DNA from: Paenibacillus sp. FSL R5-0766
Lineage (GTDB): Bacteria > Bacillota > Bacilli > Paenibacillales > Paenibacillaceae
Direction: 5' to 3'
Assembly: GCF_037971845.1 (NCBI RefSeq)
Contig: NZ_CP150227.1
Location: 5,084,001-5,148,000 of the forward strand
Length of the DNA stretch: 64,000 nt
Shown here: in pieces, positions 1 to 64,000 of the stretch
Layout: each line of letters starts with the position of its first letter
Position numbering within the stretch: position 1 is the first letter of the stretch
Made by a program: the position numbers and the translations under genes
The notes under the pieces: model-generated
Databases searched by the model: none
Seen by the model: the letters and a program-made list of their open reading frames with translations, nothing else
What the model was told of the DNA's origin: nothing

Positions 1-217
1 TTGTTAGTAATACGGTAATCAGCCATGGAATGAGATGAATATGTTTCTTTTTCACATTAGCGTATGTAATCCAAACTACAAAGATCAGAGCTACTCCATT
101 AGACACAAGTAACTTCGGCATCATAAAGGCCAGACCCATACCAATGGCAATAATAATCCACAAAATGATACCGATTAATTTGTTCCTTTTCCAAATAATT
201 TCGTCCATACGATCCAT
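1..217 (-). CDS. Partial multi-pass membrane protein (N-terminus only)
   Basis: This gene runs off the left edge, so only about 72 N-terminal residues are visible. The ATG at 217 follows an AAGGATGGGG ribosome site. A charged N-terminus (MDRMDEIIWKRNK) is followed by two clear membrane helices, roughly residues 14-34 and 38-56, and the start of a third. A short charged cytoplasmic head before several helices is seen in some Bacillales methyl-accepting chemotaxis proteins, but the signalling domain would lie outside the window. The family is therefore a guess; the coding call is sound because the frame is open and the hydrophobic pattern is regular. Confidence 0.6.
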   Translation of the reverse strand, partial: MDRMDEIIWKRNKLIGIILWIIIAIGMGLAFMMPKLLVSNGVALIFVVWITYANVKKKHIHLIPWLITVLLT

Positions 218-412
218 GCATACCCCATCCTTTTATGTAGGTTAAATGTGAACTGTAGGGCCTTTCTGTACTACATCTACTAGTCTTTGGTCCTGCTTAT
301 GCACAAATCGCAAATACGCAGCGCCTTAACATAGTACATATTAACTTCACAAGTATGAAATCAGCGCTACTTTATGTATATCGGTATTCAACATTTAAAA
401 TGAATATGAAAT

Positions 413-442
413 GTAAAATGATATGTAAGCATATCATTTTAC
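413..442. other. Perfect 13-bp inverted repeat (hairpin)
   Basis: GTAAAATGATATG is followed by a 4-base loop and its exact complement. It lies in the 302-base gap between the membrane protein start (217) and the pectate lyase end (520), right after the lyase terminator in the lyase's reading direction. No T-run follows on the minus strand, so it is not a standard terminator. It may be an operator for the gene at 217 or a second mRNA-end structure. The rest of the gap (218-412) shows nothing recognisable. Confidence 0.6.
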
Positions 443-443
443 A

Positions 444-493
444 AACAAAAAAGGTCTGTCTTATGCGTTATGGCGCACAAGACAGGCCTTTTG
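444..493 (-). terminator. Rho-independent terminator of pectate lyase
   Basis: The stem AAGGCCTGTCTT/AAGACAGACCTT has a loop of about 14 bases and is followed on the minus strand by a T6 run. It sits 27 bases after the lyase stop codon. Confidence 0.9.
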
Positions 494-519
494 GGTCGTG
501 AATGGATATGCAGCAAATC

Positions 520-1563
520 TTACTTTCCGAATACAAGTGTCGTATTGGAGGAGCCTGCATACTTGGTGACGAACTCACGGGCGTAGCTGGCACTCTCTAC
601 CTGATAACTGTAATTGGAGCTTGGTCTCCAGTTCGTTTTAGGAGAAGTCGGACTATTAAGCGCTGGTGTACTTCCCGTATCCGTAAACTCACCTTTTCCT
701 TTGTCATCCAGGATGCCACCCTTTTCAGCGCCAGCACCAAAGTAGTTGTTTTCGGAATATATCCGTGCTTTTTCACCAATTGTGATGGCCTGATTGAAGT
801 TGTTTGCATAGTTGTTTTTGAGATGGAAGTAACCATATCTTAAAAGTCCAGGACCACGTACATACAAATTTTCGAAGTAATTATTGGACATGGTCACATG
901 AGGTACTCCATTGTAACTGCTGTTCCCATCATTCGGATGACCGAGGATGACGCCATACTTATGGTTCGCAAATTTGGAATTGCTAATCGTAATATAGTCG
1001 GCGCGATCGCCAATATACAGAAGTTTGTCCAGATCACTACCGCCAGAGCTGTAGCTGTGACCAGCAAACGTCACATGATCAATCCAGTAATTGGAGCCTG
1101 AAGTGATATACATCTGGATATCATCATTGGCATTAATATTGGAAGCGTGTTCAAAAGTCAGATTCTGAAAAATCACATTGCTTGAACTGCTTGTGGATCT
1201 GAAATGAATATTCGTTAATGTATGTTTGCCAAAGGAACCTACAAGTGTCTTGTTCGCTCCAAATTCAACCTTTTGTAGCGTGGAGGAAGAAATATTCTGT
1301 TCAACTACGACAATCTTGGCTGTAGAGCCCGCCATATGTGTTCTCAAGTCATTGAGATTACTAACGTAAACCACCTGACCGTTCTTGCCACCTGTCGTAG
1401 CTGACTTGGATACACCATTTTCATTCTTGGCACTGCCTGCAAAACCAGTCAACCCATTCGTACCTGTGTTTGGATAACTGGCCGCACCATATGTAGACGG
1501 GGCTGTGGAGACAGTTAACAACAATAGAGTTACAGCGAGTAAAAGCATCGAAAATTTCTTCAA
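520..1563 (-). CDS. pel: Secreted pectate lyase, polysaccharide lyase family 1
   Basis: A 347-residue extracellular enzyme expected to cleave de-esterified polygalacturonate by beta-elimination with Ca2+. The chosen start is a TTG at 1563 behind AAGGATGGTGA; the longer open frame upstream has no ribosome site, and this start gives a clean signal peptide (LKKF followed by a leucine-rich core, cleavage near STYGAASYP). The mature part shows the PL1 right-handed beta-helix pattern: [19 protein letters not shown] and the [17 protein letters not shown] segment carrying the conserved arginine near the catalytic site. Length is normal for a single-domain PL1, with no attached binding module. It is monocistronic with its own terminator; the adjacent AraC/GH42 pair suggests shared pectin or galactan use, but no common regulator site was seen. 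Confidence 0.92.
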
Positions 1564-1733
1564 AATTTCACCATCCTTTATAATATTATCCTCAAAGACA
1601 ACTCGATTATATCGTGTAACTTTGGCTGTGACAATACAAAAATTGCAAAAAGACAACAATTATCATTTTTATGCAACAGCAGATCAGATATAGTGAAAAA
1701 ACATAAAACCAGGCCATACGTTCACACAAAATT

Positions 1734-1809
1734 GAGCCGCTAATTAGCGGCTCTATTAACGAGTACTATGTGATCCAACTTGGAACTGATCCACACTTGG
1801 ATCAGTTCC
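1734..1809 (-). terminator. Tandem hairpins downstream of the AraC gene
   Basis: There are two perfect inverted repeats. GGAACTGATCC with a 6-base loop (1782-1809) lies 45 bases past the AraC stop, and GAGCCGCTAATTAGCGGCTC (1734-1753) comes after it, followed by a weak T-rich stretch (AATTTTG). The second is a plausible terminator. The first lacks a T-run and may be a processing or stability structure. Confidence 0.55.
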
Positions 1810-1853
1810 TAAAGCCTCTGACGAAAAACCATTCGCTTGCGGATAATAATATG

Positions 1854-2696
1854 TCACGACTTCTGATAGCTGCGGCGGAAGGCGCCAGGTGTGATTTGTT
1901 CCAGCTTCTTGAAGATGGCTCCATAATAGCTGGTCGATTCGAAACCGACTTGACGAGCGATATCCTCCATCCCGCGTTGCACATTATCGAGCAGCAGTTC
2001 CTTGCTCTTGTTGACTCTTACCTGATTAACATAGCTGATGGGACGAATACCTGTCGTTTTCTTAAACAAATGACAGAAATATTCTGGTGTGACACAGATC
2101 AATCCAGCAAGCGTTGGCAAAGTAATCTCTTCAGCATAATGTTGTTCAATATAGTCCAGAACCGGCTTTATTCGCTCATACTGCTGTCCGACGGTATCGC
2201 TGCCCTCAACAGATACGCGTTGAATAATCCCTGTCAATAAGGTATAGAGAATGGCGGAGCAGGCGTAATTGCTTAATGTCTGCTCTTGTGGTGTTAAGGC
2301 AGCTTGCAGCAGCTCCCGCATTCGGGATAGAAGGTATTCAGGTTGTGCAAGCGTGTATACGCATGTGTCGGCAATGCCAACGGTTTCAAACAAGTTTGCT
2401 GACCCGTTGCCATCGAAAATGATCCAGTCGACTTCCCAACTGTCGGATAGCGCATAGTATTCGTGCTTCTGTCCAGGGAATAACAGCATGCCCATACCTG
2501 GCTTGACGATATGTTCCGTTTCACTTAGCTTGAGCTTACCCACACCGCTGCGGCATTGTATCCACTGATAATCCTCAATGCCTTGGTCTCGGCGGATATG
2601 CTCCTGTTCATGATGCAGGCCGATGCCAAGTAAATAAAAAGGGAGCAGCTTGTCTCGGGTAGATAACACCGGGAAATTACGATTGGGATGCGGCAT
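1854..2696 (-). CDS. AraC-family transcriptional regulator
   Basis: A 280-residue regulator with an N-terminal cupin-like sugar-sensing half (about 1-150, including GVGKLKLSETEHIVKPGMG) and a C-terminal pair of helix-turn-helices (about 175-278). The final HTH carries the family signature GMEDIARQVGFESTSYYGAIFKK. The ATG at 2696 follows AGGAGAGTTAG. It is transcribed away from the GH42 beta-galactosidase at 2811 across a 114-bp AT-rich region with inverted repeats, so it is most simply that enzyme's activator. The inducer is not evident from sequence. Confidence 0.88.
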   Translation of the reverse strand: MPHPNRNFPVLSTRDKLLPFYLLGIGLHHEQEHIRRDQGIEDYQWIQCRSGVGKLKLSETEHIVKPGMGMLLFPGQKHEYYALSDSWEVDWIIFDGNGSANLFETVGIADTCVYTLAQPEYLLSRMRELLQAALTPQEQTLSNYACSAILYTLLTGIIQRVSVEGSDTVGQQYERIKPVLDYIEQHYAEEITLPTLAGLICVTPEYFCHLFKKTTGIRPISYVNQVRVNKSKELLLDNVQRGMEDIARQVGFESTSYYGAIFKKLEQITPGAFRRSYQKS

Positions 2697-2715
2697 ACGA
2701 CTAACTCTCCTGATC

Positions 2716-2785
2716 TTAATATTGTTATATGATATTAATTATTTAAGATATTCACTCAAATTAATATAACATATAATCGCAATAT
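2716..2785. promoter_or_regulatory. Divergent control region with inverted AT-rich repeats
   Basis: Between araC and the GH42 gene, a site containing ATATTGTTATATGATATT (about 2717-2734) recurs in inverted orientation as ATATAACATATAATCGCAAT (about 2764-2783). Two similar half-sites facing each other between an AraC gene and its likely target fit an AraC operator. No binding consensus is known to me for this regulator. Confidence 0.4.
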
Positions 2786-2810
2786 ATTGATAAATAAAGG
2801 AGATCACAGG

Positions 2811-4796
2811 ATGACAATTAAGATCGGAATTGATTATTATCCAGAGCAATGGACCCCGGAGTTATGGGAGAAAGATGCCATACTTATGCAACAGACGGGG
2901 GTTGCTGTTGTACGAATGGCAGAGTTCGCCTGGAGCCGAATGGAACCGACTGAGGGTAATTATCAGTTTGAATGGCTGGATGCGGCTATAGAAGTATTCG
3001 CTTCGCGTGGCATGGAAATTGTGTTATGCACCCCAACCAATACCCCGCCAAACTGGATGACAACCCGTTATCCGGATGTGCTGCCCATGGATGAACAACG
3101 ACACATCATTCGGCCAGGCGTGCGTGGACATCGCTGCAACAACAGCCCTTCCTTGAGAATGCTGGGCTCCAAATTTGTGGAAGCGATATCACAGCGCTAT
3201 GGTAAGCATCCCGCCGTCATAGGCTGGCAAATCGATAACGAGATGCACTACCAGGAATGCCATTGTGATACATGTAATCGTTCATTTGTCGCTTGGCTGC
3301 AAAAGCGTTATTCCAATCTGGAGGAGTTGAACCGGGAGTGGGGAACGGTCGTCTGGAGTGGTGAGTACAGCAGCTGGGCTGAGGTAACAACACCACTCGG
3401 TGCCAGCAAACCGATGAATCCTTCCTATCTTCTGGAGTACAAGCGGTTTTGTTCTGACAGCGTAGGCTATCTGCTGGGATGGCAGCTTGAGATTTTACGC
3501 CGTAACTGTCCAGACCAATTTGTGACGCATAACATGTGGCAGTATCCGAATAGCCTGGACTATTATGATATGCACAACGAATTGGACTTCGTCTCTGTTG
3601 ATTATTATCCAAATGAGCTGTATCGCGATTATGGCGATCGGTTTCCGAGGAACGGAGCGCTTACGCTGGACTTGGTCCGCGGCATCAAACGCCGGAATTT
3701 CTGGGTAATGGAACAGCTCAGCGGAGCACAGGGTGCCTGGATGCCGATTCAGCGCACGCCGTATCCTGGACTGATCCGAGCTCGCTCCTGGCAGACAATC
3801 GCCCGCGGTGCGGATATGGTCGTCCATTTCCGCTGGCGGAGTGCTACCGTGGGAGCGGAACAGTTCTGGCATGGGCTGATCGACCACAGCAATGTTCCTG
3901 GACGCAGGTTCAGGGAGTTTGCCGAGCTTACTCGCGAGGTGAACCAGTTAGGAGAACTGTTGGCCGACTCGACCATTGTTACCCAGGTTGCGATTCTGCA
4001 TTCGCATGATCAGCATACAGCGCTTTCCCTTCAGCCGCAGGCAGAAGGAGGAATGCACTATATAGACAACTTGTCCTCCATGCATAATGCATTTCTGAAA
4101 ATGGGCGTAGGTACAGACGTTATCAATTGGACCGAGGAACTCGATGGGTACAAGCTGGTCGTTGTCCCTTCCCTCTTCCTGTTAAGTGAAGAAGTAGCAC
4201 AACGACTGGAGCGATTCGCAGCTAAAGGGGGGACGGTTGTCCTCACCAATCGGACTGGCGTGAAGAACATGAGGAACGTATGTGAGATGCTGCCTCTGCC
4301 AGGGCTACTGGGTGAAGCGGCGGGTGTTGTCGTAAGTGAATATGATGCCATCGGCAACAGTGAGCATCGGATACGGAATGCGGAGGGCAAGACTTTCGCT
4401 GCGAAGCAATGGTGTGATCTACTGGAACTGCGAGGCGCAGAGCCGATCGCCTGGTATGACAACGACTTTTACGAGGGTGTACCGGCGGTTACTGTCAATA
4501 AGTTTGGTGAAGGTGAAGTGTATTATATCGGCACTTGGCCGGAGCCATCGTATTTCTATCAGTTGTTTGAAGGCATATTGAAAGAAAAGGAATTGGCGCC
4601 CAAAATCCAGCTGCCGGAAGGTGTTGAGCTGTCGATTCGAACGAAGGGGGAGCAAAACTTCCTGTTTCTGATCAATTTGACGAATGAGCAACGAGAGATT
4701 ACGTTGGACGTTCCTTATCGTAGCTTGTTGACTAGCGAGAGATTGGATCAGAAGTTGACTCTTCCAGCTCTGGGAGTAGATATTCTAACTGTATAA
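2811..4796 (+). CDS. GH42 beta-galactosidase
   Basis: A 661-residue cytoplasmic enzyme (no signal peptide) that releases terminal beta-galactose from oligosaccharides such as pectic galactan fragments. The ATG at 2811 follows AAAGGAGAT. The N-terminal TIM barrel starts IGIDYYPEQW; the acid/base glutamate is E144 in GWQIDNEMH and the nucleophile lies in NFWVMEQLSG near residue 304. Cysteines C109, C150, C152 and C155 (ECHCDTC) form the zinc cluster typical of this family. A trimerisation domain (about 390-590) and a small C-terminal beta domain complete the usual length. It is divergent from an AraC regulator and has its own terminator. Confidence 0.93.
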   Translation: MTIKIGIDYYPEQWTPELWEKDAILMQQTGVAVVRMAEFAWSRMEPTEGNYQFEWLDAAIEVFASRGMEIVLCTPTNTPPNWMTTRYPDVLPMDEQRHIIRPGVRGHRCNNSPSLRMLGSKFVEAISQRYGKHPAVIGWQIDNEMHYQECHCDTCNRSFVAWLQKRYSNLEELNREWGTVVWSGEYSSWAEVTTPLGASKPMNPSYLLEYKRFCSDSVGYLLGWQLEILRRNCPDQFVTHNMWQYPNSLDYYDMHNELDFVSVDYYPNELYRDYGDRFPRNGALTLDLVRGIKRRNFWVMEQLSGAQGAWMPIQRTPYPGLIRARSWQTIARGADMVVHFRWRSATVGAEQFWHGLIDHSNVPGRRFREFAELTREVNQLGELLADSTIVTQVAILHSHDQHTALSLQPQAEGGMHYIDNLSSMHNAFLKMGVGTDVINWTEELDGYKLVVVPSLFLLSEEVAQRLERFAAKGGTVVLTNRTGVKNMRNVCEMLPLPGLLGEAAGVVVSEYDAIGNSEHRIRNAEGKTFAAKQWCDLLELRGAEPIAWYDNDFYEGVPAVTVNKFGEGEVYYIGTWPEPSYFYQLFEGILKEKELAPKIQLPEGVELSIRTKGEQNFLFLINLTNEQREITLDVPYRSLLTSERLDQKLTLPALGVDILTV

Positions 4797-4815
4797 GATC
4801 AGCAGCTTTCGTATT

Positions 4816-4870
4816 TAAAAAGGGATGTCTCACAAGGCTTACGACCTTGAGGGGCATCCCTTCTCTTATT
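4816..4870 (+). terminator. Terminator of the GH42 gene
   Basis: AAGGGATGTCTCACAAGG pairs with CCTTGAGGGGCATCCCTT around a short loop, followed by a T-rich stretch. It sits 20 bases after the stop codon. Confidence 0.85.
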
Positions 4871-4919
4871 TCACTAACATCCACCTAATCTGAATAAGAG
4901 TATTGCCAGTTAGTTCATC

Positions 4920-6062
4920 TTATTTGATTTTGATTTCCAGTTCATCATTCTTGGCTTCCTGCAAATCATCATAGACCTTATCAGGTTTGCCACGAAGTAT
5001 TAATATCATTGACTCCGGATTGTCCAGGAGATTACTGCTGAAAGAATACATCATTCCATCTTCCGTTCCGCTCCCGCCTACCATGGATAACTTGGTCTGC
5101 TTCCCGTTCCTGGAGATCGAAATGATCTCGATAGGCCAAACGATCTCGTTGAGTGACAACTTCGTTTTGTCATCCATCTCTTGATCAGTTGCATGGACAA
5201 ATTTGACCCGAGTTACAAGAGGAGACATCTCCACCTCCGACAATAAAACCTCATAGCCTCCAAGAGTAAAAGTCCGATTAACGTTAATGACTTCCGTTTT
5301 GGGGATAGAGAATTTAGGATCAAGAGGAAAAGAAAGATTCATTTTTTTGGAATATTTATATTTCCGTTCCTTTTCCCCATTTCCTGAATTTACCACCACA
5401 TCTGGAACAACGGAAGAAAGCTGGAACTGAAGATTCACTTGCTCAGGCAGCGGTTTATTTCGATTACGCTCAATTGTATTCCGGCCATAAATGGTATGTT
5501 TATCCTTCGAAAAATGCATACCTCCTATATTTCCGTTATCAAGGACATAACCTGTTCTTGCATCCGTCATCTTGGTATTGACTATCGAATAAATCTCTTG
5601 CGAAGCATCCGTTCTAGCGGTATACAATACCGTTATCCTGTTCTCATCTGCCAGAACCGCATTCACGGTAAACTGATATATGCCCGATGTAACCGTCCGA
5701 TCCACGAGTTGCACATAACCATTATTGAGCGTTGAAGTAATCGTAGCACGGTCCATATCCGAAGTTAGCAGGCCACGGAAGGGCTCTAGAACTCCCCAAT
5801 GGGTTACAGGCTCAGTATATGTTGCCGGTTGTTGCCCATAGTTTCCAAGCGGGCCTATAAGAAACCAACCTGCAGCCAGAACCGTGACCAGCACTGCCGT
5901 GATCCATTTGACACGAAAGGTCCTACCTGATCGTTTTGTTCTGCCCTTTGCGAGACCACGTTGAATTGCAGCAGTCGTGTCCGCCGGATTCCAGTGCTGC
6001 TTCTCTCTTTTCACCTGATATGCATCTGCAAGAAGTGCTTTCTCCTCCGGGTTAGTGGTCAT
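4920..6062 (-). CDS. DUF4179-type membrane anti-sigma factor
   Basis: A 380-residue protein with a cytoplasmic head (about 1-48, arginine/lysine-rich), one membrane helix (about 50-68, WITAVLVTVLAAGWFLI) and a large extracytoplasmic beta-rich domain. This is the layout of DUF4179 proteins, which accompany ECF sigma factors and are presumed to hold them at the membrane. The ATG at 6062 follows GGAGGGATTGGC and overlaps the sigma gene's 3' end by 11 bases, so the two are translationally coupled. The sensed signal cannot be read from sequence. Confidence 0.8.
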   Translation of the reverse strand: MTTNPEEKALLADAYQVKREKQHWNPADTTAAIQRGLAKGRTKRSGRTFRVKWITAVLVTVLAAGWFLIGPLGNYGQQPATYTEPVTHWGVLEPFRGLLTSDMDRATITSTLNNGYVQLVDRTVTSGIYQFTVNAVLADENRITVLYTARTDASQEIYSIVNTKMTDARTGYVLDNGNIGGMHFSKDKHTIYGRNTIERNRNKPLPEQVNLQFQLSSVVPDVVVNSGNGEKERKYKYSKKMNLSFPLDPKFSIPKTEVINVNRTFTLGGYEVLLSEVEMSPLVTRVKFVHATDQEMDDKTKLSLNEIVWPIEIISISRNGKQTKLSMVGGSGTEDGMMYSFSSNLLDNPESMILILRGKPDKVYDDLQEAKNDELEIKIK

Positions 6063-6600
6063 GCCAATCCCTCCTGTTCTTCATCAACTTGCGCAACTGC
6101 TGGAGTCCCTTGTGCTGCCAGGTCTTGATCGTCCCTTCCGGTTTGCCGAGGATGGAGGCAATATCCGTCAGTGTCATGTCGTTATAATATTTCAGCAATA
6201 ATACATGGCGATATTTCGGTTTCACCTTTTGCAAAAGAGATTCCATAGCTATTCGATTATCATCAACGCTAATCATCCAAGATGCCGGAATGCTGTCCTC
6301 CATATCCTCCTTCGCCAGAGGTGTCGCCCGCTTGCGGCGCCTCTGCTCATCGATGCAGACATAGATCAGAATCCGAATGATCCAAGACTTGAACGCCTTC
6401 TCATTATTCAGCGTACGACGTTTGATCCAAGCTCGGCACGTCATCTCCTGTACCGCTTCCAGCGCATCTTGCCGGTTACGCAGATAACTGTAGGCAATGG
6501 AAATGAGCGTATCTTGATGTTCCATAATGGATTGCACAAATGCCGTCTCGTCTTCGGTCTGTACATAGATCCTCTGGTTCATCTCTGCTTTTGTTTCCAC
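6052..6600 (-). CDS. ECF RNA polymerase sigma factor
   Basis: A 182-residue sigma-70 family member of ECF size. Region 2 spans about residues 25-95 (ISIAYSYLRNRQDALEAVQE, then the promoter-melting segment FKSWIIRILIYVCIDEQRRR). Region 4 spans about 118-172 and ends in the HTH LTDIASILGKPEGTIKTWQHKG. The GTG start at 6600 is chosen because GGAGGGATGCGGG precedes it at ideal spacing. It is the first gene of a two-gene unit with its likely anti-sigma factor; such pairs usually autoregulate, but no matching promoter was identified by eye. Confidence 0.88.
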   Translation of the reverse strand: METKAEMNQRIYVQTEDETAFVQSIMEHQDTLISIAYSYLRNRQDALEAVQEMTCRAWIKRRTLNNEKAFKSWIIRILIYVCIDEQRRRKRATPLAKEDMEDSIPASWMISVDDNRIAMESLLQKVKPKYRHVLLLKYYNDMTLTDIASILGKPEGTIKTWQHKGLQQLRKLMKNRRDWHDH

Positions 6601-6681
6601 CCCGCATCCCTCCTTCTCTCTCTCTTTCTGTGGTATAAGACGGGTGAGTGAAGCAAACGGTTTTTAATATTTGTTCATTAT

Positions 6682-6713
6682 AAAAAGCCCCGCCATCATC
6701 ATGAGGGAGCTTG
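6682..6713 (-). terminator. Terminator of the immunity-like cluster
   Basis: On the minus strand AGCTCC pairs with GGGGCT around a loop of about 14 bases, followed by TTTTTAT. It sits about 70 bases past the last gene of the 6783-9268 cluster. Confidence 0.6.
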
Positions 6714-6782
6714 ATTACATAGGACTTCGTCTGCCGATATACTGAATTACGTACACGCATGAACAATTCAAGATCAACTAAC

Positions 6783-7038
6783 TTACAAATTGCCGGTGAC
6801 TTCGATCCCGTCAGCCAATTGCAGATGATTTCTCACCCAAGTGGTAAACTGATTCAAAAAGTTCCGTAATTCTGGCTCTGCAACCACCTGTTGATCCAGC
6901 TCTGATAAGATCCCCACCCACACATCCTTCGTAATCGGATTCTCCCAGCAGGGATCAAAAGCCTTCATCTCTTCTCCAGTTCGCGGGTCAATACTGATAC
7001 ATGAACGCAGGAATTGTTCTCTTTGATTTTTTAGCCAT
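6783..7038 (-). pseudogene. Small hypothetical gene with an apparent +1 frameshift in an A6 run
   Basis: An ATG at 7038 with a strong GGAGGAG site five bases upstream opens MAKKSKRTIP... and stops after 16 codons. One base over, a continuous frame reads WLKNQREQFLRSC, ISIDPRTGEEMKAFDPCWEN and on to ...IEVTGNL at 6783, but it has no usable start beyond an internal ATG at 6968. Dropping one A from the A6 run (7027-7032) joins the ribosome site to the long frame and gives an 84-residue acidic protein beginning MAKNQREQF. The gene may be inactive, the base call wrong, or slippage used for expression. Function unknown; it is last in the immunity-like cluster. Confidence 0.6.
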
Positions 7039-7074
7039 ATATGCTCCTCCTGTTTCAGGCAAATCTTCTACCCA

Positions 7075-7401
7075 TCAGAGTTCAAACCAGATTAAACCAC
7101 CATCAACCCGGCTGGTTTCTTGCTCCATCTGATGCATCCAGCTCCGCGCCTCTTCACCCCAGATATGAAACAAACAGTAGATATACGAATCCCCATCCAC
7201 AATCTCTTCTAACCCGGAAGCTTTTTCTATCCACACTTCAAGGGCTCTAGGCCAGGAAGGATCTTCACGTTTCAAGACAAAGCTGTTGGCTTGGTGTTCT
7301 AAGCTGTACATGTTGGTAAACGTTAATGCACTTGCCAAACGCTTCACAACTTCAGGTAAAATCGCAGGCTCCGTTGCTCTAATCCCATATTCCCAGCCCA
7401 T
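7075..7401 (-). CDS. Hypothetical 108-residue protein of immunity-like cluster
   Basis: A small soluble acidic protein starting MGWEYGIRATEPAILPEVVK, with no signal peptide or membrane helix and a tryptophan-rich C-terminal half (WIEKASGLEEIVDG, LFHIWGEEARSWMHQ). It lies 14 bases after the SUKH gene and 36 bases before the frameshifted gene, so it is co-transcribed with them. I do not recognise the family. Size, charge and company fit a toxin-neutralising protein, which is inference from context only. Confidence 0.7.
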   Translation of the reverse strand: MGWEYGIRATEPAILPEVVKRLASALTFTNMYSLEHQANSFVLKREDPSWPRALEVWIEKASGLEEIVDGDSYIYCLFHIWGEEARSWMHQMEQETSRVDGGLIWFEL

Positions 7402-7415
7402 ATGTACAACCTCCT

Positions 7416-8063
7416 TCAGACTTCGTTCGCTCCAGATTGTTGCTTTTGTTCATGCATTTGATCGATTGAACGATCCAACCACAACTCATACCAGTCCAGA
7501 AAATGTAATCGATTCGTATTGCCCCAATACTGATCAGGATAAATTCCGTTGCGGTTAGCCCGGTCATCAACCCAGATTTCTCCGTAGGAGGCTCCCTTAA
7601 CGATCAGATTCATGGATATGCCACAGCCAAAATCACTGATGCGCAGCATGCCTGCCGACCATTTTGGATCAAAATATTCGTGTTCCAGAGCATACCATTC
7701 CTCTTCTTCCTTGCTGTCATCGAACCAGTCATAGTTCCAGTTCCATGCTTCCGTGAATTGGAAAGGGTCCGAGATCGCATTCAGCTCATCATCATAACCA
7801 AGCACAGCGTATACGCCATCATCCGGGTTTTCCAGACCATAATAAGGTCCTGCACCAGCCGTTCCCATATGAAGAAGCCATAGCTTATAGTCCTCCGGCA
7901 ACTCAATTCGCCATTTCTGTTCAAATTGCGCAATATCCTTCTGTGTCCATACAGGTGCCATTTCATATTCATGGTTTTCTGCGCCAAACAGCTCCAGATC
8001 CGGGTCCAGACTTCGGAGAGTGATCAACTTTTCACGCATCCGTTCCAGTTGCACATTGTACAT
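7416..8063 (-). CDS. SMI1/KNR4 (SUKH) family protein
   Basis: A 215-residue soluble acidic protein. The core SUKH fold is visible at about residues 45-190: WTQKDIAQFEQKWRIELPED followed by YKLWLLHMGTAGAGPYYGL, then a conserved glycine/acidic region and a final WYELWLDRSI helix. SUKH proteins in bacteria are mostly immunity proteins against nuclease-type polymorphic toxins. The ATG at 8063 is preferred over the longer frame to 8132 because it lies after the upstream stop (8092) and has a GGGAGAT/AGGGA site. It is the middle gene of the 6783-9268 cluster; no toxin gene is visible nearby. Confidence 0.82.
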   Translation of the reverse strand: MYNVQLERMREKLITLRSLDPDLELFGAENHEYEMAPVWTQKDIAQFEQKWRIELPEDYKLWLLHMGTAGAGPYYGLENPDDGVYAVLGYDDELNAISDPFQFTEAWNWNYDWFDDSKEEEEWYALEHEYFDPKWSAGMLRISDFGCGISMNLIVKGASYGEIWVDDRANRNGIYPDQYWGNTNRLHFLDWYELWLDRSIDQMHEQKQQSGANEV

Positions 8064-8091
8064 GGCTTCCCTATCTCCCTTCGTTACTCTA

Positions 8092-8772
8092 TTACGTTTG
8101 TTCCACGGCGTACCCGCGTTGCTGTAACTCATCCAGTGCTGCTGTCACATCTCGCTCAGGACACAACTGCTTGATCAGGCTGGCGGTCACCGGTTTTTCT
8201 TCATATACTTCAGCTACGGCTTCCAACGGCAGATCCGGCAAGTCATAGTACCCTTTGGCCCAGTCACCGTAATCTTCCGGGTTCTTCTCCAAATATCCCA
8301 GTAAAAATTCTGCGCCACCTCTGGCGTCCGCTTCATCTTCCTCGGCCATGGCCATCTGAATCCAGTTACCAACCATCCATGACAAGTCGTTCCCTTCCTG
8401 CCATAGGCAAAAGGTCACATCCTCCAGATCCAATGTTTCCTCCTGATCTCGCAGAACAGCCGACAACGTCTCCGGCACTTCATCGTACATGCCCGGATAG
8501 ATTTCTCCGTCCTCACGAGCATGTGGGCTCAAGGGTGACTCATGATCAAATCCTTTGATCAACGTGCCTGAATCCGTAAACAATACATGCAGATGATCAC
8601 CTGCGCCGTTATTGATGCTTCCCCATGCCACACCTGGCTGAAGTTCAGCTTCATAATGATGTACGCGTAACCATTCTTCCTCCGAAAAGATGATATCCAA
8701 AGCAGCGAGTATTCTCATCCGTTTACGCAGGGCATCTGCATTCATCATCGTTATCTCGTTCCATTCCTGCAT
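8092..8772 (-). CDS. Conserved hypothetical protein, possible immunity protein
   Basis: A 226-residue soluble, strongly acidic protein. The ATG at 8772 follows AGGAGGG at ideal spacing. Motifs that look conserved are GDHLHVLFTDSGTLIKGFDH in the first third, IYPGMYDEVPETL and FCLWQEGNDLSW in the middle, then an acidic stretch with a short helical C-terminus. No catalytic pattern, signal or membrane segment is seen. It sits 28 bases before the SUKH gene and about 30 bases after the DUF6386-like gene in the same orientation. I cannot name the family with certainty. Confidence 0.72.
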   Translation of the reverse strand: MQEWNEITMMNADALRKRMRILAALDIIFSEEEWLRVHHYEAELQPGVAWGSINNGAGDHLHVLFTDSGTLIKGFDHESPLSPHAREDGEIYPGMYDEVPETLSAVLRDQEETLDLEDVTFCLWQEGNDLSWMVGNWIQMAMAEEDEADARGGAEFLLGYLEKNPEDYGDWAKGYYDLPDLPLEAVAEVYEEKPVTASLIKQLCPERDVTAALDELQQRGYAVEQT

Positions 8773-8800
8773 ATGAATCCCTCCTGTTTGTATATGTACA

Positions 8801-9268
8801 CTAAATCCGGATTAATTCATCCAGCGTGTTATCTCCCTGAATACTTGGTGTCATGACAATGGTGATCCGACTGGCTTCTCTGGAGACGATACACGCATAA
8901 TTTCCGGGTTTTAACTGAAACAGAACCCCTTCACACGTATCATCCGGCTCCAATTCACCGCCAGTGACATCATCCGCCGCTCCCAGATAGACGTGCCCAG
9001 ACGGAACTTGCAGATGATACACCTTTTCCCGTTCCGCTGCGTGATCTGGATCTGAATCCTCCTCTACATCCTCCAGGCTCCATTCCACCTCATACACTCC
9101 ATCCGTACCCAGATTCAAGAACAGACAATGACCTGCATTTACCTCAGCCAGCTCATCCACTGGAATGGACCACCAGTCCGAAGTATCCTGGGCACGATGC
9201 TTTAACGCTGCCAGATCATACAGGCACAATGTTGCCGTATCTGTAACCATTTGAAATGTTCCTCTCAT
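8801..9268 (-). CDS. DUF6386-like acidic protein
   Basis: A 155-residue soluble protein, first gene of the immunity-like cluster. MVTDTATLCLYDLAALKHR, DTSDWWSIPVDELAEVNAGH and CLFLNLGTDGVYEVEW match my memory of the small DUF6386 family; the middle is rich in D/E. The ATG at 9268 is chosen because AAGGGA lies nine bases upstream, while a GTG two codons earlier is too close to it. The family is found scattered beside SUKH-type genes, hence the tentative immunity role. It is divergent from the PilZ gene at 9457. Confidence 0.7.
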   Translation of the reverse strand: MRGTFQMVTDTATLCLYDLAALKHRAQDTSDWWSIPVDELAEVNAGHCLFLNLGTDGVYEVEWSLEDVEEDSDPDHAAEREKVYHLQVPSGHVYLGAADDVTGGELEPDDTCEGVLFQLKPGNYACIVSREASRITIVMTPSIQGDNTLDELIRI

Positions 9269-9456
9269 ATTCACCCGTCCCTTCTGTCTGATCCAGGTCT
9301 GACCTCAGAAATATATTCCATCATTATATCAAGCCTGATACACGTGTAAAAGGAACCCATGGACCATCTCTGCTTTCGCAACTCTTCATTTCTCGCTCCA
9401 AATGGTCGATATAAGCATAACTGACTTTTTTTGAACCTGATGGAGGAAGCCAAGCC

Positions 9457-9834
9457 ATGTCAATTAACAATAGAAAAGAACCCTTTCGCTACACATTGAA
9501 GGAACCGATCCACTTTGAGATCTATATTCTCAGCATCAACGGGGTTAACGCACCAGCCAAACCCATTCAGGCCGAACTCTGCGATATCAGTCGATCCGGC
9601 TGTCAGCTGTCATTTCCACTGTCCCTTCCTGTAGAGAATAACGATATTCGGATTGGAATGAATATGCTGCTCTTTGAAGACCCTCTATATATGGAAGGCA
9701 CTCTCCGCTGGGGTCAAGAAAAAAATACCTCATGGCATTATGGTGTTCAACTCGAAATGCAGGATGGGAACCAGGACCGTCTCTCTAGAGAGATGCGAAT
9801 GCTTGCAGGACAAGGCAAAATTATTGTGAAATAG
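9457..9834 (+). CDS. PilZ domain protein
   Basis: A 125-residue single-domain PilZ protein, a likely cyclic-di-GMP receptor. The ATG at 9457 follows GGAGGAAGCC. The N-terminal RKEPFRY supplies the basic residues of the ligand motif in an atypical form, and LCDISRSGCQLSF matches the (D/N)xSxxG motif, followed by WRWGQ-type strand residues (GTLRWGQEKNTSWHYGVQLE). No partner domain is attached, so output would go through another protein. The IS110 element lies directly downstream. Confidence 0.8.
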   Translation: MSINNRKEPFRYTLKEPIHFEIYILSINGVNAPAKPIQAELCDISRSGCQLSFPLSLPVENNDIRIGMNMLLFEDPLYMEGTLRWGQEKNTSWHYGVQLEMQDGNQDRLSREMRMLAGQGKIIVK

Positions 9835-9947
9835 TTAGATGCCATATAGCCTGATAACAAAAAAACAAAAACCAGCTAATGTTTGTCAAGCATTTCAGGT
9901 TGGATGAGTTTTCTTTTCATGTTATACTTTTTTCGACCAATGCAAAT

Positions 9948-9969
9948 AACCTCCACTGCAATGGAGGTT
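9948..9969. other. 8-bp stem hairpin after the IS110 transposase
   Basis: AACCTCCA pairs with TGGAGGTT around a 6-base loop, 15 bases past the transposase stop. It may be a transcript-end structure or part of the element's right end. No T-run follows on the minus strand. Confidence 0.5.
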
Positions 9970-9984
9970 TTGGTTAAATATGGA

Positions 9985-11163
9985 TTAAACTTGGTAGGGC
10001 TGGCCCTTCTGCAAGATGGCGAAAATGTGATGCAACAGCTTGTTTGCGCAGGCGATCACAGCCACCTTGTAGGGCTTGCCCTCGTTTCTTTTTTTCTCGT
10101 AGTACGAACGGATTCTTGCATTCGCATTCTTTCGCATTCCACATTGCACCGCTAAATATAGCGAACGTCTGAGCCTTTTAGAACCTCGTTTCGTGATTCG
10201 TGTACTTGTCGCTGTGAACTTTCCTGAACTGAAAATCCCGGGGTCAAGGCCCGCAAACGCCACAAGTTGCTTCGCATCACTAAACTGTTTCACATCACCT
10301 AGTTCAGCTACAATGGCTGCGGCCAGTTTCGTTCCAATTCCCGGGATACTTCTCACCAGTTCGACTTCGGGCAGATTTTCTGCGAGTTCCTCCATTTGTT
10401 TTTCGAGTTCCTCCAGTTGCTGAATCATCGTCAACAATAAAGAGACCATTCCGAGCAGTGCCTTGCTTTGAGCGGGGCTACGCCGAATTCCTCTCCATTC
10501 ATCCAGTACTTCCTCCAGTTTTCTCGCTTTTTCATGGGCCCATCGCTTGGAATGGGATCGTCCCGAATTACCCTGAATGACTTCATTCCAATTCGCCACA
10601 CTTCCCTCCAAACAATGAGACAGCACCGTCAATGATGTGGTTGAAAACACATTGTAAAATATCTGCTCATACGCCGGAAACACTTGCTCCAGCAAGGCTC
10701 TGCTGTTCAGCTTCGCCTGCACAAAGATTCCCGTGACAAACTCATGCTGCCGAGTCAAATGCTGTAGCTCTGTAAACGTCTCATCCCAATTTCGATGTGG
10801 CTTCACGTCGCCGCGATAGTACATCTCTGCCAGATGCCAAGCATCTGCAGCATCTGTTTTAACTTTGCGTAACTGCGTTCCCTTGGCTCGCTTGGATTGC
10901 AAGGGATTCACAATGTAGTAGGTGTAGCCACTCCGATTCAGACAGGACACCAAGGCACGATGGTAATGCCCAGTCGCTTCCAAAACAACCACAGGAGCAA
11001 CACCCGTTTCGGCTTGAAGGGCCCCTAACATCTCCGTGAATTGTTCGAATCCACTCGCAGCATGCTCAATGACGATAGCTTTGCCAACGGGTTCATTTCG
11101 TTTTTGAAACGCCTGTATCACACTTGAACCTTTAGCGACATCTACACCAACAACAGGTTCCAT
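9985..11163 (-). CDS. IS110-family transposase (DEDD recombinase)
   Basis: A 392-residue recombinase starting at the ATG at 11163 behind AAGGAGTGAGCAT; the longer upstream frame runs through the noncoding end of the element. The N-terminal RuvC-like DEDD domain shows VVGVDVAKGSS (first Asp), VVVLEATGHYH (Glu) and VKTDAADAWHLAEM (last two Asp). The C-terminal Transposase_20 region has VRSIPGIGTKLAAAIVAELG and FAGLDPGIFSSGKF, including the serine proposed as nucleophile in this family. It appears intact. It works with the bridge RNA encoded upstream to join element and target DNA. Confidence 0.93.
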   Translation of the reverse strand: MEPVVGVDVAKGSSVIQAFQKRNEPVGKAIVIEHAASGFEQFTEMLGALQAETGVAPVVVLEATGHYHRALVSCLNRSGYTYYIVNPLQSKRAKGTQLRKVKTDAADAWHLAEMYYRGDVKPHRNWDETFTELQHLTRQHEFVTGIFVQAKLNSRALLEQVFPAYEQIFYNVFSTTSLTVLSHCLEGSVANWNEVIQGNSGRSHSKRWAHEKARKLEEVLDEWRGIRRSPAQSKALLGMVSLLLTMIQQLEELEKQMEELAENLPEVELVRSIPGIGTKLAAAIVAELGDVKQFSDAKQLVAFAGLDPGIFSSGKFTATSTRITKRGSKRLRRSLYLAVQCGMRKNANARIRSYYEKKRNEGKPYKVAVIACANKLLHHIFAILQKGQPYQV

Positions 11164-11194
11164 ATGCTCACTCCTTATCTTTTGTTTCGCCGGT

Positions 11195-11360
11195 CCTTTC
11201 CACGATGGTTCCAAACCCATAGCTTCGCTTGTTATACGGGGTCAACTGCCCCTACCAGCCCAAACATGGTCTTTTGGAGGTCGTGGGAGAACTGTTTTTG
11301 TTACGAGGTCCTAGCCCCTAAAACCGCCACGTTCTCCCGGCTTCCCCCATCGTAAAACGA
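11195..11360 (-). ncRNA. Candidate IS110 bridge RNA
   Basis: The noncoding stretch just upstream of the transposase is highly structured on the minus strand. An outer stem pairs ACGATGG (complement of 11347-11353) with CCATCGT (complement of 11202-11208). Inside it GGGAGAAC (11331-11338) pairs with GTTCTCCC (11285-11292) around a 38-base loop, and a GGGG/CCCC hairpin follows near 11236-11252. Established knowledge: IS110 elements encode a bridge RNA of about 150-200 nt upstream of the recombinase, with loops that pair to target and donor DNA. Which loop is which was not resolved. Confidence 0.6.
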
Positions 11361-11364
11361 CCAC

Positions 11365-11434
11365 ATAAAAAGGCCAACCAGTAATTACTGGCTAACCTGA
11401 TAATACGAAAAACAGCCCAATCAAATTGGACTGT
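11365..11434 (-). terminator. Tandem terminators of the permease gene
   Basis: On the minus strand CAGTCCAA pairs with TTGGGCTG (11406-11434) followed by TTTTT. A second stem built on CCAGTAATTACTGG (11378-11391) is followed by CCTTTTT. The first lies directly after the permease stop. The second may belong to the IS edge. Confidence 0.75.
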
Positions 11435-11450
11435 CGCAAGATGAAACTCT

Positions 11451-12794
11451 TTATGCCGCTTTACTAACTGTCGCTGGTTGTTCCATTTTGGACCAGTTCA
11501 CGGTTTTTTCAAGAACCAGTGAGACCAATACCCCAATGACGAGACCATTACTTATGATCGGAATGAGGTACATGGGCAAAGTTTGAAAGGCCTCAGCAGG
11601 AATATTCATGACCGCAACTCCCGTGAGGACCGGCAGCGCTACACGATAGATCGTTTTAGAATTAAACGTTGTACCTTCAAGCGTTCTTAGTGCCGTGCCG
11701 AACATCTGAAGATAAGCCACGAACAAAACCGCACTGCCGACGCTTGGTGGTATTTGTGCAAAAAATGCTGTCACTGAAGGTGTAAGACCTATCACACATA
11801 ACATCCCCGCTCCAATTATCAAGGCAGCACGACGCAGAATGCGAGTACTCTCCAGGAATCCGATCGATGATGCAAATAAACCAAAGGGCAGCACACCTAC
11901 ACAGGCTGACAACATCGTGAACAGACCCGTTAGCGCATAGGAATGCCTATACTGACGGCTTGTTGTTTCTGTCCGGTATAGTTTCTCAACTGTGCTTAAT
12001 GTGGTGATCAAATTCGTCATGTTCACCAACCCCACGAAAAATGCAGTAATGACAATACCCGGTTCCCATCTGGGTGCTCCCCACGGAAACAGTTCAAGAC
12101 CTGCCGGGGCCTGATTAGGCTGTCCGCCATGCTGTCCAGGAAACAATAGACTATAAGCGATCCAGCCTGCCACAATCCCAATCAGGATCGCGTAGTTCCC
12201 CAGTTTCCCCCTACCCTTTAATTGAATCCATGCCACCAAAAATGCAATGACAACGGACAATGCGGCAACAGGCAGATCGAAACGACCAAACTCCGTATAT
12301 CCAATCATGCCTTTGAAAAAATTCATCGTTAATTGAATCGTCATTAGAAACAACATGGCACTCTTCACCATAGGTGTGAACAGCTTTTGCAGCACTTGCG
12401 CTGCTCCCAGCCAACCCAGAATCACCATCGTTAGTCCCGCTAACAGAAAACCTGCAGCCAACCCACCGCCAATACGCTCCAAACTCATACCGGCCGATGA
12501 AGCAGACACCGTCAAACTTAGCGTCAATCCCCACCATAACCCTGAAGGACCATCCATAATCGCATATCGATGACCGAATACGGCTTGAAGAATACACACT
12601 GCTCCGGTAAGGATAAATGCGTGCTGCATGGAGGCAGCGATGGCATCCGGAGACAGATGAAAATTATGTCCAATGGATAGCGGAACAACAACGGTATTGG
12701 TAAACAGGAAGAAAAACCACTGTATACCTGCCAAAATCAGTGAAGATACGTCCTTCATATTCTTTTGTAAAAAATGCTCTTGATGTCTGTTCAT
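11451..12794 (-). CDS. NCS2-family nucleobase (uracil/xanthine-type) permease
   Basis: A 447-residue inner-membrane transporter with about 12-14 helices. GIQWFFFLFTNTVVVPLSIG, the MDGPSGLWWGLTLSLT segment and FVGLVNMTNLITTLSTVEKL follow the NCS2 pattern, in which substrate is held by residues of helices 3, 8 and 10. It resembles putative purine permeases of the YbbY type rather than a classical UraA. The ATG at 12794 follows AAAGGAT; a GTG seven codons earlier lacks a ribosome site. It follows the ankyrin gene by about 50 bases and is probably co-transcribed. No purine riboswitch was seen upstream. Confidence 0.82.
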   Translation of the reverse strand: MNRHQEHFLQKNMKDVSSLILAGIQWFFFLFTNTVVVPLSIGHNFHLSPDAIAASMQHAFILTGAVCILQAVFGHRYAIMDGPSGLWWGLTLSLTVSASSAGMSLERIGGGLAAGFLLAGLTMVILGWLGAAQVLQKLFTPMVKSAMLFLMTIQLTMNFFKGMIGYTEFGRFDLPVAALSVVIAFLVAWIQLKGRGKLGNYAILIGIVAGWIAYSLLFPGQHGGQPNQAPAGLELFPWGAPRWEPGIVITAFFVGLVNMTNLITTLSTVEKLYRTETTSRQYRHSYALTGLFTMLSACVGVLPFGLFASSIGFLESTRILRRAALIIGAGMLCVIGLTPSVTAFFAQIPPSVGSAVLFVAYLQMFGTALRTLEGTTFNSKTIYRVALPVLTGVAVMNIPAEAFQTLPMYLIPIISNGLVIGVLVSLVLEKTVNWSKMEQPATVSKAA

Positions 12795-12844
12795 TCGTTT
12801 GGAATATCCTTTCACTGTTCTGTATCATAAATGTATAAGTCTCT

Positions 12845-13432
12845 TCAGACTTGGGTTAATAGTCGTTCCATCTCGGCATACCGATGACGGCTCGCATGTG
12901 CAAGCGGTGTAATCCCGTCCCGATCCGTGATCTTTGGATCTGCACCATATTGCAAAAGCAAGGCAACAATCTGCTGGTGACGCGGCCCACCATCTCCCAA
13001 AATGACCGCTTCCAGCAAGGCTGTCCACCCCAGGTTGTTGATATGGTTCACATCCACATCACTGCGTGTCAGCAGAAGCTCCACAATGTCCACATGGCCC
13101 CGATCCGCTGCTGGGATAAGAGCTGTGCCGCCAAAACGATTTGTTAACCTTGTATCTGCACCTGCAGTAATCGCCAATTCGACCATGTCATACATCCCCT
13201 CAGCACTCGCATATAACAGCAGGTTGTCTAATCGTGCATCCCGAAGATTAATGTCTGCTCCGGCATCCACTAACATCCTTGCCGTGTCTATCTTGTTACC
13301 GTGCACCGCAGCCAGCAGAGGTGTTCGCCCCAATGCATCCCGTTCATTCAACCGGCTACCCTGTTGTGTGATAAATCGAATGACCTCATCGGTATGGCCC
13401 GCTTGAGCAGCATCATGTATTGTTCTAACCAC
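12845..13432 (-). CDS. Ankyrin-repeat protein
   Basis: A 195-residue soluble protein made of about six ankyrin repeats (for example GRTPLLAAVHGNKIDTARML, then VDAGADINLRDARLDNLLLY and GGTALIPAADRGHVDIVELL). There is no signal peptide. The GTG start at 13432 follows GGAGGATAAAACAAC. Ankyrin repeats mediate protein binding, and the partner is unknown. It lies directly upstream of the permease in the same orientation and divergent from a LysR gene, which suggests LysR control of both. Confidence 0.85.
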   Translation of the reverse strand: MVRTIHDAAQAGHTDEVIRFITQQGSRLNERDALGRTPLLAAVHGNKIDTARMLVDAGADINLRDARLDNLLLYASAEGMYDMVELAITAGADTRLTNRFGGTALIPAADRGHVDIVELLLTRSDVDVNHINNLGWTALLEAVILGDGGPRHQQIVALLLQYGADPKITDRDGITPLAHASRHRYAEMERLLTQV

Positions 13433-13521
13433 GTTGTTTTATCCTCCAATTCAAGGTCTTTCTCATGCAGTAATATTCATATAGAAACCAAACCCTGTTA
13501 GTCAGGTATGCAAATCTAATG

Positions 13522-13533
13522 TATGGTAACATA
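13522..13533. promoter_or_regulatory. Possible LysR-type operator
   Basis: TATGGTAACATA is a 4-bp inverted repeat with T-N10-A geometry in the 184-bp gap between the divergent ankyrin and lysR genes. LysR regulators commonly bind T-N11-A sites at this place; the match is weak. Confidence 0.3.
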
Positions 13534-13616
13534 AGATCGTAGTATATTAAAAATACATGTTTTGTTGGCTTTCCATACGAATTACATATACATTGCAGGC
13601 GAAGGAGAACAACCAC

Positions 13617-14519
13617 TTGGATATCAAACAATGTCGCTATTTTATTGCCATTGCTGAGGAGAAACAGATTACAGCAGCAGCCCGAAGACTTCACATGGCT
13701 CAGCCACCCTTAAGCCAGCAGCTTAAGTTAATGGAAGAAGAGCTTGGTGTGATTCTATTTGAACGCAAAGGGCGCATGATGGAGCTAACGCAGGCGGGTC
13801 GCAGCTTCTATGATTATGCGGTTACCTTGACCAAATATATGGAGGAAGCTGTAATGGAGATGCAAAGTTTCCGTCACGGCATACGGGGCAAACTCGCCAT
13901 CGGCATCAATACCATATCGGATCGCCTGATCCCGCAAGCACTGCAACAGTTTCGCACCACCCACCCACAGGTTACCTATAAAATTCAACAAAATGAATCT
14001 GCGCAATTATGCCGCCTGCTGGAAGATGGCAAAGTTGAACTCGCCTGTGTACGCATGCCTGTCCAGACAGAACGCTATGAGGTGCTGCATCTGCCACAGG
14101 AGCCCCTTTTCTATATTTCTTCAACACCGCTTGATAGTCCGACAGAGGTGGGACCAGGAGCGGAGATGGGGACTTATTTTGAGCAGCTTACAGGTATCCC
14201 TCTACTGCTTCCAAGCACAGAAGGACTCGGTATGTTCGAGTTGATTCTGGACAAGTTCCGGGAGCATCAGGTTACCCCCTCCATCATGGGTGAGTGCTCA
14301 GACATTAATATGTTGCTCGAGCTGGTCCAACTCGGCTTCGCCAGTTCCATCGTGCCTCACACGGTACTACAGCTATATCACGAGCACCCATTCCACGTAT
14401 ATCGTATCCAGGACCAGCATTCCACGGTTGGCTCGGCGCTGGTCTGGCTGCAGAACCGTTATCTGTCCAAGCCTGCACAACACTTTGTGCAATTGGTTCA
14501 GGGGATGCTTCCCGTGTAA
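13617..14519 (+). CDS. LysR-family transcriptional regulator
   Basis: A 300-residue regulator. The TTG start at 13617 is chosen because GAAGGAGAACAACCAC precedes it and the protein then begins at the usual place, LDIKQCRYFIAIAEEKQIT. The N-terminal HTH (AARRLHMAQPPLSQQLKLME) is followed by a linker helix and a periplasmic-binding-like effector domain from about residue 90 (GKLAIGINTISDRLIPQAL). It resembles the CatR/CynR-like branch. It is divergent from the ankyrin-permease unit, its likely target; the effector is unknown. Confidence 0.88.
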   Translation: MDIKQCRYFIAIAEEKQITAAARRLHMAQPPLSQQLKLMEEELGVILFERKGRMMELTQAGRSFYDYAVTLTKYMEEAVMEMQSFRHGIRGKLAIGINTISDRLIPQALQQFRTTHPQVTYKIQQNESAQLCRLLEDGKVELACVRMPVQTERYEVLHLPQEPLFYISSTPLDSPTEVGPGAEMGTYFEQLTGIPLLLPSTEGLGMFELILDKFREHQVTPSIMGECSDINMLLELVQLGFASSIVPHTVLQLYHEHPFHVYRIQDQHSTVGSALVWLQNRYLSKPAQHFVQLVQGMLPV

Positions 14520-14535
14520 AAAACTATAAGCAAAA

Positions 14536-14586
14536 AAAACAGCAGCTTTACCGGATTACATTCATTCCGGTAAAGCTGCTGTTTCA
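14536..14586. terminator. Bidirectional terminator between lysR and bglP
   Basis: AAACAGCAGCTTTACCGG pairs with CCGGTAAAGCTGCTGTTT around an 11-base loop, with A-rich and T-rich flanks. It can end transcripts of both converging genes. Confidence 0.9.
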
Positions 14587-14595
14587 TTTTTATGG

Positions 14596-16500
14596 TTAAG
14601 CTTTAGCTGTGAACAACAAGTCTTTTTCTTTGATCGTAGTGCGACCAGCAGACTCAATGGACTCATACTGATGCATGTTTGTAATAATGACTGGTGTAAT
14701 CGTTGTGTAACCGGCTTTTTCGATCTCTTCCCGGTCAAACTCCATCAATACATCACCTACGGTAACCTTCGCACCTGCTTGAACTTTAGGAGAGAAGAAT
14801 TGACCTTTCAGCTTCACGGTATCAATCCCGATATGAATCAACATCTCTGCGCCTGTGTCACTTACCAAACCAATGGCATGTCCACTCTTCGATAACGAGA
14901 ACACGGTTCCGTTGATCGGAGATACGACGCGACCTTCAGATGGTTGAATTGCGAATCCTTTACCCATAATTTCTTCAGAGAATGCAGGGTCTGGCACTTC
15001 GCTCAGCGGTTTAACTTCACCTGTGATTGGGCTGAATACTTGCTCATCTTGTGCTTTTGCTTCTTCAGTTACAGCAGCAGAAGTTGTTGCTGCTGGTGCC
15101 GGCTCAGCTGCTGGTGCAGCTACTGGCTCTGATGCATTTTCTTCCTGGAACCCAAGAATGTACGTCAGTACTGCCGCAGCTACGATGGCAATCAAACCAC
15201 CAGCCAGAGCATAGAGCAGTGTGCTAATTGCTGGACTGATAAATGCTGCCACACTCGGCAGACCTGCAAGTCCTGTAATAACGTAAGATTTAACATTGAA
15301 GATACCCATGAACCCACCGGCAATCGCTCCCCCGATAAGGGCTGCAATAAACGGTTTTTTGAACTTCATGTTGATACCGTACATCGCTGGTTCCGTAATC
15401 CCCATGACAGCCGTAAGACCTGTGGAATAAGCAAGGGATTTGGTTTTGCTATTTCTCGATCTGAGACCTACACCAAATGCTGCGCCACCTTGTGCCAAGT
15501 TAGCTGCAAACATCAGTGGAATGATAAAGTCGTAACCCAGTGTTGTCATTGAACCTACAACGATTGGCAGCAACGCATAGTGCATACCTGTAATGATCAG
15601 CAGTGACATCGTACCACCAATCAAGATACTTGCGAAGATGGACATGTTATCGAACAACCATGAAATACCACCTGACAAACCATTACCAAGAACCGTACCC
15701 AATGGACCTACTGTCATCAACGTCAGTGGAACCATAATTAACAGTGTTACTGTTGGAACAACCAAGAGTTTAAGTGAAGCATGTGTTACACGATCAACGG
15801 CTTTCTCTACATAAGAAGCAATCCAGATGGCGAGAATGATCGGAATTACTGTGGAGGAATACGTTGCGGCAATGACTTTAATGCCTGCAAATGTTGAATC
15901 CCCTTCAGCAAGTAACGCGGTAATCGTTGGATGCATTATACCTGCGGCAAGTGCCGCGCCAATGTACATATTGCTACCCAGTTTACGTGCAGCACTGATC
16001 GCCAGAATGATTGGCAGGAAGTAGAATGCACCGTCACCAATTGCGGACAAAATGATGTAAGTCGAGCTGGTATCGGACAACCAGCCCAGGGCAACAAGGA
16101 TAGCCACGATCCCTTTGATCATACCTGCACCTGTAATCGCTGGCAGAATCGGTGTAAATATACCGGAAATGAAGTCGAACAACGCACTTACCGGATTTCT
16201 CTTTTTCTTTTCTCCAGTTGAGGCACTTGATGCTGCATTATCTGCGTTTGGAGATTTGGACATGTTGCCAACAAGTGCGTTATACACGATAGGCACATCG
16301 TTACCGATGATGACCTGAAACTGTCCACCGTTCTCCATAACACCCATAACGCCTGGTGTATTTTTCAGCGTCGCTTTGTCCGCTTTTTTGTTGTCATTGA
16401 GGTTGAATCTGAGTCTTGTCATACAGTGTGTGACTTGATCGATATTCTCTTCGCCACCGACAAGCTTCAAAATATCCTTGGACAATTGTTGTTTATCCAT
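14596..16500 (-). CDS. bglP: PTS beta-glucoside transporter, EIIBCA fusion
   Basis: A 634-residue membrane protein that imports and phosphorylates beta-glucosides. EIIB (about 1-90) carries the phosphocysteine C26 in DQVTHCMTRLRF. EIIC (about 105-455) contains about ten helices with GITEPAMYGINMKFKKPF. After an alanine-rich linker, EIIA (about 490-630) carries the phospho-histidine in EMLIHIGIDTVKLKGQ. The full-length BCA order matches Bacillus BglP. The ATG at 16500 follows AAAGGAGCAAAACACA. A LicT antiterminator site and an overlapping terminator fill the leader, so expression needs LicT. Confidence 0.93.
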   Translation of the reverse strand: MDKQQLSKDILKLVGGEENIDQVTHCMTRLRFNLNDNKKADKATLKNTPGVMGVMENGGQFQVIIGNDVPIVYNALVGNMSKSPNADNAASSASTGEKKKRNPVSALFDFISGIFTPILPAITGAGMIKGIVAILVALGWLSDTSSTYIILSAIGDGAFYFLPIILAISAARKLGSNMYIGAALAAGIMHPTITALLAEGDSTFAGIKVIAATYSSTVIPIILAIWIASYVEKAVDRVTHASLKLLVVPTVTLLIMVPLTLMTVGPLGTVLGNGLSGGISWLFDNMSIFASILIGGTMSLLIITGMHYALLPIVVGSMTTLGYDFIIPLMFAANLAQGGAAFGVGLRSRNSKTKSLAYSTGLTAVMGITEPAMYGINMKFKKPFIAALIGGAIAGGFMGIFNVKSYVITGLAGLPSVAAFISPAISTLLYALAGGLIAIVAAAVLTYILGFQEENASEPVAAPAAEPAPAATTSAAVTEEAKAQDEQVFSPITGEVKPLSEVPDPAFSEEIMGKGFAIQPSEGRVVSPINGTVFSLSKSGHAIGLVSDTGAEMLIHIGIDTVKLKGQFFSPKVQAGAKVTVGDVLMEFDREEIEKAGYTTITPVIITNMHQYESIESAGRTTIKEKDLLFTAKA

Positions 16501-16533
16501 TGTGTTTTGCTCCTTTTATGTGTAATGAAGGTT

Positions 16534-16602
16534 AAAAAAAAACCTAAACACTGAATAATGACAAAGCAGAAAAGCTTATCATTATTCAACGTTTAGGTTT
16601 TG
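16534..16602 (-). terminator. LicT-controlled leader terminator of bglP
   Basis: On the minus strand AAAACCTAAAC-TTGAATAATGA pairs with TCATTATTCA-GTTTAGGTTTT and runs into T9, just upstream of bglP. Its 5' arm overlaps the antiterminator at 16591-16624, so the two structures exclude each other. Confidence 0.9.
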
Positions 16603-16624
16603 CCTTTTTAGCAGTAACAATCCC
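16591..16624 (-). promoter_or_regulatory. RAT antiterminator site for LicT (bglP leader)
   Basis: The minus strand reads GGGATTGTTACTGC, six bases, then GGCAAAACCTAAAC. This is a close match to the ribonucleic antiterminator consensus bound by BglG/LicT proteins. LicT binding stabilises it and prevents the terminator at 16534-16602. Confidence 0.9.
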
Positions 16625-16628
16625 AATT

Positions 16629-17480
16629 TTATTCAATTGTTTGTTCATTTCTGACAACTCGTTCAATATGAATGGTCAGATACAATATCTCTTCCTTGGA
16701 CAACACCCGATTATAGATCTTACGCGTATAGTCACTGATCCTTACTGCACATGCATGTGCTTCCGGATACTGCTTGCTCACCAAGTCATGAAGGGGATTA
16801 TCTTCTTCTTTATCTTCAATCGCCGTTCCTTGCAACACACGTTGGGCAAAGAACTTCAGATGAGTTAAAAATCGATAATAACTCAATGAATCTTCATCAA
16901 GTTCAATCACAAAGCTACGTCTTACGATGTTAAGTATGTCCTTAACAATGTTTGTAATACTGATCGTTTCCCTCATCTCACCGTTCATCTGGGCATTAAC
17001 CAGATGCATTGCAATGAATGCGCATTCGTCTTCGGGTAACAGGACACCTAACGTTTCCTCAATAATCTGTAGCGCCTTGAGTCCAATGGCATATTCCTTC
17101 CGGTACATGCGCTTGATCTCCCAGAACAATGCGTTACGGATCTGCAATCCTTGACGATGTCGATCAATGGCAAAATGAATATGATCCGTCAGTGAAATGT
17201 AGATGCTTTCATGCAGCTTCTCACCTAACACCGTCTCGGCATAACGGATAATCTCATCCGAGCACTCGACATATTCAACCGGGATATCAGACAGAAGTGT
17301 TTTGAGTTTCTGTGATACTTCCTTACTTTCAAGCGAGAATATTTTTTCGACGAGACTCTCGTCAATCGATTCACCAGTATGCTTTTTGAAGGCAATTCCA
17401 CGTCCCATAACGACCAGTTCGTTTCCTCCCGGATCAATTACGGTAACTACGTTGTTGTTCAGCACCTTCTCAATTTTCAT
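16629..17480 (-). CDS. licT: BglG/LicT-family transcriptional antiterminator
   Basis: A 283-residue RNA-binding antiterminator. The CAT domain (about 1-58, MKIEKVLNNNVVTVID) binds RAT RNA. PRD1 (about 65-165) has LTDHIHFAIDRHRQG with the phosphorylatable histidines, and PRD2 (about 170-275) ends in YLTIHIERVVRNE. Phosphorylation by the PTS sets its activity: BglP inhibits without substrate, HPr activates when preferred sugar is absent. The ATG follows AAGGTGATG. Its own leader has a RAT/terminator pair, so it autoregulates. It is followed by bglP after 128 bases. Confidence 0.93.
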   Translation of the reverse strand: MKIEKVLNNNVVTVIDPGGNELVVMGRGIAFKKHTGESIDESLVEKIFSLESKEVSQKLKTLLSDIPVEYVECSDEIIRYAETVLGEKLHESIYISLTDHIHFAIDRHRQGLQIRNALFWEIKRMYRKEYAIGLKALQIIEETLGVLLPEDECAFIAMHLVNAQMNGEMRETISITNIVKDILNIVRRSFVIELDEDSLSYYRFLTHLKFFAQRVLQGTAIEDKEEDNPLHDLVSKQYPEAHACAVRISDYTRKIYNRVLSKEEILYLTIHIERVVRNEQTIE

Positions 17481-17512
17481 TTCTTCACATCACCTTGCAC
17501 CGTCAAAGTAGT

Positions 17513-17566
17513 AAAAGGCAAAACCAAAGCAGGTCACGAAATATGCCCCGCTTCTGGTTTTGCCTG
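17513..17566 (-). terminator. LicT-controlled leader terminator of licT
   Basis: AGGCAAAACCAGAAGC pairs with GCTTTGGTTTTGCCT on the minus strand, followed by TTTTAC. It overlaps the RAT site at its 5' side and lies 32 bases before licT. Confidence 0.85.
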
Positions 17567-17584
17567 ATTGAACAGTAACAATCC
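17553..17584 (-). promoter_or_regulatory. RAT antiterminator site for LicT (licT leader)
   Basis: The minus strand reads GGATTGTTACTGTTC then AATCAGGCAAAACCAG, matching the LicT/BglG RAT consensus over nearly all conserved positions. Confidence 0.88.
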
Positions 17585-17606
17585 AGTATTCATTAGCCTT
17601 AGGCCC

Positions 17607-17657
17607 ATCTTACCATATAATTATCCATATGACAATGTTTTTGTGAAAGCGGTTAAT
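17607..17657 (-). promoter_or_regulatory. licT promoter with upstream cre-like site
   Basis: TTGTCA (17630-17635) and TAAGAT (17607-17612) are separated by 17 bases, placing the start about 15 bases before the RAT site. Directly upstream, TGAAAGCGGTTAAT (17643-17656) matches the CcpA cre consensus except at its last two bases, consistent with glucose repression of the regulon. Confidence 0.65.
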
Positions 17658-17713
17658 GTGCGTTAATGTGACATCAGAAGGTGCTTGCACAACTATGCTT
17701 ATAGAACTAGTAT

Positions 17714-19159
<1,446 letters not shown>

Positions 19160-19188
19160 TTATCACTATAATAGGTTGGTTATAGAAC

Positions 19189-20871
19189 TTAGTTAGTTGG
19201 CAGTTGTTCCAATCGTTGCATGATCAGCTCCAGCTGAGCACCCGTAATCGACTTTGATGAACCAAATTGATCTCTGGACATACCGGACATAATACCGGCT
19301 TTGGCACTATTTTGAACGGCTTCAAAAGCCCAATGCTTATCATTCAAATCGTTGAACAATACTACAGTTGACTCGTCTGTAGCATTCCAGCCGCGACTCG
19401 TCAGAATATGGTCTACGATCACTGCCATCTGTGCACGTGTTACTTCCTCTCCCGAGGCAAATATCTGATTGCTGACACCTTTCATCAACCCTGCCTTGGT
19501 CACTGTTACAATGGCCTGACGAGCCCATTCAGGGGCAGAATCTGTGTACGGGTAAGCAGATTCGGATACTTCAGGAAGATTTAACTTGTCGGCAAGCACG
19601 AGGGCGATCTGCGCTCTTGTCACAGGCTCCGTTGGTTTTGTTCCATGTTCTATGTTACCTCCATCCTGTTCCCCTGAAGTTCCTTTGCTTAGTTGGAACA
19701 GGTCGGCAAGTACTTCTTTGTTGTCAAAAGCCGGTACCCATGACCAATGCTTCATGCCGCCATACAGTCTTTGGCTATCCATGTATGCATCGTCATACAG
19801 TATCATATTGACATGCTTGGCTCCAAGCTCAGTTAAAGCCTGATAAGCCAAAGAGCTTGTCCGGCTGTCAGTGGTTGGATCATTTTTTGCATGCATAATC
19901 CATACTGGGACATCCACAATATCTTTCAGTTCTTTTTTGAATGCTTCTACAGATCCTGTGTAATCCGCTACCGTATCCTTGGCCGCTACAATAATCGCTC
20001 CAGCAAACAGATCGGGATATTGTGTCAAGAAACGGAAGGCACCGCCACCCCCACTGGAAACACCAGACAGATAGATCCGATTCGGATCAACTTCACCTTC
20101 AGCAACCAGCTTCTGAATCAACTCATACTGCGCCACGAAGTACGCCTGCATCTGGGCCAGTTGCTGCGGGTTATCATAGATTTTGAAACTGTAATTCTCA
20201 GGATACTGTACGGCCAGTACAGAAGTATCATACCCTGATTCCGTCCAGACTACAGCTCCACGATTCGCAGTAAGATGACTTCGCCCGTCCGTACCAACCT
20301 CGCCACCACCATGGAGCCATACCATGAGCGGCTTTGGTTCTTCGGACGTGCTTCGTTTCAGTTGATAGGACAAGTTCGCACCATTACTGCCTGTAAATTG
20401 TCCGTTTTCAAACTCATCGACCGTACGCGTTTTGATTACATTTACATTTTTATCGTCAAAAGAAAGTTCAGGATACGCCTTGCTTGTGACTGCAAATGCT
20501 GACTTAAATCCACCTGGATATTTAAAAGGCTTTACCGCCATATGGATGGTACGATCCGTAATTGTCAATTTTATTCCGTCATCTTCATACTCATTTTGTA
20601 TGATCTCTTCCGCTTCATTTAAAGGATAGCCATCATAATTGCCAGTAATTTCGAAGTCTGAAGCTTTCAGATTCTGATATTTCTCCGGATTCGCTACACT
20701 AATGTCAAAGGACTCTACCATCTCTCCAGGATCACCAACATAGGTATTGGCCTGGATTCGAGTAACCTGGTTGCTTTCCGCACCAACGGTTGCTGGCCAG
20801 ATCACACTCAGACTTAGTGTCAGGGCAAGCATCCATCCCATACTTTTTGTGTTCATGCTCCATCTTTTCAA
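19189..20871 (-). CDS. S-layer-anchored alpha/beta-hydrolase esterase with SLH domains
   Basis: A 560-residue exported protein. The TTG start at 20871 follows GGAGGGATATCTT and gives a signal peptide (KRWSM, MLALTLSLSVIWPATVGA). An Ig-like N-terminal domain (about 30-130) precedes a hydrolase domain (about 140-380) with LMVWLHGGGEVG, nucleophile serine in YLSGVSSGGGGAF, Asp in MHAKNDPTTDS and His in MKHWSWVPAF. Three SLH repeats (about 400-560, VTRAQIALVLADKLNL and similar) would hold it on cell-wall polymer. It may remove acyl groups from plant oligosaccharides before uptake. It is unusual to find it between two intracellular glucosidase genes. Confidence 0.85.
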   Translation of the reverse strand: MKRWSMNTKSMGWMLALTLSLSVIWPATVGAESNQVTRIQANTYVGDPGEMVESFDISVANPEKYQNLKASDFEITGNYDGYPLNEAEEIIQNEYEDDGIKLTITDRTIHMAVKPFKYPGGFKSAFAVTSKAYPELSFDDKNVNVIKTRTVDEFENGQFTGSNGANLSYQLKRSTSEEPKPLMVWLHGGGEVGTDGRSHLTANRGAVVWTESGYDTSVLAVQYPENYSFKIYDNPQQLAQMQAYFVAQYELIQKLVAEGEVDPNRIYLSGVSSGGGGAFRFLTQYPDLFAGAIIVAAKDTVADYTGSVEAFKKELKDIVDVPVWIMHAKNDPTTDSRTSSLAYQALTELGAKHVNMILYDDAYMDSQRLYGGMKHWSWVPAFDNKEVLADLFQLSKGTSGEQDGGNIEHGTKPTEPVTRAQIALVLADKLNLPEVSESAYPYTDSAPEWARQAIVTVTKAGLMKGVSNQIFASGEEVTRAQMAVIVDHILTSRGWNATDESTVVLFNDLNDKHWAFEAVQNSAKAGIMSGMSRDQFGSSKSITGAQLELIMQRLEQLPTN

Positions 20872-20906
20872 AAGATATCCCTCCATATGTAATGTTTGCA
20901 GCACAT

Positions 20907-20991
20907 AAAAAAGCGGACAAACGCTAATCAGCAGGCCCTCAGGAACATTAAATTCCATTAAACACGAACTGTTATATCAGGTTTGCCCGCT
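20907..20991 (-). terminator. Large terminator after GH1 (21007)
   Basis: On the minus strand AGCGGGCAAAC pairs with GTTTGTCCGCT across about 60 bases that can fold internally, then TTTTTTA follows. It separates the GH1 gene at 21007 from the esterase. A GGCAAACCTGA piece resembles half of a RAT site, but the GGATTGTTACTG part is absent. Confidence 0.6.
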
Positions 20992-21006
20992 CAGAAAACG
21001 TGAGAA

Positions 21007-22596
<1,590 letters not shown>

Positions 22597-22609
<13 letters not shown>

Positions 22610-22632
22610 CCTGTCTTCACAGTTACAATCCA
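22597..22632 (-). promoter_or_regulatory. RAT antiterminator site for LicT (GH1 leader)
   Basis: The minus strand reads GGATTGTAACTGTGAAGACA followed by GGCAAAACCTAAACT, the RAT consensus with one changed base (TTAC to TAAC). Confidence 0.87.
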
Positions 22633-22673
22633 TCAAAAGATGTTATTGCATATTCTGTTGTGTTTGCTCTTGT

Positions 22674-22690
22674 AATGTAAGCGTAACATA
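22674..22690. promoter_or_regulatory. cre-like site upstream of GH1 leader
   Basis: ATGTAAGCGTAACAT resembles a CcpA cre with one or two mismatches and lies about 45 bases upstream of the RAT site. Confidence 0.4.
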
Positions 22691-22755
22691 TCTATTTTGC
22701 AAAATCAACTTCACTGGATCAACTGATCGTTCACACACTCTCACCATCGAAAAAA

Positions 22756-23049
22756 TTAACGCGGCATACGCATAATCGCTGCCCTTAATGCCTGCGCTCC
22801 TTCCTCCGTTTCCAGGTAAACAGCGGGACTTTGGTCCCCTAAAGCCGGGATATCTTTCGCCATCCATTCAAAAGCGTACTCCCCCATTTCACACAAAAGC
22901 ACCCGACTTATATCTGCCGGAATCCCTTGTAATCGCGCACGTTCTACCCATGCAGGGTCCATCTTTTGTCCAAGTTCTTCGAACAATTCGGAAAATGAGT
23001 CCCAGCTTGCCTGATTAAACTCCTTTAAATAGATACCTTTCATACTCAT
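22756..23049 (-). CDS. Hypothetical 97-residue protein
   Basis: A soluble, mildly acidic protein starting at an ATG at 23049 behind AGGGAGTGAAATTAC. It reads MSMKGIYLKEFNQASWDSFS and ends in AALRAAIMRMPR. Predicted mostly helical; no motif recognised. It is divergent from the SUFU-domain gene 148 bases away and ends about 120 bases before the GH1 leader. It may be another immunity-like protein given that neighbour, but this is weak. Confidence 0.65.
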   Translation of the reverse strand: MSMKGIYLKEFNQASWDSFSELFEELGQKMDPAWVERARLQGIPADISRVLLCEMGEYAFEWMAKDIPALGDQSPAVYLETEEGAQALRAAIMRMPR

Positions 23050-23196
23050 GTAATTTCACTCCCTGGATTGCAATTAATAACACCGAAGTCCTATCTGACA
23101 CAATTCATCCTTAAGCCGCTTGAATCCGTTTCTGTAACAGGTAGACTTAATTTTAAATGTTTTTCGGGGGAAAGAACAGTCAAGGAGGATTCAATA

Positions 23197-24261
23197 ATGA
23201 CTCAGGAAGAAAACACATCCGGTTGGGATGCGATTGATCAATCCATGCGTGAATTGTATGGGGAACAGGAGCCAAAACACTACGGCACTGCCCTTCCGTA
23301 TATGCTCGGTGGGCCTGATCCACTTGATGGTATCAGCGTCTATGCGGTGAACACACCTATGCCTCACTGGCATTTTGTCACATATGGTTTCTCTGAATTA
23401 TATGAAAAAGAGATGCAGGATGCATCCAAGAGCGGGTATGGTTTTGAACTCACATTTCGTCTTACACGTAGTGAAGCAGAGACTGATCCGCCAGCCTGGG
23501 CGCTGAATCTGCTACAGAATGTAGGACGTTACGTGTTCAACAGCGGAAATATCTTTCAGCCAGGAGATTACATGGACGCCAATGGCCCCATCTGTCTGGA
23601 GTCTGATACTTTGCTGACTGCTCTCTCGTTTATTGAAGATCCGGATCTACCCGCAATCTCTACGCCTAATGGTTCAGTGCAATTTATTCAGATGGTTGGC
23701 ATTACAGGTCGGGAACTGGAAATGATTCAAAGCTGGAATGCTCGTGGATTCCTGTCTGCCTCCTCCATGTTCATGCCCAAATATGTGACGGATCTGATGA
23801 GAAATTCGTACGCAGATATTCCTTCGGTTATACAAGCGGTTGAGGATGGAATGGAACAGGACGGGTCCAGCACAGCGTTTTTATTCATACAACAACTGGC
23901 TTGGGAGTCTCCTCGCAAAAGATTGCTGCAAAAATCGGTCCCGGCCAAACTCCAGCTTGGAGCCAAACAAGCCGTATTAGTTGGCACCATCCTTCGCAGC
24001 CGAATTTCGAAAGGTGCCTCCCTATCCTTGATCGGACCGGATACTAATATTCTGTTCGAAGCAGGAGAACATCCAGCCGTATTGGAGTCTGACAGACAAG
24101 TTACCCTGACGGTGAACAAACAAATTGTTGATGAGCTGGCAGAGAACCTTCGCCCGTTTGAAGGAACATTCGAGATAACTTCATTGGATCATATTATCGT
24201 TCAGATTGTTAGAACAGAGATTAAGGACCAGGAAGGACACGTCATTCAAACGATTGGATGA
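23197..24261 (+). CDS. Suppressor-of-fused (SUFU) domain protein
   Basis: A 354-residue soluble protein. The ATG at 23197 follows AAGGAGGATTCAATA. The SUFU domain covers about residues 25-185: DPLDGISVYAVNTPMPHWHF with VTYGFSELYEK, then YGFELTFRL and a conserved NLLQNVGRYVFNSG helix. The C-terminal third (about 230-350) is less typical. Bacterial SUFU proteins often act as immunity proteins of polymorphic toxins, but this one has no toxin neighbour. It is followed after 26 bases by a GAF-LuxR regulator, which suggests one transcript. Confidence 0.85.
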   Translation: MTQEENTSGWDAIDQSMRELYGEQEPKHYGTALPYMLGGPDPLDGISVYAVNTPMPHWHFVTYGFSELYEKEMQDASKSGYGFELTFRLTRSEAETDPPAWALNLLQNVGRYVFNSGNIFQPGDYMDANGPICLESDTLLTALSFIEDPDLPAISTPNGSVQFIQMVGITGRELEMIQSWNARGFLSASSMFMPKYVTDLMRNSYADIPSVIQAVEDGMEQDGSSTAFLFIQQLAWESPRKRLLQKSVPAKLQLGAKQAVLVGTILRSRISKGASLSLIGPDTNILFEAGEHPAVLESDRQVTLTVNKQIVDELAENLRPFEGTFEITSLDHIIVQIVRTEIKDQEGHVIQTIG

Positions 24262-24287
24262 GAACTGTGCAGCAAGGAGGAAACAAC

Positions 24288-25049
24288 ATGCCTGCCATTA
24301 CATTTGCCTCACAACACGAACAGTCCCCGACTTGCTCGCATGCAGCAGGAACGGCTCCGTTCGACTATTTACCAAAATCCAGTCTGGATAGGCTTCGTAA
24401 AATCAATCATTTCCTGATTCATGCATTCCAGAACAGTATCTCGGTTATCAAAGAGAATTTAACGGGCACTTATCTTTTTCTACTCGCCGATACCAACGGT
24501 GTGCTCCTCTCCATGAATTACAGTTCAGATCTAAAAGCTGTAGTAGAACATTCCCCCATTCGTCCGGGCATGTTCTTCACTGCAAAGAGCTGTGGAGTTA
24601 ACGCCATATCAGAAACGATGGATAACAATAAGCCTGTACTGCTGCTGCCCGAGCAGCATGAAAGTCCTTATTTTCAAAGCTGGCATTGTTACGCCTCACC
24701 TCTGTTCATGGGATCACAACATTTCGGTTATCTGGATGTGTCCACCATCAATGCGGATATGCAGGGTGAACTGATCGCCATTGCCAAGCTAATTCCAGCG
24801 TACATGCAGAACTGTTACCAGAGTCAACAGACTGCTGAACTGTGCGACAAACCGGCAGTGGAGTTCACCGAGCGTCAGTTAACCATTCTGGAGATGATAG
24901 CCGGAGGCCTCACGGTAAAAGCCATTGCTTTGAAATTAAAGATCAAGGAATGCACCGTGAATCATCACAAAAAAGTGATTTTTAACAAATTAGGTGTGCA
25001 ATCCAGCACAGAAGCTGTTTCAATTGCCAGCCGAATGTCTTATGTATAG
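24288..25049 (+). CDS. GAF-domain LuxR-type transcriptional regulator
   Basis: A 253-residue regulator with its ATG at 24288 behind AAGGAGGAAACAAC. The N-terminal half (about 55-175) resembles the GAF sensor of AcoR/DhaR-type activators: GTYLFLLADTNGVLLSM, the CGVNAISETM turn, LLLPEQHES and WHCYASPLF...GYLDVS. The C-terminal LuxR HTH (about 190-250) has FTERQLTILEMIAGGLTVKA and ECTVNHHKKVIFNKLGV. The small ligand is unknown. It lies downstream of the SUFU gene and upstream of a lipoprotein whose promoter region carries an inverted repeat. Confidence 0.82.
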   Translation: MPAITFASQHEQSPTCSHAAGTAPFDYLPKSSLDRLRKINHFLIHAFQNSISVIKENLTGTYLFLLADTNGVLLSMNYSSDLKAVVEHSPIRPGMFFTAKSCGVNAISETMDNNKPVLLLPEQHESPYFQSWHCYASPLFMGSQHFGYLDVSTINADMQGELIAIAKLIPAYMQNCYQSQQTAELCDKPAVEFTERQLTILEMIAGGLTVKAIALKLKIKECTVNHHKKVIFNKLGVQSSTEAVSIASRMSYV

Positions 25050-25055
25050 AAGACC

Positions 25056-25073
25056 CCTATAGATTCCTATAGG
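25056..25073. promoter_or_regulatory. Inverted repeat, possible LuxR-type binding site
   Basis: CCTATAG-ATTC-CTATAGG is a perfect 7-bp inverted repeat about 90 bases upstream of the lipoprotein start and just after the GAF-LuxR stop codon. The location suggests control of the lipoprotein by that regulator. Confidence 0.4.
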
Positions 25074-25163
25074 TAGTATATGAGAACATTTGTGCTACAA
25101 TTTAGGAAGCAGGCAACATGTAGAGAGAGAGAAACAAACACACACACATTTCAGGAGGGTAAT

Positions 25164-25943
25164 ATGACAATTCCAAAAAAAGCTTCTTTATTCGCCATGC
25201 TCATTATGATTATGCTGGTTGCAGCCGCTTGCGGTGACAAAGCAGATAACACAGCCGCAACAGAAGAGCCTACCCCGACAGAAACAACGACAGGTACTGA
25301 TTCTGATACAGCGACTACAGAAGAAACAGAGAACACAGAACCAGCAAGCGAAGAGTCCAAGGAAACTGATAATTCCCAAGACGTTGAGCTGGGGACTACG
25401 GAAAAAGGTTCTTACACCAATGACTATTTTGGCGTATCTCTGAAATTCCCGGAAGCATGGGAGTTCCAGGATGCTGCAGGCATGAATGAGCTGACAAGTG
25501 CTTCATCCGAAGCGATTGCTGGTGATGATGAAACAAAGAAAAAACAAATTGAACTGTCTCAGACCAAAACATTGAATCTGCTTATGGCTTCAAAGTACCC
25601 ATTGGACGGAGGTCAAGTTGGCCCTTCCGCTATGGCCATTGCTGAGAAAGTAAGCTTGTTGCAAGGCATCCGTACAGGTAAAGACTACCTGGAAGCAACC
25701 AAAAAATTCATGGTGGATAGCCAGTTCCCTTACGATTATAAGGAAATGACAACGGAAACCATCGGTGGTAAAGAGATGGATCTGATGCAAATCACGATGG
25801 ATCCAGGTGACGGTTCAACCGTTACTCAAGATTACTATAGTACAATTATTGAAGGATATGCTTTCAACTTCATATTCACTTACGTGGATGATAAGACCAA
25901 AGCCGAGATTGATACCATCAAGAAATCGGTTCAATTCAAATAA
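25164..25943 (+). CDS. Secreted lipoprotein with PsbP-like domain
   Basis: A 259-residue lipoprotein. The ATG at 25164 follows AGGAGGGTAAT. The signal peptide MTIPKKASLFAMLIMIMLVA ends in the lipobox AAAC. A Thr/Glu-rich linker (about 25-75) leads to a single globular domain starting YTNDYFGVSLKFPEAWEF, which resembles the PsbP/DUF1795 fold found in many Firmicute surface lipoproteins. Role unknown. It has its own terminator. Confidence 0.83.
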   Translation: MTIPKKASLFAMLIMIMLVAAACGDKADNTAATEEPTPTETTTGTDSDTATTEETENTEPASEESKETDNSQDVELGTTEKGSYTNDYFGVSLKFPEAWEFQDAAGMNELTSASSEAIAGDDETKKKQIELSQTKTLNLLMASKYPLDGGQVGPSAMAIAEKVSLLQGIRTGKDYLEATKKFMVDSQFPYDYKEMTTETIGGKEMDLMQITMDPGDGSTVTQDYYSTIIEGYAFNFIFTYVDDKTKAEIDTIKKSVQFK

Positions 25944-25984
25944 TCGCTTTTGATTACTGCCATTATACGAAGCACATATGACAC

Positions 25985-26030
25985 AACCCCGATAACGATC
26001 TATGGAGATCATTGTCGGGGTTCTTTTTTA
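25985..26030 (+). terminator. Terminator of the lipoprotein gene
   Basis: AACCCCGATAACGATC pairs with GATCATTGTCGGGGTT, followed by CTTTTTT. Confidence 0.9.
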
Positions 26031-26132
26031 CTGAAAAAAGATGTCTTGCTCTTGCACTAGCTAGATATGGCTACCCAGTGCCCTTCCGTGACTTCTACCC
26101 ACTTGGAATGTTCGAGATTATAACGGTCCTAC

Positions 26133-26183
26133 AAAAAAGGTTGTCACCAAGATCATCTATAAGATCTTGATGGCAGCCTTTTG
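26133..26183 (-). terminator. Terminator of the acetyltransferase gene
   Basis: On the minus strand AAGGCTGCCATCAAGATC pairs with GATCTTGGTGACAACCTT around an 8-base loop and is followed by TTTTTTG. Confidence 0.88.
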
Positions 26184-26828
26184 TCATTCTTCCAGCACAC
26201 GGCAATCTGCCAGAACATCGGGATAGTTTCGCATGCTGTCCGCATCAGTAATTTTGCGAATAACTTTGCACGGTACGCCTGCTGCAAAAGAATGCGGTGG
26301 AATATCACGAGTCACCACGCTACCTGCTCCGATCACACAGCCGTCTCCAATCGTTACGCCCCCGCACACTGTGACGTTTGCCGAGATCCACACATCGTTA
26401 CCAATCGTGACCGGTTTGGCATAACATAGTGACTTCACATCACCGTTCTGGTCCACCATCTGTCTCCGCTCGCTGGCAATCATGGGGTGAATGGGGGTAA
26501 CAATCGTGACATTGGGTCCAAAACTGGTATAGTCTCCGATCGTCACTTGTGCGTCGTCTTGTATCGTCAGATTGTAATTACCGAAGAAATGCTCGCCTAT
26601 CCGGGTATGCACACCATAATGAAAAAAGATGGGACCTTGCATGAATCCACCTTCACCGATCTGCCCCAGTAACTGTTGTAATATCTGATTCCTTTCCTCA
26701 GTCTGTTCTTCAAAGGTCTGACTGTAACGCTGACTGAGATTATGGGCCCGCCTTTTGATGATCTTTAATTCGGGATCACTTGGACTGAACAACACGCCTT
26801 TCATGATTCTCTCTTCTTCACGCATCAT
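26184..26828 (-). CDS. Maltose/galactoside O-acetyltransferase-like hexapeptide protein
   Basis: A 214-residue acetyl-CoA-dependent acetyltransferase of the LacA/Maa/NodL group. The N-terminal helical maltose-acetyltransferase domain covers about residues 10-65. The left-handed beta-helix of hexapeptide repeats runs about 70-200 (VTIGDYTSFGPNVTIVTPIH with the catalytic His, VTIGNDVWISANVTVCGG, VTIGDGCVIGAGSVVTRDIP). The start follows GAGGAGGATTC. Likely substrates are sugars; no exact specificity can be read. Monocistronic. Confidence 0.85.
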   Translation of the reverse strand: MMREEERIMKGVLFSPSDPELKIIKRRAHNLSQRYSQTFEEQTEERNQILQQLLGQIGEGGFMQGPIFFHYGVHTRIGEHFFGNYNLTIQDDAQVTIGDYTSFGPNVTIVTPIHPMIASERRQMVDQNGDVKSLCYAKPVTIGNDVWISANVTVCGGVTIGDGCVIGAGSVVTRDIPPHSFAAGVPCKVIRKITDADSMRNYPDVLADCRVLEE

Positions 26829-26862
26829 GAATCCTCCTCTACAAGGGTTAGCTTATAAAATA

Positions 26863-26886
26863 AAAGCCACAGACATGACCTGTGGG
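26863..26886 (-). terminator. Terminator of the ROK gene
   Basis: ACCCACAGG and TCTGTGGCT form a stem directly after the ROK stop on the minus strand, followed by TTTATTTT. Confidence 0.75.
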
Positions 26887-27894
26887 TTATAAGGCTTCTG
26901 CTAGAATGCCTGACTTCAACGCCTGAAGCACCATTCCTCGTAACCCAGCATCAAAATCATGTTGGAACGAGTCCTGATGTACAATCTCCGGCAACGATGG
27001 CATGGGGTGATCCTTCCCGTACTGCTTCCACGCCAAATCCAGCTCTTCTCTCTCCACACGTTCCTGATAAATGACAATCTGGTGCGGGGCAACGACGGCA
27101 TTAATCGTTTGCAGGATATGACATACCTGCACTACAAAATCATCTTTGCTCAAGTCACGGTGCCAATCAGGTGAATAAGGAAGATACTTGATCTCACCAA
27201 ACATCCCGTTTTTCCCACGAATCATCTGTCCATTCAACATCATGCCCATACCCGGCGGGTATCGGTTCGGAAAATAAACTCCGGCTACACTCTGTTCCTT
27301 CATATCCGCATGCTGTGTGCAGTATCCGCTAATTGCTGCATTAACATCATTCTCCACGAGAACGTTCAGTTGGAACTCGCTCTCGATCTCCCGTATCAGA
27401 TGTGAATGGATAAGTTCTTCATGACTGCTCACCGTGATGTCCCCATCTACGGCTTGCCCCGGAATACCGATGCCGATCATATCAATGGAGGGATACTCCT
27501 TAATGAAACGCGCAATAAGTTGCAGCATATGCTGTTTATCAAAAGCAGGCAAGATGCTCTCTTCCTTCAACACAACCTTATTCGCCAGATTCATGACCGT
27601 TGCCGAAATCAACTCCTGGCCTTTCATCTCTTTGATGTAAAGAACCAAAGCAAGCTTGAAGTTATAATTATATCGATATGCCTGAGCAGGACGACCGCCG
27701 TTAGAGGGAACCACTTTATCCTGGAACAACTCTCCGCCATCACATAATTCCTGAATCAGCGCATTAATGGTAACAACACTAAGATTGGTTAATAAAGCTA
27801 ATTGCGGTTTGGTCGCCGTCTCAATCTGCTGCATGACTTCACGCACATTATTCAAATTGATGTATTTCATCATTGTAGCGTTGGCTTTTTTCAT
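26887..27894 (-). CDS. ROK-family transcriptional regulator (NagC/XylR type)
   Basis: A 335-residue protein with an N-terminal winged HTH (about 8-65, NLNNVREVMQQIETATKPQL then ALLTNLSVVTINALIQELCD) and a C-terminal ROK domain (IGIGIPGQAVDG, VLVENDVNAAISGYCTQH, MMLNGQMIRGKNGMFGEI). The cysteine-rich zinc motif of sugar kinases is absent, so it is a regulator rather than a kinase. The ATG at 27894 follows GAGAGGG at short spacing; an upstream GTG at 27954 has no ribosome site. No target is obvious nearby. Confidence 0.8.
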   Translation of the reverse strand: MKKANATMMKYINLNNVREVMQQIETATKPQLALLTNLSVVTINALIQELCDGGELFQDKVVPSNGGRPAQAYRYNYNFKLALVLYIKEMKGQELISATVMNLANKVVLKEESILPAFDKQHMLQLIARFIKEYPSIDMIGIGIPGQAVDGDITVSSHEELIHSHLIREIESEFQLNVLVENDVNAAISGYCTQHADMKEQSVAGVYFPNRYPPGMGMMLNGQMIRGKNGMFGEIKYLPYSPDWHRDLSKDDFVVQVCHILQTINAVVAPHQIVIYQERVEREELDLAWKQYGKDHPMPSLPEIVHQDSFQHDFDAGLRGMVLQALKSGILAEAL

Positions 27895-28037
27895 AACCCT
27901 CTCGTTTCTACTCTGGTTCAATTGAGCCAAAGCAATGGTATGGATGTCATTCACACCATATCATAACATAATGCCTTACTCGAACACATGAGTTCCATCG
28001 TGTTGGAAAAGGATCGAAATCGGCCGAGCTACTTTGT

Positions 28038-28154
28038 TCACTCAAACAAATCATCCATCGATTTCACAGGCTTCACTTCAATCGGTTGCTTTGACAAGAC
28101 CATACTTGCATAGGTACCTGCCCATATTATAACTGCCATAATAACGTAGACCAT
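28038..28154 (-). CDS. 38-residue single-span membrane protein
   Basis: A small gene with its ATG at 28154 and AGGGAGG nine bases upstream. The product is a hydrophobic helix (VYVIMAVIIWAGTYASMVL) followed by a basic/acidic cytoplasmic tail that ends KSMDDLFE. The frame, ribosome site and clear topology support a real gene. A 22-bp palindrome lies 77 bases upstream. No family recognised; such peptides often tune a larger membrane protein. Confidence 0.6.
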   Translation of the reverse strand: MVYVIMAVIIWAGTYASMVLSKQPIEVKPVKSMDDLFE

Positions 28155-28230
28155 CCATACTTACCTCCCTGTTTCATGCGGATTATGATTTTGCGATACT
28201 TACCACACGTGACTATTCCTCTAGTTAATA

Positions 28231-28252
28231 AATATACTTTATAAAGTATATT
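28231..28252. promoter_or_regulatory. 22-bp perfect palindrome
   Basis: The half-site AATATACTTTA is followed immediately by its exact complement. It lies upstream of the 38-residue membrane protein, where its promoter should be, and looks like an operator for a dimeric regulator of MarR or GntR type. Confidence 0.5.
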
Positions 28253-28371
28253 ACGTAAGTATGCGAGGATAATAGTTCTTTGTCAATATGATTTAGATTT
28301 ATCCGAGCCCTTTTCAGTCCAAGGAACATGTGGACAACAAGACTACAACAACGCGTATTATCTCGATGCCC

Positions 28372-28418
28372 ATAAAAAAATAACTGCCGAAAGAATCATT
28401 CAACGATTCTTTCGGCAG
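28372..28418 (-). terminator. Terminator of the 151-residue membrane protein gene
   Basis: CTGCCGAAAGAATC pairs with GATTCTTTCGGCAG around a 7-base loop, followed by TTATTTTTTT on the minus strand. Confidence 0.9.
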
Positions 28419-28442
28419 CCGTTTGTTCAATATACAAGCAGT

Positions 28443-28898
28443 TTATTTTGAATATATTCGTTGTACCCCGGGCAATAAGGTCACAACTTGAATACCCACT
28501 CCCCATGCAAAATAGACCAAGTGAATGATAGAGACATCCTGAATCCAGTACACCTGCACCATAATCCAGATGATGAGAGCAAACCCCGTATACAACGAAA
28601 AAGTCCAAGCCCAATAGCGGTCAGGATAGAGATTCAGTCTCTCACCCAGCCCCCAATGAACGTAGCGGATGAGCGAAATAGCAATCATTGTAGGCATCAC
28701 GCCAAGAACCAGCAATAGGATGATCCCCGGGAACAAAAAACTGGAAAACGGGGAATTCCCCAACAAAGATGCGGGCAAATTCACCATACTTCCGGATGGG
28801 TCTATGATTAAAATGCCGCCTCCAACAATCGCCCCAATCCCCAGCATTCCATGCATCAACATAAGTAACCACGATCTGCCTATACGCTGCTTCATCAT
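28443..28898 (-). CDS. Four-helix integral membrane protein, unknown function
   Basis: A 151-residue protein with four predicted helices (about 10-30, 50-75, 92-112 and 120-140), a short basic N-terminus (MMKQRIGRSW) and a basic end (GVQRIYSK). The start follows GAAGGAGCCATTC. No conserved domain recognised. It has its own terminator and is divergent from the SOS-type gene at 29106, but the LexA box lies about 160 bases from its start and nearer the other gene. Confidence 0.75.
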   Translation of the reverse strand: MMKQRIGRSWLLMLMHGMLGIGAIVGGGILIIDPSGSMVNLPASLLGNSPFSSFLFPGIILLLVLGVMPTMIAISLIRYVHWGLGERLNLYPDRYWAWTFSLYTGFALIIWIMVQVYWIQDVSIIHLVYFAWGVGIQVVTLLPGVQRIYSK

Positions 28899-29047
28899 GA
28901 ATGGCTCCTTCCGTTCTCTCGTTACTCAACCTCATATATGGACGATTATGCTCAAACCCTTTAGTACCATTCTCACACATGCCACGTATTGTTCCTGTGC
29001 TTCTTTTCACTATATTGATCTCGAAAATCATTCGTAATGGAAAAACT

Positions 29048-29076
29048 TGATAAAAGAACGTACGTTCGGTATAATG
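29048..29076 (+). promoter_or_regulatory. Consensus promoter with LexA (DinR) box in the spacer
   Basis: TTGATA (29048-29053) and TATAAT (29071-29076) are 17 bases apart. The spacer contains GAACGTACGTTC (29057-29068), a perfect match to the Gram-positive LexA core GAAC-N4-GTTC. Repressor bound there would block polymerase, so the gene at 29106 should be induced by DNA damage. Confidence 0.75.
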
Positions 29077-29105
29077 AGATTATCCTGAATAAGCGAGAGG
29101 CAGAT

Positions 29106-29306
29106 ATGGACGACAAATTTATTAAGGAATTACGCGAGATTAGTCGGGATGACAGACGAAGATCGGAATTTATGATTCAAGGCTTGAAGGAAACACTGCA
29201 AGAACGCAAAGAAGAAGGCATACTCAAGCGCTGGATACGGCGTAAGAAAACAGAGAAAAAAATCTCTCAAAGATTTAATCAAGATCCTCACTCGGATCAA
29301 AAGTAA
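29106..29306 (+). CDS. SOS-controlled 66-residue charged protein
   Basis: The ATG at 29106 follows GAGAGGCAGAT. An in-frame start at 29037 is rejected because it lies upstream of the promoter. The product is very rich in K, R, E and D (MDDKFIKELREISRDDRRR near the start, ILKRWIRRKKTEKKISQR near the end) and is predicted to be almost entirely helical, possibly a coiled coil. There is no membrane segment, so it is unlike the division inhibitor YneA. Family and role unknown; the leader is only about 22 bases. Confidence 0.7.
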   Translation: MDDKFIKELREISRDDRRRSEFMIQGLKETLQERKEEGILKRWIRRKKTEKKISQRFNQDPHSDQK

Positions 29307-29315
29307 CAACATAAA

Positions 29316-29345
29316 AAGGAGGCGGAATACGCCTCCCTTGCTATT
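29316..29345 (+). terminator. Terminator of the SOS-type gene
   Basis: GGAGGCG-GAATA-CGCCTCC is a short GC-rich hairpin followed by CTTGCTATTT. The T-run is weak. Confidence 0.55.
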
Positions 29346-29496
29346 TACATACTTGAATTATTTAGGCTTTGTTAGTTGTGACTTAATCCATAAGTTAGCT
29401 AAAATACACATTTATGCTTCCAATAGGTCAAATCCTAGCTGGACTTGGTTTCTGATAAGCTTACTTACCTGACTTTCTTATAAAGGGAGTGAAAAT

Positions 29497-29997
29497 ATGA
29501 CAAATACTTCGGGCTCAATATCAAAAAAGAAGGCAATAATTCTGGTGACAGGAATGTCGGGTACAGGTAAATCAACGGTTCTGGGCGAACTTGCTCATAG
29601 AGGGCATAGAGTTATCGACACCGATTATGATGGTTGGAGCGAGAATGTGGATGGTTCTGGGTGGTTATGGCACGAGAATCGAATCGATGAGCTGCTCACT
29701 GAACATAGCGAAGGTACTTTATTCATTTCGGGTTGTGTATCAAATCAGGGGAAGTTTTACCCGATGTTTGATGCAGTAGTGTTGTTAAGTGCCCCCCTCG
29801 AAGTAATCCTTGAACGTATAACTTCCCGTAAGACGAACGATTATGGAAAAACTGTCGAACAACGTGAAGAAATTATGCAAAACGTCGCTACTGTTGAGCC
29901 TCTCTTACGTGCTGGAGCTACTGTTGAGATCGACACCAGGAAGCCGCTTGATGAAGTTATAACCGAGCTTGAGCTCATTGCCAACTCCACTAGCTGA
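29497..29997 (+). CDS. P-loop nucleotide kinase-like protein
   Basis: A 166-residue protein with a Walker A motif near the N-terminus (ILVTGMSGTGKSTVLGEL), a DTDYDGW segment after strand 2, the Walker B-like strand LFISGCVSNQGKF and a lid region with RITSRKTNDYGK. It belongs to the shikimate/gluconate kinase-like P-loop group often annotated as AAA_18 ATPase. The substrate is not evident. The start follows AAAGGGAGTGAAAAT. Single gene with terminator downstream. Confidence 0.8.
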   Translation: MTNTSGSISKKKAIILVTGMSGTGKSTVLGELAHRGHRVIDTDYDGWSENVDGSGWLWHENRIDELLTEHSEGTLFISGCVSNQGKFYPMFDAVVLLSAPLEVILERITSRKTNDYGKTVEQREEIMQNVATVEPLLRAGATVEIDTRKPLDEVITELELIANSTS

Positions 29998-30058
29998 TCA
30001 CTTCTTCGCACTGTACAAAACCGCCCAGTTAGACCATTCCAAGTATCTTGTTAAACTA

Positions 30059-30095
30059 AGCAGCCAATCACAATGATCGGCTGCTTTCTTTGTTT
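30059..30095 (+). terminator. Terminator of the P-loop kinase gene
   Basis: AGCAGCC-ATCA pairs with TGAT-GGCTGCT, followed by TTCTTTGTTTT. Confidence 0.85.
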
Positions 30096-30128
30096 TATTG
30101 AGCTAACGTTTCCCGTTAGCCCAATGAG
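30095..30128. repeat. Short stem-loop repeat, copy 1
   Basis: TTATTGAGCTAACGTTTC continues into CCGTTAGCCCAATGAG; the arms ATTG-GCTAACG and CGTTAGC-CAAT pair around TTTC. Related sequences occur at 62.2, 62.76, 63.54, 63.78 and 63.9 kb. The rest of the gap to 30290 holds nothing recognised. Confidence 0.5.
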
Positions 30129-30290
30129 TATCCTCCATTTAGTCGTTCAAAACTCATCGATCAACGAGATACCTTTAGTAATCCTCATTCTACTATCTTG
30201 CAAGAAATCGCGGGTCCAGTCATCTGGTTTGCTTAAATCCCAGCTCCGATGTATACCGACAACCACGATGAGTTTTTGATCTACCTCGTT

Positions 30291-31028
30291 TTAAGGCAAA
30301 ATGGCAAAAGACCGGACTGGAAAACCAGAAGCTTTCTCCGCCTTTGGTACAATGTTGAAGATCACCGCGCCTTTAGCTGGCACCTGATCCAGGTTGGTTA
30401 ACAGCTCAACTTGATATGTATCCTGGGCAAGTACATAATATTCTGCCAGAAGTGCTCCATTTTTCTGATAATCCACGGCGGAATCCGTGTCAAAGGTTTC
30501 ATGCCCAATGGCTTGCACTTTTCTCTCCTCAAATAAAAACATGAGTGCACTAACCGACCATCCAGGGGCATGACTGTTGCCCTCATCATCCTTGTTATCA
30601 AATGTTTCATGGTTAGGCCAGCGTTTGCTCCAATCGGTACGTAAGGCTACAAAGCTTCCAGCTTCAATCACGCCATGCTCTCTTTCAAATGCAAGAATAT
30701 GCTCCACTTCCAGTGTAAAATCCGGATTGTTCTCTACTTCGGCAGACTGGTCAATGACCACAAGCGGGAGCACAAGCTCCTTCAAACCTAGTTCATCCAG
30801 ATAACGGGTATCCCGAACGAAGTGGATCGGCGCATCAAGATGTGTCCCGTATTGACCCGGGAACTTGAAGCTCTGGGCAAAGAAGCCTTGATCGTGATCA
30901 AACAGTGTATCGAATTGCGCTGCCTCAAAAGCTGAAAAATGTGGAGAGCCTGGACCAAACGTATGAGTCAGATCCACCCATTTCTTTTCTTTTAACAATT
31001 GAATGGCTTGAATGAGTTCGTTGGACAT
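30291..31028 (-). CDS. Cyclase-family (kynurenine formamidase-like) hydrolase
   Basis: A 245-residue metal-dependent hydrolase. The family metal-binding motif HxGTHxDxP appears as QYGTHLDAPIHF near residue 70, with a further His in VQAIGHETFDTDS. The N-terminus WVDLTHTFGPGSPHF is typical. The ATG at 31028 follows GAGGTGATTAGG; the longer frame starts within that ribosome site. Family members hydrolyse N-formylkynurenine, isatin or related amides. No kynurenine genes are adjacent, so the substrate is open. Confidence 0.87.
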   Translation of the reverse strand: MSNELIQAIQLLKEKKWVDLTHTFGPGSPHFSAFEAAQFDTLFDHDQGFFAQSFKFPGQYGTHLDAPIHFVRDTRYLDELGLKELVLPLVVIDQSAEVENNPDFTLEVEHILAFEREHGVIEAGSFVALRTDWSKRWPNHETFDNKDDEGNSHAPGWSVSALMFLFEERKVQAIGHETFDTDSAVDYQKNGALLAEYYVLAQDTYQVELLTNLDQVPAKGAVIFNIVPKAEKASGFPVRSFAILP

Positions 31029-31051
31029 CCTAATCACCTCATGCACAAAAT

Positions 31052-31082
31052 GGAATAAATTTCTCCTATTATATCTTATTCC
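31052..31082. promoter_or_regulatory. Inverted repeat over the likely cyclase -10 region
   Basis: GGAATAA (31052-31058) and TTATTCC (31076-31082) flank a minus-strand TATAAT. The arrangement suggests a repressor site at the cyclase promoter. Confidence 0.35.
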
Positions 31083-31137
31083 ATTACAATTGGGGAGAAT
31101 ACCTATATTGGTTGGCAGGGCAGTTAATTTTCAAATT

Positions 31138-31178
31138 CAAAAACTTCACTGACCATAGATGTCAGTGAAGTTTTTTTA
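31138..31178 (+). promoter_or_regulatory. Terminator-like hairpin upstream of the PfpI gene
   Basis: AAACTTCACTGAC pairs with GTCAGTGAAGTTT around a 7-base loop, followed by T-rich sequence on both strands. It lies between two divergent starts, where no transcript should end, 48 bases before the PfpI start. It could attenuate the PfpI transcript. Confidence 0.5.
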
Positions 31179-31225
31179 TAATAGGAGAGTAATCCATTCA
31201 ATCATGAATAACAAAAGGAGCGTGT

Positions 31226-31864
31226 ATGATGCAAACGAAGAACGTATATCTATATGTATTTGATACGATGTCAGACTGGGAGATAGGATATCTAACTGCT
31301 GAATTGAACTCGGGAAGGTATTTCAGGAAAGAAATCAAGCCTTTACAGGTCGTAACCGTAGGCGTGGATAAACATTCGGTAACTACCATGGGCGGATTGA
31401 ACATCCTTCCCCATATTTCTATTGATGAATGTACATTGAAAGGTGACGACGTCATCATTCTTCCGGGAGGAAACACCTGGATGGACACCATCCATGATCC
31501 CCTATTGAAAAAAGTTGCTGCCTCTATAGAAGAGGGTACGGTTATTGCAGCGATTTGCGGTGCGACGGTTGCACTTGCAAAAATAGGGATACTGGATTCC
31601 AGACAACATACAAGCAATGATTTAGAATACCTGAAGATGATATGCCCAGAATATACTGGGGAAACATATTATCAAACGGAGCCAGCAGTAACCGATGGAA
31701 ATATAGTTACTGCATCTGGAATAGCTCCGTTAGAATTTACGATGCATGTGTTGAAGCTGTTGAATGTCTTTGCACCAGAAACATTACAGGCCTGGTTCAA
31801 TCTGTATCAGACTCATGAGTCCAAATACTTCTACCGGTTAATGAATTCTATTGCACCTGAATAA
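31226..31864 (+). CDS. DJ-1/PfpI-family glutamine amidotransferase-like protein
   Basis: A 212-residue protein. The start follows AAAGGAGCGTGT. The nucleophile elbow is AAICGATVALAKIGILD with the active Cys near residue 112, preceded by ILPGGNTWMD. This is the YdeA-like branch of the PfpI superfamily, whose members are proteases, glyoxalases or amidases. The C-terminus overlaps the converging oxidoreductase gene by 17 bases. Specific activity cannot be assigned. Confidence 0.85.
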   Translation: MMQTKNVYLYVFDTMSDWEIGYLTAELNSGRYFRKEIKPLQVVTVGVDKHSVTTMGGLNILPHISIDECTLKGDDVIILPGGNTWMDTIHDPLLKKVAASIEEGTVIAAICGATVALAKIGILDSRQHTSNDLEYLKMICPEYTGETYYQTEPAVTDGNIVTASGIAPLEFTMHVLKLLNVFAPETLQAWFNLYQTHESKYFYRLMNSIAPE

Positions 31865-32774
31865 CCAGTTTCCCTCGGGTATGATGGGTTTCACTCTTCT
31901 CATGTGCTTCACGTACTCCCTGTTGAGTTAGTGGGTACATTCCATCAATAATCGATTTGAGCTTGCCTTCCGCAGCCAGTTCAGCCAGCTGATCCAGTTG
32001 ATCCCCTTTGGGCTCCATCATGAAGACGTTGGCCGTTACTCCGGCTTCCTTGGCAAGCTTCTCATCCGGTTGTTCCACCAAGGATACCAGATGTCCGCCA
32101 GACTTTAACACCTTGAAGCTGTCGCGCTGAATATCACCGCCCATGGTGTCCAGTACAACATCATAACCGGAGAGAATCTCCGAGAAATCTTCTTTTTTAT
32201 AGTTGATAAAATGATCCACACCCAACGAGCGAAGCAACGCTTCGTTTGATTCACTTGCCGTGGAAGCCACTTCAGCGCCTAAGGACTTGGCGATTTGAAT
32301 TGCATACGTTCCCACACCACCTGCACCTGCATGAATGAGTACCTTCTGCCCTTTGCCTAAACGTCCATGATCCACAAGGGCTTGCCAAGCCGTCATCGCA
32401 GCCAGCGGGATCGCTGCCGCTTCCTCGAAACTCAGTTGCTCCGGTATACGGGCTATAATGTCTGCATCGACAGCAACATATTCTGCATAGGTCCCGAATT
32501 GACGCGGACGCGCAAATACCCGATCACCTTCTCTGAACCGCGTGACATTGGAACCTGCTTCAGCCACAATACCCGCAACATCGCCGCCCAGAATCAACGG
32601 AAAATTCTCCGCTGCTTCTTTCATATCACCTTGTCTGATTTTGAAGTCTACCGGATTCACCGACGTGGCATGCGTTCGGATTAACACCTGATTCACTCCA
32701 CATCTTGGCTTGGCTACTTCCTGTTCCTTCAATTGTTCCGCTCCACCAAATTTCTCAATCACAATTGCTTTCAT
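31848..32774 (-). CDS. NADP-dependent quinone oxidoreductase (MDR superfamily)
   Basis: A 308-residue zinc-independent medium-chain reductase. MKAIVIEKFGGAEQLKEQEV opens the GroES-like domain, and VLIHAGAGGVGTYAIQIAK is the NAD(P)-binding Rossmann loop (about 140-160). No structural zinc cysteines are seen. The ATG at 32774 is preferred because the upstream extension is not family-like. It is divergent from the PhzF gene and overlaps the PfpI gene at its 3' end. Confidence 0.87.
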   Translation of the reverse strand: MKAIVIEKFGGAEQLKEQEVAKPRCGVNQVLIRTHATSVNPVDFKIRQGDMKEAAENFPLILGGDVAGIVAEAGSNVTRFREGDRVFARPRQFGTYAEYVAVDADIIARIPEQLSFEEAAAIPLAAMTAWQALVDHGRLGKGQKVLIHAGAGGVGTYAIQIAKSLGAEVASTASESNEALLRSLGVDHFINYKKEDFSEILSGYDVVLDTMGGDIQRDSFKVLKSGGHLVSLVEQPDEKLAKEAGVTANVFMMEPKGDQLDQLAELAAEGKLKSIIDGMYPLTQQGVREAHEKSETHHTRGKLVIQVQ

Positions 32775-32969
32775 TAGAGATCCCAGCCTTTCCATTGGAT
32801 TATCGTTATGCTCTCCTCCATCATTACCCTTTCCCAGCAATCACTTGACCTATTCATTCAAAATTCACAACAATCTGAGATTCACAAGCCAATTCAACAA
32901 TCGTGATATAATGTCGATTAGTGATGAAGTTAAATCTTAACCCAATAATTGAACAAGCGAGGTAACACG

Positions 32970-33848
32970 ATGGAAGTAGAAGTAAGTACATTACATGCAT
33001 TTTCGGATCAGGCTCATGGCGGAAACCCCGCAGGTGTTGTTTTACAAGCAGCTCATTTGTCTGAAACCCAGATGCAGGAGATTGCCAGACAAGTCGGTTT
33101 TTCAGAGACTGCATTTGTTATGCCGTCGGATCAGGCTGATTTCAAAGTGCGTTACTTTACCCCAAGTGATGAAGTCGATCTATGTGGACATGCCACAATT
33201 GCTTTGTTTTATATAATGAAGACACAGCTGCTCGTTAATGTTGGTACATATACACTGGAGACACTGGCCGGAATTCTTAAAGTTGATATCGAAGTCAATG
33301 GAGAAGTCTATCTGTCTCAGACGTTGCCGGAGTTTGGGGAGATCGTGGATCGACAGCAGATTACCGATTCGTTACGTATTTCTATGGAGGATTTGCATGC
33401 TGAACTACCTGTACAGATTGTGTCTACCGGGCTACCCGATATCATGATAGCCGTTAAAGATATTGATGTTCTGACCAAAATCGATCCTGACTTCCAGCGT
33501 ATCACTGAAATAAGCAGGGCTCATCATGCCATAGGTTATCACGTGTTTACACTCGAATCAGATGATATGGACGTTCTGGCAGAATGCCGTAATTTTGCAC
33601 CGCTTTATGATATACCGGAAGAGAGCGCAACGGGCACATCCAATGGTGCAATGCTCTGTTATTTATCCCAGTACAACCAGCTTACAGATCCTCATCTTCA
33701 CACGTACACGATCAGACAAGGGTATACCATGAACCGCCCCTCCGAGATCCGAGCCAGATTAACGCTGGGCAGCTCTAATGAAATCACACAGATTCAGGTT
33801 GGCGGTAATGCAATTCATATCGAAAACATTCAAATACACCTCCCTTAA
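32970..33848 (+). CDS. PhzF-family isomerase/epimerase
   Basis: A 292-residue protein of the diaminopimelate-epimerase fold. STLHAFSDQAHGGNPAGVVL holds the start of the first lobe; ARQVGFSETAFVMPS carries the catalytic Glu, and VDLCGHATIALF and EESATGTSNGAMLCYL are the two conserved glycine-rich turns. The ATG at 32970 follows GCGAGGTAACACG. Most stand-alone homologues have unknown substrates; phenazine genes are absent here. Confidence 0.87.
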   Translation: MEVEVSTLHAFSDQAHGGNPAGVVLQAAHLSETQMQEIARQVGFSETAFVMPSDQADFKVRYFTPSDEVDLCGHATIALFYIMKTQLLVNVGTYTLETLAGILKVDIEVNGEVYLSQTLPEFGEIVDRQQITDSLRISMEDLHAELPVQIVSTGLPDIMIAVKDIDVLTKIDPDFQRITEISRAHHAIGYHVFTLESDDMDVLAECRNFAPLYDIPEESATGTSNGAMLCYLSQYNQLTDPHLHTYTIRQGYTMNRPSEIRARLTLGSSNEITQIQVGGNAIHIENIQIHLP

Positions 33849-33865
33849 TGGGAGGTGTTTTACGT
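33837..33865 (+). terminator. Terminator overlapping the PhzF stop codon
   Basis: ACACCTCCC-TTAA-GGGAGGTGT followed by TTTAC; the loop contains the stop codon TAA itself. Confidence 0.85.
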
Positions 33866-33922
33866 ACGTAGGATATGTAAACTATCTTATGCGAAGCAGT
33901 GTAGTAGTCTGGCCTGTTGTCA

Positions 33923-34870
33923 TCATTGAATTTGTTGTAAAAATCGTAGTACCGCTACCTCCAACTGGTTCAGCCCTGGCTGCTCTATAGGAAAATGGCC
34001 TGCCCCTTCCAAGATCACACATTCCTTGTCTACCACCAGACGATCAAAAAAAGATTGGCTGAACCTGATTGGTGTCATGGGGTCCAGTTCAGGGTGAACC
34101 AACAGGACCGGACACTGGTTGAACTGTTCCGGGCTTACCTCCGGTTTTTTATTAAGGAATGTTCTTAATAATTCCAACGGAATACGTGTAGCTGCCGCTT
34201 GTGGATCATCCATAATAAGCCGGGTTAAGTCCTTATTATTAGTAATCAGTTGCATTCGGGATACCTGTTTGACCGAAATAGGTACATGATCCAGCAGACC
34301 AGGGAACAGATCCATCATCCGTTTTCCCGCCCGGCTTACCAGACGATTCGGTGCAAGCTGATCACGCATTTCCGGGTTACTCGTATCTACAAAAGTAGTT
34401 GCGATCAAACCCTTAACACGCTTGCTGCGTGCACTGGTGTGATAGGCAAGCATACCTCCGATACTACTTCCCAATACAACGATTGGCTTGCCGTCTTTCT
34501 TGTATTCCCGTTCGATGAGTGACACAAGCAGCTCTATCCATAGTTCGTAGTTGATACGTGTACCAGACATTGCATAACTTAACCCATACGGCGGAAGATC
34601 TGGCGATACCACCTCGTATCCATGTCGCTGCAACATTCGGGCATAAGGAGCGAGCAACCTGCCATTGCCTCCAGCACCATGAATAAACAAGATTTTGATT
34701 GAAGATTCAGGCGCGGGTAATCGATCGATATGAAGATGAACGCCATTCGATTCCCACCATTCTTCTTCAGGAGCTGTATCATCGTTCAGCCTCACTTCTT
34801 CCGGAAAAAAGTTCTGATACTGTTTCCAATAGGGATGTGTTGTCTGATAGGAAGGCAAACTTTTTTTCAT
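33923..34870 (-). CDS. Alpha/beta hydrolase
   Basis: A 315-residue soluble hydrolase. The oxyanion turn LFIHGAGGNGRLLAPYARM, nucleophile elbow VVLGSSIGGMLAYH, Asp in HPELDPMTPI and His in LEGAGHFPIEQPG are all in order. The ATG at 34870 follows GAGGAGAATGTACCGC; an ATG three codons earlier is too near the ribosome site. The pattern is that of a lysophospholipase-like hydrolase; no substrate assigned. Confidence 0.85.
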   Translation of the reverse strand: MKKSLPSYQTTHPYWKQYQNFFPEEVRLNDDTAPEEEWWESNGVHLHIDRLPAPESSIKILFIHGAGGNGRLLAPYARMLQRHGYEVVSPDLPPYGLSYAMSGTRINYELWIELLVSLIEREYKKDGKPIVVLGSSIGGMLAYHTSARSKRVKGLIATTFVDTSNPEMRDQLAPNRLVSRAGKRMMDLFPGLLDHVPISVKQVSRMQLITNNKDLTRLIMDDPQAAATRIPLELLRTFLNKKPEVSPEQFNQCPVLLVHPELDPMTPIRFSQSFFDRLVVDKECVILEGAGHFPIEQPGLNQLEVAVLRFLQQIQ

Positions 34871-34978
34871 GCGGTACATTCTCCTCTTTTCCTATACCAA
34901 AAAAAGCCGTATAGTGTACGACTTTTCGTTAAAAACGTCTATGACCATACTTCTTTTTATAACAACTTCATAATTCTG

Positions 34979-35695
34979 TCAATCGGGAAACTGTACATTG
35001 CCCGGTACGATATATGCACCGCCTGACCCATCATTAGGCAGAGCCGGGATCGTGTCATTCAATACCTGACCGCGAATATCGGTAATACGAACGTTTAGTT
35101 TTTCTTTGCCCAATCCGGTTCCGAGGAAATGATTATAGTCTTGCTTTTCAAGATTGAGCCACGTACCATCCTTCTGTTTCACTTCGAACTTCAGCACCGG
35201 ATATTTGTGATTGCGAACCTGAATGGCTGCCCACCACTGACTGCTGCCTTCCTTGATCCGATAGGAGACGTTGCCTTGAATTGGAGCTTTGACCACTTTC
35301 CAGCTGATATCGATTTTACCTGCCTTTGGGTCACCGATCAGGTTAAAGGCATTCGGTGAGAGATCCAGCGCTCCACTGGCGCCTTCTGGATAGAGATCTG
35401 TTACATAGACGGTTGTTTTGCCTTTAGGACCCTGCACCTCGAGATAGGCTCCCGCTAAAGCGGCTTTGACACCGTTATAATTGAGTTGGAACGGATTAAG
35501 TGCAGTAATCTTCATGTCTGCCGGGATGGGATCAAGCAACACTGCACCTCCCGAGTAACCTGAGCCTGTATACGTCGCGTAACCCTGATATGTATCATTC
35601 CATGCAGCAGATGCAGGCAGAGCAAATAATACGAGACTGAGCAACATTCCTGTACCGGCCCATTTTAACCGTTGAAATCTACTTTTCTTGTTCAT
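34979..35695 (-). CDS. yoaJ: Secreted bacterial expansin (EXLX1/YoaJ-like)
   Basis: A 238-residue secreted protein that loosens cellulose-pectin networks without hydrolysis. The signal peptide ends near ALPASAAWND. Domain 1 (about 32-130) has GYATYTGSGYSGGAVLLDPI and the essential Asp in VTDLYPEGASGALDLSP. Domain 2 (CBM63, about 135-238) has SSQWWAAIQVRNHKYPV and DYNHF, matching the aromatic cellulose-binding residues of Bacillus subtilis YoaJ. Similarity to YoaJ is very high throughout. The start follows GAGGAGGAATAGCTC. A palindromic repeat lies just upstream. Confidence 0.95.
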   Translation of the reverse strand: MNKKSRFQRLKWAGTGMLLSLVLFALPASAAWNDTYQGYATYTGSGYSGGAVLLDPIPADMKITALNPFQLNYNGVKAALAGAYLEVQGPKGKTTVYVTDLYPEGASGALDLSPNAFNLIGDPKAGKIDISWKVVKAPIQGNVSYRIKEGSSQWWAAIQVRNHKYPVLKFEVKQKDGTWLNLEKQDYNHFLGTGLGKEKLNVRITDIRGQVLNDTIPALPNDGSGGAYIVPGNVQFPD

Positions 35696-35734
35696 GAGCT
35701 ATTCCTCCTCGTCATTCTACCTTCTGTTACACTG

Positions 35735-35925
35735 AAACATAAGTTGAACAAAAGAATATTTACACTTGCCACTCCGATGACAGAATAACCTTCCGATCAC
35801 TGTTATCCCCAGATTTTTTGATTCAATATTGCAAAGGTGAAAATCTGTTGATAAAGGCGAACGCTCCACTTCTTCAAGTCTCTTCTGTCCTCTACGTTCT
35901 CGTGTAAAATATCTATTCAACTGCT
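35735..35925. repeat. MITE-like palindromic repeat, copy 1 (short form)
   Basis: It shares with the copies near 50.0, 55.1 and 55.3 kb the core ACTCCGATGACAGAATAACC, GTTATCCCCAGATTTTTTGA and TTCTGTCCTCTACG. Its ends are inverted: AAGTTGAACAAAAGAATATTTACAC-type on the left (in parts AAGTTGAAC and TTTACAC), and GTGTAAA ... ATTCAACT on the right. Bases 35926-36107 after it show no gene or motif. Confidence 0.8.
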
Positions 35926-36107
35926 AGATTTGAATATAACATTATTTTACATAATAACTGTTTATTTTCAATCCCTCTCAACTAAATCACATCTTTAGTC
36001 CTGCCCGTGGACTTGAACATTCACGACCACGCACAAGATATGGATACATACCATAATTTGGTGAAATAGGTATACTAACAAGGCTGTATTGGATGGGTTC
36101 CCAGTAA

Positions 36108-36162
36108 TAAAAAAACGCCACACCCCGGAGTAATTTCTCTCTCCAAATGGTGTGACGCCTAT
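36108..36162 (-). terminator. Terminator of the antiporter operon
   Basis: On the minus strand GGCGTCACACC pairs with GGTGTGGCG with a bulge, followed by TTTTTTTATT. Confidence 0.8.
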
Positions 36163-36212
36163 TAAGCATTACGGTGAAAATTCCCTGGCTGCCCAGGGAC
36201 AGCCGCACCGGC

Positions 36213-37418
36213 TCATCCTGTTTCCCTTCGTTTCATCCGCTTCCTTAGTCGCTCATACGATGCGTAAATCCGCGGAGATTCTTTGGTCAGGATCGGCCCC
36301 AGCACAGCCAGAATTAACACATACAACACGGCAAACGATTGGATGGATGCCATCAGCCCTCCGGCCTTGCCGATGTTTGCCATGATAATGGAGAATTCGC
36401 CCCGGGAGACCAGGGTAAAGCCCACATTCAACGAGGCCTTAGGGCTCATTCCAGCCAATCTGCCAGCAATCATACCTGCACCATAGTTACTGGCAATCGT
36501 CAGAATAACGGCAATAATCGTCATCCCAACAGCTCCGCCAAGTGAAGCCGGCTCGATGGTCAGGCCAAAACTGAAGAAGAAAATTGCACCAAAAAAATCT
36601 TTGAAAGGCATGATCTGATGTTCAATCCGACTCACATGTCTTGATTCGCCCAGCACAAGTCCCATCATCAACGCTCCAATAGCTTCCGCTACATGCAGTG
36701 TCTCCGAGAAACCAGCCACCAGGAAGAGCAGTGTCATGACGGTAAGCAGGAACAACTCTGATGACTTGATATTCAGTGCCTTATCAATATATTTGATGCT
36801 TTTCCTGCCAATAATCAGGAACAGCACAATAAACAGCAGGGCAGACAGCGATACCAGTAGAACACTTAAGAATGAAGTTGCCCCGCTGAGCACAAGCCCA
36901 GTCAGGATGGAGATATGAATCGCGATGAACAAGTCATCGAACATGATCATGCCCATGATAATCTCTGTTTCAGGGTTTGCCGTGCGTTTCAGATCAACCA
37001 GCACTTTAGCTACAATGGCTGTAGAAGAGCTGGTCATGATCCCGCAGACAACAAGTGTCTCCTGAAGGGGCAGATCCATGAACCACCCCAACAACAATCC
37101 AGAGACAAAATTCAGACCAACATAGAACATGCCCCCGGTCAGAATGGCTTTACCAGACTTTAATAAACGGGAGACCGAGAACTCCAAACCCAGATAAAAT
37201 AACAAAAACAAAATGCCAAGCCTGCCCATAAATTCAATAAAGGTCGAACTTTCGATAAAACGTAAATCCACTATGCCGATCTGTGGTGCATGTGGTCCAA
37301 CAGCCATACCAATCAGGATATAGAACGGAATGACCGAAAATCGTAATCGTGAAGATATCAGCCCAGTAAGTGTAATCAGCGCAACGGCAATTCCCACTTC
37401 GAATATGAGCATATCCAT
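36213..37418 (-). CDS. khtU: CPA2-family K+/H+ antiporter (KhtU-like)
   Basis: A 401-residue inner-membrane antiporter with about 12 helices. The family features are visible: FRLSVIPFYILIGMAVGPHAP early, LFYLGLEFSVSRL, the core helix MTSSSTAIVAKVLVDL, IMGMIMFDDLFIAIHI with the ion-binding Asp pair, and TLVSRGEFSIIMANIGKAGG. Unlike KefB it ends after the membrane part, with no attached TrkA-N domain; the regulatory TrkA-C protein is a separate upstream gene, as in Bacillus KhtTU. The start lies four bases after the KhtT stop. Confidence 0.87.
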   Translation of the reverse strand: MDMLIFEVGIAVALITLTGLISSRLRFSVIPFYILIGMAVGPHAPQIGIVDLRFIESSTFIEFMGRLGILFLLFYLGLEFSVSRLLKSGKAILTGGMFYVGLNFVSGLLLGWFMDLPLQETLVVCGIMTSSSTAIVAKVLVDLKRTANPETEIIMGMIMFDDLFIAIHISILTGLVLSGATSFLSVLLVSLSALLFIVLFLIIGRKSIKYIDKALNIKSSELFLLTVMTLLFLVAGFSETLHVAEAIGALMMGLVLGESRHVSRIEHQIMPFKDFFGAIFFFSFGLTIEPASLGGAVGMTIIAVILTIASNYGAGMIAGRLAGMSPKASLNVGFTLVSRGEFSIIMANIGKAGGLMASIQSFAVLYVLILAVLGPILTKESPRIYASYERLRKRMKRRETG

Positions 37419-37421
37419 AGG

Positions 37422-37928
37422 CTAAGTCCGTCCATCAGTCAACAATTGTTTGAGATGTTTGATCTGATTCCGTTCACCGGCAACTACAATTGTAGCCCCA
37501 GCGGTAAAAGCATAATCCGGGCCTGGATTAAAATGCTTCTCCTTATCCTTGGTCACAACAGCGAGAATTACGGCGCCCGTAGCCTGACGGATATCCAGTT
37601 CACCAATCGTCATGCCTACGCTTGCGGCGTGGGGCTCAATCCGTAGCCATTCGATTAACAGCCCTTCAAGCATCACTTCACGCTCATCCTGAAACTTCGG
37701 TTTATAGGTCATACCACCAACGATGGCGGCTACTGCCCGGGCTTCATCATCGTCCAGGGTGACAAGTGATACCATATCGCCCACCTCTTCAGGCGTATCC
37801 CCTGACTCCATATGGAACAGGTCACGTCGCTCGTCGTTATGAATCACAATGACCAAGTGCTCACCACTACGGGTATGCAGCCAGTATTTACGCCCAATCC
37901 CTGGCAAGTCTGTCTCTTTAAAGTGCAT
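37422..37928 (-). CDS. khtT: TrkA-C domain regulatory subunit (KhtT-like)
   Basis: A 168-residue cytoplasmic protein. The N-terminal half (HFKETDLPGIGRKYWLHTRS) matches the KhtT family and the C-terminal RCK-C domain (about 85-165) has GMTIGELDIRQATGAVILAV and ATIVVAGERNQIKHL, the cyclic-di-AMP or nucleotide-binding fold that gates KhtU. The ATG at 37928 follows AGGGGGTGCAGATC. It overlaps the GreA-like gene by 11 bases. Confidence 0.85.
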   Translation of the reverse strand: MHFKETDLPGIGRKYWLHTRSGEHLVIVIHNDERRDLFHMESGDTPEEVGDMVSLVTLDDDEARAVAAIVGGMTYKPKFQDEREVMLEGLLIEWLRIEPHAASVGMTIGELDIRQATGAVILAVVTKDKEKHFNPGPDYAFTAGATIVVAGERNQIKHLKQLLTDGRT

Positions 37929-38391
37929 GATCTGCACCCCCTAGGGCCGGCTCGTTCAAGGTTTCGCTCCTCAGCTCAATCCCCGTGATGCGGATTCTCA
38001 TGGAACCTGATGGTGTATGAACAGACCTAACTTCCCCTACACTGCCAAGCAGTAATTGACTCCCTACTGGAGAGAGGAAGGAAATACGCCCCTCATCAGG
38101 ATCGGTATCTTCTGGCATAACAATCATGAACGAATCTGACGTATGAAAATCGAGATATTCAAAATCAATATGACTGCCGATCAATACAGCCGAGTCCAGA
38201 TCTTCATCCGGGCCCAGGAGCAGTTTTTCCACATACTCCGTATATGCCGACAGTTGTTTTTCCAACTGTATCCGCTCTGGATCGCGCACGTCGAAATAGG
38301 CGTCGAGAAATGTTCTTTTCTCTTCACCGAATGTAAATAGCTGGCTCACCAGCTTCTCTCTGCAATTATGGCGGGAAGTCCTATGGTTCAT
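37918..38391 (-). CDS. GreA/GreB C-terminal-domain protein
   Basis: A 157-residue protein. An N-terminal helical part (about 1-60, with LDAYFDVRDPERIQLEKQL) precedes a GreA/GreB C-terminal FKBP-like domain (about 68-135: VLIGSHIDFEYLDFHTSDSF then RISFLSPVGSQLLLGSVGEV). It lacks the full GreA coiled coil with acidic tip, so it is more like Rnk or GreA-domain regulators that bind RNA polymerase. It replaces KhtS at the head of the antiporter operon. The ATG at 38391 follows AGGGGGTGAAATTTACT. Confidence 0.78.
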   Translation of the reverse strand: MNHRTSRHNCREKLVSQLFTFGEEKRTFLDAYFDVRDPERIQLEKQLSAYTEYVEKLLLGPDEDLDSAVLIGSHIDFEYLDFHTSDSFMIVMPEDTDPDEGRISFLSPVGSQLLLGSVGEVRSVHTPSGSMRIRITGIELRSETLNEPALGGADHAL

Positions 38392-38455
38392 AGTAAATTT
38401 CACCCCCTATACAAGCCTTGTTCTCCATGTTGATTGGCATGTTTCTCTTCATCAT
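38381..38455 (-). CDS. 24-residue leader ORF of the antiporter operon
   Basis: The double ATG at 38455 follows a perfect AAAGGAGG. It encodes MMKRNMPINMENKACIGG plus six residues and stops 10 bases inside the GreA-like gene. It may couple ribosomes to that gene. Too short to assign a role. Confidence 0.45.
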   Translation of the reverse strand: MMKRNMPINMENKACIGGEIYYEP

Positions 38456-40165
<1,710 letters not shown>

Positions 40166-40197
40166 TACTAAATAGGAATGATATAGAATAACTTTAA

Positions 40198-40246
40198 TCA
40201 GCAAGCGTCTCTCAGTAATCAACAGAGAAACGCTTGCTGATTTGTT
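40198..40246 (+). terminator. Terminator of gdhA
   Basis: CAGCAAGCGT-CTC pairs with GAG-ACGCTTGCTG around an 11-base loop, followed by ATTTGTTG. Confidence 0.85.
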
Positions 40247-40320
40247 GTATAAACGTTTCATCTCCAGAACAAGCTACCTTTAACGAAAAAAGATAATATT
40301 TGAATTAAAGGAGAATCACC

Positions 40321-40893
40321 ATGGACTGGATATGGAAATCCATTTTGTTAGTACTCGTAGGTATGATTCTTCTACGAATTGCAGGGCGCAAATCAATCTC
40401 ACAAATGAATGTCGCTACTACAGTCATCATGATCTCAATCGGTACAACCATTGTGCAACCTGTTGCAAATCATGAACTAGGAAAGGCAATTGGGTCAGCC
40501 ACCGTTTTTATTGCAACACTGCTCTTGGTAGAGAGACTAAAGATTAAATTTAATCTGTTCGAACAGTTATTGAGCGGAAGCTCCAAAATCGTGGTAGAGA
40601 ATGGTGAGATCAGCATCACTAATTTAAAAAAAATGCGTTACACCGTAGATCAGTTAGAAACCCAGTTACGACTAAATGGAATATCCAACCTGAGCGATCT
40701 GGAGATAGCAACATTGGAACCGAATGGCCAACTTGCCTATGCTCTAAAGCCGCACGCTCGTCCCGTCACCATGGGTGATTTGGAAAAACTGTTGGGAGGC
40801 ACTCCCAATCTAACAAATACCAATTCGAATGATATCTTTCAGGAAGTAAGTACGGGCAGTCATACGTATCCTATCGATCCCGAGCTAGAATAA
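40321..40893 (+). CDS. DUF421 (YetF/YcaP-type) membrane protein
   Basis: A 190-residue protein with three N-terminal helices (IWKSILLVLVGMILLRIAG; VATTVIMISIGTTIVQ; GSATVFIATLLLVERL) and a C-terminal cytoplasmic DUF421 domain (GSSKIVVENGEISITNLKKM, LEIATLEPNGQLAYALKP). The start follows AAAGGAGAATCACC. Bacillus relatives are sporulation-associated membrane proteins; function is otherwise unclear. Confidence 0.85.
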   Translation: MDWIWKSILLVLVGMILLRIAGRKSISQMNVATTVIMISIGTTIVQPVANHELGKAIGSATVFIATLLLVERLKIKFNLFEQLLSGSSKIVVENGEISITNLKKMRYTVDQLETQLRLNGISNLSDLEIATLEPNGQLAYALKPHARPVTMGDLEKLLGGTPNLTNTNSNDIFQEVSTGSHTYPIDPELE

Positions 40894-41038
40894 CCCTGTG
40901 CGGATATACTGATCTGCTGACCTACCATGCATGATAATTCACGAGAAAACTGATTAGAATTGCTCTAATCGCAAGGCAATGGTACAGTGGTACTGACGTA
41001 ATTACATCTATTTGTACTATTATAAGGAAGTGTTTACA

Positions 41039-41893
41039 TTGTCTAACCAACCATTTGCCAGCACTGCGAGTCCTCATCTTAGCGCAGACTGTGAGCAATG
41101 TTTTGGCCTGTGCTGTGTTGCCTTGCCCTATGGCAAGTCATCTGACTTTGCTTTTGATAAAGCCAGCGGCACACCCTGTCCCAATCTGCGCACGGACAAT
41201 CGCTGCGGTATCCATACTCAGCTTCGGCAGAAAGGGTTCAAAGGTTGCACGGTATATGACTGTTTCGGAGCTGGACAGAAGCTGTCCCAAGTGACCTACG
41301 CGGGCAAAGATTGGCGTGATCATCCAGAGTCTGCAAGCGAGATGTTCGATTGTCTGCCTGCCTTGCGACAACTTCACGAGTTGCTCAGTTATATGAAGGA
41401 AATGATGATGAGACCGGAGACGTCATCCCTTCACTCGGCATTTGGTGAGTTATATGAGGAGGTTGAGCGCTTGAGCAATCTGGAGCCTGCGGCTCTTCTC
41501 CGTCTGGACATCGCCAGTTATCGGTCCAGTGTGAATCAACTCTTGGTCCAGGCAAGTGAGATGGTACGCGCGAATGTGCCACCCACCGCTCATGGACAAG
41601 GGAAGTCGAAGAAGAGTAAAAAACGTACCGGAAGTGACTTTTTTGGTGCCAATTTAAAAGGGGCTGACCTGCGGGGCGCAAGCTTCCGAGGGGCTTTAAT
41701 GATCGCAGCCGATCTCCGAAATGCAGATACACGAAATGCGGATTGGATTGGCGCAGACTTGCGGGATACGGATCTGGGCGATGCAGACCTGAGAGGTGGC
41801 ATCTTCCTGACGCAATCCCAGATTAATGCAGCCAAAGGTAATGTGAATACCAAGTTGCCGGATCATCTTAACATTCCCTCACACTGGGTGTAG
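41039..41893 (+). CDS. Pentapeptide-repeat protein with N-terminal cysteine cluster
   Basis: A 284-residue protein. The TTG at 41039 follows AAGGAAGTG and gives SNQPFASTASPHLSADCEQC as N-terminus. A cysteine-rich region (CEQCFGLCC, PCPNLRTDNRCGIH, CTVYDCFGAG) resembles YkgJ-type metal-binding modules. A helical middle is followed by a basic linker (GKSKKSKKRTG) and about ten pentapeptide repeats (FFGANLKGADLRGASFRGAL onward), a short right-handed beta-helix as in Qnr-like proteins. The fusion is seen in several Firmicutes but has no assigned role. Confidence 0.82.
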   Translation: MSNQPFASTASPHLSADCEQCFGLCCVALPYGKSSDFAFDKASGTPCPNLRTDNRCGIHTQLRQKGFKGCTVYDCFGAGQKLSQVTYAGKDWRDHPESASEMFDCLPALRQLHELLSYMKEMMMRPETSSLHSAFGELYEEVERLSNLEPAALLRLDIASYRSSVNQLLVQASEMVRANVPPTAHGQGKSKKSKKRTGSDFFGANLKGADLRGASFRGALMIAADLRNADTRNADWIGADLRDTDLGDADLRGGIFLTQSQINAAKGNVNTKLPDHLNIPSHWV

Positions 41894-41990
41894 GATGCCT
41901 TTTCCACAAGAGCACGAGCAGGGATACAGGCAGGATTATACCTGCTAATTCATATGAATGTATGAATCGTGTACAGCAACAGCCAAAAAA

Positions 41991-42027
41991 AACAGCTCGT
42001 CCTGTACATCCAAGGACGAGCTGTTTG
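41991..42027. terminator. Bidirectional terminator
   Basis: AACAGCTCGTCCT pairs with AGGACGAGCTGTT around a 9-base loop, with A- and T-runs outside. It serves the converging pentapeptide and ddh genes. Confidence 0.9.
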
Positions 42028-42055
42028 TTATACAAATCACTGGAACGAATCAGAA

Positions 42056-43033
42056 TTATAACAAGTCGCGGCGAAGATCTTCAGCCGATTTCGGAGACAA
42101 GTGACCGAGCGGAATATCAAATACCGTTTTCGCTCCCTTATGTCCTTCCACGCTCAAGCGTTGTGCGGCTCTTGCATACGCTACAAGTACGCTTGCTGTA
42201 AATTCAGGATTGCTGTCGAGTTTCAGACCAAATTCAATAATTTGCTTTTGACCCGCACCCGTAACCCCACTGCGAATTACAAATCCACCATGCGGCATAC
42301 CTTCATGCTCGGATTTCAATTCTTCTTCGCTAATGAACGTTACAGTTGTATCGTAATCTGCAAAGTAGTTAGGCATCGACACAATCGTCTCACGGATCTC
42401 ATCCTGATTAGCACCATCTTCTGCTACCACATAACATTGACGCAGATGTTTCTCACGTGTAGACAACTCTGGTGTCTCCCCTGCACGAATGCGGTTGATC
42501 ACCTCTTCAACAGGTACAGTATACTGTACACCCGCCTTAACGCCTGGAACACGACGAATAGCATCCGAGTGGCCTTGGCTCACACCTTTGCCCCAGAACG
42601 TGTACTCTTTTCCTTCTGGCAGGATGGACTGTGCAAGCAGACGGTTCATGGAGAACAAGCCTGGGTCCCAACCTGTGGAAATGACACTTACGTGACCGCC
42701 TTGCTCTGCCGCAGCATTAACTTCCTTGTAGAATTCAGGAATCTTCGCATGTGTATCGAAGCTATCTACCGTATTGAACAATTTGGCGATGGCTGGTGTC
42801 TGCTCTGGAAGGTCGGTTGCAGAACCACCACAGAGGATCATAACATCAATCTTGCCTATGTATTGCTCCGCTGCAGAGATATGCTCAAAACGTACTTCTG
42901 TGCTTTCAGCGACCATCTGCTCCGGATTACGACGTGTAAACACAGCAATCAGTTCCAGATCCTCGTTCTGGGAAATGGCTTTCTCTACACCTTTACCCAA
43001 GTTACCGTAACCAACAATACCCACTCTAATCAT
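42056..43033 (-). CDS. ddh: meso-Diaminopimelate dehydrogenase
   Basis: A 325-residue NADPH enzyme that makes meso-diaminopimelate in one step for lysine and peptidoglycan. IRVGIVGYGNLGKGVEKAI is the dinucleotide fold; ILCGGSATDLPEQTPAIAK, FDTHAKIPEF and STGWDPGLFSMNRLL with GKGVSQGHSDAIRRV form the substrate pocket. Length matches the Corynebacterium/Bacillus enzyme. The ATG at 43033 follows GGAGAGGATTGAAC. Monocistronic. Confidence 0.95.
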   Translation of the reverse strand: MIRVGIVGYGNLGKGVEKAISQNEDLELIAVFTRRNPEQMVAESTEVRFEHISAAEQYIGKIDVMILCGGSATDLPEQTPAIAKLFNTVDSFDTHAKIPEFYKEVNAAAEQGGHVSVISTGWDPGLFSMNRLLAQSILPEGKEYTFWGKGVSQGHSDAIRRVPGVKAGVQYTVPVEEVINRIRAGETPELSTREKHLRQCYVVAEDGANQDEIRETIVSMPNYFADYDTTVTFISEEELKSEHEGMPHGGFVIRSGVTGAGQKQIIEFGLKLDSNPEFTASVLVAYARAAQRLSVEGHKGAKTVFDIPLGHLSPKSAEDLRRDLL

Positions 43034-43131
43034 GTTCAATCCTCTCCTGTCTTCTTCTATAGTTGTCTATTACTCTGTTTATAATGATATAACATACCAT
43101 GTAACCTGTCAGGTTTCCAGTTCGAAATAAA

Positions 43132-43181
43132 AATACCTTGCAGCGGTGCAGCAATAATGCGGCTCCGTATGCAAGGTATTA
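43132..43181 (-). terminator. Terminator of the lipoprotein gene at 43247
   Basis: AATACCTTGCA pairs with TGCAAGGTATT around a 27-base loop and is followed by TTTTATTT on the minus strand. Confidence 0.7.
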
Positions 43182-43246
43182 TGGCGTTCATTCGTTATTT
43201 TAGGAAGGCAGAAAGCAGGAAAGAAAAATAGCCCCTTATCTTCTGC

Positions 43247-43825
43247 TTATGATTCTGTCCAGGTCAACGTCAGTTCAATGACGCCTTCCTGTCCCGCCAA
43301 TGTTCCTCCAATCAAGGACCAGACATCCTGCGTTTCCGGATCGGTTCCCTGAATGATAATATTTTTGTCATCGATCGTCTGACCTGCATCCGTTAACTTT
43401 TTGGCGTTGAAGTAATCTTTATACAGCTGGGATACGGTTTTCATATCTTGTTCAGTGGAGAAAATCACCATGGCCGATTGCTTGCCTTCATTCTCACCAG
43501 AATTGGCTAAACGAATCGTTGCATCTTCCGGCAATGGGAAATCACTTGGCAAGTTCTCCGGCAACTCATTGGTTCCAGCAGCGGCTTCCTCACCACGATC
43601 TGAATCCGAGTCGGCTGGCGCAGTCGTACCCTCCGTCTCGATCACTTCACTTGTTGTTGCTTCGCTTGCACCTTCATTAGTCGCTTGTTCATTAGTTCCG
43701 GAGGAAACTTCGGTGTCCACCTTCTCCGTATCACTAGGTTCGTCTGCCGCGCTGCTGCAAGCACTCAAGGCCACCATCATCGCCAGTGCCGCACAGGCCA
43801 ATACATATTTCCTTCTCTTCACCAT
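43247..43825 (-). CDS. Lipoprotein with acidic linker, unknown function
   Basis: A 192-residue lipoprotein. The signal VKRRKYVLACAALAMMVALS ends in lipobox LSAC. A Thr/Glu/Asp-rich linker (about 25-85) precedes a small domain (about 88-190) starting LPENLPSDFPLPEDATIRLA and continuing with a VIFSTEQDMKTVSQLYKDYF helix. The start follows AAGGAGTGGTAACGG. No family recognised. Confidence 0.78.
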   Translation of the reverse strand: MVKRRKYVLACAALAMMVALSACSSAADEPSDTEKVDTEVSSGTNEQATNEGASEATTSEVIETEGTTAPADSDSDRGEEAAAGTNELPENLPSDFPLPEDATIRLANSGENEGKQSAMVIFSTEQDMKTVSQLYKDYFNAKKLTDAGQTIDDKNIIIQGTDPETQDVWSLIGGTLAGQEGVIELTLTWTES

Positions 43826-43857
43826 CCGTTACCACTCCTTCATCTTCATTTTATGTG

Positions 43858-44004
43858 CTAATCTCGTTCAAACGGCTGGATCACAGGCACGGCATGAACG
43901 TTATTCTTAACCCATATCACAGATACAGATAATACACTTAAAGACAATAGACAACTGGCTACGAGAATGGACAAGAAGCGGGTGATTACTTTAAACTTTT
44001 TCAT
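43858..44004 (-). CDS. Small membrane protein downstream of a hydrolase
   Basis: A 48-residue protein with a basic head (MKKFKVITR), one helix (FLSILVASCLLSLSVLSVSV) and a short outer tail. The start at 44004 is preferred because GGAGGAGGGATGG precedes it. The frame is open to an ATG at 44058 that overlaps the hydrolase stop as ATGA, so a longer form with an acidic head is possible. Function unknown; it is co-transcribed with the hydrolase. Confidence 0.55.
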   Translation of the reverse strand: MKKFKVITRFLSILVASCLLSLSVLSVSVIWVKNNVHAVPVIQPFERD

Positions 44005-44054
44005 CCATCCCTCCTCCTCATCCTGTTCATCATGTGTTTGTGGGGTCATGTTAC

Positions 44055-45038
44055 TCATAGGTCACTGGACAATGTCACTAATTTCATGATCTCGGCAGCG
44101 ACAATATCCGGTTGACTGTTGTGGATGTAATGCTCGGCGTGAGGGACAATCTGCTGGGTTCCTTGTCTAGACCATGAAGCAAATTTCACTTGATCTGCCT
44201 GCCATGCCCGACTCCCCTCACTGGGTTGATCTGATCCGGCTGTCAGGATCGTCAGAGGAAAAGGAAACTCCTTTTTGTTCTCCAGCACACGTAATGCGTT
44301 GATCTTGGAATGACGAATCTCATCCATCACATTGTCATTGTATGCATGCTTCAGGGTAGCAATGGTGGCAGCCTTTTTCATCGGCGCAGAAACCAACTCC
44401 GGGTCAATGACCAGTGTTGCCATCATCTGATCCGAATGTAGCAATGTACGCGCAATGCCTGTTTTAACCAGGAATCGGACTGAAGTAAAATACCATTCGG
44501 GCGTATCCATTTCCACCGTACTGTAATACTCCGGGCTTCCGCCATCGATCATGACCATGCCAGCCACCTCATCAGGATACCTTTGCGCAAACCGCAGTGT
44601 CTCCAGCGCACCCAGAGAGTGACCGACCATGATGTAAGGTGGACGTTGACCGGATGTTCGCAGCAATTGGTGAATCTCTTCCGAGATGGTATCAACATCA
44701 CGAGGTTCATCTGTATAGTCGCTGTATCCATACCCGAACCGATCATATACCGCAATTTTCACCTGTGATTTCAACTTGTCATATAGCGGACTGAAATCCA
44801 CATATGGATTGGGTGTCCCCCAGCCTGAGGCAAACACCACGGTTACCTCTCCTTTGCCAGCGGTGTAGAGGTGCATGTTGCGACCACTCACTTCATAATA
44901 CTTGCCTGGCGGGGGATAGGACTTCATATCCTGCGTGGATTGATACGCTTCATACGCTGTACCTGCCAGCAGCAAAAGTCCTGTGGCAAGCATGATGCCT
45001 CCCAGCACTTTTAACCCTCTCCGTAACCCCTTCTTCAT
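44055..45038 (-). CDS. Membrane-anchored alpha/beta hydrolase
   Basis: A 327-residue hydrolase with an N-terminal signal anchor (KVLGGIMLATGLLLLAGTAY). Catalytic features: VFASGWGTPNPYVDFSPLYD, nucleophile in IMVGHSLGALETLRFA, Asp in LTAGSDQPSEG, His in VPHAEHYIHN. The domain faces outward. Related Firmicute proteins are annotated as haloperoxidase- or lipase-like hydrolases without known substrate. The start follows GGGGTAGAGAAG. Confidence 0.85.
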   Translation of the reverse strand: MKKGLRRGLKVLGGIMLATGLLLLAGTAYEAYQSTQDMKSYPPPGKYYEVSGRNMHLYTAGKGEVTVVFASGWGTPNPYVDFSPLYDKLKSQVKIAVYDRFGYGYSDYTDEPRDVDTISEEIHQLLRTSGQRPPYIMVGHSLGALETLRFAQRYPDEVAGMVMIDGGSPEYYSTVEMDTPEWYFTSVRFLVKTGIARTLLHSDQMMATLVIDPELVSAPMKKAATIATLKHAYNDNVMDEIRHSKINALRVLENKKEFPFPLTILTAGSDQPSEGSRAWQADQVKFASWSRQGTQQIVPHAEHYIHNSQPDIVAAEIMKLVTLSSDL

Positions 45039-45174
45039 CTTCTCTACCCCTTACCCCAAAGGTTCATCTATATATGTATGCTTCAATCGTACCCAAGAAA
45101 TAGCGGGATTGAAACAATCCCGAGTCCAGTTCTTTCCCCAACCAAAGTCCAGTGCCCCTCCCCTACCTGTAACG

Positions 45175-45215
45175 CAAAAAAAACTGCAAATCTCCCATTC
45201 AGGAAACTTGCAGTT
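45175..45215 (-). terminator. Terminator of the exoA gene
   Basis: On the minus strand AACTGCAA pairs with TTGCAGTT around an about 20-base partly paired loop, followed by T8. Confidence 0.75.
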
Positions 45216-45267
45216 GATCTATACTTGTATTCTAAAACTCTTACCTCAATCTATCTCACGATGATCC

Positions 45268-46026
45268 TTACCTATAGTGTAACGTAAGACCCACCGGGCA
45301 ATGATCACTGCCCATCACGTGGCAGTCGATATGCGCATCTGCCACCTTAGGTGCCAATTGATTGGATACGAGAAAATAATCAATGCGCCAGCCGACGTTC
45401 CGTTCTCTAACCTTTGGCATATAAGACCACCAGCTGTATACATCCGTACGATCCGGATACAGATGGCGGAAGCTGTCTACATACCCGGAAGCAAGCAAAT
45501 CAGTCATCTTGCCACGCTCTTCAAGCGTAAATCCCGAGTTGCCCAGATTGGGCTTCGGATTCTTCAGGTCAATCTCCTGATGAGCCACATTCAGGTCACC
45601 ACAGACGATAACCGGCTTGGTCTGCTCCAGTTGCAGAATGTACCCCCGGAATCGATCCTCCCATTCCAGACGGTAAGGCAGCCGGGTCAGATCCCGCTTT
45701 GCGTTAGGGGTATAAACGTTCACCAGATAAAACTCATCATACTCCAGTGTAATCATCCGGCCTTCCGGCTCGCTGTCCTCCTCCATCCCGTAACGGACAG
45801 ATATAGGCTTGATTCGGCTAAATACAGCCGTACCGGAATATCCTTTTTTGATCGCATAATTCCAATATTGATAAACATCTTCCCCCAGGTCCATCTCAAT
45901 CTGTCCAGCTTGCAATTTGGTCTCCTGAAGGCAGAAGATATCTGCCTGACTCTCCTGATAATAATCCATGAATCCTTTGGTAACACATGCCCTTAAACCA
46001 TTCACATTCCAGGACACCAGCTTCAT
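45268..46026 (-). CDS. exoA: Exodeoxyribonuclease III / AP endonuclease
   Basis: A 252-residue DNA-repair nuclease of the ExoIII class. MKLVSWNVNGLRACVTKGF, CLQETKLQAGQ (metal Glu), VYTPNAKRDLTRLPYRLEW, VCGDLNVAHQEIDLKNPK and the final GSDHCPVGLTL (catalytic His) are intact. The start follows GAGGAGATGAGGAT. No operon partners. Confidence 0.95.
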   Translation of the reverse strand: MKLVSWNVNGLRACVTKGFMDYYQESQADIFCLQETKLQAGQIEMDLGEDVYQYWNYAIKKGYSGTAVFSRIKPISVRYGMEEDSEPEGRMITLEYDEFYLVNVYTPNAKRDLTRLPYRLEWEDRFRGYILQLEQTKPVIVCGDLNVAHQEIDLKNPKPNLGNSGFTLEERGKMTDLLASGYVDSFRHLYPDRTDVYSWWSYMPKVRERNVGWRIDYFLVSNQLAPKVADAHIDCHVMGSDHCPVGLTLHYR

Positions 46027-46136
46027 ATCCTCATCTCCTCACATCTCTCCAATATAGCACGGGCCCATTCTGGGGGACAAGCCTTACGGATTTGGGATGA
46101 GATGGAGTCATTGGAATCCTGATGGGGCGAGCTTGC

Positions 46137-46694
46137 CTATATTTCGCTTCGTAACTTGGAGAACACCGCAAGATCAATATATCTGCCTTTCTCAAACTCA
46201 TGCTGCCGCAGTACACCTTCCTGTTGAAAACCAAGCTTGTGTAATAGGCGAATTGACGCCTCGTTCTCCGGTTCAACCTTCGCTTCAATCTTGTTGAGCT
46301 GCATGCTTGTGTATCCAAAATGCAGCACAGTACGGGCCACTTCAGTCATAACACCGCGGCCCCAGAAAGAGGAACGCAAGTCGTATCCGATCTCTGCACG
46401 GTTATGTACATCTTCATAGTTCAGGAACCCACAGGTTCCGATCACTTTACGAGTTTCACGGTCTTCAATCATCCAGCGTAAACCCGTGTGTTCCTTGAAA
46501 ATCTTCGTATACCAGTTCATCTCACCCTGTGCATCCTCCACGGATTCAAAGGGAGTGAATGGCATATATTGCACCACAGCTTCATCCGAATATAACTCCA
46601 CCAGATCATGGCTGTCCTCAGCCTCTGCCGACCGGAGGATGAATCGTTCTGTCTGAATTAACGGAAATAGATCAAACCTAAATTGCTCACTCAT
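46137..46694 (-). CDS. GNAT N-acetyltransferase (RimJ/L-like)
   Basis: A 185-residue acetyltransferase. The N-terminal strand LIQTERFILRSAEAEDSHDL and the acetyl-CoA loop in IGYDLRSSFWGRGVMTEVAR followed by KVEPENEASIRLLHKLGFQQ match the RimJ/RimL branch. The ATG at 46694 follows AAAGGAGACCTCGC. Substrate could be a ribosomal protein terminus or small amine; not determinable. Confidence 0.87.
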   Translation of the reverse strand: MSEQFRFDLFPLIQTERFILRSAEAEDSHDLVELYSDEAVVQYMPFTPFESVEDAQGEMNWYTKIFKEHTGLRWMIEDRETRKVIGTCGFLNYEDVHNRAEIGYDLRSSFWGRGVMTEVARTVLHFGYTSMQLNKIEAKVEPENEASIRLLHKLGFQQEGVLRQHEFEKGRYIDLAVFSKLRSEI

Positions 46695-46748
46695 GCGAGG
46701 TCTCCTTTGCAACATTCATTATATAAATCATTTTACTATTAATATGTT

Positions 46749-46800
46749 CTATTAACATCTCTCTCTTCTCTATAAGATGTTCTATTGACTATTAAAAGTA
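46749..46800. promoter_or_regulatory. Direct repeats upstream of the flavin oxidase gene
   Basis: TATGTTCTATTAAC (about 46749) and GATGTTCTATTGAC (about 46786) are near-identical repeats spaced about 37 bases apart, upstream of the gene at 46859. The second ends in a TTGAC that could be its -35. Confidence 0.35.
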
Positions 46801-46858
46801 GGGAGACTACATTATGCTTTAGAAGACTAACATTGGAAATAGACTAGGAGGCGGAACC

Positions 46859-47995
46859 ATGACCACACCATCATATGACGTTATTATCGTTGGAGCCGGC
46901 TCCATGGGTATGAGTGCTGGGTATTATCTATCGCGCAGTGGATGCAAAACTTTATTAATTGATGCCTTTGACCCTCCGCATACGGAAGGAAGTCATCACG
47001 GGGATAGCAGACTGATGCGCCATGTGTACAGTGGTGGGCCTGACTATATTGCCATGGCATTACTTGCACAGAAGTTATGGCACGAGCTGGAGGAAACGAC
47101 CGGAGACCAACTGTTTGTTCCTTCCGGTGTAATAAATGTGGTTGATCCAGAGATTCATTCCTTCCACAACCGATTGAGCCATGCAGATGATGCAGGTATT
47201 CGGTATGAAACGTTGCACGCAGCCGAGGTGATGAAACGCTGGCCAGGTATTACAATACCTGAACATTACGAGGGCATGTATGAGCCTGATGCGGGTTATC
47301 TGTATAGTGAACCCTGTATTCGTGCCTTCCGCAAAGCAGCCGAGACTCACGGTGCCACCTTGTTAACGCACACGCTTGTGGAGCATATCGAATACGGACC
47401 ACATTCCGTTGCAGTTCAGACTTCAGGTGGTGAGACATACCATGCCAACCAAATCATCCTGAGCGCTGGCGCCTGGTTTCAGACATTAAAACCTTTCGTG
47501 GATCTCCCGATCCAGGCAGTGCGTAAAACGGTTGGATGGTTTGATGCACCACAAGCTTTGTACGGCGAGGCACACTTCCCCGGTTTTACACTGGCGGGAA
47601 AAGAAGGTACATATTATGGATTTCCAAGCATTGGCGGATCAGGTCTGAAGATGGGTCGTCATGATACGGGTCAGGTGTGGACACCAGGAAGTACAATGGC
47701 TCCATTTGGTACGGAAGAAACGGACGAGGGGGATCTGCGCAGGCTGCTCGAACTTCATATGCCTCAGGCAGCAGGAGAATTGAAACGTGGTAGTGTGTGC
47801 AAGTATGAATTCACTTCGGATGAAGATTTTATTATCGACCGACACCCTGCCCATGAACGTGTGTGGCTCGCAGGCGGTTTCTCCGGTCATGGCTTCAAGT
47901 TTGCAAGTGCCATTGGGCAGATTCTATCCGACTTGGTGCAAACAGGGCACACGGATCAGGATATTAGCAGGTTCGCCTTATCCCGTTTTCGTTAA
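46859..47995 (+). CDS. Monomeric sarcosine / N-methyltryptophan oxidase-type flavoprotein
   Basis: A 378-residue flavoenzyme that oxidises a secondary amine such as sarcosine or N-methyl amino acids, releasing formaldehyde and peroxide. YDVIIVGAGSMGMSAGYYLS is the FAD fold, GSHHGDSRLMRHVYSG the substrate-side motif, and the Cys in GSVCKYEFTSDEDFIIDRHP is the covalent flavin attachment site of MSOX/MTOX enzymes. The start follows AGGAGGCGGAACC. MSOX and MTOX cannot be told apart here. Confidence 0.87.
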   Translation: MTTPSYDVIIVGAGSMGMSAGYYLSRSGCKTLLIDAFDPPHTEGSHHGDSRLMRHVYSGGPDYIAMALLAQKLWHELEETTGDQLFVPSGVINVVDPEIHSFHNRLSHADDAGIRYETLHAAEVMKRWPGITIPEHYEGMYEPDAGYLYSEPCIRAFRKAAETHGATLLTHTLVEHIEYGPHSVAVQTSGGETYHANQIILSAGAWFQTLKPFVDLPIQAVRKTVGWFDAPQALYGEAHFPGFTLAGKEGTYYGFPSIGGSGLKMGRHDTGQVWTPGSTMAPFGTEETDEGDLRRLLELHMPQAAGELKRGSVCKYEFTSDEDFIIDRHPAHERVWLAGGFSGHGFKFASAIGQILSDLVQTGHTDQDISRFALSRFR

Positions 47996-48022
47996 GTGAT
48001 GAACATATGTATATCTAAAATA

Positions 48023-48078
48023 GCTACTTTCCTTGAGGGTGCAGTGTTGCTTAGAGCACTGCACCTCCAAGAAAGTAG
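48023..48078. terminator. Long hairpin between converging genes
   Basis: CTACTTTC-TTGAGG-TGCAGTG pairs with CACTGCA-CCTCCAA-GAAAGTAG around a 10-base loop. T-runs are short on both sides, so termination strength is uncertain. Confidence 0.6.
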
Positions 48079-48113
48079 GACATATAATAACGTTTAATTC
48101 ATGCGTACTCACA

Positions 48114-49958
48114 CTAATTAACTTTGACTAGGCTCCATTGCTGATTGGCTCCGCCATTGTCGGCCCACTGAATCGTGGAGGCACCTGCGGTCAAAGAACC
48201 CTGATTGATGTCAACCGTCAGGCCACTGTTTCGATTCGCAAGTACCACATATCCTCCCACATCAATTGGCAGCCATTGCTGATTGTTGCCCCCGTTATCC
48301 TGCCATTGAATCAGAGCGGCTCCGCCTTGTGTGGAACCCGAATTCACATCCAGCAAAAGCCCACTGCCCACATTGCGGATGTTGTAATATCCGTTACCTG
48401 CGGACTCCAGCTTCCACTGCTGGTTGGCTGCTCCATTATCATTCCACTGAATGATTGTTGCCCCACCCGTAGAAGAAGCACCGTTAACATCGAGTGCAAG
48501 TCCACTATTGCGGTTGATTAATTTGTAGATGGCCCCGGATTCATATCCTGTACCGCCATTGTAAGTTGCACCGGAAATGACGTAGGTTGTGACCGAATTG
48601 GCCTTGGCCGTAGCGGTAAAGGTTTTGTTTTGCACCGAAATATTGGTCAGTTGCTGCAACTTCTCCGTTGAAGAGGTCCGATATACTTGAGCAGACGTGC
48701 CTGTGTTCGTAAAACGACTGAGATCATAGGTTACCGTTGTATCCGTCGATTCCGAATTGGTTGTAACCAGTACTACTTTGCCGGAAGCTGCATCATAGGC
48801 TGCAAGGGTATTGGCATCACTCATGCCGATAATCTTGTACCCAGGACGAATAAATTTGCTGTAATTGCCCATGACATAATATTTTTGGTTCACGGTGTAA
48901 CTGGTCGTTTGTGTATTGTTCAACACGTTCTTGAAAAATCCCCATCCTTCTGCACTATCGACGGCTTGCCAATACACCCATCCACTTGCGCCCATATTGC
49001 GAATATCCTTGAGGATAGTCCGTGACATCGTAAGACCGCTTGCATCCCCATCTCCATATTCCGAGGTCCACAGATGTTTGCCCGCAGACGTCGCTGTGTT
49101 ACGCAAAGCAGTACGATTGCTGCCGCCATACGTATGGGTGTTAATCTGAGTGATCGCTGATTTAACCGCATTGCTGTAGCTGTTGAACGACACATTGGTA
49201 TCATCGATACTGTATTCTTCTGGTGCGCTCAGCTTTGTGGACAGGCCCTTTGCATTCAACGAAGCTTGTACCTGACTCAGAATGGTGTTCTGATCCGCCC
49301 GGTCAAAGTGCATGCCCTCCTGGTCATTGCCCTGCTTCCACCACGTCGAGATCGGTTCATTTAGCGGAGTTACACTATCAAATGTGATCCCCCAGTTATC
49401 CCGAAAATGCTTCACAACCTCGGTTAAGTAATCAGCAAAATCATCGTAGTAATCGGGCTTGAGGTTGTTCCCACCATTGGCCGAACCGGACACATTACCA
49501 CTGATCGTCATCCAGTATGGTGCGGAATTCGCAAAGGCTTCGATAACATTCACACCTTGCGCTTTGGCAGCTTGCAGCATATATCGTTGGTTTGCATCTG
49601 CATTCCAGTCATACACGCCGGGAGAAGGCTGGTAACCAGGAACGGCTTTGCGATATTCGAGGATATTGGATGATGGATTATCTCCGCCTCCAATGTTGTA
49701 CCGCAGGATGTTCAGTCCCAGTCCGGTATTTGCATTGAACATTTTCTCCACATACTCATCCCGATTGGAATATTCTCCAACCACTTTGCCCCACCACGCG
49801 AGGGATGTTCCCCAGCCTTCCATCGTCTGATATTGTTTCGATGGATCGGCAACAGCCGTGTAGGCTCCTGCAGCAGATACCTCTGTACCAAGTCCCAAAC
49901 TGCCTGTTAGCAGACTTCCTGCCAGCAGCAGCGAGCTCATTCGTTTTAACCACTTCAT
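48114..49958 (-). CDS. Secreted GH30 endo-beta-1,6-galactanase with CBM13
   Basis: A 614-residue secreted enzyme. The ATG at 49958 follows AAGGAGTGAAGCGG; signal peptide to about residue 30 (LGTEVSAAGAYTAV). The GH30 domain (about 35-460) has GWGTSLAWWGKVVG, acid/base E201 in VTPLNEPISTWW and nucleophile E300 in LWTSEYGDGD. Its sequence follows the Streptomyces GH30_5 endo-beta-1,6-galactanase closely (ANSAPYWMTISG, YDDFADYLTEVVKHFRD). Three ricin-type QxW repeats (about 475-614) form a galactose-binding CBM13. It likely cleaves beta-1,6-galactan branches of arabinogalactan proteins. Confidence 0.9.
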   Translation of the reverse strand: MKWLKRMSSLLLAGSLLTGSLGLGTEVSAAGAYTAVADPSKQYQTMEGWGTSLAWWGKVVGEYSNRDEYVEKMFNANTGLGLNILRYNIGGGDNPSSNILEYRKAVPGYQPSPGVYDWNADANQRYMLQAAKAQGVNVIEAFANSAPYWMTISGNVSGSANGGNNLKPDYYDDFADYLTEVVKHFRDNWGITFDSVTPLNEPISTWWKQGNDQEGMHFDRADQNTILSQVQASLNAKGLSTKLSAPEEYSIDDTNVSFNSYSNAVKSAITQINTHTYGGSNRTALRNTATSAGKHLWTSEYGDGDASGLTMSRTILKDIRNMGASGWVYWQAVDSAEGWGFFKNVLNNTQTTSYTVNQKYYVMGNYSKFIRPGYKIIGMSDANTLAAYDAASGKVVLVTTNSESTDTTVTYDLSRFTNTGTSAQVYRTSSTEKLQQLTNISVQNKTFTATAKANSVTTYVISGATYNGGTGYESGAIYKLINRNSGLALDVNGASSTGGATIIQWNDNGAANQQWKLESAGNGYYNIRNVGSGLLLDVNSGSTQGGAALIQWQDNGGNNQQWLPIDVGGYVVLANRNSGLTVDINQGSLTAGASTIQWADNGGANQQWSLVKVN

Positions 49959-49974
49959 CCGCTTCACTCCTTAT

Positions 49975-50187
49975 CATTTTACACTTGCACTCCGATGTCA
50001 GAACAACTTTCCGATCGCTGTTATCCCCAGATTTTTTTAATTATTCTCTAAAAGGGGAAAATCCGGGGATAGCATATGCTTCCGATGCAGCTTTCTTTCA
50101 GAAAGCTTTTAGGCGCACGCTTCGCTTCTTCAAGTTATTTCTGACCTCTCCGTTATCGTGTAAATGTATAGTTTAACTTAGAAAATA
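49975..50187. repeat. MITE-like palindromic repeat, copy 2 (long form)
   Basis: It has TTTACAC and GTGTAAA near its ends and the shared core (CACTCCGATGTCAGAACAAC, GTTATCCCCAGATTTTT, AAAATCCGGGGATAGC). The long form adds about 35 bases with GCTTTC and GAAAGC arms. It fills almost the whole gap between the GH30 and GH43 genes. Confidence 0.82.
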
Positions 50188-50195
50188 AACACCTA

Positions 50196-51542
50196 TTATT
50201 GTGCAACCTCTCTGAAGGTCGCGTCTGACTTATCTAGTGCAGTAACGACAGCTTCCAATTTCAGCACATTATTGTAATGTCTCAGATACAGGTTCGGGTT
50301 ACTAAACGATGCATACGATGTCCAGCTGGCATTAGCAAGTCCATTTACACGTTTGAATGTGGCGTCATTTCGGAATGTAGCGCTGCCGTCATTTTTCACA
50401 AGTGTAATGTTGCCATTATTATTGCGCAGGAAATAACCCGGATAATTCATAGACTCAAACGAAATGCCTGTTGCATTTGACAGCCCGGGAACGATACGGA
50501 ATTGTGCATCTTCCGCCGGACTGACATTGGCATCAATCCGTGCCTGATAGTTGTAGTGACGAATGAAACTGCCAGGTACATTGAATGACTCCAGCTTGCG
50601 GATATCACCCAGTTGTCCGGATTCTTTCAATACAGTCATATGCCGAACGAGTCCGGTAAGACCTGCAATCTCTTGTTTGGCACCCCAAGTCTGGAAGTTG
50701 TCAGCAGAGTCGCTGTAATAATATTTTTGTGTTGCATAGCCGTCAAAGTAGATTCGCCATGAACCATTATCCAGCTGAACAAGCGCCGGGCCTTCCACCC
50801 AAGAACCCCAACCTGCCCAATCCCCTGTACCTTTAAAGGTATAAGGACCCGTTAGCGAAGTGGATGTCGCATATTCAATGTATTTGGTGGTCTCGTTCTT
50901 GGTAAAAGCATGATAGGTTGAGCCTGTCTTCACGATAAAAGTGTCGATATAATTGGGAGCAATGCCTGCCAGTTCAGTAGGTGCAGACCATGAGGTAGAT
51001 GTTAGATTACTACCTGAAGCTGTGAGTACATAAGGTTTGAAATTCTGATAGTTTCCTGGTGAGAGGGACACGATAATGTTCAGACTGCCGTTGCTGTCTT
51101 TAAACCATTCTGGTGCCCAGGTGTGTGCGATTGTGGTCGGTGTGGATAATGTAATGTTACGGACAAATGTCCAGTTTACCTTATCCGGGCTGGAGGCAAT
51201 GCCGATGGTGTTACCCGACCAGTTCGTGGTGTAAACAACGTAATATAGACCATCTGTGTGCTTCATGATGCTGGGATCGCGGATCAGATCGGCCGGAGGT
51301 GTATAGGCTGGCCCTTTCAGCAAACTATAGTGGGTCGCATTATACGATTCATAGATATACATATTGGACTCACTTGTGTTCGTAAAGGCGGATATCGTAT
51401 AAACACTTGTCGCTGCTCTGGCTGTATTGGGGAATAACATCGTTAATAGAAGCAATGTTCCGAGCAGCAGAATCATTCCGGCCTTGAAACCGCTGGACTT
51501 TTCTACTCCTATTCCTATCCCCTCTTCCGTCTTCGTCAACAT
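50196..51542 (-). CDS. Secreted GH43 arabinofuranosidase with AbfB (CBM42) domain
   Basis: A 448-residue secreted enzyme. The start follows AAGGAGATGACCCA; a signal anchor (GMILLLGTLLLLTMLFPNTA) ends near ARAATS. The GH43 five-blade propeller (about 48-310) shows the base Asp in LIRDPSIMKHTDGLYYVVYT, IAHTWAPEWFKDSNG with a conserved Asp, and the acid Glu in GSWVEGPALVQL. The AbfB module (about 320-448) has HYNYQARIDANVSPAEDAQF and repeats NYPGYFLRNNNG. This domain order matches GH43_26 exo-alpha-1,5-arabinofuranosidases. It likely strips arabinose from arabinogalactan or arabinan. Confidence 0.85.
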   Translation of the reverse strand: MLTKTEEGIGIGVEKSSGFKAGMILLLGTLLLLTMLFPNTARAATSVYTISAFTNTSESNMYIYESYNATHYSLLKGPAYTPPADLIRDPSIMKHTDGLYYVVYTTNWSGNTIGIASSPDKVNWTFVRNITLSTPTTIAHTWAPEWFKDSNGSLNIIVSLSPGNYQNFKPYVLTASGSNLTSTSWSAPTELAGIAPNYIDTFIVKTGSTYHAFTKNETTKYIEYATSTSLTGPYTFKGTGDWAGWGSWVEGPALVQLDNGSWRIYFDGYATQKYYYSDSADNFQTWGAKQEIAGLTGLVRHMTVLKESGQLGDIRKLESFNVPGSFIRHYNYQARIDANVSPAEDAQFRIVPGLSNATGISFESMNYPGYFLRNNNGNITLVKNDGSATFRNDATFKRVNGLANASWTSYASFSNPNLYLRHYNNVLKLEAVVTALDKSDATFREVAQ

Positions 51543-52036
51543 TGGGTCATCTCCTTATCCATGATTAAATGGAATAATTAATTAGACTTAACATACCCTA
51601 TGGCAGAATACACGTTATCTTGGAGTCAACCTCTATAGACACACCTTACGACTACCTGTTCAAATTCCAATTACATGAAGCATCACTCCCTTCACAGATC
51701 ATGGATGAACACTCTTTATATATGTAAACGTTTACAAATAATCGTGCCACAAATGTTCCCTCTGCTTATTGCACAAACCTGATTACCACAGTTCCCCATC
51801 CCCTTAGCCGAACTCACTCCCAAGACCGAATCCCAAGATTCACAAACCCAGGTCAATCTGGCTAAGAAAATGAGGGGGTAAAACTGCGGTAAAAATAAAC
51901 TTTTGCGTTATGTGTTGCTATTTTCTAGTCCTGGTCCATTACAATAAATGGCTGCTTCAAACTCGAACGATCTCGTTCCAGTCATCGCTCCCTTGCATCT
52001 CTAAATCAATAAGACAGCTAAAGATCAATACATGAG
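51543..52036. other. 494-bp gap with cre site between GH35 and GH43 genes
   Basis: It should hold the GH43 promoter and the GH35 3' end. Apart from the cre at 51723 and the inverted repeat GAACGA-TCTCGTTC-type near 51967-51980, no gene, terminator or other repeat was recognised. Confidence 0.4.
51723..51736. promoter_or_regulatory. Perfect cre (CcpA) site upstream of GH43
   Basis: TGTAAACGTTTACA is fully palindromic and matches the CcpA consensus TGWAANCGNTNWCA at every position. It lies about 180 bases upstream of the GH43 start, predicting glucose repression. A LacI-family regulator could also bind it. Confidence 0.7.
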
Positions 52037-55000
52037 CTACTTCACCACAACCCATGGATAACGGGATGGCCCATCTAAAAGAAAACGTACACGTTCTGGT
52101 GTTTTACCTTCTTCATCGAACAAAAGTAATTCATTCTCTTCCTGTAGCCAGGCTACAGGGATCTTGTAATCCTCTTGCGGACCAATCTGCCAGTAACGAC
52201 CCAGATGATGTCCGTTCAAGTGGATGGTTCCTTTGCTCATCCCAGTCAGGCGAAGCATCAAGTTCACCTTATGATGCTCGGAAAGGGTAGGCTTGGTGAA
52301 ACGCCAGCGGTACCAAACGGGCTGACCGTACGAGTCTTGTGCTCGGAGGGTACCAGATGTAGAGTGAGCCTTCTCGCTCACCATAACACTTGAGATCCCA
52401 TCGTCCGAGGTAACGGTCACCAGATTGGCAGTACAATTGCCACCTGAGGCGATACCAGGCTGTCCTGCACGCTGGATTGATCCCTGTCCAGGATGGAGCG
52501 CTTCCTGTTCTACCTCGTATCTCTCCCATTGTTGGGGAAGCAATGCATCCGTCCCTGCCATACGCCAATCCTTCAGTTCGCCCTGACTTGGATACGTGAT
52601 CAGTTCCAGTCGATTCAGTAATGAACGGCTATACGGCATTTCCAGTGTATTCGTCTCTCCGGGCTTGATATACAGAGATATGTCTAACGTCTGGAAGGCA
52701 AACCAATCCTGATATCCCTCCATCGGAACTTCGATGCCATTGATACAAAGACCTTTGCTCAAGGCACCCACAAGAATCGCGCGATCCATGCCATCCAGCT
52801 TAAAGCTCCTGCTGATACGTGGCGCCCCATGTATAGCGTTCACCTCATCGAGATGCACAAGTCCACTCTCCATACGCCAATCCCGACGAATATCCTGAAC
52901 CTTGCCATCCAGATACACAGCACCAGCCAGACCTTTGCTCTCACCCAAATACGGGGAGAAGTTCAATCTGCCCATATGCTGCACCAGAATCTGAAGTGTA
53001 TTCTTCCCTTTGGCCACCTGCAACTGCACTCCAGCGGCACCTACCTGACGCACTAATGCCTGCTGAACACCATTAACGATGATTCTGGCGGTATCCTGGA
53101 TATCCGACAGAATGAGACTCGTAATTCCTTCGGTTGGACTTTCGAAATCGCATTCGTACAATAGATAACCAAAATCTTGTCCATACCGGGAGAAGTCTTC
53201 CGGTTGTCCACTCGCCGAGCGTTGCTTCGCAGTTAACGTAATACGTGACAGCTCAGGAGAATCAGATAACGTCGGTGCACTCGGCGATGTCCATGGAAGC
53301 TGCTGCTGTATACCTGCAATAGACTCCTCGCTGGCATAGAACTCGTGACCTGTGAACGTCCGTTCTCCATCGGCCCAGTCACCAAGCTGCGTAATTGTCC
53401 GATCCGGATCAGTGATCATGCCTTTGACCTCGCCGGATGGCAATACGTCTACATCATCGAAGCCTATTGCATAACGAAGTCCCTTCTGTTCTGTTGCTTC
53501 CAATCGCCATGTTCGATTCGTCGTTTCTTGATCTAGAATCATGAAACGGATCGGTGTGCCGTTTGCTTCCAGTTGGATTGTTCCCGGTTCTTGGAAATGA
53601 AACAGATCGAAGCGGTATACGTTCCTTGCTGAATCATGCTCGACCAGCACTTGCACTGTACTGCCCGTGACATTCAATACGCCGGCTTCCAGTTCAACAA
53701 CAGAACGCTGTCCCGCAGCGGCCACGATGAACAGGGTTAATTCTCCGTTTATCATTTCATTGCCCGTAATCATCGTACCCGCAGTCAGGTATACGTGTTC
53801 AGCAATCTGTACTCGATCCAGCAACGGAACAATCTGTCCTGGATTCACCGATACGGGAAGAGTACGGCCTTCCTCCAGCGTAATGTGCATCGTCTCCCGT
53901 TCATCCTTGTGACTCTCCAGGAACCAAATCTTCTGGTTGTCAGCCTGTCTGCCTCGCACAGATATGCCTTCAGGATGACGTACAACAATCTGTTCTTCTG
54001 GAATTTCCTCTGTTTCCATCAGAAGGGCCCCGAAAGCATGGACGAAATAGGACAAATTCTTGGTTATTGCATACTTCGGTGTCACCCGTCCATATTCGTT
54101 CAGGGGTGCATCATAGTCATAGGACGTAATCATGAAAATATCACTGCTACCCATCGTTCTGCCGCCATATCCACCAAAGTTCGTGCCACCATAGAACATG
54201 TAGTGACTGATTCCGGTATACCCGGCACGCAGAATCTCCATGATACGTCTCTCCAGCAAAGGCGCTGTCTTCTGAATGGCTGAAGGTCCTCCCCAATTCT
54301 CAAACCATCCGGTCCAGAATTCCGTGACCATCTTCGGGGTGTCCGGCTGTTTGGCTCGGAGTTTCTCATAATGCCCGTCAGCACCTGACCAGAAATTAGC
54401 CCCTTCAATTGTGCCTTCCGCCCCGCCAACGCAAGTGATCAGCGTAGCGTCAATGCCACGTTGCAACAATCCATCCCTCAGCCTATTCATATGGTCACTT
54501 GCAGCAGCGTCATCCATCAAATACCCGTACTCATTCTCCACCTGCACGAGAATGACCGTACCCCCGGCAGACAGCTGGCGTTTCCGAATGATCGGCACAA
54601 GCTGGTCAAAATACAAATTCACATAGTGCAGATACGTCTCATTGTTTTCCCGGAATTTCACGCCGTCCTTCGTACCAAGCCAGTATGGAAAACCGCCAAA
54701 ATCCCATTCTGCACAGATAAACGGACCCGGACGCGCGATGACCCACATGCCCAGTTCCGCGCACAAATCCAGAAATGCTCCGCAATCGTTGTCCCCTTCA
54801 AAGGACCACTGTCCTTCTTCCGGTTCATGCACATTCCACGCAAAGTAGGTGTCGATGCAGTTCATACCTGCCAGCTTCGCCTTCAGCAGAACCTCACGCC
54901 ATTCTTCCTTCGGCATACGGAAATAATGGATCGTGGCACTGTTCAGAAATACACGCTCTCCGTTTAGGAAAAAGCTGCGTGCATCGTATGTTAATTCAGA

Positions 55001-55072
55001 TTGAACACCGTTCTCAGCCCTGGCGATGTTCTTCTCCTGTTCCTGCAGCAAAAGGGATGCTTTCTCTGTCAA
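52037..55072 (-). CDS. GH35 beta-galactosidase
   Basis: A 1011-residue enzyme without signal peptide, so cytoplasmic. The TTG at 55072 follows GGAGGGGATTACT. The GH35 barrel (about 30-350) has SATIHYFRMPKEEWREVLLK, RPGPFICAEWDFGGFPYWL, acid/base E181 in VQVENEYGYL and nucleophile E251 in MVTEFWTGWF. Several jelly-roll domains follow (about 500-1010), including GH35-typical sandwiches with LNGHHLGRYWQIGPQ. It would split galactose from oligosaccharides imported by the ABC system. Two palindromic repeats separate it from the upstream GH30 gene. Confidence 0.93.
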   Translation of the reverse strand: MTEKASLLLQEQEKNIARAENGVQSELTYDARSFFLNGERVFLNSATIHYFRMPKEEWREVLLKAKLAGMNCIDTYFAWNVHEPEEGQWSFEGDNDCGAFLDLCAELGMWVIARPGPFICAEWDFGGFPYWLGTKDGVKFRENNETYLHYVNLYFDQLVPIIRKRQLSAGGTVILVQVENEYGYLMDDAAASDHMNRLRDGLLQRGIDATLITCVGGAEGTIEGANFWSGADGHYEKLRAKQPDTPKMVTEFWTGWFENWGGPSAIQKTAPLLERRIMEILRAGYTGISHYMFYGGTNFGGYGGRTMGSSDIFMITSYDYDAPLNEYGRVTPKYAITKNLSYFVHAFGALLMETEEIPEEQIVVRHPEGISVRGRQADNQKIWFLESHKDERETMHITLEEGRTLPVSVNPGQIVPLLDRVQIAEHVYLTAGTMITGNEMINGELTLFIVAAAGQRSVVELEAGVLNVTGSTVQVLVEHDSARNVYRFDLFHFQEPGTIQLEANGTPIRFMILDQETTNRTWRLEATEQKGLRYAIGFDDVDVLPSGEVKGMITDPDRTITQLGDWADGERTFTGHEFYASEESIAGIQQQLPWTSPSAPTLSDSPELSRITLTAKQRSASGQPEDFSRYGQDFGYLLYECDFESPTEGITSLILSDIQDTARIIVNGVQQALVRQVGAAGVQLQVAKGKNTLQILVQHMGRLNFSPYLGESKGLAGAVYLDGKVQDIRRDWRMESGLVHLDEVNAIHGAPRISRSFKLDGMDRAILVGALSKGLCINGIEVPMEGYQDWFAFQTLDISLYIKPGETNTLEMPYSRSLLNRLELITYPSQGELKDWRMAGTDALLPQQWERYEVEQEALHPGQGSIQRAGQPGIASGGNCTANLVTVTSDDGISSVMVSEKAHSTSGTLRAQDSYGQPVWYRWRFTKPTLSEHHKVNLMLRLTGMSKGTIHLNGHHLGRYWQIGPQEDYKIPVAWLQEENELLLFDEEGKTPERVRFLLDGPSRYPWVVVK

Positions 55073-55102
55073 AGTAATCCCCTCCTTCTCTGTATTTTAT
55101 AT

Positions 55103-55293
55103 AAATTGAACTAACGATTATTTACACTGTACACTCCGATGACAGAACAACCTTCCGATCGCTGTTATCCCCAGATTTTTTGAATTCCCTTTTCTCAAAG
55201 GGAAAATCCGGGGATAAAGGCGAACGCTCCGCTTCTTCAGGTCCTTTCTGTCCTCTCCGTTTGGTGTAAATGTTTAGTTCAATTTATATAGGT
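55103..55293. repeat. MITE-like palindromic repeat, copy 3 (short form)
   Basis: The terminal inverted repeats are clearest here: ATTGAACTAA, four bases, then TATTTACAC on the left, against GTGTAAATG then TTTAGTTCAAT on the right. The core is as in the other copies, without the 35-base insert. Confidence 0.85.
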
Positions 55294-55321
55294 TCATATG
55301 TCCTGTAATCTTTTAAAAATA

Positions 55322-55546
55322 TGAGTTCAACTAATGAATGTTTACACTGGCACTCCGATGACAGAATAACCTTTCAATCGCTGTTATCCCCAGATTTTTT
55401 GATTCCCTTTTCTCAAAGGGAAAATCCGGGGATAGCGTATGCTTTCGATGTAGCTTTCTTGCAGAAAGCTTGTAGGCGCACGCTCCGCTTTTTCAGGTTT
55501 TTTCTGTCCTCTCCGTTTTCTGTGTAAATCTGTAGTTGAACTTATA
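55322..55546. repeat. MITE-like palindromic repeat, copy 4 (long form)
   Basis: Long form as in copy 2, including AGCTTTCTTGCAGAAAGCTT inside. Ends GAGTTCAACTAATG...TTTACAC and GTGTAAATCTGTAGTTGAAC. It follows copy 3 after only about 30 bases and ends just before the GH30 stop at 55551. Confidence 0.85.
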
Positions 55547-55550
55547 TTCC

Positions 55551-57053
55551 TTAATCATCAGTTCCCTGCACCGTCACGCCTTCCAGTACAACCGTTGTGA
55601 TGGAGTTGTCGGCCGTAGGCACTTCCAGTCCGTTGGCATACACCGGGATGTCTTCAAGCTGTTCCATGTTCCGATCCGGTGAAGTCTGATACACCTGAGC
55701 GTTGGATGATTTTCCGTACGCATACCCTTCCAGTTCAAACGCCGTTGTACCCGCTGACAATTCATTACGAATCACCAGCACCAGTCTCTGACGTTCCGCG
55801 TCATAGGCAGCCAGTGTGCGTCCACCATCCGTGGGAATAATTGTCGCACCGGGACGAATGAACTTCGTGAACTGGGCCATGCCATAATACTGTTTGGTCA
55901 TCTCGTACTGCTCTTCTCCATTAAAGTTGGCGTGAATGAAGCCCCAATTGTTATTGGCCCCTTCATCTTCAACGGCCTGCCAGTATACCCAGGCGGATGG
56001 CTGCATGATTTTCAGATCAAACATGATCCGCTCTGCCAGCTCCTGAACTGAGGTCATATCCTCATGACTGTGCGGCTCGCTGCCGCCGGTTCCGTACTCG
56101 GACATCCACAGCTTCTTGCCATGGCGTTCTGCCAATGTGCGCAGCTCTTCCATTTTGCTACCATTATAGGAGTGGGTATTGATCTGCTGGATCACGTCCA
56201 GCGTGTCCTGATCATAGAGGTTGAAATTAAACACCGTCTCATCAATGCTGTTATCGTCCGCGGCACTAATGACGGTTCCATCCAGTCCTTTGCTCTTCAA
56301 CGTTGCAGCAACTTTCTTGATAATCTCGGCCTGCTTCTCATTGGTAAAATGACTGCCTTCCTGCATATTGCCCTTCTTCCACCAGTCGGAGGAAGGTTCA
56401 TTGAGCGGATTCAGTGTGCGGAAGGTGATCCCCCACTCGTCCCGATAATGCTTCACAACTTCGGTCAGATAATCTGCAAATGCATCATACTGGTCGTCAC
56501 GCAGATTATTGCTGCCATCCACGGCTCCGGTAACCGATCCACTGATCGTCATCCAGTAAGGTGGTGAATTGGAGAATGCTTCAGCAATGTTCACGCCACG
56601 CTCCATCGAGCCTTGTAATACAGCCCGCTGACCTGCATCAGCATCCCAGTCCCACTCTCCAGGTTCAGGCTGGAAGCCAGGTACATCCCCGCCGGGACGA
56701 AGGGCTTTCATCTCCGGATTTTCCTCACCGCCAATATTGTAACGAACGATGTTCAGACCTAATCCTTTCTCCGGGTCAAAGACCAGATCCATCACTTCAC
56801 TAACCTTCGCCTGATCCTTCCATCCGCCAAGATCGTTGGCCCACCAGGCAAGTGACGTACCCCAACCTTCAAAATGATCATAGGATTGGTCCAGCTTCAG
56901 ACGTACTGGTTCCCCTTGGAACTCAAGTGTTTTGGATGATTCATTGGCAAAATGATTGATAACAATTCCTCCTCCTGCCAGCAGCGCAATCAGAGCGACA
57001 CCCATGAGGATATAACTCCGTTTGCCTCTGCTGCGTTGTTCTTTATGCGCCAT
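55551..57053 (-). CDS. Membrane-anchored GH30 endo-beta-1,6-galactanase
   Basis: A 500-residue paralogue of the enzyme at 48114, without a binding module. A basic head (KEQRSRGKRS) and an uncleaved-looking helix (YILMGVALIALLAGGGIVI) anchor it outside the cell. The GH30 domain has acid/base E219 in LNPLNEPSSDWW and nucleophile E319 in LWMSEYGTGG. It shares FSNSPPYWMTISGSV and YDAFADYLTEVVKHYRD with its paralogue. Being close to the importer it probably trims chains at the cell surface. The start follows AAAGGATTG, 90 bases after the second permease. Confidence 0.88.
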   Translation of the reverse strand: MAHKEQRSRGKRSYILMGVALIALLAGGGIVINHFANESSKTLEFQGEPVRLKLDQSYDHFEGWGTSLAWWANDLGGWKDQAKVSEVMDLVFDPEKGLGLNIVRYNIGGEENPEMKALRPGGDVPGFQPEPGEWDWDADAGQRAVLQGSMERGVNIAEAFSNSPPYWMTISGSVTGAVDGSNNLRDDQYDAFADYLTEVVKHYRDEWGITFRTLNPLNEPSSDWWKKGNMQEGSHFTNEKQAEIIKKVAATLKSKGLDGTVISAADDNSIDETVFNFNLYDQDTLDVIQQINTHSYNGSKMEELRTLAERHGKKLWMSEYGTGGSEPHSHEDMTSVQELAERIMFDLKIMQPSAWVYWQAVEDEGANNNWGFIHANFNGEEQYEMTKQYYGMAQFTKFIRPGATIIPTDGGRTLAAYDAERQRLVLVIRNELSAGTTAFELEGYAYGKSSNAQVYQTSPDRNMEQLEDIPVYANGLEVPTADNSITTVVLEGVTVQGTDD

Positions 57054-57143
57054 GGGCTATACAATCCTTTCTCCATGTACGTTGATTACTTCATTGACCT
57101 TGAACATCAGGTTCAGTATATACATCCACTACAGACACCTCGG

Positions 57144-57989
57144 TTACTTGATTCCGCTGCTTCCACCGCTAATGTTGGCTTCATAGACATAACGCTGTCC
57201 GAACAGATATACCAGCACCATCGGAATGGTGAGGAACAGGGAAGCAATCATCACAAGGTTCCATGGCGGCATCTGCCCACCACCTACCGTTGTCAACAGC
57301 TGCACTCCGAGTGCCAGCGGCATTTTCTCCGGATCATTGATATAGATGAGCGGTCCCATGAAGTTGCCCCAGTTATAGGAGAATGAGAAGATCGCAATGG
57401 CCGCAAGTATCGGATAAGTCAGTGGCATGATGATCTTCCAGTAGATTCCCGGGTGTCCCATACCATCGATCATGGCGGCTTCATCCAGTGATTTTGGAAT
57501 ACTCATGACAAACTGCCGAATCAGGAATACGTTGAACGCTCCGGCGAAGAAACTCGGTACGATCAGCGGGTAAAATGTATTAATCCAGTCCAAGTGACGG
57601 AAGATGATGAACTGCGGTACCATCGTCACCTCACCCGGAATCATCATCGTACTGAGCAACACAATAAACAGGAAACGGCTGCCTTTTGCTTTGATTCGGG
57701 CAAAGCCGTAGGATACGATCGAAGCTGATAATACCGATCCGACAATCGTAAAGACCGTAATGATGACCGAGTTTTTGAGATACGTGCCAAGATTGTTATT
57801 CGTGAAGATGGTATAAAAGTTCGACCATTGGAACTCCATTGGTACGAAGGTAAAAGCTGATTTGACGGTTGTTGTGTCACTTGCCAGTGCAATAGAGATC
57901 ATGTACAGGAAAGGCGAAGCAAGCAGCACCCCGACCAGAATCAGAAAAATATAGGATATCGTCTTCTCCACAGTCGATGGATTACTCAT
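57144..57989 (-). CDS. Carbohydrate ABC transporter permease (MalG-like)
   Basis: A 281-residue inner-membrane permease with six helices. The EAA loop that contacts the ATPase reads LDEAAMIDGMGHPGIYWKII. The ATG at 57989 follows GGAGGGAAAAGCCA and overlaps the preceding permease by 8 bases. The family normally pairs with a MalF-like partner and a shared MsmK-type ATPase; no ATPase gene is in the locus. Confidence 0.9.
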   Translation of the reverse strand: MSNPSTVEKTISYIFLILVGVLLASPFLYMISIALASDTTTVKSAFTFVPMEFQWSNFYTIFTNNNLGTYLKNSVIITVFTIVGSVLSASIVSYGFARIKAKGSRFLFIVLLSTMMIPGEVTMVPQFIIFRHLDWINTFYPLIVPSFFAGAFNVFLIRQFVMSIPKSLDEAAMIDGMGHPGIYWKIIMPLTYPILAAIAIFSFSYNWGNFMGPLIYINDPEKMPLALGVQLLTTVGGGQMPPWNLVMIASLFLTIPMVLVYLFGQRYVYEANISGGSSGIK

Positions 57990-58869
57990 TGGCTTTTCCC
58001 TCCTCGTAGTGCACCCATAGCGCCGATGAACGGAATACAACAAGTGTCAACGCCATGATGATGATGAATAGTACCCAGGCAATCGCCGATGCATATCCCA
58101 TTTTGTAGAATTGGAATGCATTCTGGAATAGGTAGGGAACAACCATCTGACTTGAATTGTCAGGTCCCCCGGCAGTAACGATGAATACCTGCGCGAAGGT
58201 CTGGAGCGCTCCAATCATGCCAGTCACGAGATTGAAGAAAATGACGGGAGTCAACATTGGGAATGTAATATGGAAGAACGATTGTGTACTTTTCGCCCCA
58301 TCGATGGCAGCGGCCTCGTACAGTTCCTGTGGAATGCCTTTCATCCCTGCAAGCAGCAATACCACGCCACCACCCACACCCCATAAGGACATGAGAATCA
58401 ATGCAGGCTTAACCCAGTTGGGATCAAGAAGCCAGGCAGGACCCTGAATACCGAAGATCGCAAGTGCCTGGTTGATCAAACCTTCAGTTGGCGCAAGCAA
58501 GTGGATGAAGAGCAATGAACTCGCAACCACCGGAACAACGGAAGGCAGGTAGAACAGAATACGGAAGAAGGTGATCCCTTTGATTTTTTTGTTGAGGTAA
58601 TATGCAATCCAGAGCGAGATCGACATGCCCAGCGGAATGGATATTAGCGCATAGAAGAATGTATTGCCGACGGATTTCCAGAAGATCGGATCATCGGTCA
58701 GTAGCGTTTTGTAGTTGTCGATACCGATGAATTCAGGGGACTGGAACAGATCCCAATTCGTGAAGCTCATATAGATGGAAAACAGGATCGGACCCAGGGT
58801 CAGCCCCAGAAACCCGATCAGCCAAGGCGAGATGAAGATGTAGAACCATTTCCCGTCCTTTTTTCTCAC
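57982..58869 (-). CDS. Carbohydrate ABC transporter permease (MalF-like)
   Basis: A 295-residue permease with six helices, beginning VRKKDGKWFYIFISPWLIGF. The EAA loop is LYEAAAIDGAKSTQSFFHIT. The GTG at 58869 is chosen because GGGAGGGCTTAAC precedes it; the longer frame is not family-like. It forms the channel with the downstream MalG-like subunit. Confidence 0.9.
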   Translation of the reverse strand: MRKKDGKWFYIFISPWLIGFLGLTLGPILFSIYMSFTNWDLFQSPEFIGIDNYKTLLTDDPIFWKSVGNTFFYALISIPLGMSISLWIAYYLNKKIKGITFFRILFYLPSVVPVVASSLLFIHLLAPTEGLINQALAIFGIQGPAWLLDPNWVKPALILMSLWGVGGGVVLLLAGMKGIPQELYEAAAIDGAKSTQSFFHITFPMLTPVIFFNLVTGMIGALQTFAQVFIVTAGGPDNSSQMVVPYLFQNAFQFYKMGYASAIAWVLFIIIMALTLVVFRSSALWVHYEEGKANE

Positions 58870-58970
58870 GTTAAGCCCTCCCATGACGCAGAGAGCAGAT
58901 GAAACCCGCATTCACGCCGATTCCACCTGTCCTGCTGTCGCTGCTATTTGTGCATGTTCAGAAAAATCCT

Positions 58971-60242
58971 CTATTTGTAGAGTCTTTCCAGTCCACTCTG
59001 AATTTCGGTTACGGTATCATCAAGCGAGGCTTTGTTATTGAAGTACACACCCAGCTTATCGTTAATGAGTTTCATCATTTCGTTCCATTGTGGATTGAAC
59101 GGTTCTGCATAGATCGTCGATTCACTGAACGCAGCCATGTTGATTTTTTTGCCGCCGTATTCAGCATTCAGGAATTCATCACTGGACAAACCTGCTTTGG
59201 TTGCAGGAGCATCCTGACCAGCTTTGATCATTGGCAGCTGTGCTTCCGGTGTGGTCAGTGCTTCGATGACTTTGAAAGCTTCTTCCTTGTGTTTGGAAGC
59301 GTTGGTAATCGTTAACCCGTTAAAGAATGCGTTCGTTTCGCCCCATACCGGAGAGATATCCCAATTAATGCCTTCCACCTTGGCAAGTGAACCGATGTTC
59401 CAGAACCCTGTCGTTTCCATAGCGATCTTGCCTTGAGCGAACAACGGATCGGCTCCGATATTCCCCATGTCGGCAATCTCGGTTGGCGTTGGTCCCGCAC
59501 CGTGTGTGAAGGTCAGGTCATTCATGAATTGTAATGCTTTCCGCACAGGCTCTGTATTGAAGGTTGGTTTACCACTCTCATCGAACAATGAGCCACCGTT
59601 CTGGTAGATCAGCTGCATCCATTGCGGCCACCAGCTACCTGGGTAGTAACCCCATTGAACCGTTTTGCCATTCTCCTTCACCGTCAGCTTCTGCGCTGCC
59701 GCCATCAGATCGTCCTGCGTCCAATCTTTGGTTGGGTATTCCACCCCAGCCTTGTCAAACAGATCTTTGTTATAAAAGAGAACCATCGCACCTGCTCGAT
59801 CCGGCAAACCAAATTGTTTGCCATCATACTTCATCAGGTTTGCGATATCATCGGAATAACGCTCGGACATGTTCACATTGTTCGCCTGAATCATGTCATC
59901 CAGCGGTATAATCTGATTCTTGGAGGCGTAAGCCTGATAGTTCTCGGCAATCATCATGATGTCCGGTGCCGTTCCTCCGGCGATCATGGTCTGTACCTTC
60001 TGGTCATAATCTCCTGCAACCACGTTCAGCTTCACGTTAATATCGGGATACGTTTGCTTCACAATGTCGAGTCGTTCCTGATAAATTTTCTTCTCATCCT
60101 CTGAGCCCCAGATCGTCATGCTCAAATCAACCTTGCCACCGGACTCGCCGGAAGAACCGTTTTTACTCCCGCTGCTACAGGCTGTCAGACCCATTACCAT
60201 GACCAGCATCAATAACGAAATGACCTTTAAACTTCTTCTCAT
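58971..60242 (-). CDS. Sugar-binding lipoprotein of ABC transporter
   Basis: A 423-residue cluster-1 solute-binding protein. The signal peptide ends in lipobox LTAC. SMTIWGSEDEKKIYQERLDI, GTAPDIMMIAENYQAYASKN, FNTEPVRKALQFMNDL and FFNGLTITNASKHKEEAFKV are typical of extracellular sugar-binding proteins. It delivers galactan or arabinogalactan oligosaccharides by context. The start follows AGGGGGCGTAACGT. It is the first gene after the promoter/operator array at 60282-60396. Confidence 0.92.
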   Translation of the reverse strand: MRRSLKVISLLMLVMVMGLTACSSGSKNGSSGESGGKVDLSMTIWGSEDEKKIYQERLDIVKQTYPDINVKLNVVAGDYDQKVQTMIAGGTAPDIMMIAENYQAYASKNQIIPLDDMIQANNVNMSERYSDDIANLMKYDGKQFGLPDRAGAMVLFYNKDLFDKAGVEYPTKDWTQDDLMAAAQKLTVKENGKTVQWGYYPGSWWPQWMQLIYQNGGSLFDESGKPTFNTEPVRKALQFMNDLTFTHGAGPTPTEIADMGNIGADPLFAQGKIAMETTGFWNIGSLAKVEGINWDISPVWGETNAFFNGLTITNASKHKEEAFKVIEALTTPEAQLPMIKAGQDAPATKAGLSSDEFLNAEYGGKKINMAAFSESTIYAEPFNPQWNEMMKLINDKLGVYFNNKASLDDTVTEIQSGLERLYK

Positions 60243-60281
60243 ACGTTACGCCCCCTTGAACTAATGAATGGATGACTACAC

Positions 60282-60355
60282 TGAAACCCGTTTCATGAAA
60301 TGGGTTTCATTAAGCTGAAACATAAAACCCGTTCCACTTTATGAAAGGGGTTTCA
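60282..60355. promoter_or_regulatory. Three LacI-type operators before the sugar-binding protein gene
   Basis: TGAAACCCGTTTCA (60282-60295), TGAAATGGGTTTCA (60296-60309, directly abutting the first) and TGAAAGGGGTTTCA (60342-60355) share the palindrome TGAAAN-NN-GTTTCA. They lie between the promoter and the gene start, a position suited to repression by the adjacent LacI protein. Confidence 0.85.
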
Positions 60356-60366
60356 TTTACGCACTC

Positions 60367-60396
60367 ATTATATTTCACCCTTCGAGGAAATGTCAA
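60367..60396 (-). promoter_or_regulatory. Consensus promoter of the ABC transporter operon
   Basis: TTGACA (60391-60396) and TATAAT (60367-60372), both perfect, are 18 bases apart. The predicted start lies next to the operator at 60342-60355. Confidence 0.85.
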
Positions 60397-60422
60397 CGCT
60401 TTCTTTTCCAATTACAGGCCCT

Positions 60423-61451
60423 TTATCTTGCAGTAGGTCCTGTACTTTGACGCACAATCAGCTCCGGTTGCAGAATGATCTGCTTCTTCGGTTTGCCTTG
60501 GTTAATCAGCTCATGCAGCACATCCACAGCCTGTTTGCCAAGCTGATACGTATTCTGGGATACGGTTGTCAGTTCCGGTATAACGGCACTGGCGAGCGGT
60601 GTATCATCGAATCCCACAATGGATATATCCTTCGGAATCGAGAGCCCATGCTCAATCGTTGACTTGATCGCACCAATCGCTGTGTTGTCATTAACGCAGA
60701 TGACTGCGGTGGGTGGATTGTCACGATCCAGCAGTTTGGACATCTCCCGTTTGCCATCGTCGATGGAGAAGCTGCCGAGCAATTGCCGTTCTTTCGGTAT
60801 TTCGAGCCCATGCTCCCGAAGTTTCTTCTGCACAGCTCTGACCTTGACCATGGTGGTGGACAACTCTTTCAGACCGCCAACAAAGGCGATATCCCGATGC
60901 CCCAATTCAAGCAAATGCTCAGCTGCAAGGGCTGCCCCTGCCCCCTCATCCGTGTATACCCGGTGGAACCCGCCTTTGGCAATATTGCCATTGACCAGTA
61001 CAATTGGCATACGCTTGCCCATATCAATCAATTCCTGAGCCATGTCATCCGGACAGACTTGCATGTTAATTCGCCCGCCGAGGAAAATAATCCCGTCTAC
61101 CCGCTTCTCTCGCAGGATGGACAAATATTCAGATTCCCTGTTGTAGTCACCTGCGGTATTGCACAGAAAGAAGGTATACCCCAATCCGCGAGCCTCATTC
61201 TCCGCTCCCCAGAACACTTCCGGGAAGAAGGGATTCGTAATGTCCGGCAGGATGATGGCGATGGTACCCGTCTCTTTCTTGATCAGACTGCGCGCCTGCG
61301 CATTGGGCTGAAACTGGTGTTTTTCAATGATGGACATAATCTTCTCTCGGGTGCTTGCACGCACAGGTGCCGTATCATTCAGTACCCGGGAGACCGTCGC
61401 TACAGATACATTTGCTTCTTTGGCGATGTCGTATATGGTGATCGGTGTCAT
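60423..61451 (-). CDS. LacI-family transcriptional repressor
   Basis: A 342-residue regulator. The N-terminal HTH (ITIYDIAKEANVSVATVSRV) with hinge helix is followed by a sugar-binding domain (GTIAIILPDITNPFFPEVFW, IVGFDDTPLASAVIPELTTV). The start follows AAGGAAGGTTCCGCT. It sits directly upstream of the importer operon, and the same 14-bp palindrome precedes both units, so it most likely represses both and is released by a galactan-derived sugar. Confidence 0.92.
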   Translation of the reverse strand: MTPITIYDIAKEANVSVATVSRVLNDTAPVRASTREKIMSIIEKHQFQPNAQARSLIKKETGTIAIILPDITNPFFPEVFWGAENEARGLGYTFFLCNTAGDYNRESEYLSILREKRVDGIIFLGGRINMQVCPDDMAQELIDMGKRMPIVLVNGNIAKGGFHRVYTDEGAGAALAAEHLLELGHRDIAFVGGLKELSTTMVKVRAVQKKLREHGLEIPKERQLLGSFSIDDGKREMSKLLDRDNPPTAVICVNDNTAIGAIKSTIEHGLSIPKDISIVGFDDTPLASAVIPELTTVSQNTYQLGKQAVDVLHELINQGKPKKQIILQPELIVRQSTGPTAR

Positions 61452-61520
61452 AGCGGAACCTTCCTTTTTCTCTAATTTTCCCTATTTTCCCTGCTTATCA
61501 TACCAGATAAGGAATGGCGA

Positions 61521-61534
61521 TGAAATGGGTTTCA
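61521..61534. promoter_or_regulatory. LacI-type operator before lacI
   Basis: TGAAATGGGTTTCA is identical to the operator at 60296-60309 and overlaps the likely -35 region of lacI (a minus-strand TATGAT lies about 16 bases further on). This indicates autoregulation. Confidence 0.8.
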
Positions 61535-61740
61535 GTGTCGGGCGAATGATTTCACACTGAACCCATAGAAGTTCCGGGTATGACATTCATACGTGAATGG
61601 TTCGTTGCATTACGCATTAGCGTCCATATTTTTACAGTACATGTATGCTTTTCTTTATTTCACCTTCTAATCTGCGTTTATGGTCCATATATTAAAATGT
61701 AAGCGAATTCAATGGAGATTAGAGGAGTGTGAACGACGTC

Positions 61741-62103
61741 ATGATCATTCAAGTCAGTCCGCTGGCAGAAGCAAGACTTACTGAAAAGCTGGGAGATCGA
61801 CCAGGCTATTTCAAATTGTTTTATGATACCGATGGATGCGGTTGTGACGGAATTGCGGTACTTCTGATCTTAAACGAACCGGATAGCGATGATGTTACCG
61901 TAGAAGCGGGGTCGCTTCCCTTTGTAATCAACAAACAGCAGCAGATTTACTTTGAACCCTCTCTGCGTCTGCAATCCGAGCACAGTTTCCCTTCATTCCG
62001 ACTGAGTAGCGATTCCATGATCTATGGCAGTAATGTCAAAGTCCATGATTTACGAGATACCGCAGACGTAGCCCCTCAGCCCACTGGATGGTTTGTACGA
62101 TAA
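61741..62103 (+). CDS. HesB-like / YqkB-type protein
   Basis: A 120-residue protein of the iron-sulfur biogenesis A-type superfamily in its Bacillus YqkB branch. The conserved cysteines appear only as GCGCDGIAVLL near residue 35; the usual C-terminal CxC is missing, so cluster carrying is doubtful. The ATG at 61741 is chosen over a GTG at 61729 that abuts the GAGGAG ribosome site. Single gene. Confidence 0.78.
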   Translation: MIIQVSPLAEARLTEKLGDRPGYFKLFYDTDGCGCDGIAVLLILNEPDSDDVTVEAGSLPFVINKQQQIYFEPSLRLQSEHSFPSFRLSSDSMIYGSNVKVHDLRDTADVAPQPTGWFVR

Positions 62104-62126
62104 ACGTTGAATTAGCACTATAATCA

Positions 62127-62170
62127 AAACCTCCCAATCCCAGATGCTCCGTGGGACGGGAGGTTTTTTA
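62127..62170 (+). terminator. Terminator of the YqkB-like gene
   Basis: AACCTCCC-TCCC pairs with GGGA-GGGAGGTT, followed by TTTTAT. Confidence 0.9.
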
Positions 62171-62213
62171 TCAATTTTATTGAGTTTATTAGGCACTATT
62201 TTTGTGAACATTT

Positions 62214-62245
62214 CATTTGAGTTAACGTTTGCTGTCAGTTCAATT
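62214..62245. repeat. Short stem-loop repeat, copy 2
   Basis: CATTTGAGTTAACGTTTGCT continues into GTCAGTTCAATT, related to the copy at 30095 with G-T pairing in the stem. Confidence 0.45.
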
Positions 62246-62254
62246 TTGCTGAAA

Positions 62255-62680
62255 TTACTTCACAACAATTTCAATTGGGTTCATGGTCATAGAGATATCC
62301 GCGGTCATATCCACAATGAGATTTTGTTTCCCTTTTTTGGTTACTATAAACTCATCTTCAACCTCAACCACTTGACCTAACTTAAACTCAGTTACATATC
62401 CCACATCCGCATAATTACGCTGCTCGTTACTACCGGAGAAGGAAAAACGAATGATAGGTTTTCCATGGGTTACTTCAACAGGTTTAATACCTGTATATTT
62501 TAATGTTCCTTTTACTTTCAATGTCTCACCCGTACTTAAAACTGTTGGTGTTGTGACTTCGAGAATAAAATCAGTTGCTACTACACGTTCAGTAACATTA
62601 TCCTCATTTTTATCGGTTGATGAACACCCAGCTATTGTCATGGATACCGCTAATACCAACATTAAGATGCTATTACTCAT
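62255..62680 (-). CDS. Small lipoprotein, unknown function
   Basis: A 141-residue lipoprotein with signal SILMLVLAVSMTIAGC and an Ig-like beta domain (TTPTVLSTGETLKVKGTLKY to the end). The ATG at 62680 is 14 bases from GAGGTGA, too far. An in-frame ATT nine bases upstream is at ideal spacing and would add I-K, so the true start may be non-standard. No family recognised. Confidence 0.68.
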   Translation of the reverse strand: MSNSILMLVLAVSMTIAGCSSTDKNEDNVTERVVATDFILEVTTPTVLSTGETLKVKGTLKYTGIKPVEVTHGKPIIRFSFSGSNEQRNYADVGYVTEFKLGQVVEVEDEFIVTKKGKQNLIVDMTADISMTMNPIEIVVK

Positions 62681-62760
62681 TTTAATAATTTCGTATCACC
62701 TCTCTCATACTCTAACGAATGATGTATAGAAAGGGTTGCTCAATTTGTTCCTTGGTTTCC

Positions 62761-62792
62761 CTGAACTATCATTTACTGTTAGTTCAATCATG
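62761..62792. repeat. Short stem-loop repeat, copy 3
   Basis: CTGAACTATCATTTACTG then TTAGTTCAATCATG; TGAACTA pairs with TAGTTCA. It lies between the lipoprotein and NUDIX genes. Confidence 0.45.
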
Positions 62793-62794
62793 TA

Positions 62795-63265
62795 TCACAC
62801 GAATTCAATTAACTTCTTATCTATTTCTGCGATATCACCAATCTCCGATGTACCATCCCAAAGGATAATTGAAGAAGCTTCATCGTTTTCAACAAAATCA
62901 TCAAGTTGGCACAATTCACCCATGAACAGAGCTCCATACTCCGTCCGTTCGGGTCCATGAAAACTTGGCTGGAGTCTAAACTTCATTAGCCCTTTGAATT
63001 CAGCCGTATCCATATTTTGATTGGTTTCCTCAAACAATTCTCTAATTACACATTGTTCCGCATTCTCTCCAGCTTCAATAATACCACCTGGAAGTTCCCA
63101 GTTGTTTCTCCACTTATTATGCATGAATAGATATTTTCCTTGGCACTTCACCACAATTAGAGCATGTGTTAGTGGAGCATCCAGTGTGCTTGTAATGACC
63201 TTATCGTATTCGATACGAATAAATTCCAAAAAAATGTTACCTTTTGAATCTGTCACGATTGCCAT
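62795..63265 (-). CDS. NUDIX hydrolase
   Basis: A 156-residue pyrophosphohydrolase of nucleoside-diphosphate derivatives. The NUDIX box reads GGIIEAGENAEQCVIRELFE then ETN; the usual final glycine is replaced by asparagine, while the metal-binding glutamates are kept. The ATG at 63265 follows GGAGGAGTAAAA; the longer frame runs through the leader. Expression may be attenuated by the structured leader upstream. Substrate unknown. Confidence 0.82.
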   Translation of the reverse strand: MAIVTDSKGNIFLEFIRIEYDKVITSTLDAPLTHALIVVKCQGKYLFMHNKWRNNWELPGGIIEAGENAEQCVIRELFEETNQNMDTAEFKGLMKFRLQPSFHGPERTEYGALFMGELCQLDDFVENDEASSIILWDGTSEIGDIAEIDKKLIEFV

Positions 63266-63288
63266 TTTTACTCCTCCATTTCTTTTGT

Positions 63289-63330
63289 AAAAAAAATAAA
63301 AAAACGCGCTAGACCTTAGTCCTGCGCGTT
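63289..63330 (-). terminator. Terminator-like hairpin in the NUDIX leader
   Basis: AACGCGC pairs with GCGCGTT around a loop of about 16 bases and is followed by TTTTTATTTTTTT, only 25 bases before the NUDIX start. In this position it would end its own gene's leader transcript unless disrupted. Confidence 0.7.
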
Positions 63331-63465
63331 CATATCTCACAGGATGGGGAGCGCGAATAGCGTTAACCCACCCCAAATTTTTTAGGAATGGATTAACGCT
63401 TTTCATGATGGTGAGATTGTTTTAATTCTTGAATTAACATCTGTCATTCTCCTAATCATCAATAT
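63331..63465 (-). promoter_or_regulatory. Structured leader upstream of the NUDIX gene
   Basis: A promoter TTGACT (63496-63501), 18 bases, TATCAT (63472-63477) predicts a 200-base leader. It contains a long interrupted stem (63447-63462 with 63404-63416), an inner TTAATTC-AA-GAATTAA hairpin, and AGCGTTAATCC (63390-63400) pairing with GGGTTAACGCT (63359-63369), then the terminator. The layout resembles a riboswitch or T-box; GGGGTGGGTTAACGC is only distantly like the T-box motif. Confidence 0.45.
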
Positions 63466-63535
63466 ATGGAAATGATACCCACCTTAGCACTTTAGAGTCA
63501 AGTATATAATTTTGCTGATTTACCAATAACGTAAC

Positions 63536-63556
63536 CTTCCCGTTAGTTCATTCCCA
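63536..63556. repeat. Short stem-loop repeat, copy 4 (partial)
   Basis: AACCTTCCCGTTAGTTCATT matches the right half of the repeat at 30095. It overlaps the end of the zinc-ribbon gene. Confidence 0.35.
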
Positions 63557-63727
63557 CTCTTTCCAAAAGGTCCATCCTCCATCTCTTAGCGAGAAAAGTG
63601 ATTTACACTGCTTACATCTTAAAATTGAACCAGAAGGATATTTTGGATTATCGATATACAGTTTGGGAACACATTTCTCGTAGCCACACTTTGGGCAAAT
63701 CTGTCTCATGCTTTTCTTTGTTTTCAA
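63548..63727 (-). CDS. 59-residue zinc-ribbon protein
   Basis: The TTG at 63727 is preceded by GAGGT at 6-base spacing. It begins MKTKKSMRQICPKCGYEKCV and later has RCKQCKSLFSLRDGGWTFWK. CPKC and CKQC, separated by about 25 residues, form a clear zinc ribbon. No domain is attached. An internal ATG at 63709 would shorten it by six residues but lacks a good ribosome site. Function unknown; such proteins often bind RNA polymerase, ribosomes or nucleic acid. Confidence 0.72.
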   Translation of the reverse strand: MKTKKSMRQICPKCGYEKCVPKLYIDNPKYPSGSILRCKQCKSLFSLRDGGWTFWKEWE

Positions 63728-64000
63728 CTTCTTACCTCGATTTATTTATATATTTTCTTTATTCTAGCTCATTCATTGAACTAAACTGTCCTTTAGCTGA
63801 ACAAAAACAACCGATCACGTGAACTGTACCTCCATTGTTAGTCGTGTTTAACAAATGGGGTGCAGCTCACAAGCTGATCGACTGCTGTCTGAGGTTTATT
63901 GAGTTACCGTATACTTTTAGTGTAACAAATGACGACGAATATAATTTGACACTTCAGTATCATCAAAAACCGAAATGCTTTTCAACTTCCAGTAACATCT
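63728..64000. other. Right-edge gap with two stem-loop repeat copies
   Basis: No gene is supported. Two members of the short repeat occur: TTGAACTAAACTGTCCTTTA near 63776 (the arms ACTAAA/TTTAG pair) and TTATTGAGTTACCGTATACT near 63897. A small inverted repeat AGCTCACAAGCT lies near 63864. Nothing else was seen. Confidence 0.4.

Follow-up and report, generated by a model that had tools for sequence, protein, structure and literature searches.

A palindromic Paenibacillus repeat with IS630-type ends and a body that is probably a conserved structured RNA

Palindromic repeats in the intergenic gaps of an arabinogalactan locus of Paenibacillus sp. FSL R5-0766 raise the question of whether such elements are non-autonomous mobile DNA, hairpins of the messenger RNA, or both. 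The window analysed here is a stretch of 64,000 nucleotides, positions 5,084,001-5,148,000 of a single 7.0-Mb contig. All four copies that had been predicted in it are present and align as one family, with the following features (window coordinates):

35737..35925, minus strand: copy 1, short class, flanked by genes for a KefB/CPA2-like antiporter (36213-37418) and for the expansin EXLX1 (34979-35695)
35790..35876, minus strand: RNA core of copy 1 (conserved junction and stem P3), included in alignment A1
49977..50181, minus strand: copy 2, long class; it has lost the outer terminal repeat on the left
50072..50110, minus strand: optional hairpin module of about 38 nt (AGCTTTC/GAAAGCT) in copy 2
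55098..55290, minus strand: copy 3, short class, which retains both outer ends and lies upstream of a GH35 gene (52037-55072)
55152..55239, minus strand: RNA core of copy 3, a match of model R1 (genome 5139152-5139239)
55320..55547, minus strand: copy 4, long class, in tandem with copy 3 and downstream of a GH30 gene (55551-57053)
55434..55472, minus strand: optional hairpin module of about 38 nt in copy 4

The sense strand of the element is the reverse complement of the strand read in the original prediction, and all four copies are in sense orientation relative to the genes, which in the window include expansin, GH43/AbfB, GH30 and GH35 neighbours. Copy 3 has arms at 55098-55119 and 55269-55290, between which model R2 matches at 55132-55259 with 126.4 bits. 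Copy 2 occupies most of the gap between a GH43/AbfB gene (50196-51542) and a GH30 and ricin-B gene (48114-49967); its TTTACAC adjoins the gene start and the outer left repeat is missing, so that a form of AGTTGAACTA is found on just three of the four left ends. The right outer repeat of copy 1 is degenerate (TATTCAACT). Both points correct the original description of shared terminal repeats.

The family extends far beyond this locus. A 20-base core occurs with at most three mismatches at 193 places in the 7.0-Mb genome (108 forward, 85 reverse) and at none for the reversed control. In fetched stretches, picked mostly by exact core match, nhmmer recovered 121 distinct copies, 88 of which span the model end to end. 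Their consensus is TATATAAGTTGAACTAAA-(5)-TTTACAC ... GTGTAAA-(2)-TTTAGTTCAACTTATATA; it is bounded by perfect inverted repeats of TATATAAGTTGAACTAAA, and the information falls to background level just beyond the ends. The element measures about 165-230 bp, carries no transposase gene and comes in two main length classes, as had been proposed: the 99 full-type copies divide into 73 of the short class and 26 of the long, which differ by a block of about 38 nt with AGCTTTC/GAAAGCT arms. Core places are spread over the whole chromosome; proximity to carbohydrate genes, although roughly correct for the window, is therefore not a property of the family. A scan of named genomes with a 23-base core returned at least 120 stretches, and all 80 titles among the matches listed are Paenibacillus.

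The ends tie the family to a transposon type. When compared at the terminal repeats only, the outer 20 bases of the family end five IS630 (DDE_3) elements in four related genomes, with 17-20 of 20 positions identical. TATATAAGTTGAACTAAAGA stands at both ends in these 5 of 30 DDE_3 loci from the genus, over a span of 1166-1171 bp, and the DDE_3 domain was confirmed in one of them (L283). The remaining DDE_3 loci mostly reach 12-14/20 at the best place; L263, L266, L272, L273 and L277-L279 reach 15-19/20 at one end, and some of these resemble more distant ends of the same type. The transposase frames of these loci are often split or contain stops. A DDE_3 match is found in 21 of 75 genomes of the genus, and the genome studied here has none, with no resident IS630-type transposase found, so that the family looks orphaned in this genome. 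Of 12 empty orthologous sites tried, three were cleanly readable, three had unclear ends and the rest were diverged; the duplicated TA is exact in two of the three clean cases (L036 and L170) and off by one base in the third. A C precedes TATATAAG at 80 of 110 scorable ends (55 of the 99 copies were scorable), compared with 20% C in the flanks; as read from these ends, the target site is CTAG-like, and IS630 prefers CTAG targets. Combined, the matching ends, the TA duplication and the C before the end make an IS630-type miniature inverted-repeat element (MITE) the likely history of the repeat in Paenibacillus, in line with the mobile-element interpretation first put forward.

The tandem pair had been taken as a sign of recent activity, a suggestion that the relatives do not bear out. 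Copy 4 is a truncated remnant in loci L032 and L034, copy 1 is a remnant in seven of nine relatives, and the genome has no DDE_3 match. For the copy 1 site, 18 relatives were searched, 12 fetched and 9 aligned; the site is full in two of these nine (G033 and G024), and the other seven hold the same right-end remnant. Relative G024 has a block of about 38 nt at this site, which implies that such a block was gained or lost in place. Relatives G026 and G008 match right through the whole copy 4 stretch. With the selected core masked, the copies are slightly better conserved than flanking non-coding DNA (median identity 0.947 vs 0.935 at 67 sites; 44 higher, 18 lower, p 0.026). A first test left the core unmasked (38 higher vs 12 lower, p 0.0012); its copies had been selected by an exact core, which biased it, and the effect shrank once the core was masked.

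Analysis of the body gave a predicted fold in which P1, a long outer stem, P2, a mini-hairpin of two pairs, and a further stem, P3, surround a conserved junction. The conserved parts read roughly GGAGAAGCGAAGCGUUCGCCUUUGU (5' side) and ACAACAGCGAUCGGAAG (3' side). In alignment A4, which comprises 34 sequences hand-picked for diversity and aligned by MAFFT without structure, 25 of 33 pairs have two-sided compensatory changes (156 cells vs 42.1 in shuffled alignments; 0 of 500 shuffles reach this value), the structure having been derived from the same alignment with P2 added by hand. Pairing holds in 92.7% of cells, compared with 79.1% after shuffling and 37-52% when slid. All 12 pairs of P1 and 12 of the 19 pairs of P3, which forms two helices, have two-sided changes; in P2 a single one of the two pairs covaries, from GC to AU in 3 of 34 sequences. 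Alignment A3 (79 copies), which unlike A4 was fitted to the covariance model, has 98.7% of cells paired, with two-sided changes at 12 of 16 pairs and in 73 cells vs 10.2 shuffled. Alignment A1 holds 42 cores, among them a part of the 81 de-duplicated ones.

Rfam gave no match at gathering threshold in the 64-kb window, and in 20 further loci the sole gathering-level match was a neighbouring RNase P RNA. Copy 4 has a full-length sense-strand match to DUF3800-V RNA (RF02964) of 18.3 bits, below the cut-off of 37.4 (E 1.1 and 0.37); DUF3800-V did not match in L055 or in 8 other loci, nor at gathering level in any of 20 loci, and we treat the match as chance. In the literature searched, which leaves out most subscription journals, we found no publication recognisable as describing the repeat, and the accessible portions of PMC3049150, PMC2267715, PMC10969869, PMC11109978, PMC8632094 and PMC5670726 do not mention it.

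The body also has a far wider distribution than the ends. With at most 22 candidates scored per genome, covariance model R1 (42 cores) finds the body in 144 of 198 genomes from the order and in 25 of 43 genera, the own genus included; for R1 as for R2 the E-values are approximate. In 20 genomes that represent 20 genera and were taken from those that R1 matches, between at least 1 and at least 72 copies were counted among the best 150 candidates per genome. The distant copies examined have another outer stem, and their stems still pair although the sequence has changed; no IS630-type ends were seen in a consensus of 50 copies from three genomes or by eye at ten loci. Several copies in the genome studied here and loci L054-L058 of relatives likewise combine the same core with another outer stem and lack IS630 ends. 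In genome G130, from another genus, the copies are bounded by a different inverted repeat, GAGGCCACTGAAAAA, which occurs with at most one mismatch at 73 places there and at 1, 0, 2 and 0 places in four genomes of the same genus; the copies of G184 and G100 have no clear terminal repeat. Four open reading frames beside two isolated GAGGCCACTGAAAAA ends in G180 were considered as a transposase for this second type of end, and none of them is one. In a search that reached beyond the order, covering 398 genomes of the phylum with at most the best 8 candidates scored in each, R2 hit 7, every one from the own family, and 0 of the other 391. Spread by phage or plasmid was discarded, as there were no phage matches and the one match among plasmids, at 47% coverage, was to a 2.7-Mb Paenibacillus record.

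Which strand carries the fold can be read from wobble changes. In the 99 copies, body pairs outside the core show 78 changes to G-U against 16 to A-C on the sense strand; counted by pair, 18 lean toward G-U and 1 the other way, with 9 ties. Pairs of the IS630 ends are nearly balanced (26 G-U vs 20 A-C), and the difference between body and end is significant (p 0.0017). A first count that included core pairs, 117 vs 58, was biased because copies had been chosen by exact core; with these pairs removed it is 104 vs 36. Unpaired bases have no clear strand bias (C>U 55/869, G>A 119/1541, A>G 232/3414, U>C 126/1730). Over all non-core pairs, the ratio is 66 vs 19 in copies lying sense between tandem genes and 38 vs 17 in other copies, so the bias may partly reflect source copies rather than each site. 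Since the wobble bias is confined to the body, the body, judged by its substitutions, is maintained as a fold of one strand, unlike the transposon end. The same bias toward one strand disfavours cruciform DNA as the selected form.

Gene orientation points the same way. Of the 121 hits, 7 that scored below 60 bits and another 4 close to the end of a stretch were set aside; among the remaining 110 sites, 3 lie inside called open reading frames (called mechanically as the longest frames of at least 80 codons). Between tandem genes, 67 of 74 sites are sense to both neighbours (p 2e-13). In named relatives, where 95 sites were classified and 27 lay at edges or within reading frames, 57 of 66 tandem sites are sense, some of them orthologues of sites counted above; because copies are related and such sites recur, the counts are not independent. 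Three distant genomes have a weak orientation bias (14 vs 5 of 19 tandem sites), with 7 of 50 copies within called reading frames. Sites between convergent genes are not enriched (17/107 vs a background of 55/273, p 0.38). The raw strand split looks linked to the replichores, and a replication-strand signal was considered. Gene direction explains most of the split, because convergent sites divide 8 vs 9 (n=17) and tandem pairs on the lagging strand are 5 sense vs 2 antisense (n=7); divergent sites (n=16), which lean to the leading strand by 12 vs 4, leave some doubt. At the tandem sense sites the downstream start lies a median of 34 bases from the element, so that a separate promoter would hardly fit in between.

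We consider it moderately probable that the repeat joins two things: a conserved paired body predicted to fold in host messages, and terminal repeats through which an IS630-type transposase spread it within the genus. An ordinary IS630-derived MITE of the RUP or Correia kind, whose palindrome is a transposase substrate only, whose fold plays no part in the host and whose orientation bias comes from antisense harm, would account for the IS630-matching ends, the TA duplication, the CTAG-like target and the decayed copies in relatives, and it would suit a conservation that exceeds the flanks just slightly. It is nonetheless rather unlikely: it does not anticipate a body matched in 25 genera, stems that still pair with different sequence in the distant copies examined, where no IS630-type ends were seen, or a wobble bias in the body that the transposon ends lack. 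RUP and BOX, moreover, are over-represented between convergent genes according to the accessible part of PMC3049150, and the present element is not.

Two further explanations appear highly improbable. The strand bias could arise if one DNA strand folded as a single-stranded hairpin and served as a mobile substrate, in the manner of REP/IS200 or attC; DNA hairpins tolerate G-T, which fits the wobble bias, the genome has one Y1_Tnp (IS200-like) gene, and divergent sites lean to the leading strand. Tandem orientation follows the genes, however, on lagging-strand pairs too, convergent sites are evenly split, and no element lies within 1.5 kb of the sole Y1_Tnp gene, which also argues against a REP-BIME with RAYT. 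The genus copies have terminal inverted repeats and TA duplications, neither of which, to our knowledge, Y1 enzymes make. Just as improbable is an element-borne promoter or terminator that lies by chance upstream of genes and produces the orientation. Copies 2 and 3 do have a promoter-like sense-strand match near the downstream end, but such matches are near shuffle expectation (1 vs 0.4; 1 vs 0.9), the linker that holds the -10 part is poorly conserved, and that downstream end is missing from the distant copies examined. A scan of copies 2, 3 and 4 for terminator-like sites (GC stem plus T run) found none.

Our best reading of the comparative evidence is accordingly that of a new class of structured RNA, spread in this genus as a MITE, with a molecular role that we infer. 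The hairpin interpretation that had been offered as an alternative to mobility may thus apply alongside it, in the form of a conserved one-strand structure oriented with the genes. An IS630-type transposase acting on the terminal repeats is the likely cause of spread within the genus. The body would be transcribed together with its neighbours, in a leader or in the spacer of two cistrons. A host factor could then bind or process the fold of its sense strand, either through RNase III-type cleavage or as a dedicated RNA-binding protein, and would in turn set the processing or stability of the mRNA of the two neighbouring cistrons. Copies lying the wrong way round would lose this function or be harmful, and would be eliminated. 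Of the two parts, the RNA is likely the older, conserved one, with the IS630 ends as its local jacket. A bolder version is possible but doubtful: an RNA module that predates its current carriers, selfish or semi-domesticated, could have spread through the order by changing jackets, IS630-type in Paenibacillus, GAGGCCACTGAAAAA-type in a single genome from another genus, and elsewhere without clear ends, to place the same folded mRNA element in hundreds of operons. One host RNA-binding protein or RNase would then read a regulon spread by transposons.

Several known repeats resemble the element in part. RUP has IS630-type ends and a TA duplication; Correia elements also have a TA target, their ends and body are unlike those described here, and the sequence of bcr1 differs as well. 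We know of no order-wide covarying core in Correia elements. Like the present element, RUP of Streptococcus pneumoniae is a small palindromic repeat of intergenic DNA for which an RNA fold is predicted; as far as the accessible part of PMC3049150 describes it, RUP follows the coding bias, with 60.9% on the leading strand, and is over-represented between convergent genes, whereas the element here is sense in 67/74 tandem sites without convergent enrichment and has a cross-genus RNA body, which that text does not describe for RUP. BOX of S. pneumoniae is likewise modular and structured, with an optional middle block, and is transcribed in some operons (PMC3049150, accessible part); by these descriptions the present element is set apart in that its optional block is an inserted hairpin and its core occurs in 25 genera. 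The bcr1 repeat, a structured repeat of about 150 nt, offers a counterpart in another Gram-positive group and is specific to the Bacillus cereus group according to a title cited in PMC2267715 (accessible part). RNase action on repeat transcripts has precedents, since the transcript of Neisseria Correia elements is cleavable by RNase III and RNase effects are reported for ERIC (PMC10969869 and PMC3049150, accessible parts).

A structured RNA with about 190 copies in one genome and matches over 25 genera is absent from Rfam 15. In this family two things that are usually mixed in bacterial repeats can be separated, since the transposon ends decay as DNA does and the body evolves in the manner of RNA, and the route from small repeat to mRNA element becomes testable because presence/absence pairs and flipped copies exist in sequenced relatives. 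At the arabinogalactan locus, transcripts would be likely to carry the fold in the gaps that precede the genes for GH35, GH30 and expansin.

At the site orthologous to the short copy at window 35735-35925, a ~38-nt block is present in the copy of a relative (G024, fetched stretch L299) and absent from the copies in other species. Because a single orthologous site holds copies with and without it, exchange or loss of this hairpin module takes place in situ, perhaps through gene conversion. The module, with its AGCTTTC/GAAAGCT arms, is also doubled in tandem in some copies of the repeat family:

G000 (own genome) C1:1604801-1605066, copy with two tandem ~38-nt modules
L240 6661-6927, copy with two tandem ~38-nt modules
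L206 6065-6332, copy with two tandem ~38-nt modules
L236 4171-4380, copy with two tandem ~38-nt modules

G130 is from a different genus; its copies of this RNA core are enclosed by the terminal repeats GAGGCCACTGAAAAA (L390-L409 and L430-L459), and 73 such repeat ends are found there with at most one mismatch. Some G130 copies, for example L439, lack stem P3 but retain the arms.

The window holds other repeats as well. Three repeats at 48135-48464 within the GH30 gene, spaced ~140 bp apart, are probably its ricin-B lectin repeats, and a strong 21-bp inverted repeat at 40196-40242 (5-base loop, 90% complementary), which is unrelated to the family, is possibly a terminator.

The IS200-type transposase Y1_Tnp has a single match in the own genome (G000 C1:879577-879933; L460), and no family copy was found within 1.5 kb of it. 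IS630 elements with matching ends (L262, L267, L283 and L284) have a transposase that is divided between two ORFs or interrupted by a stop; the source transposase may be decaying within the genus.
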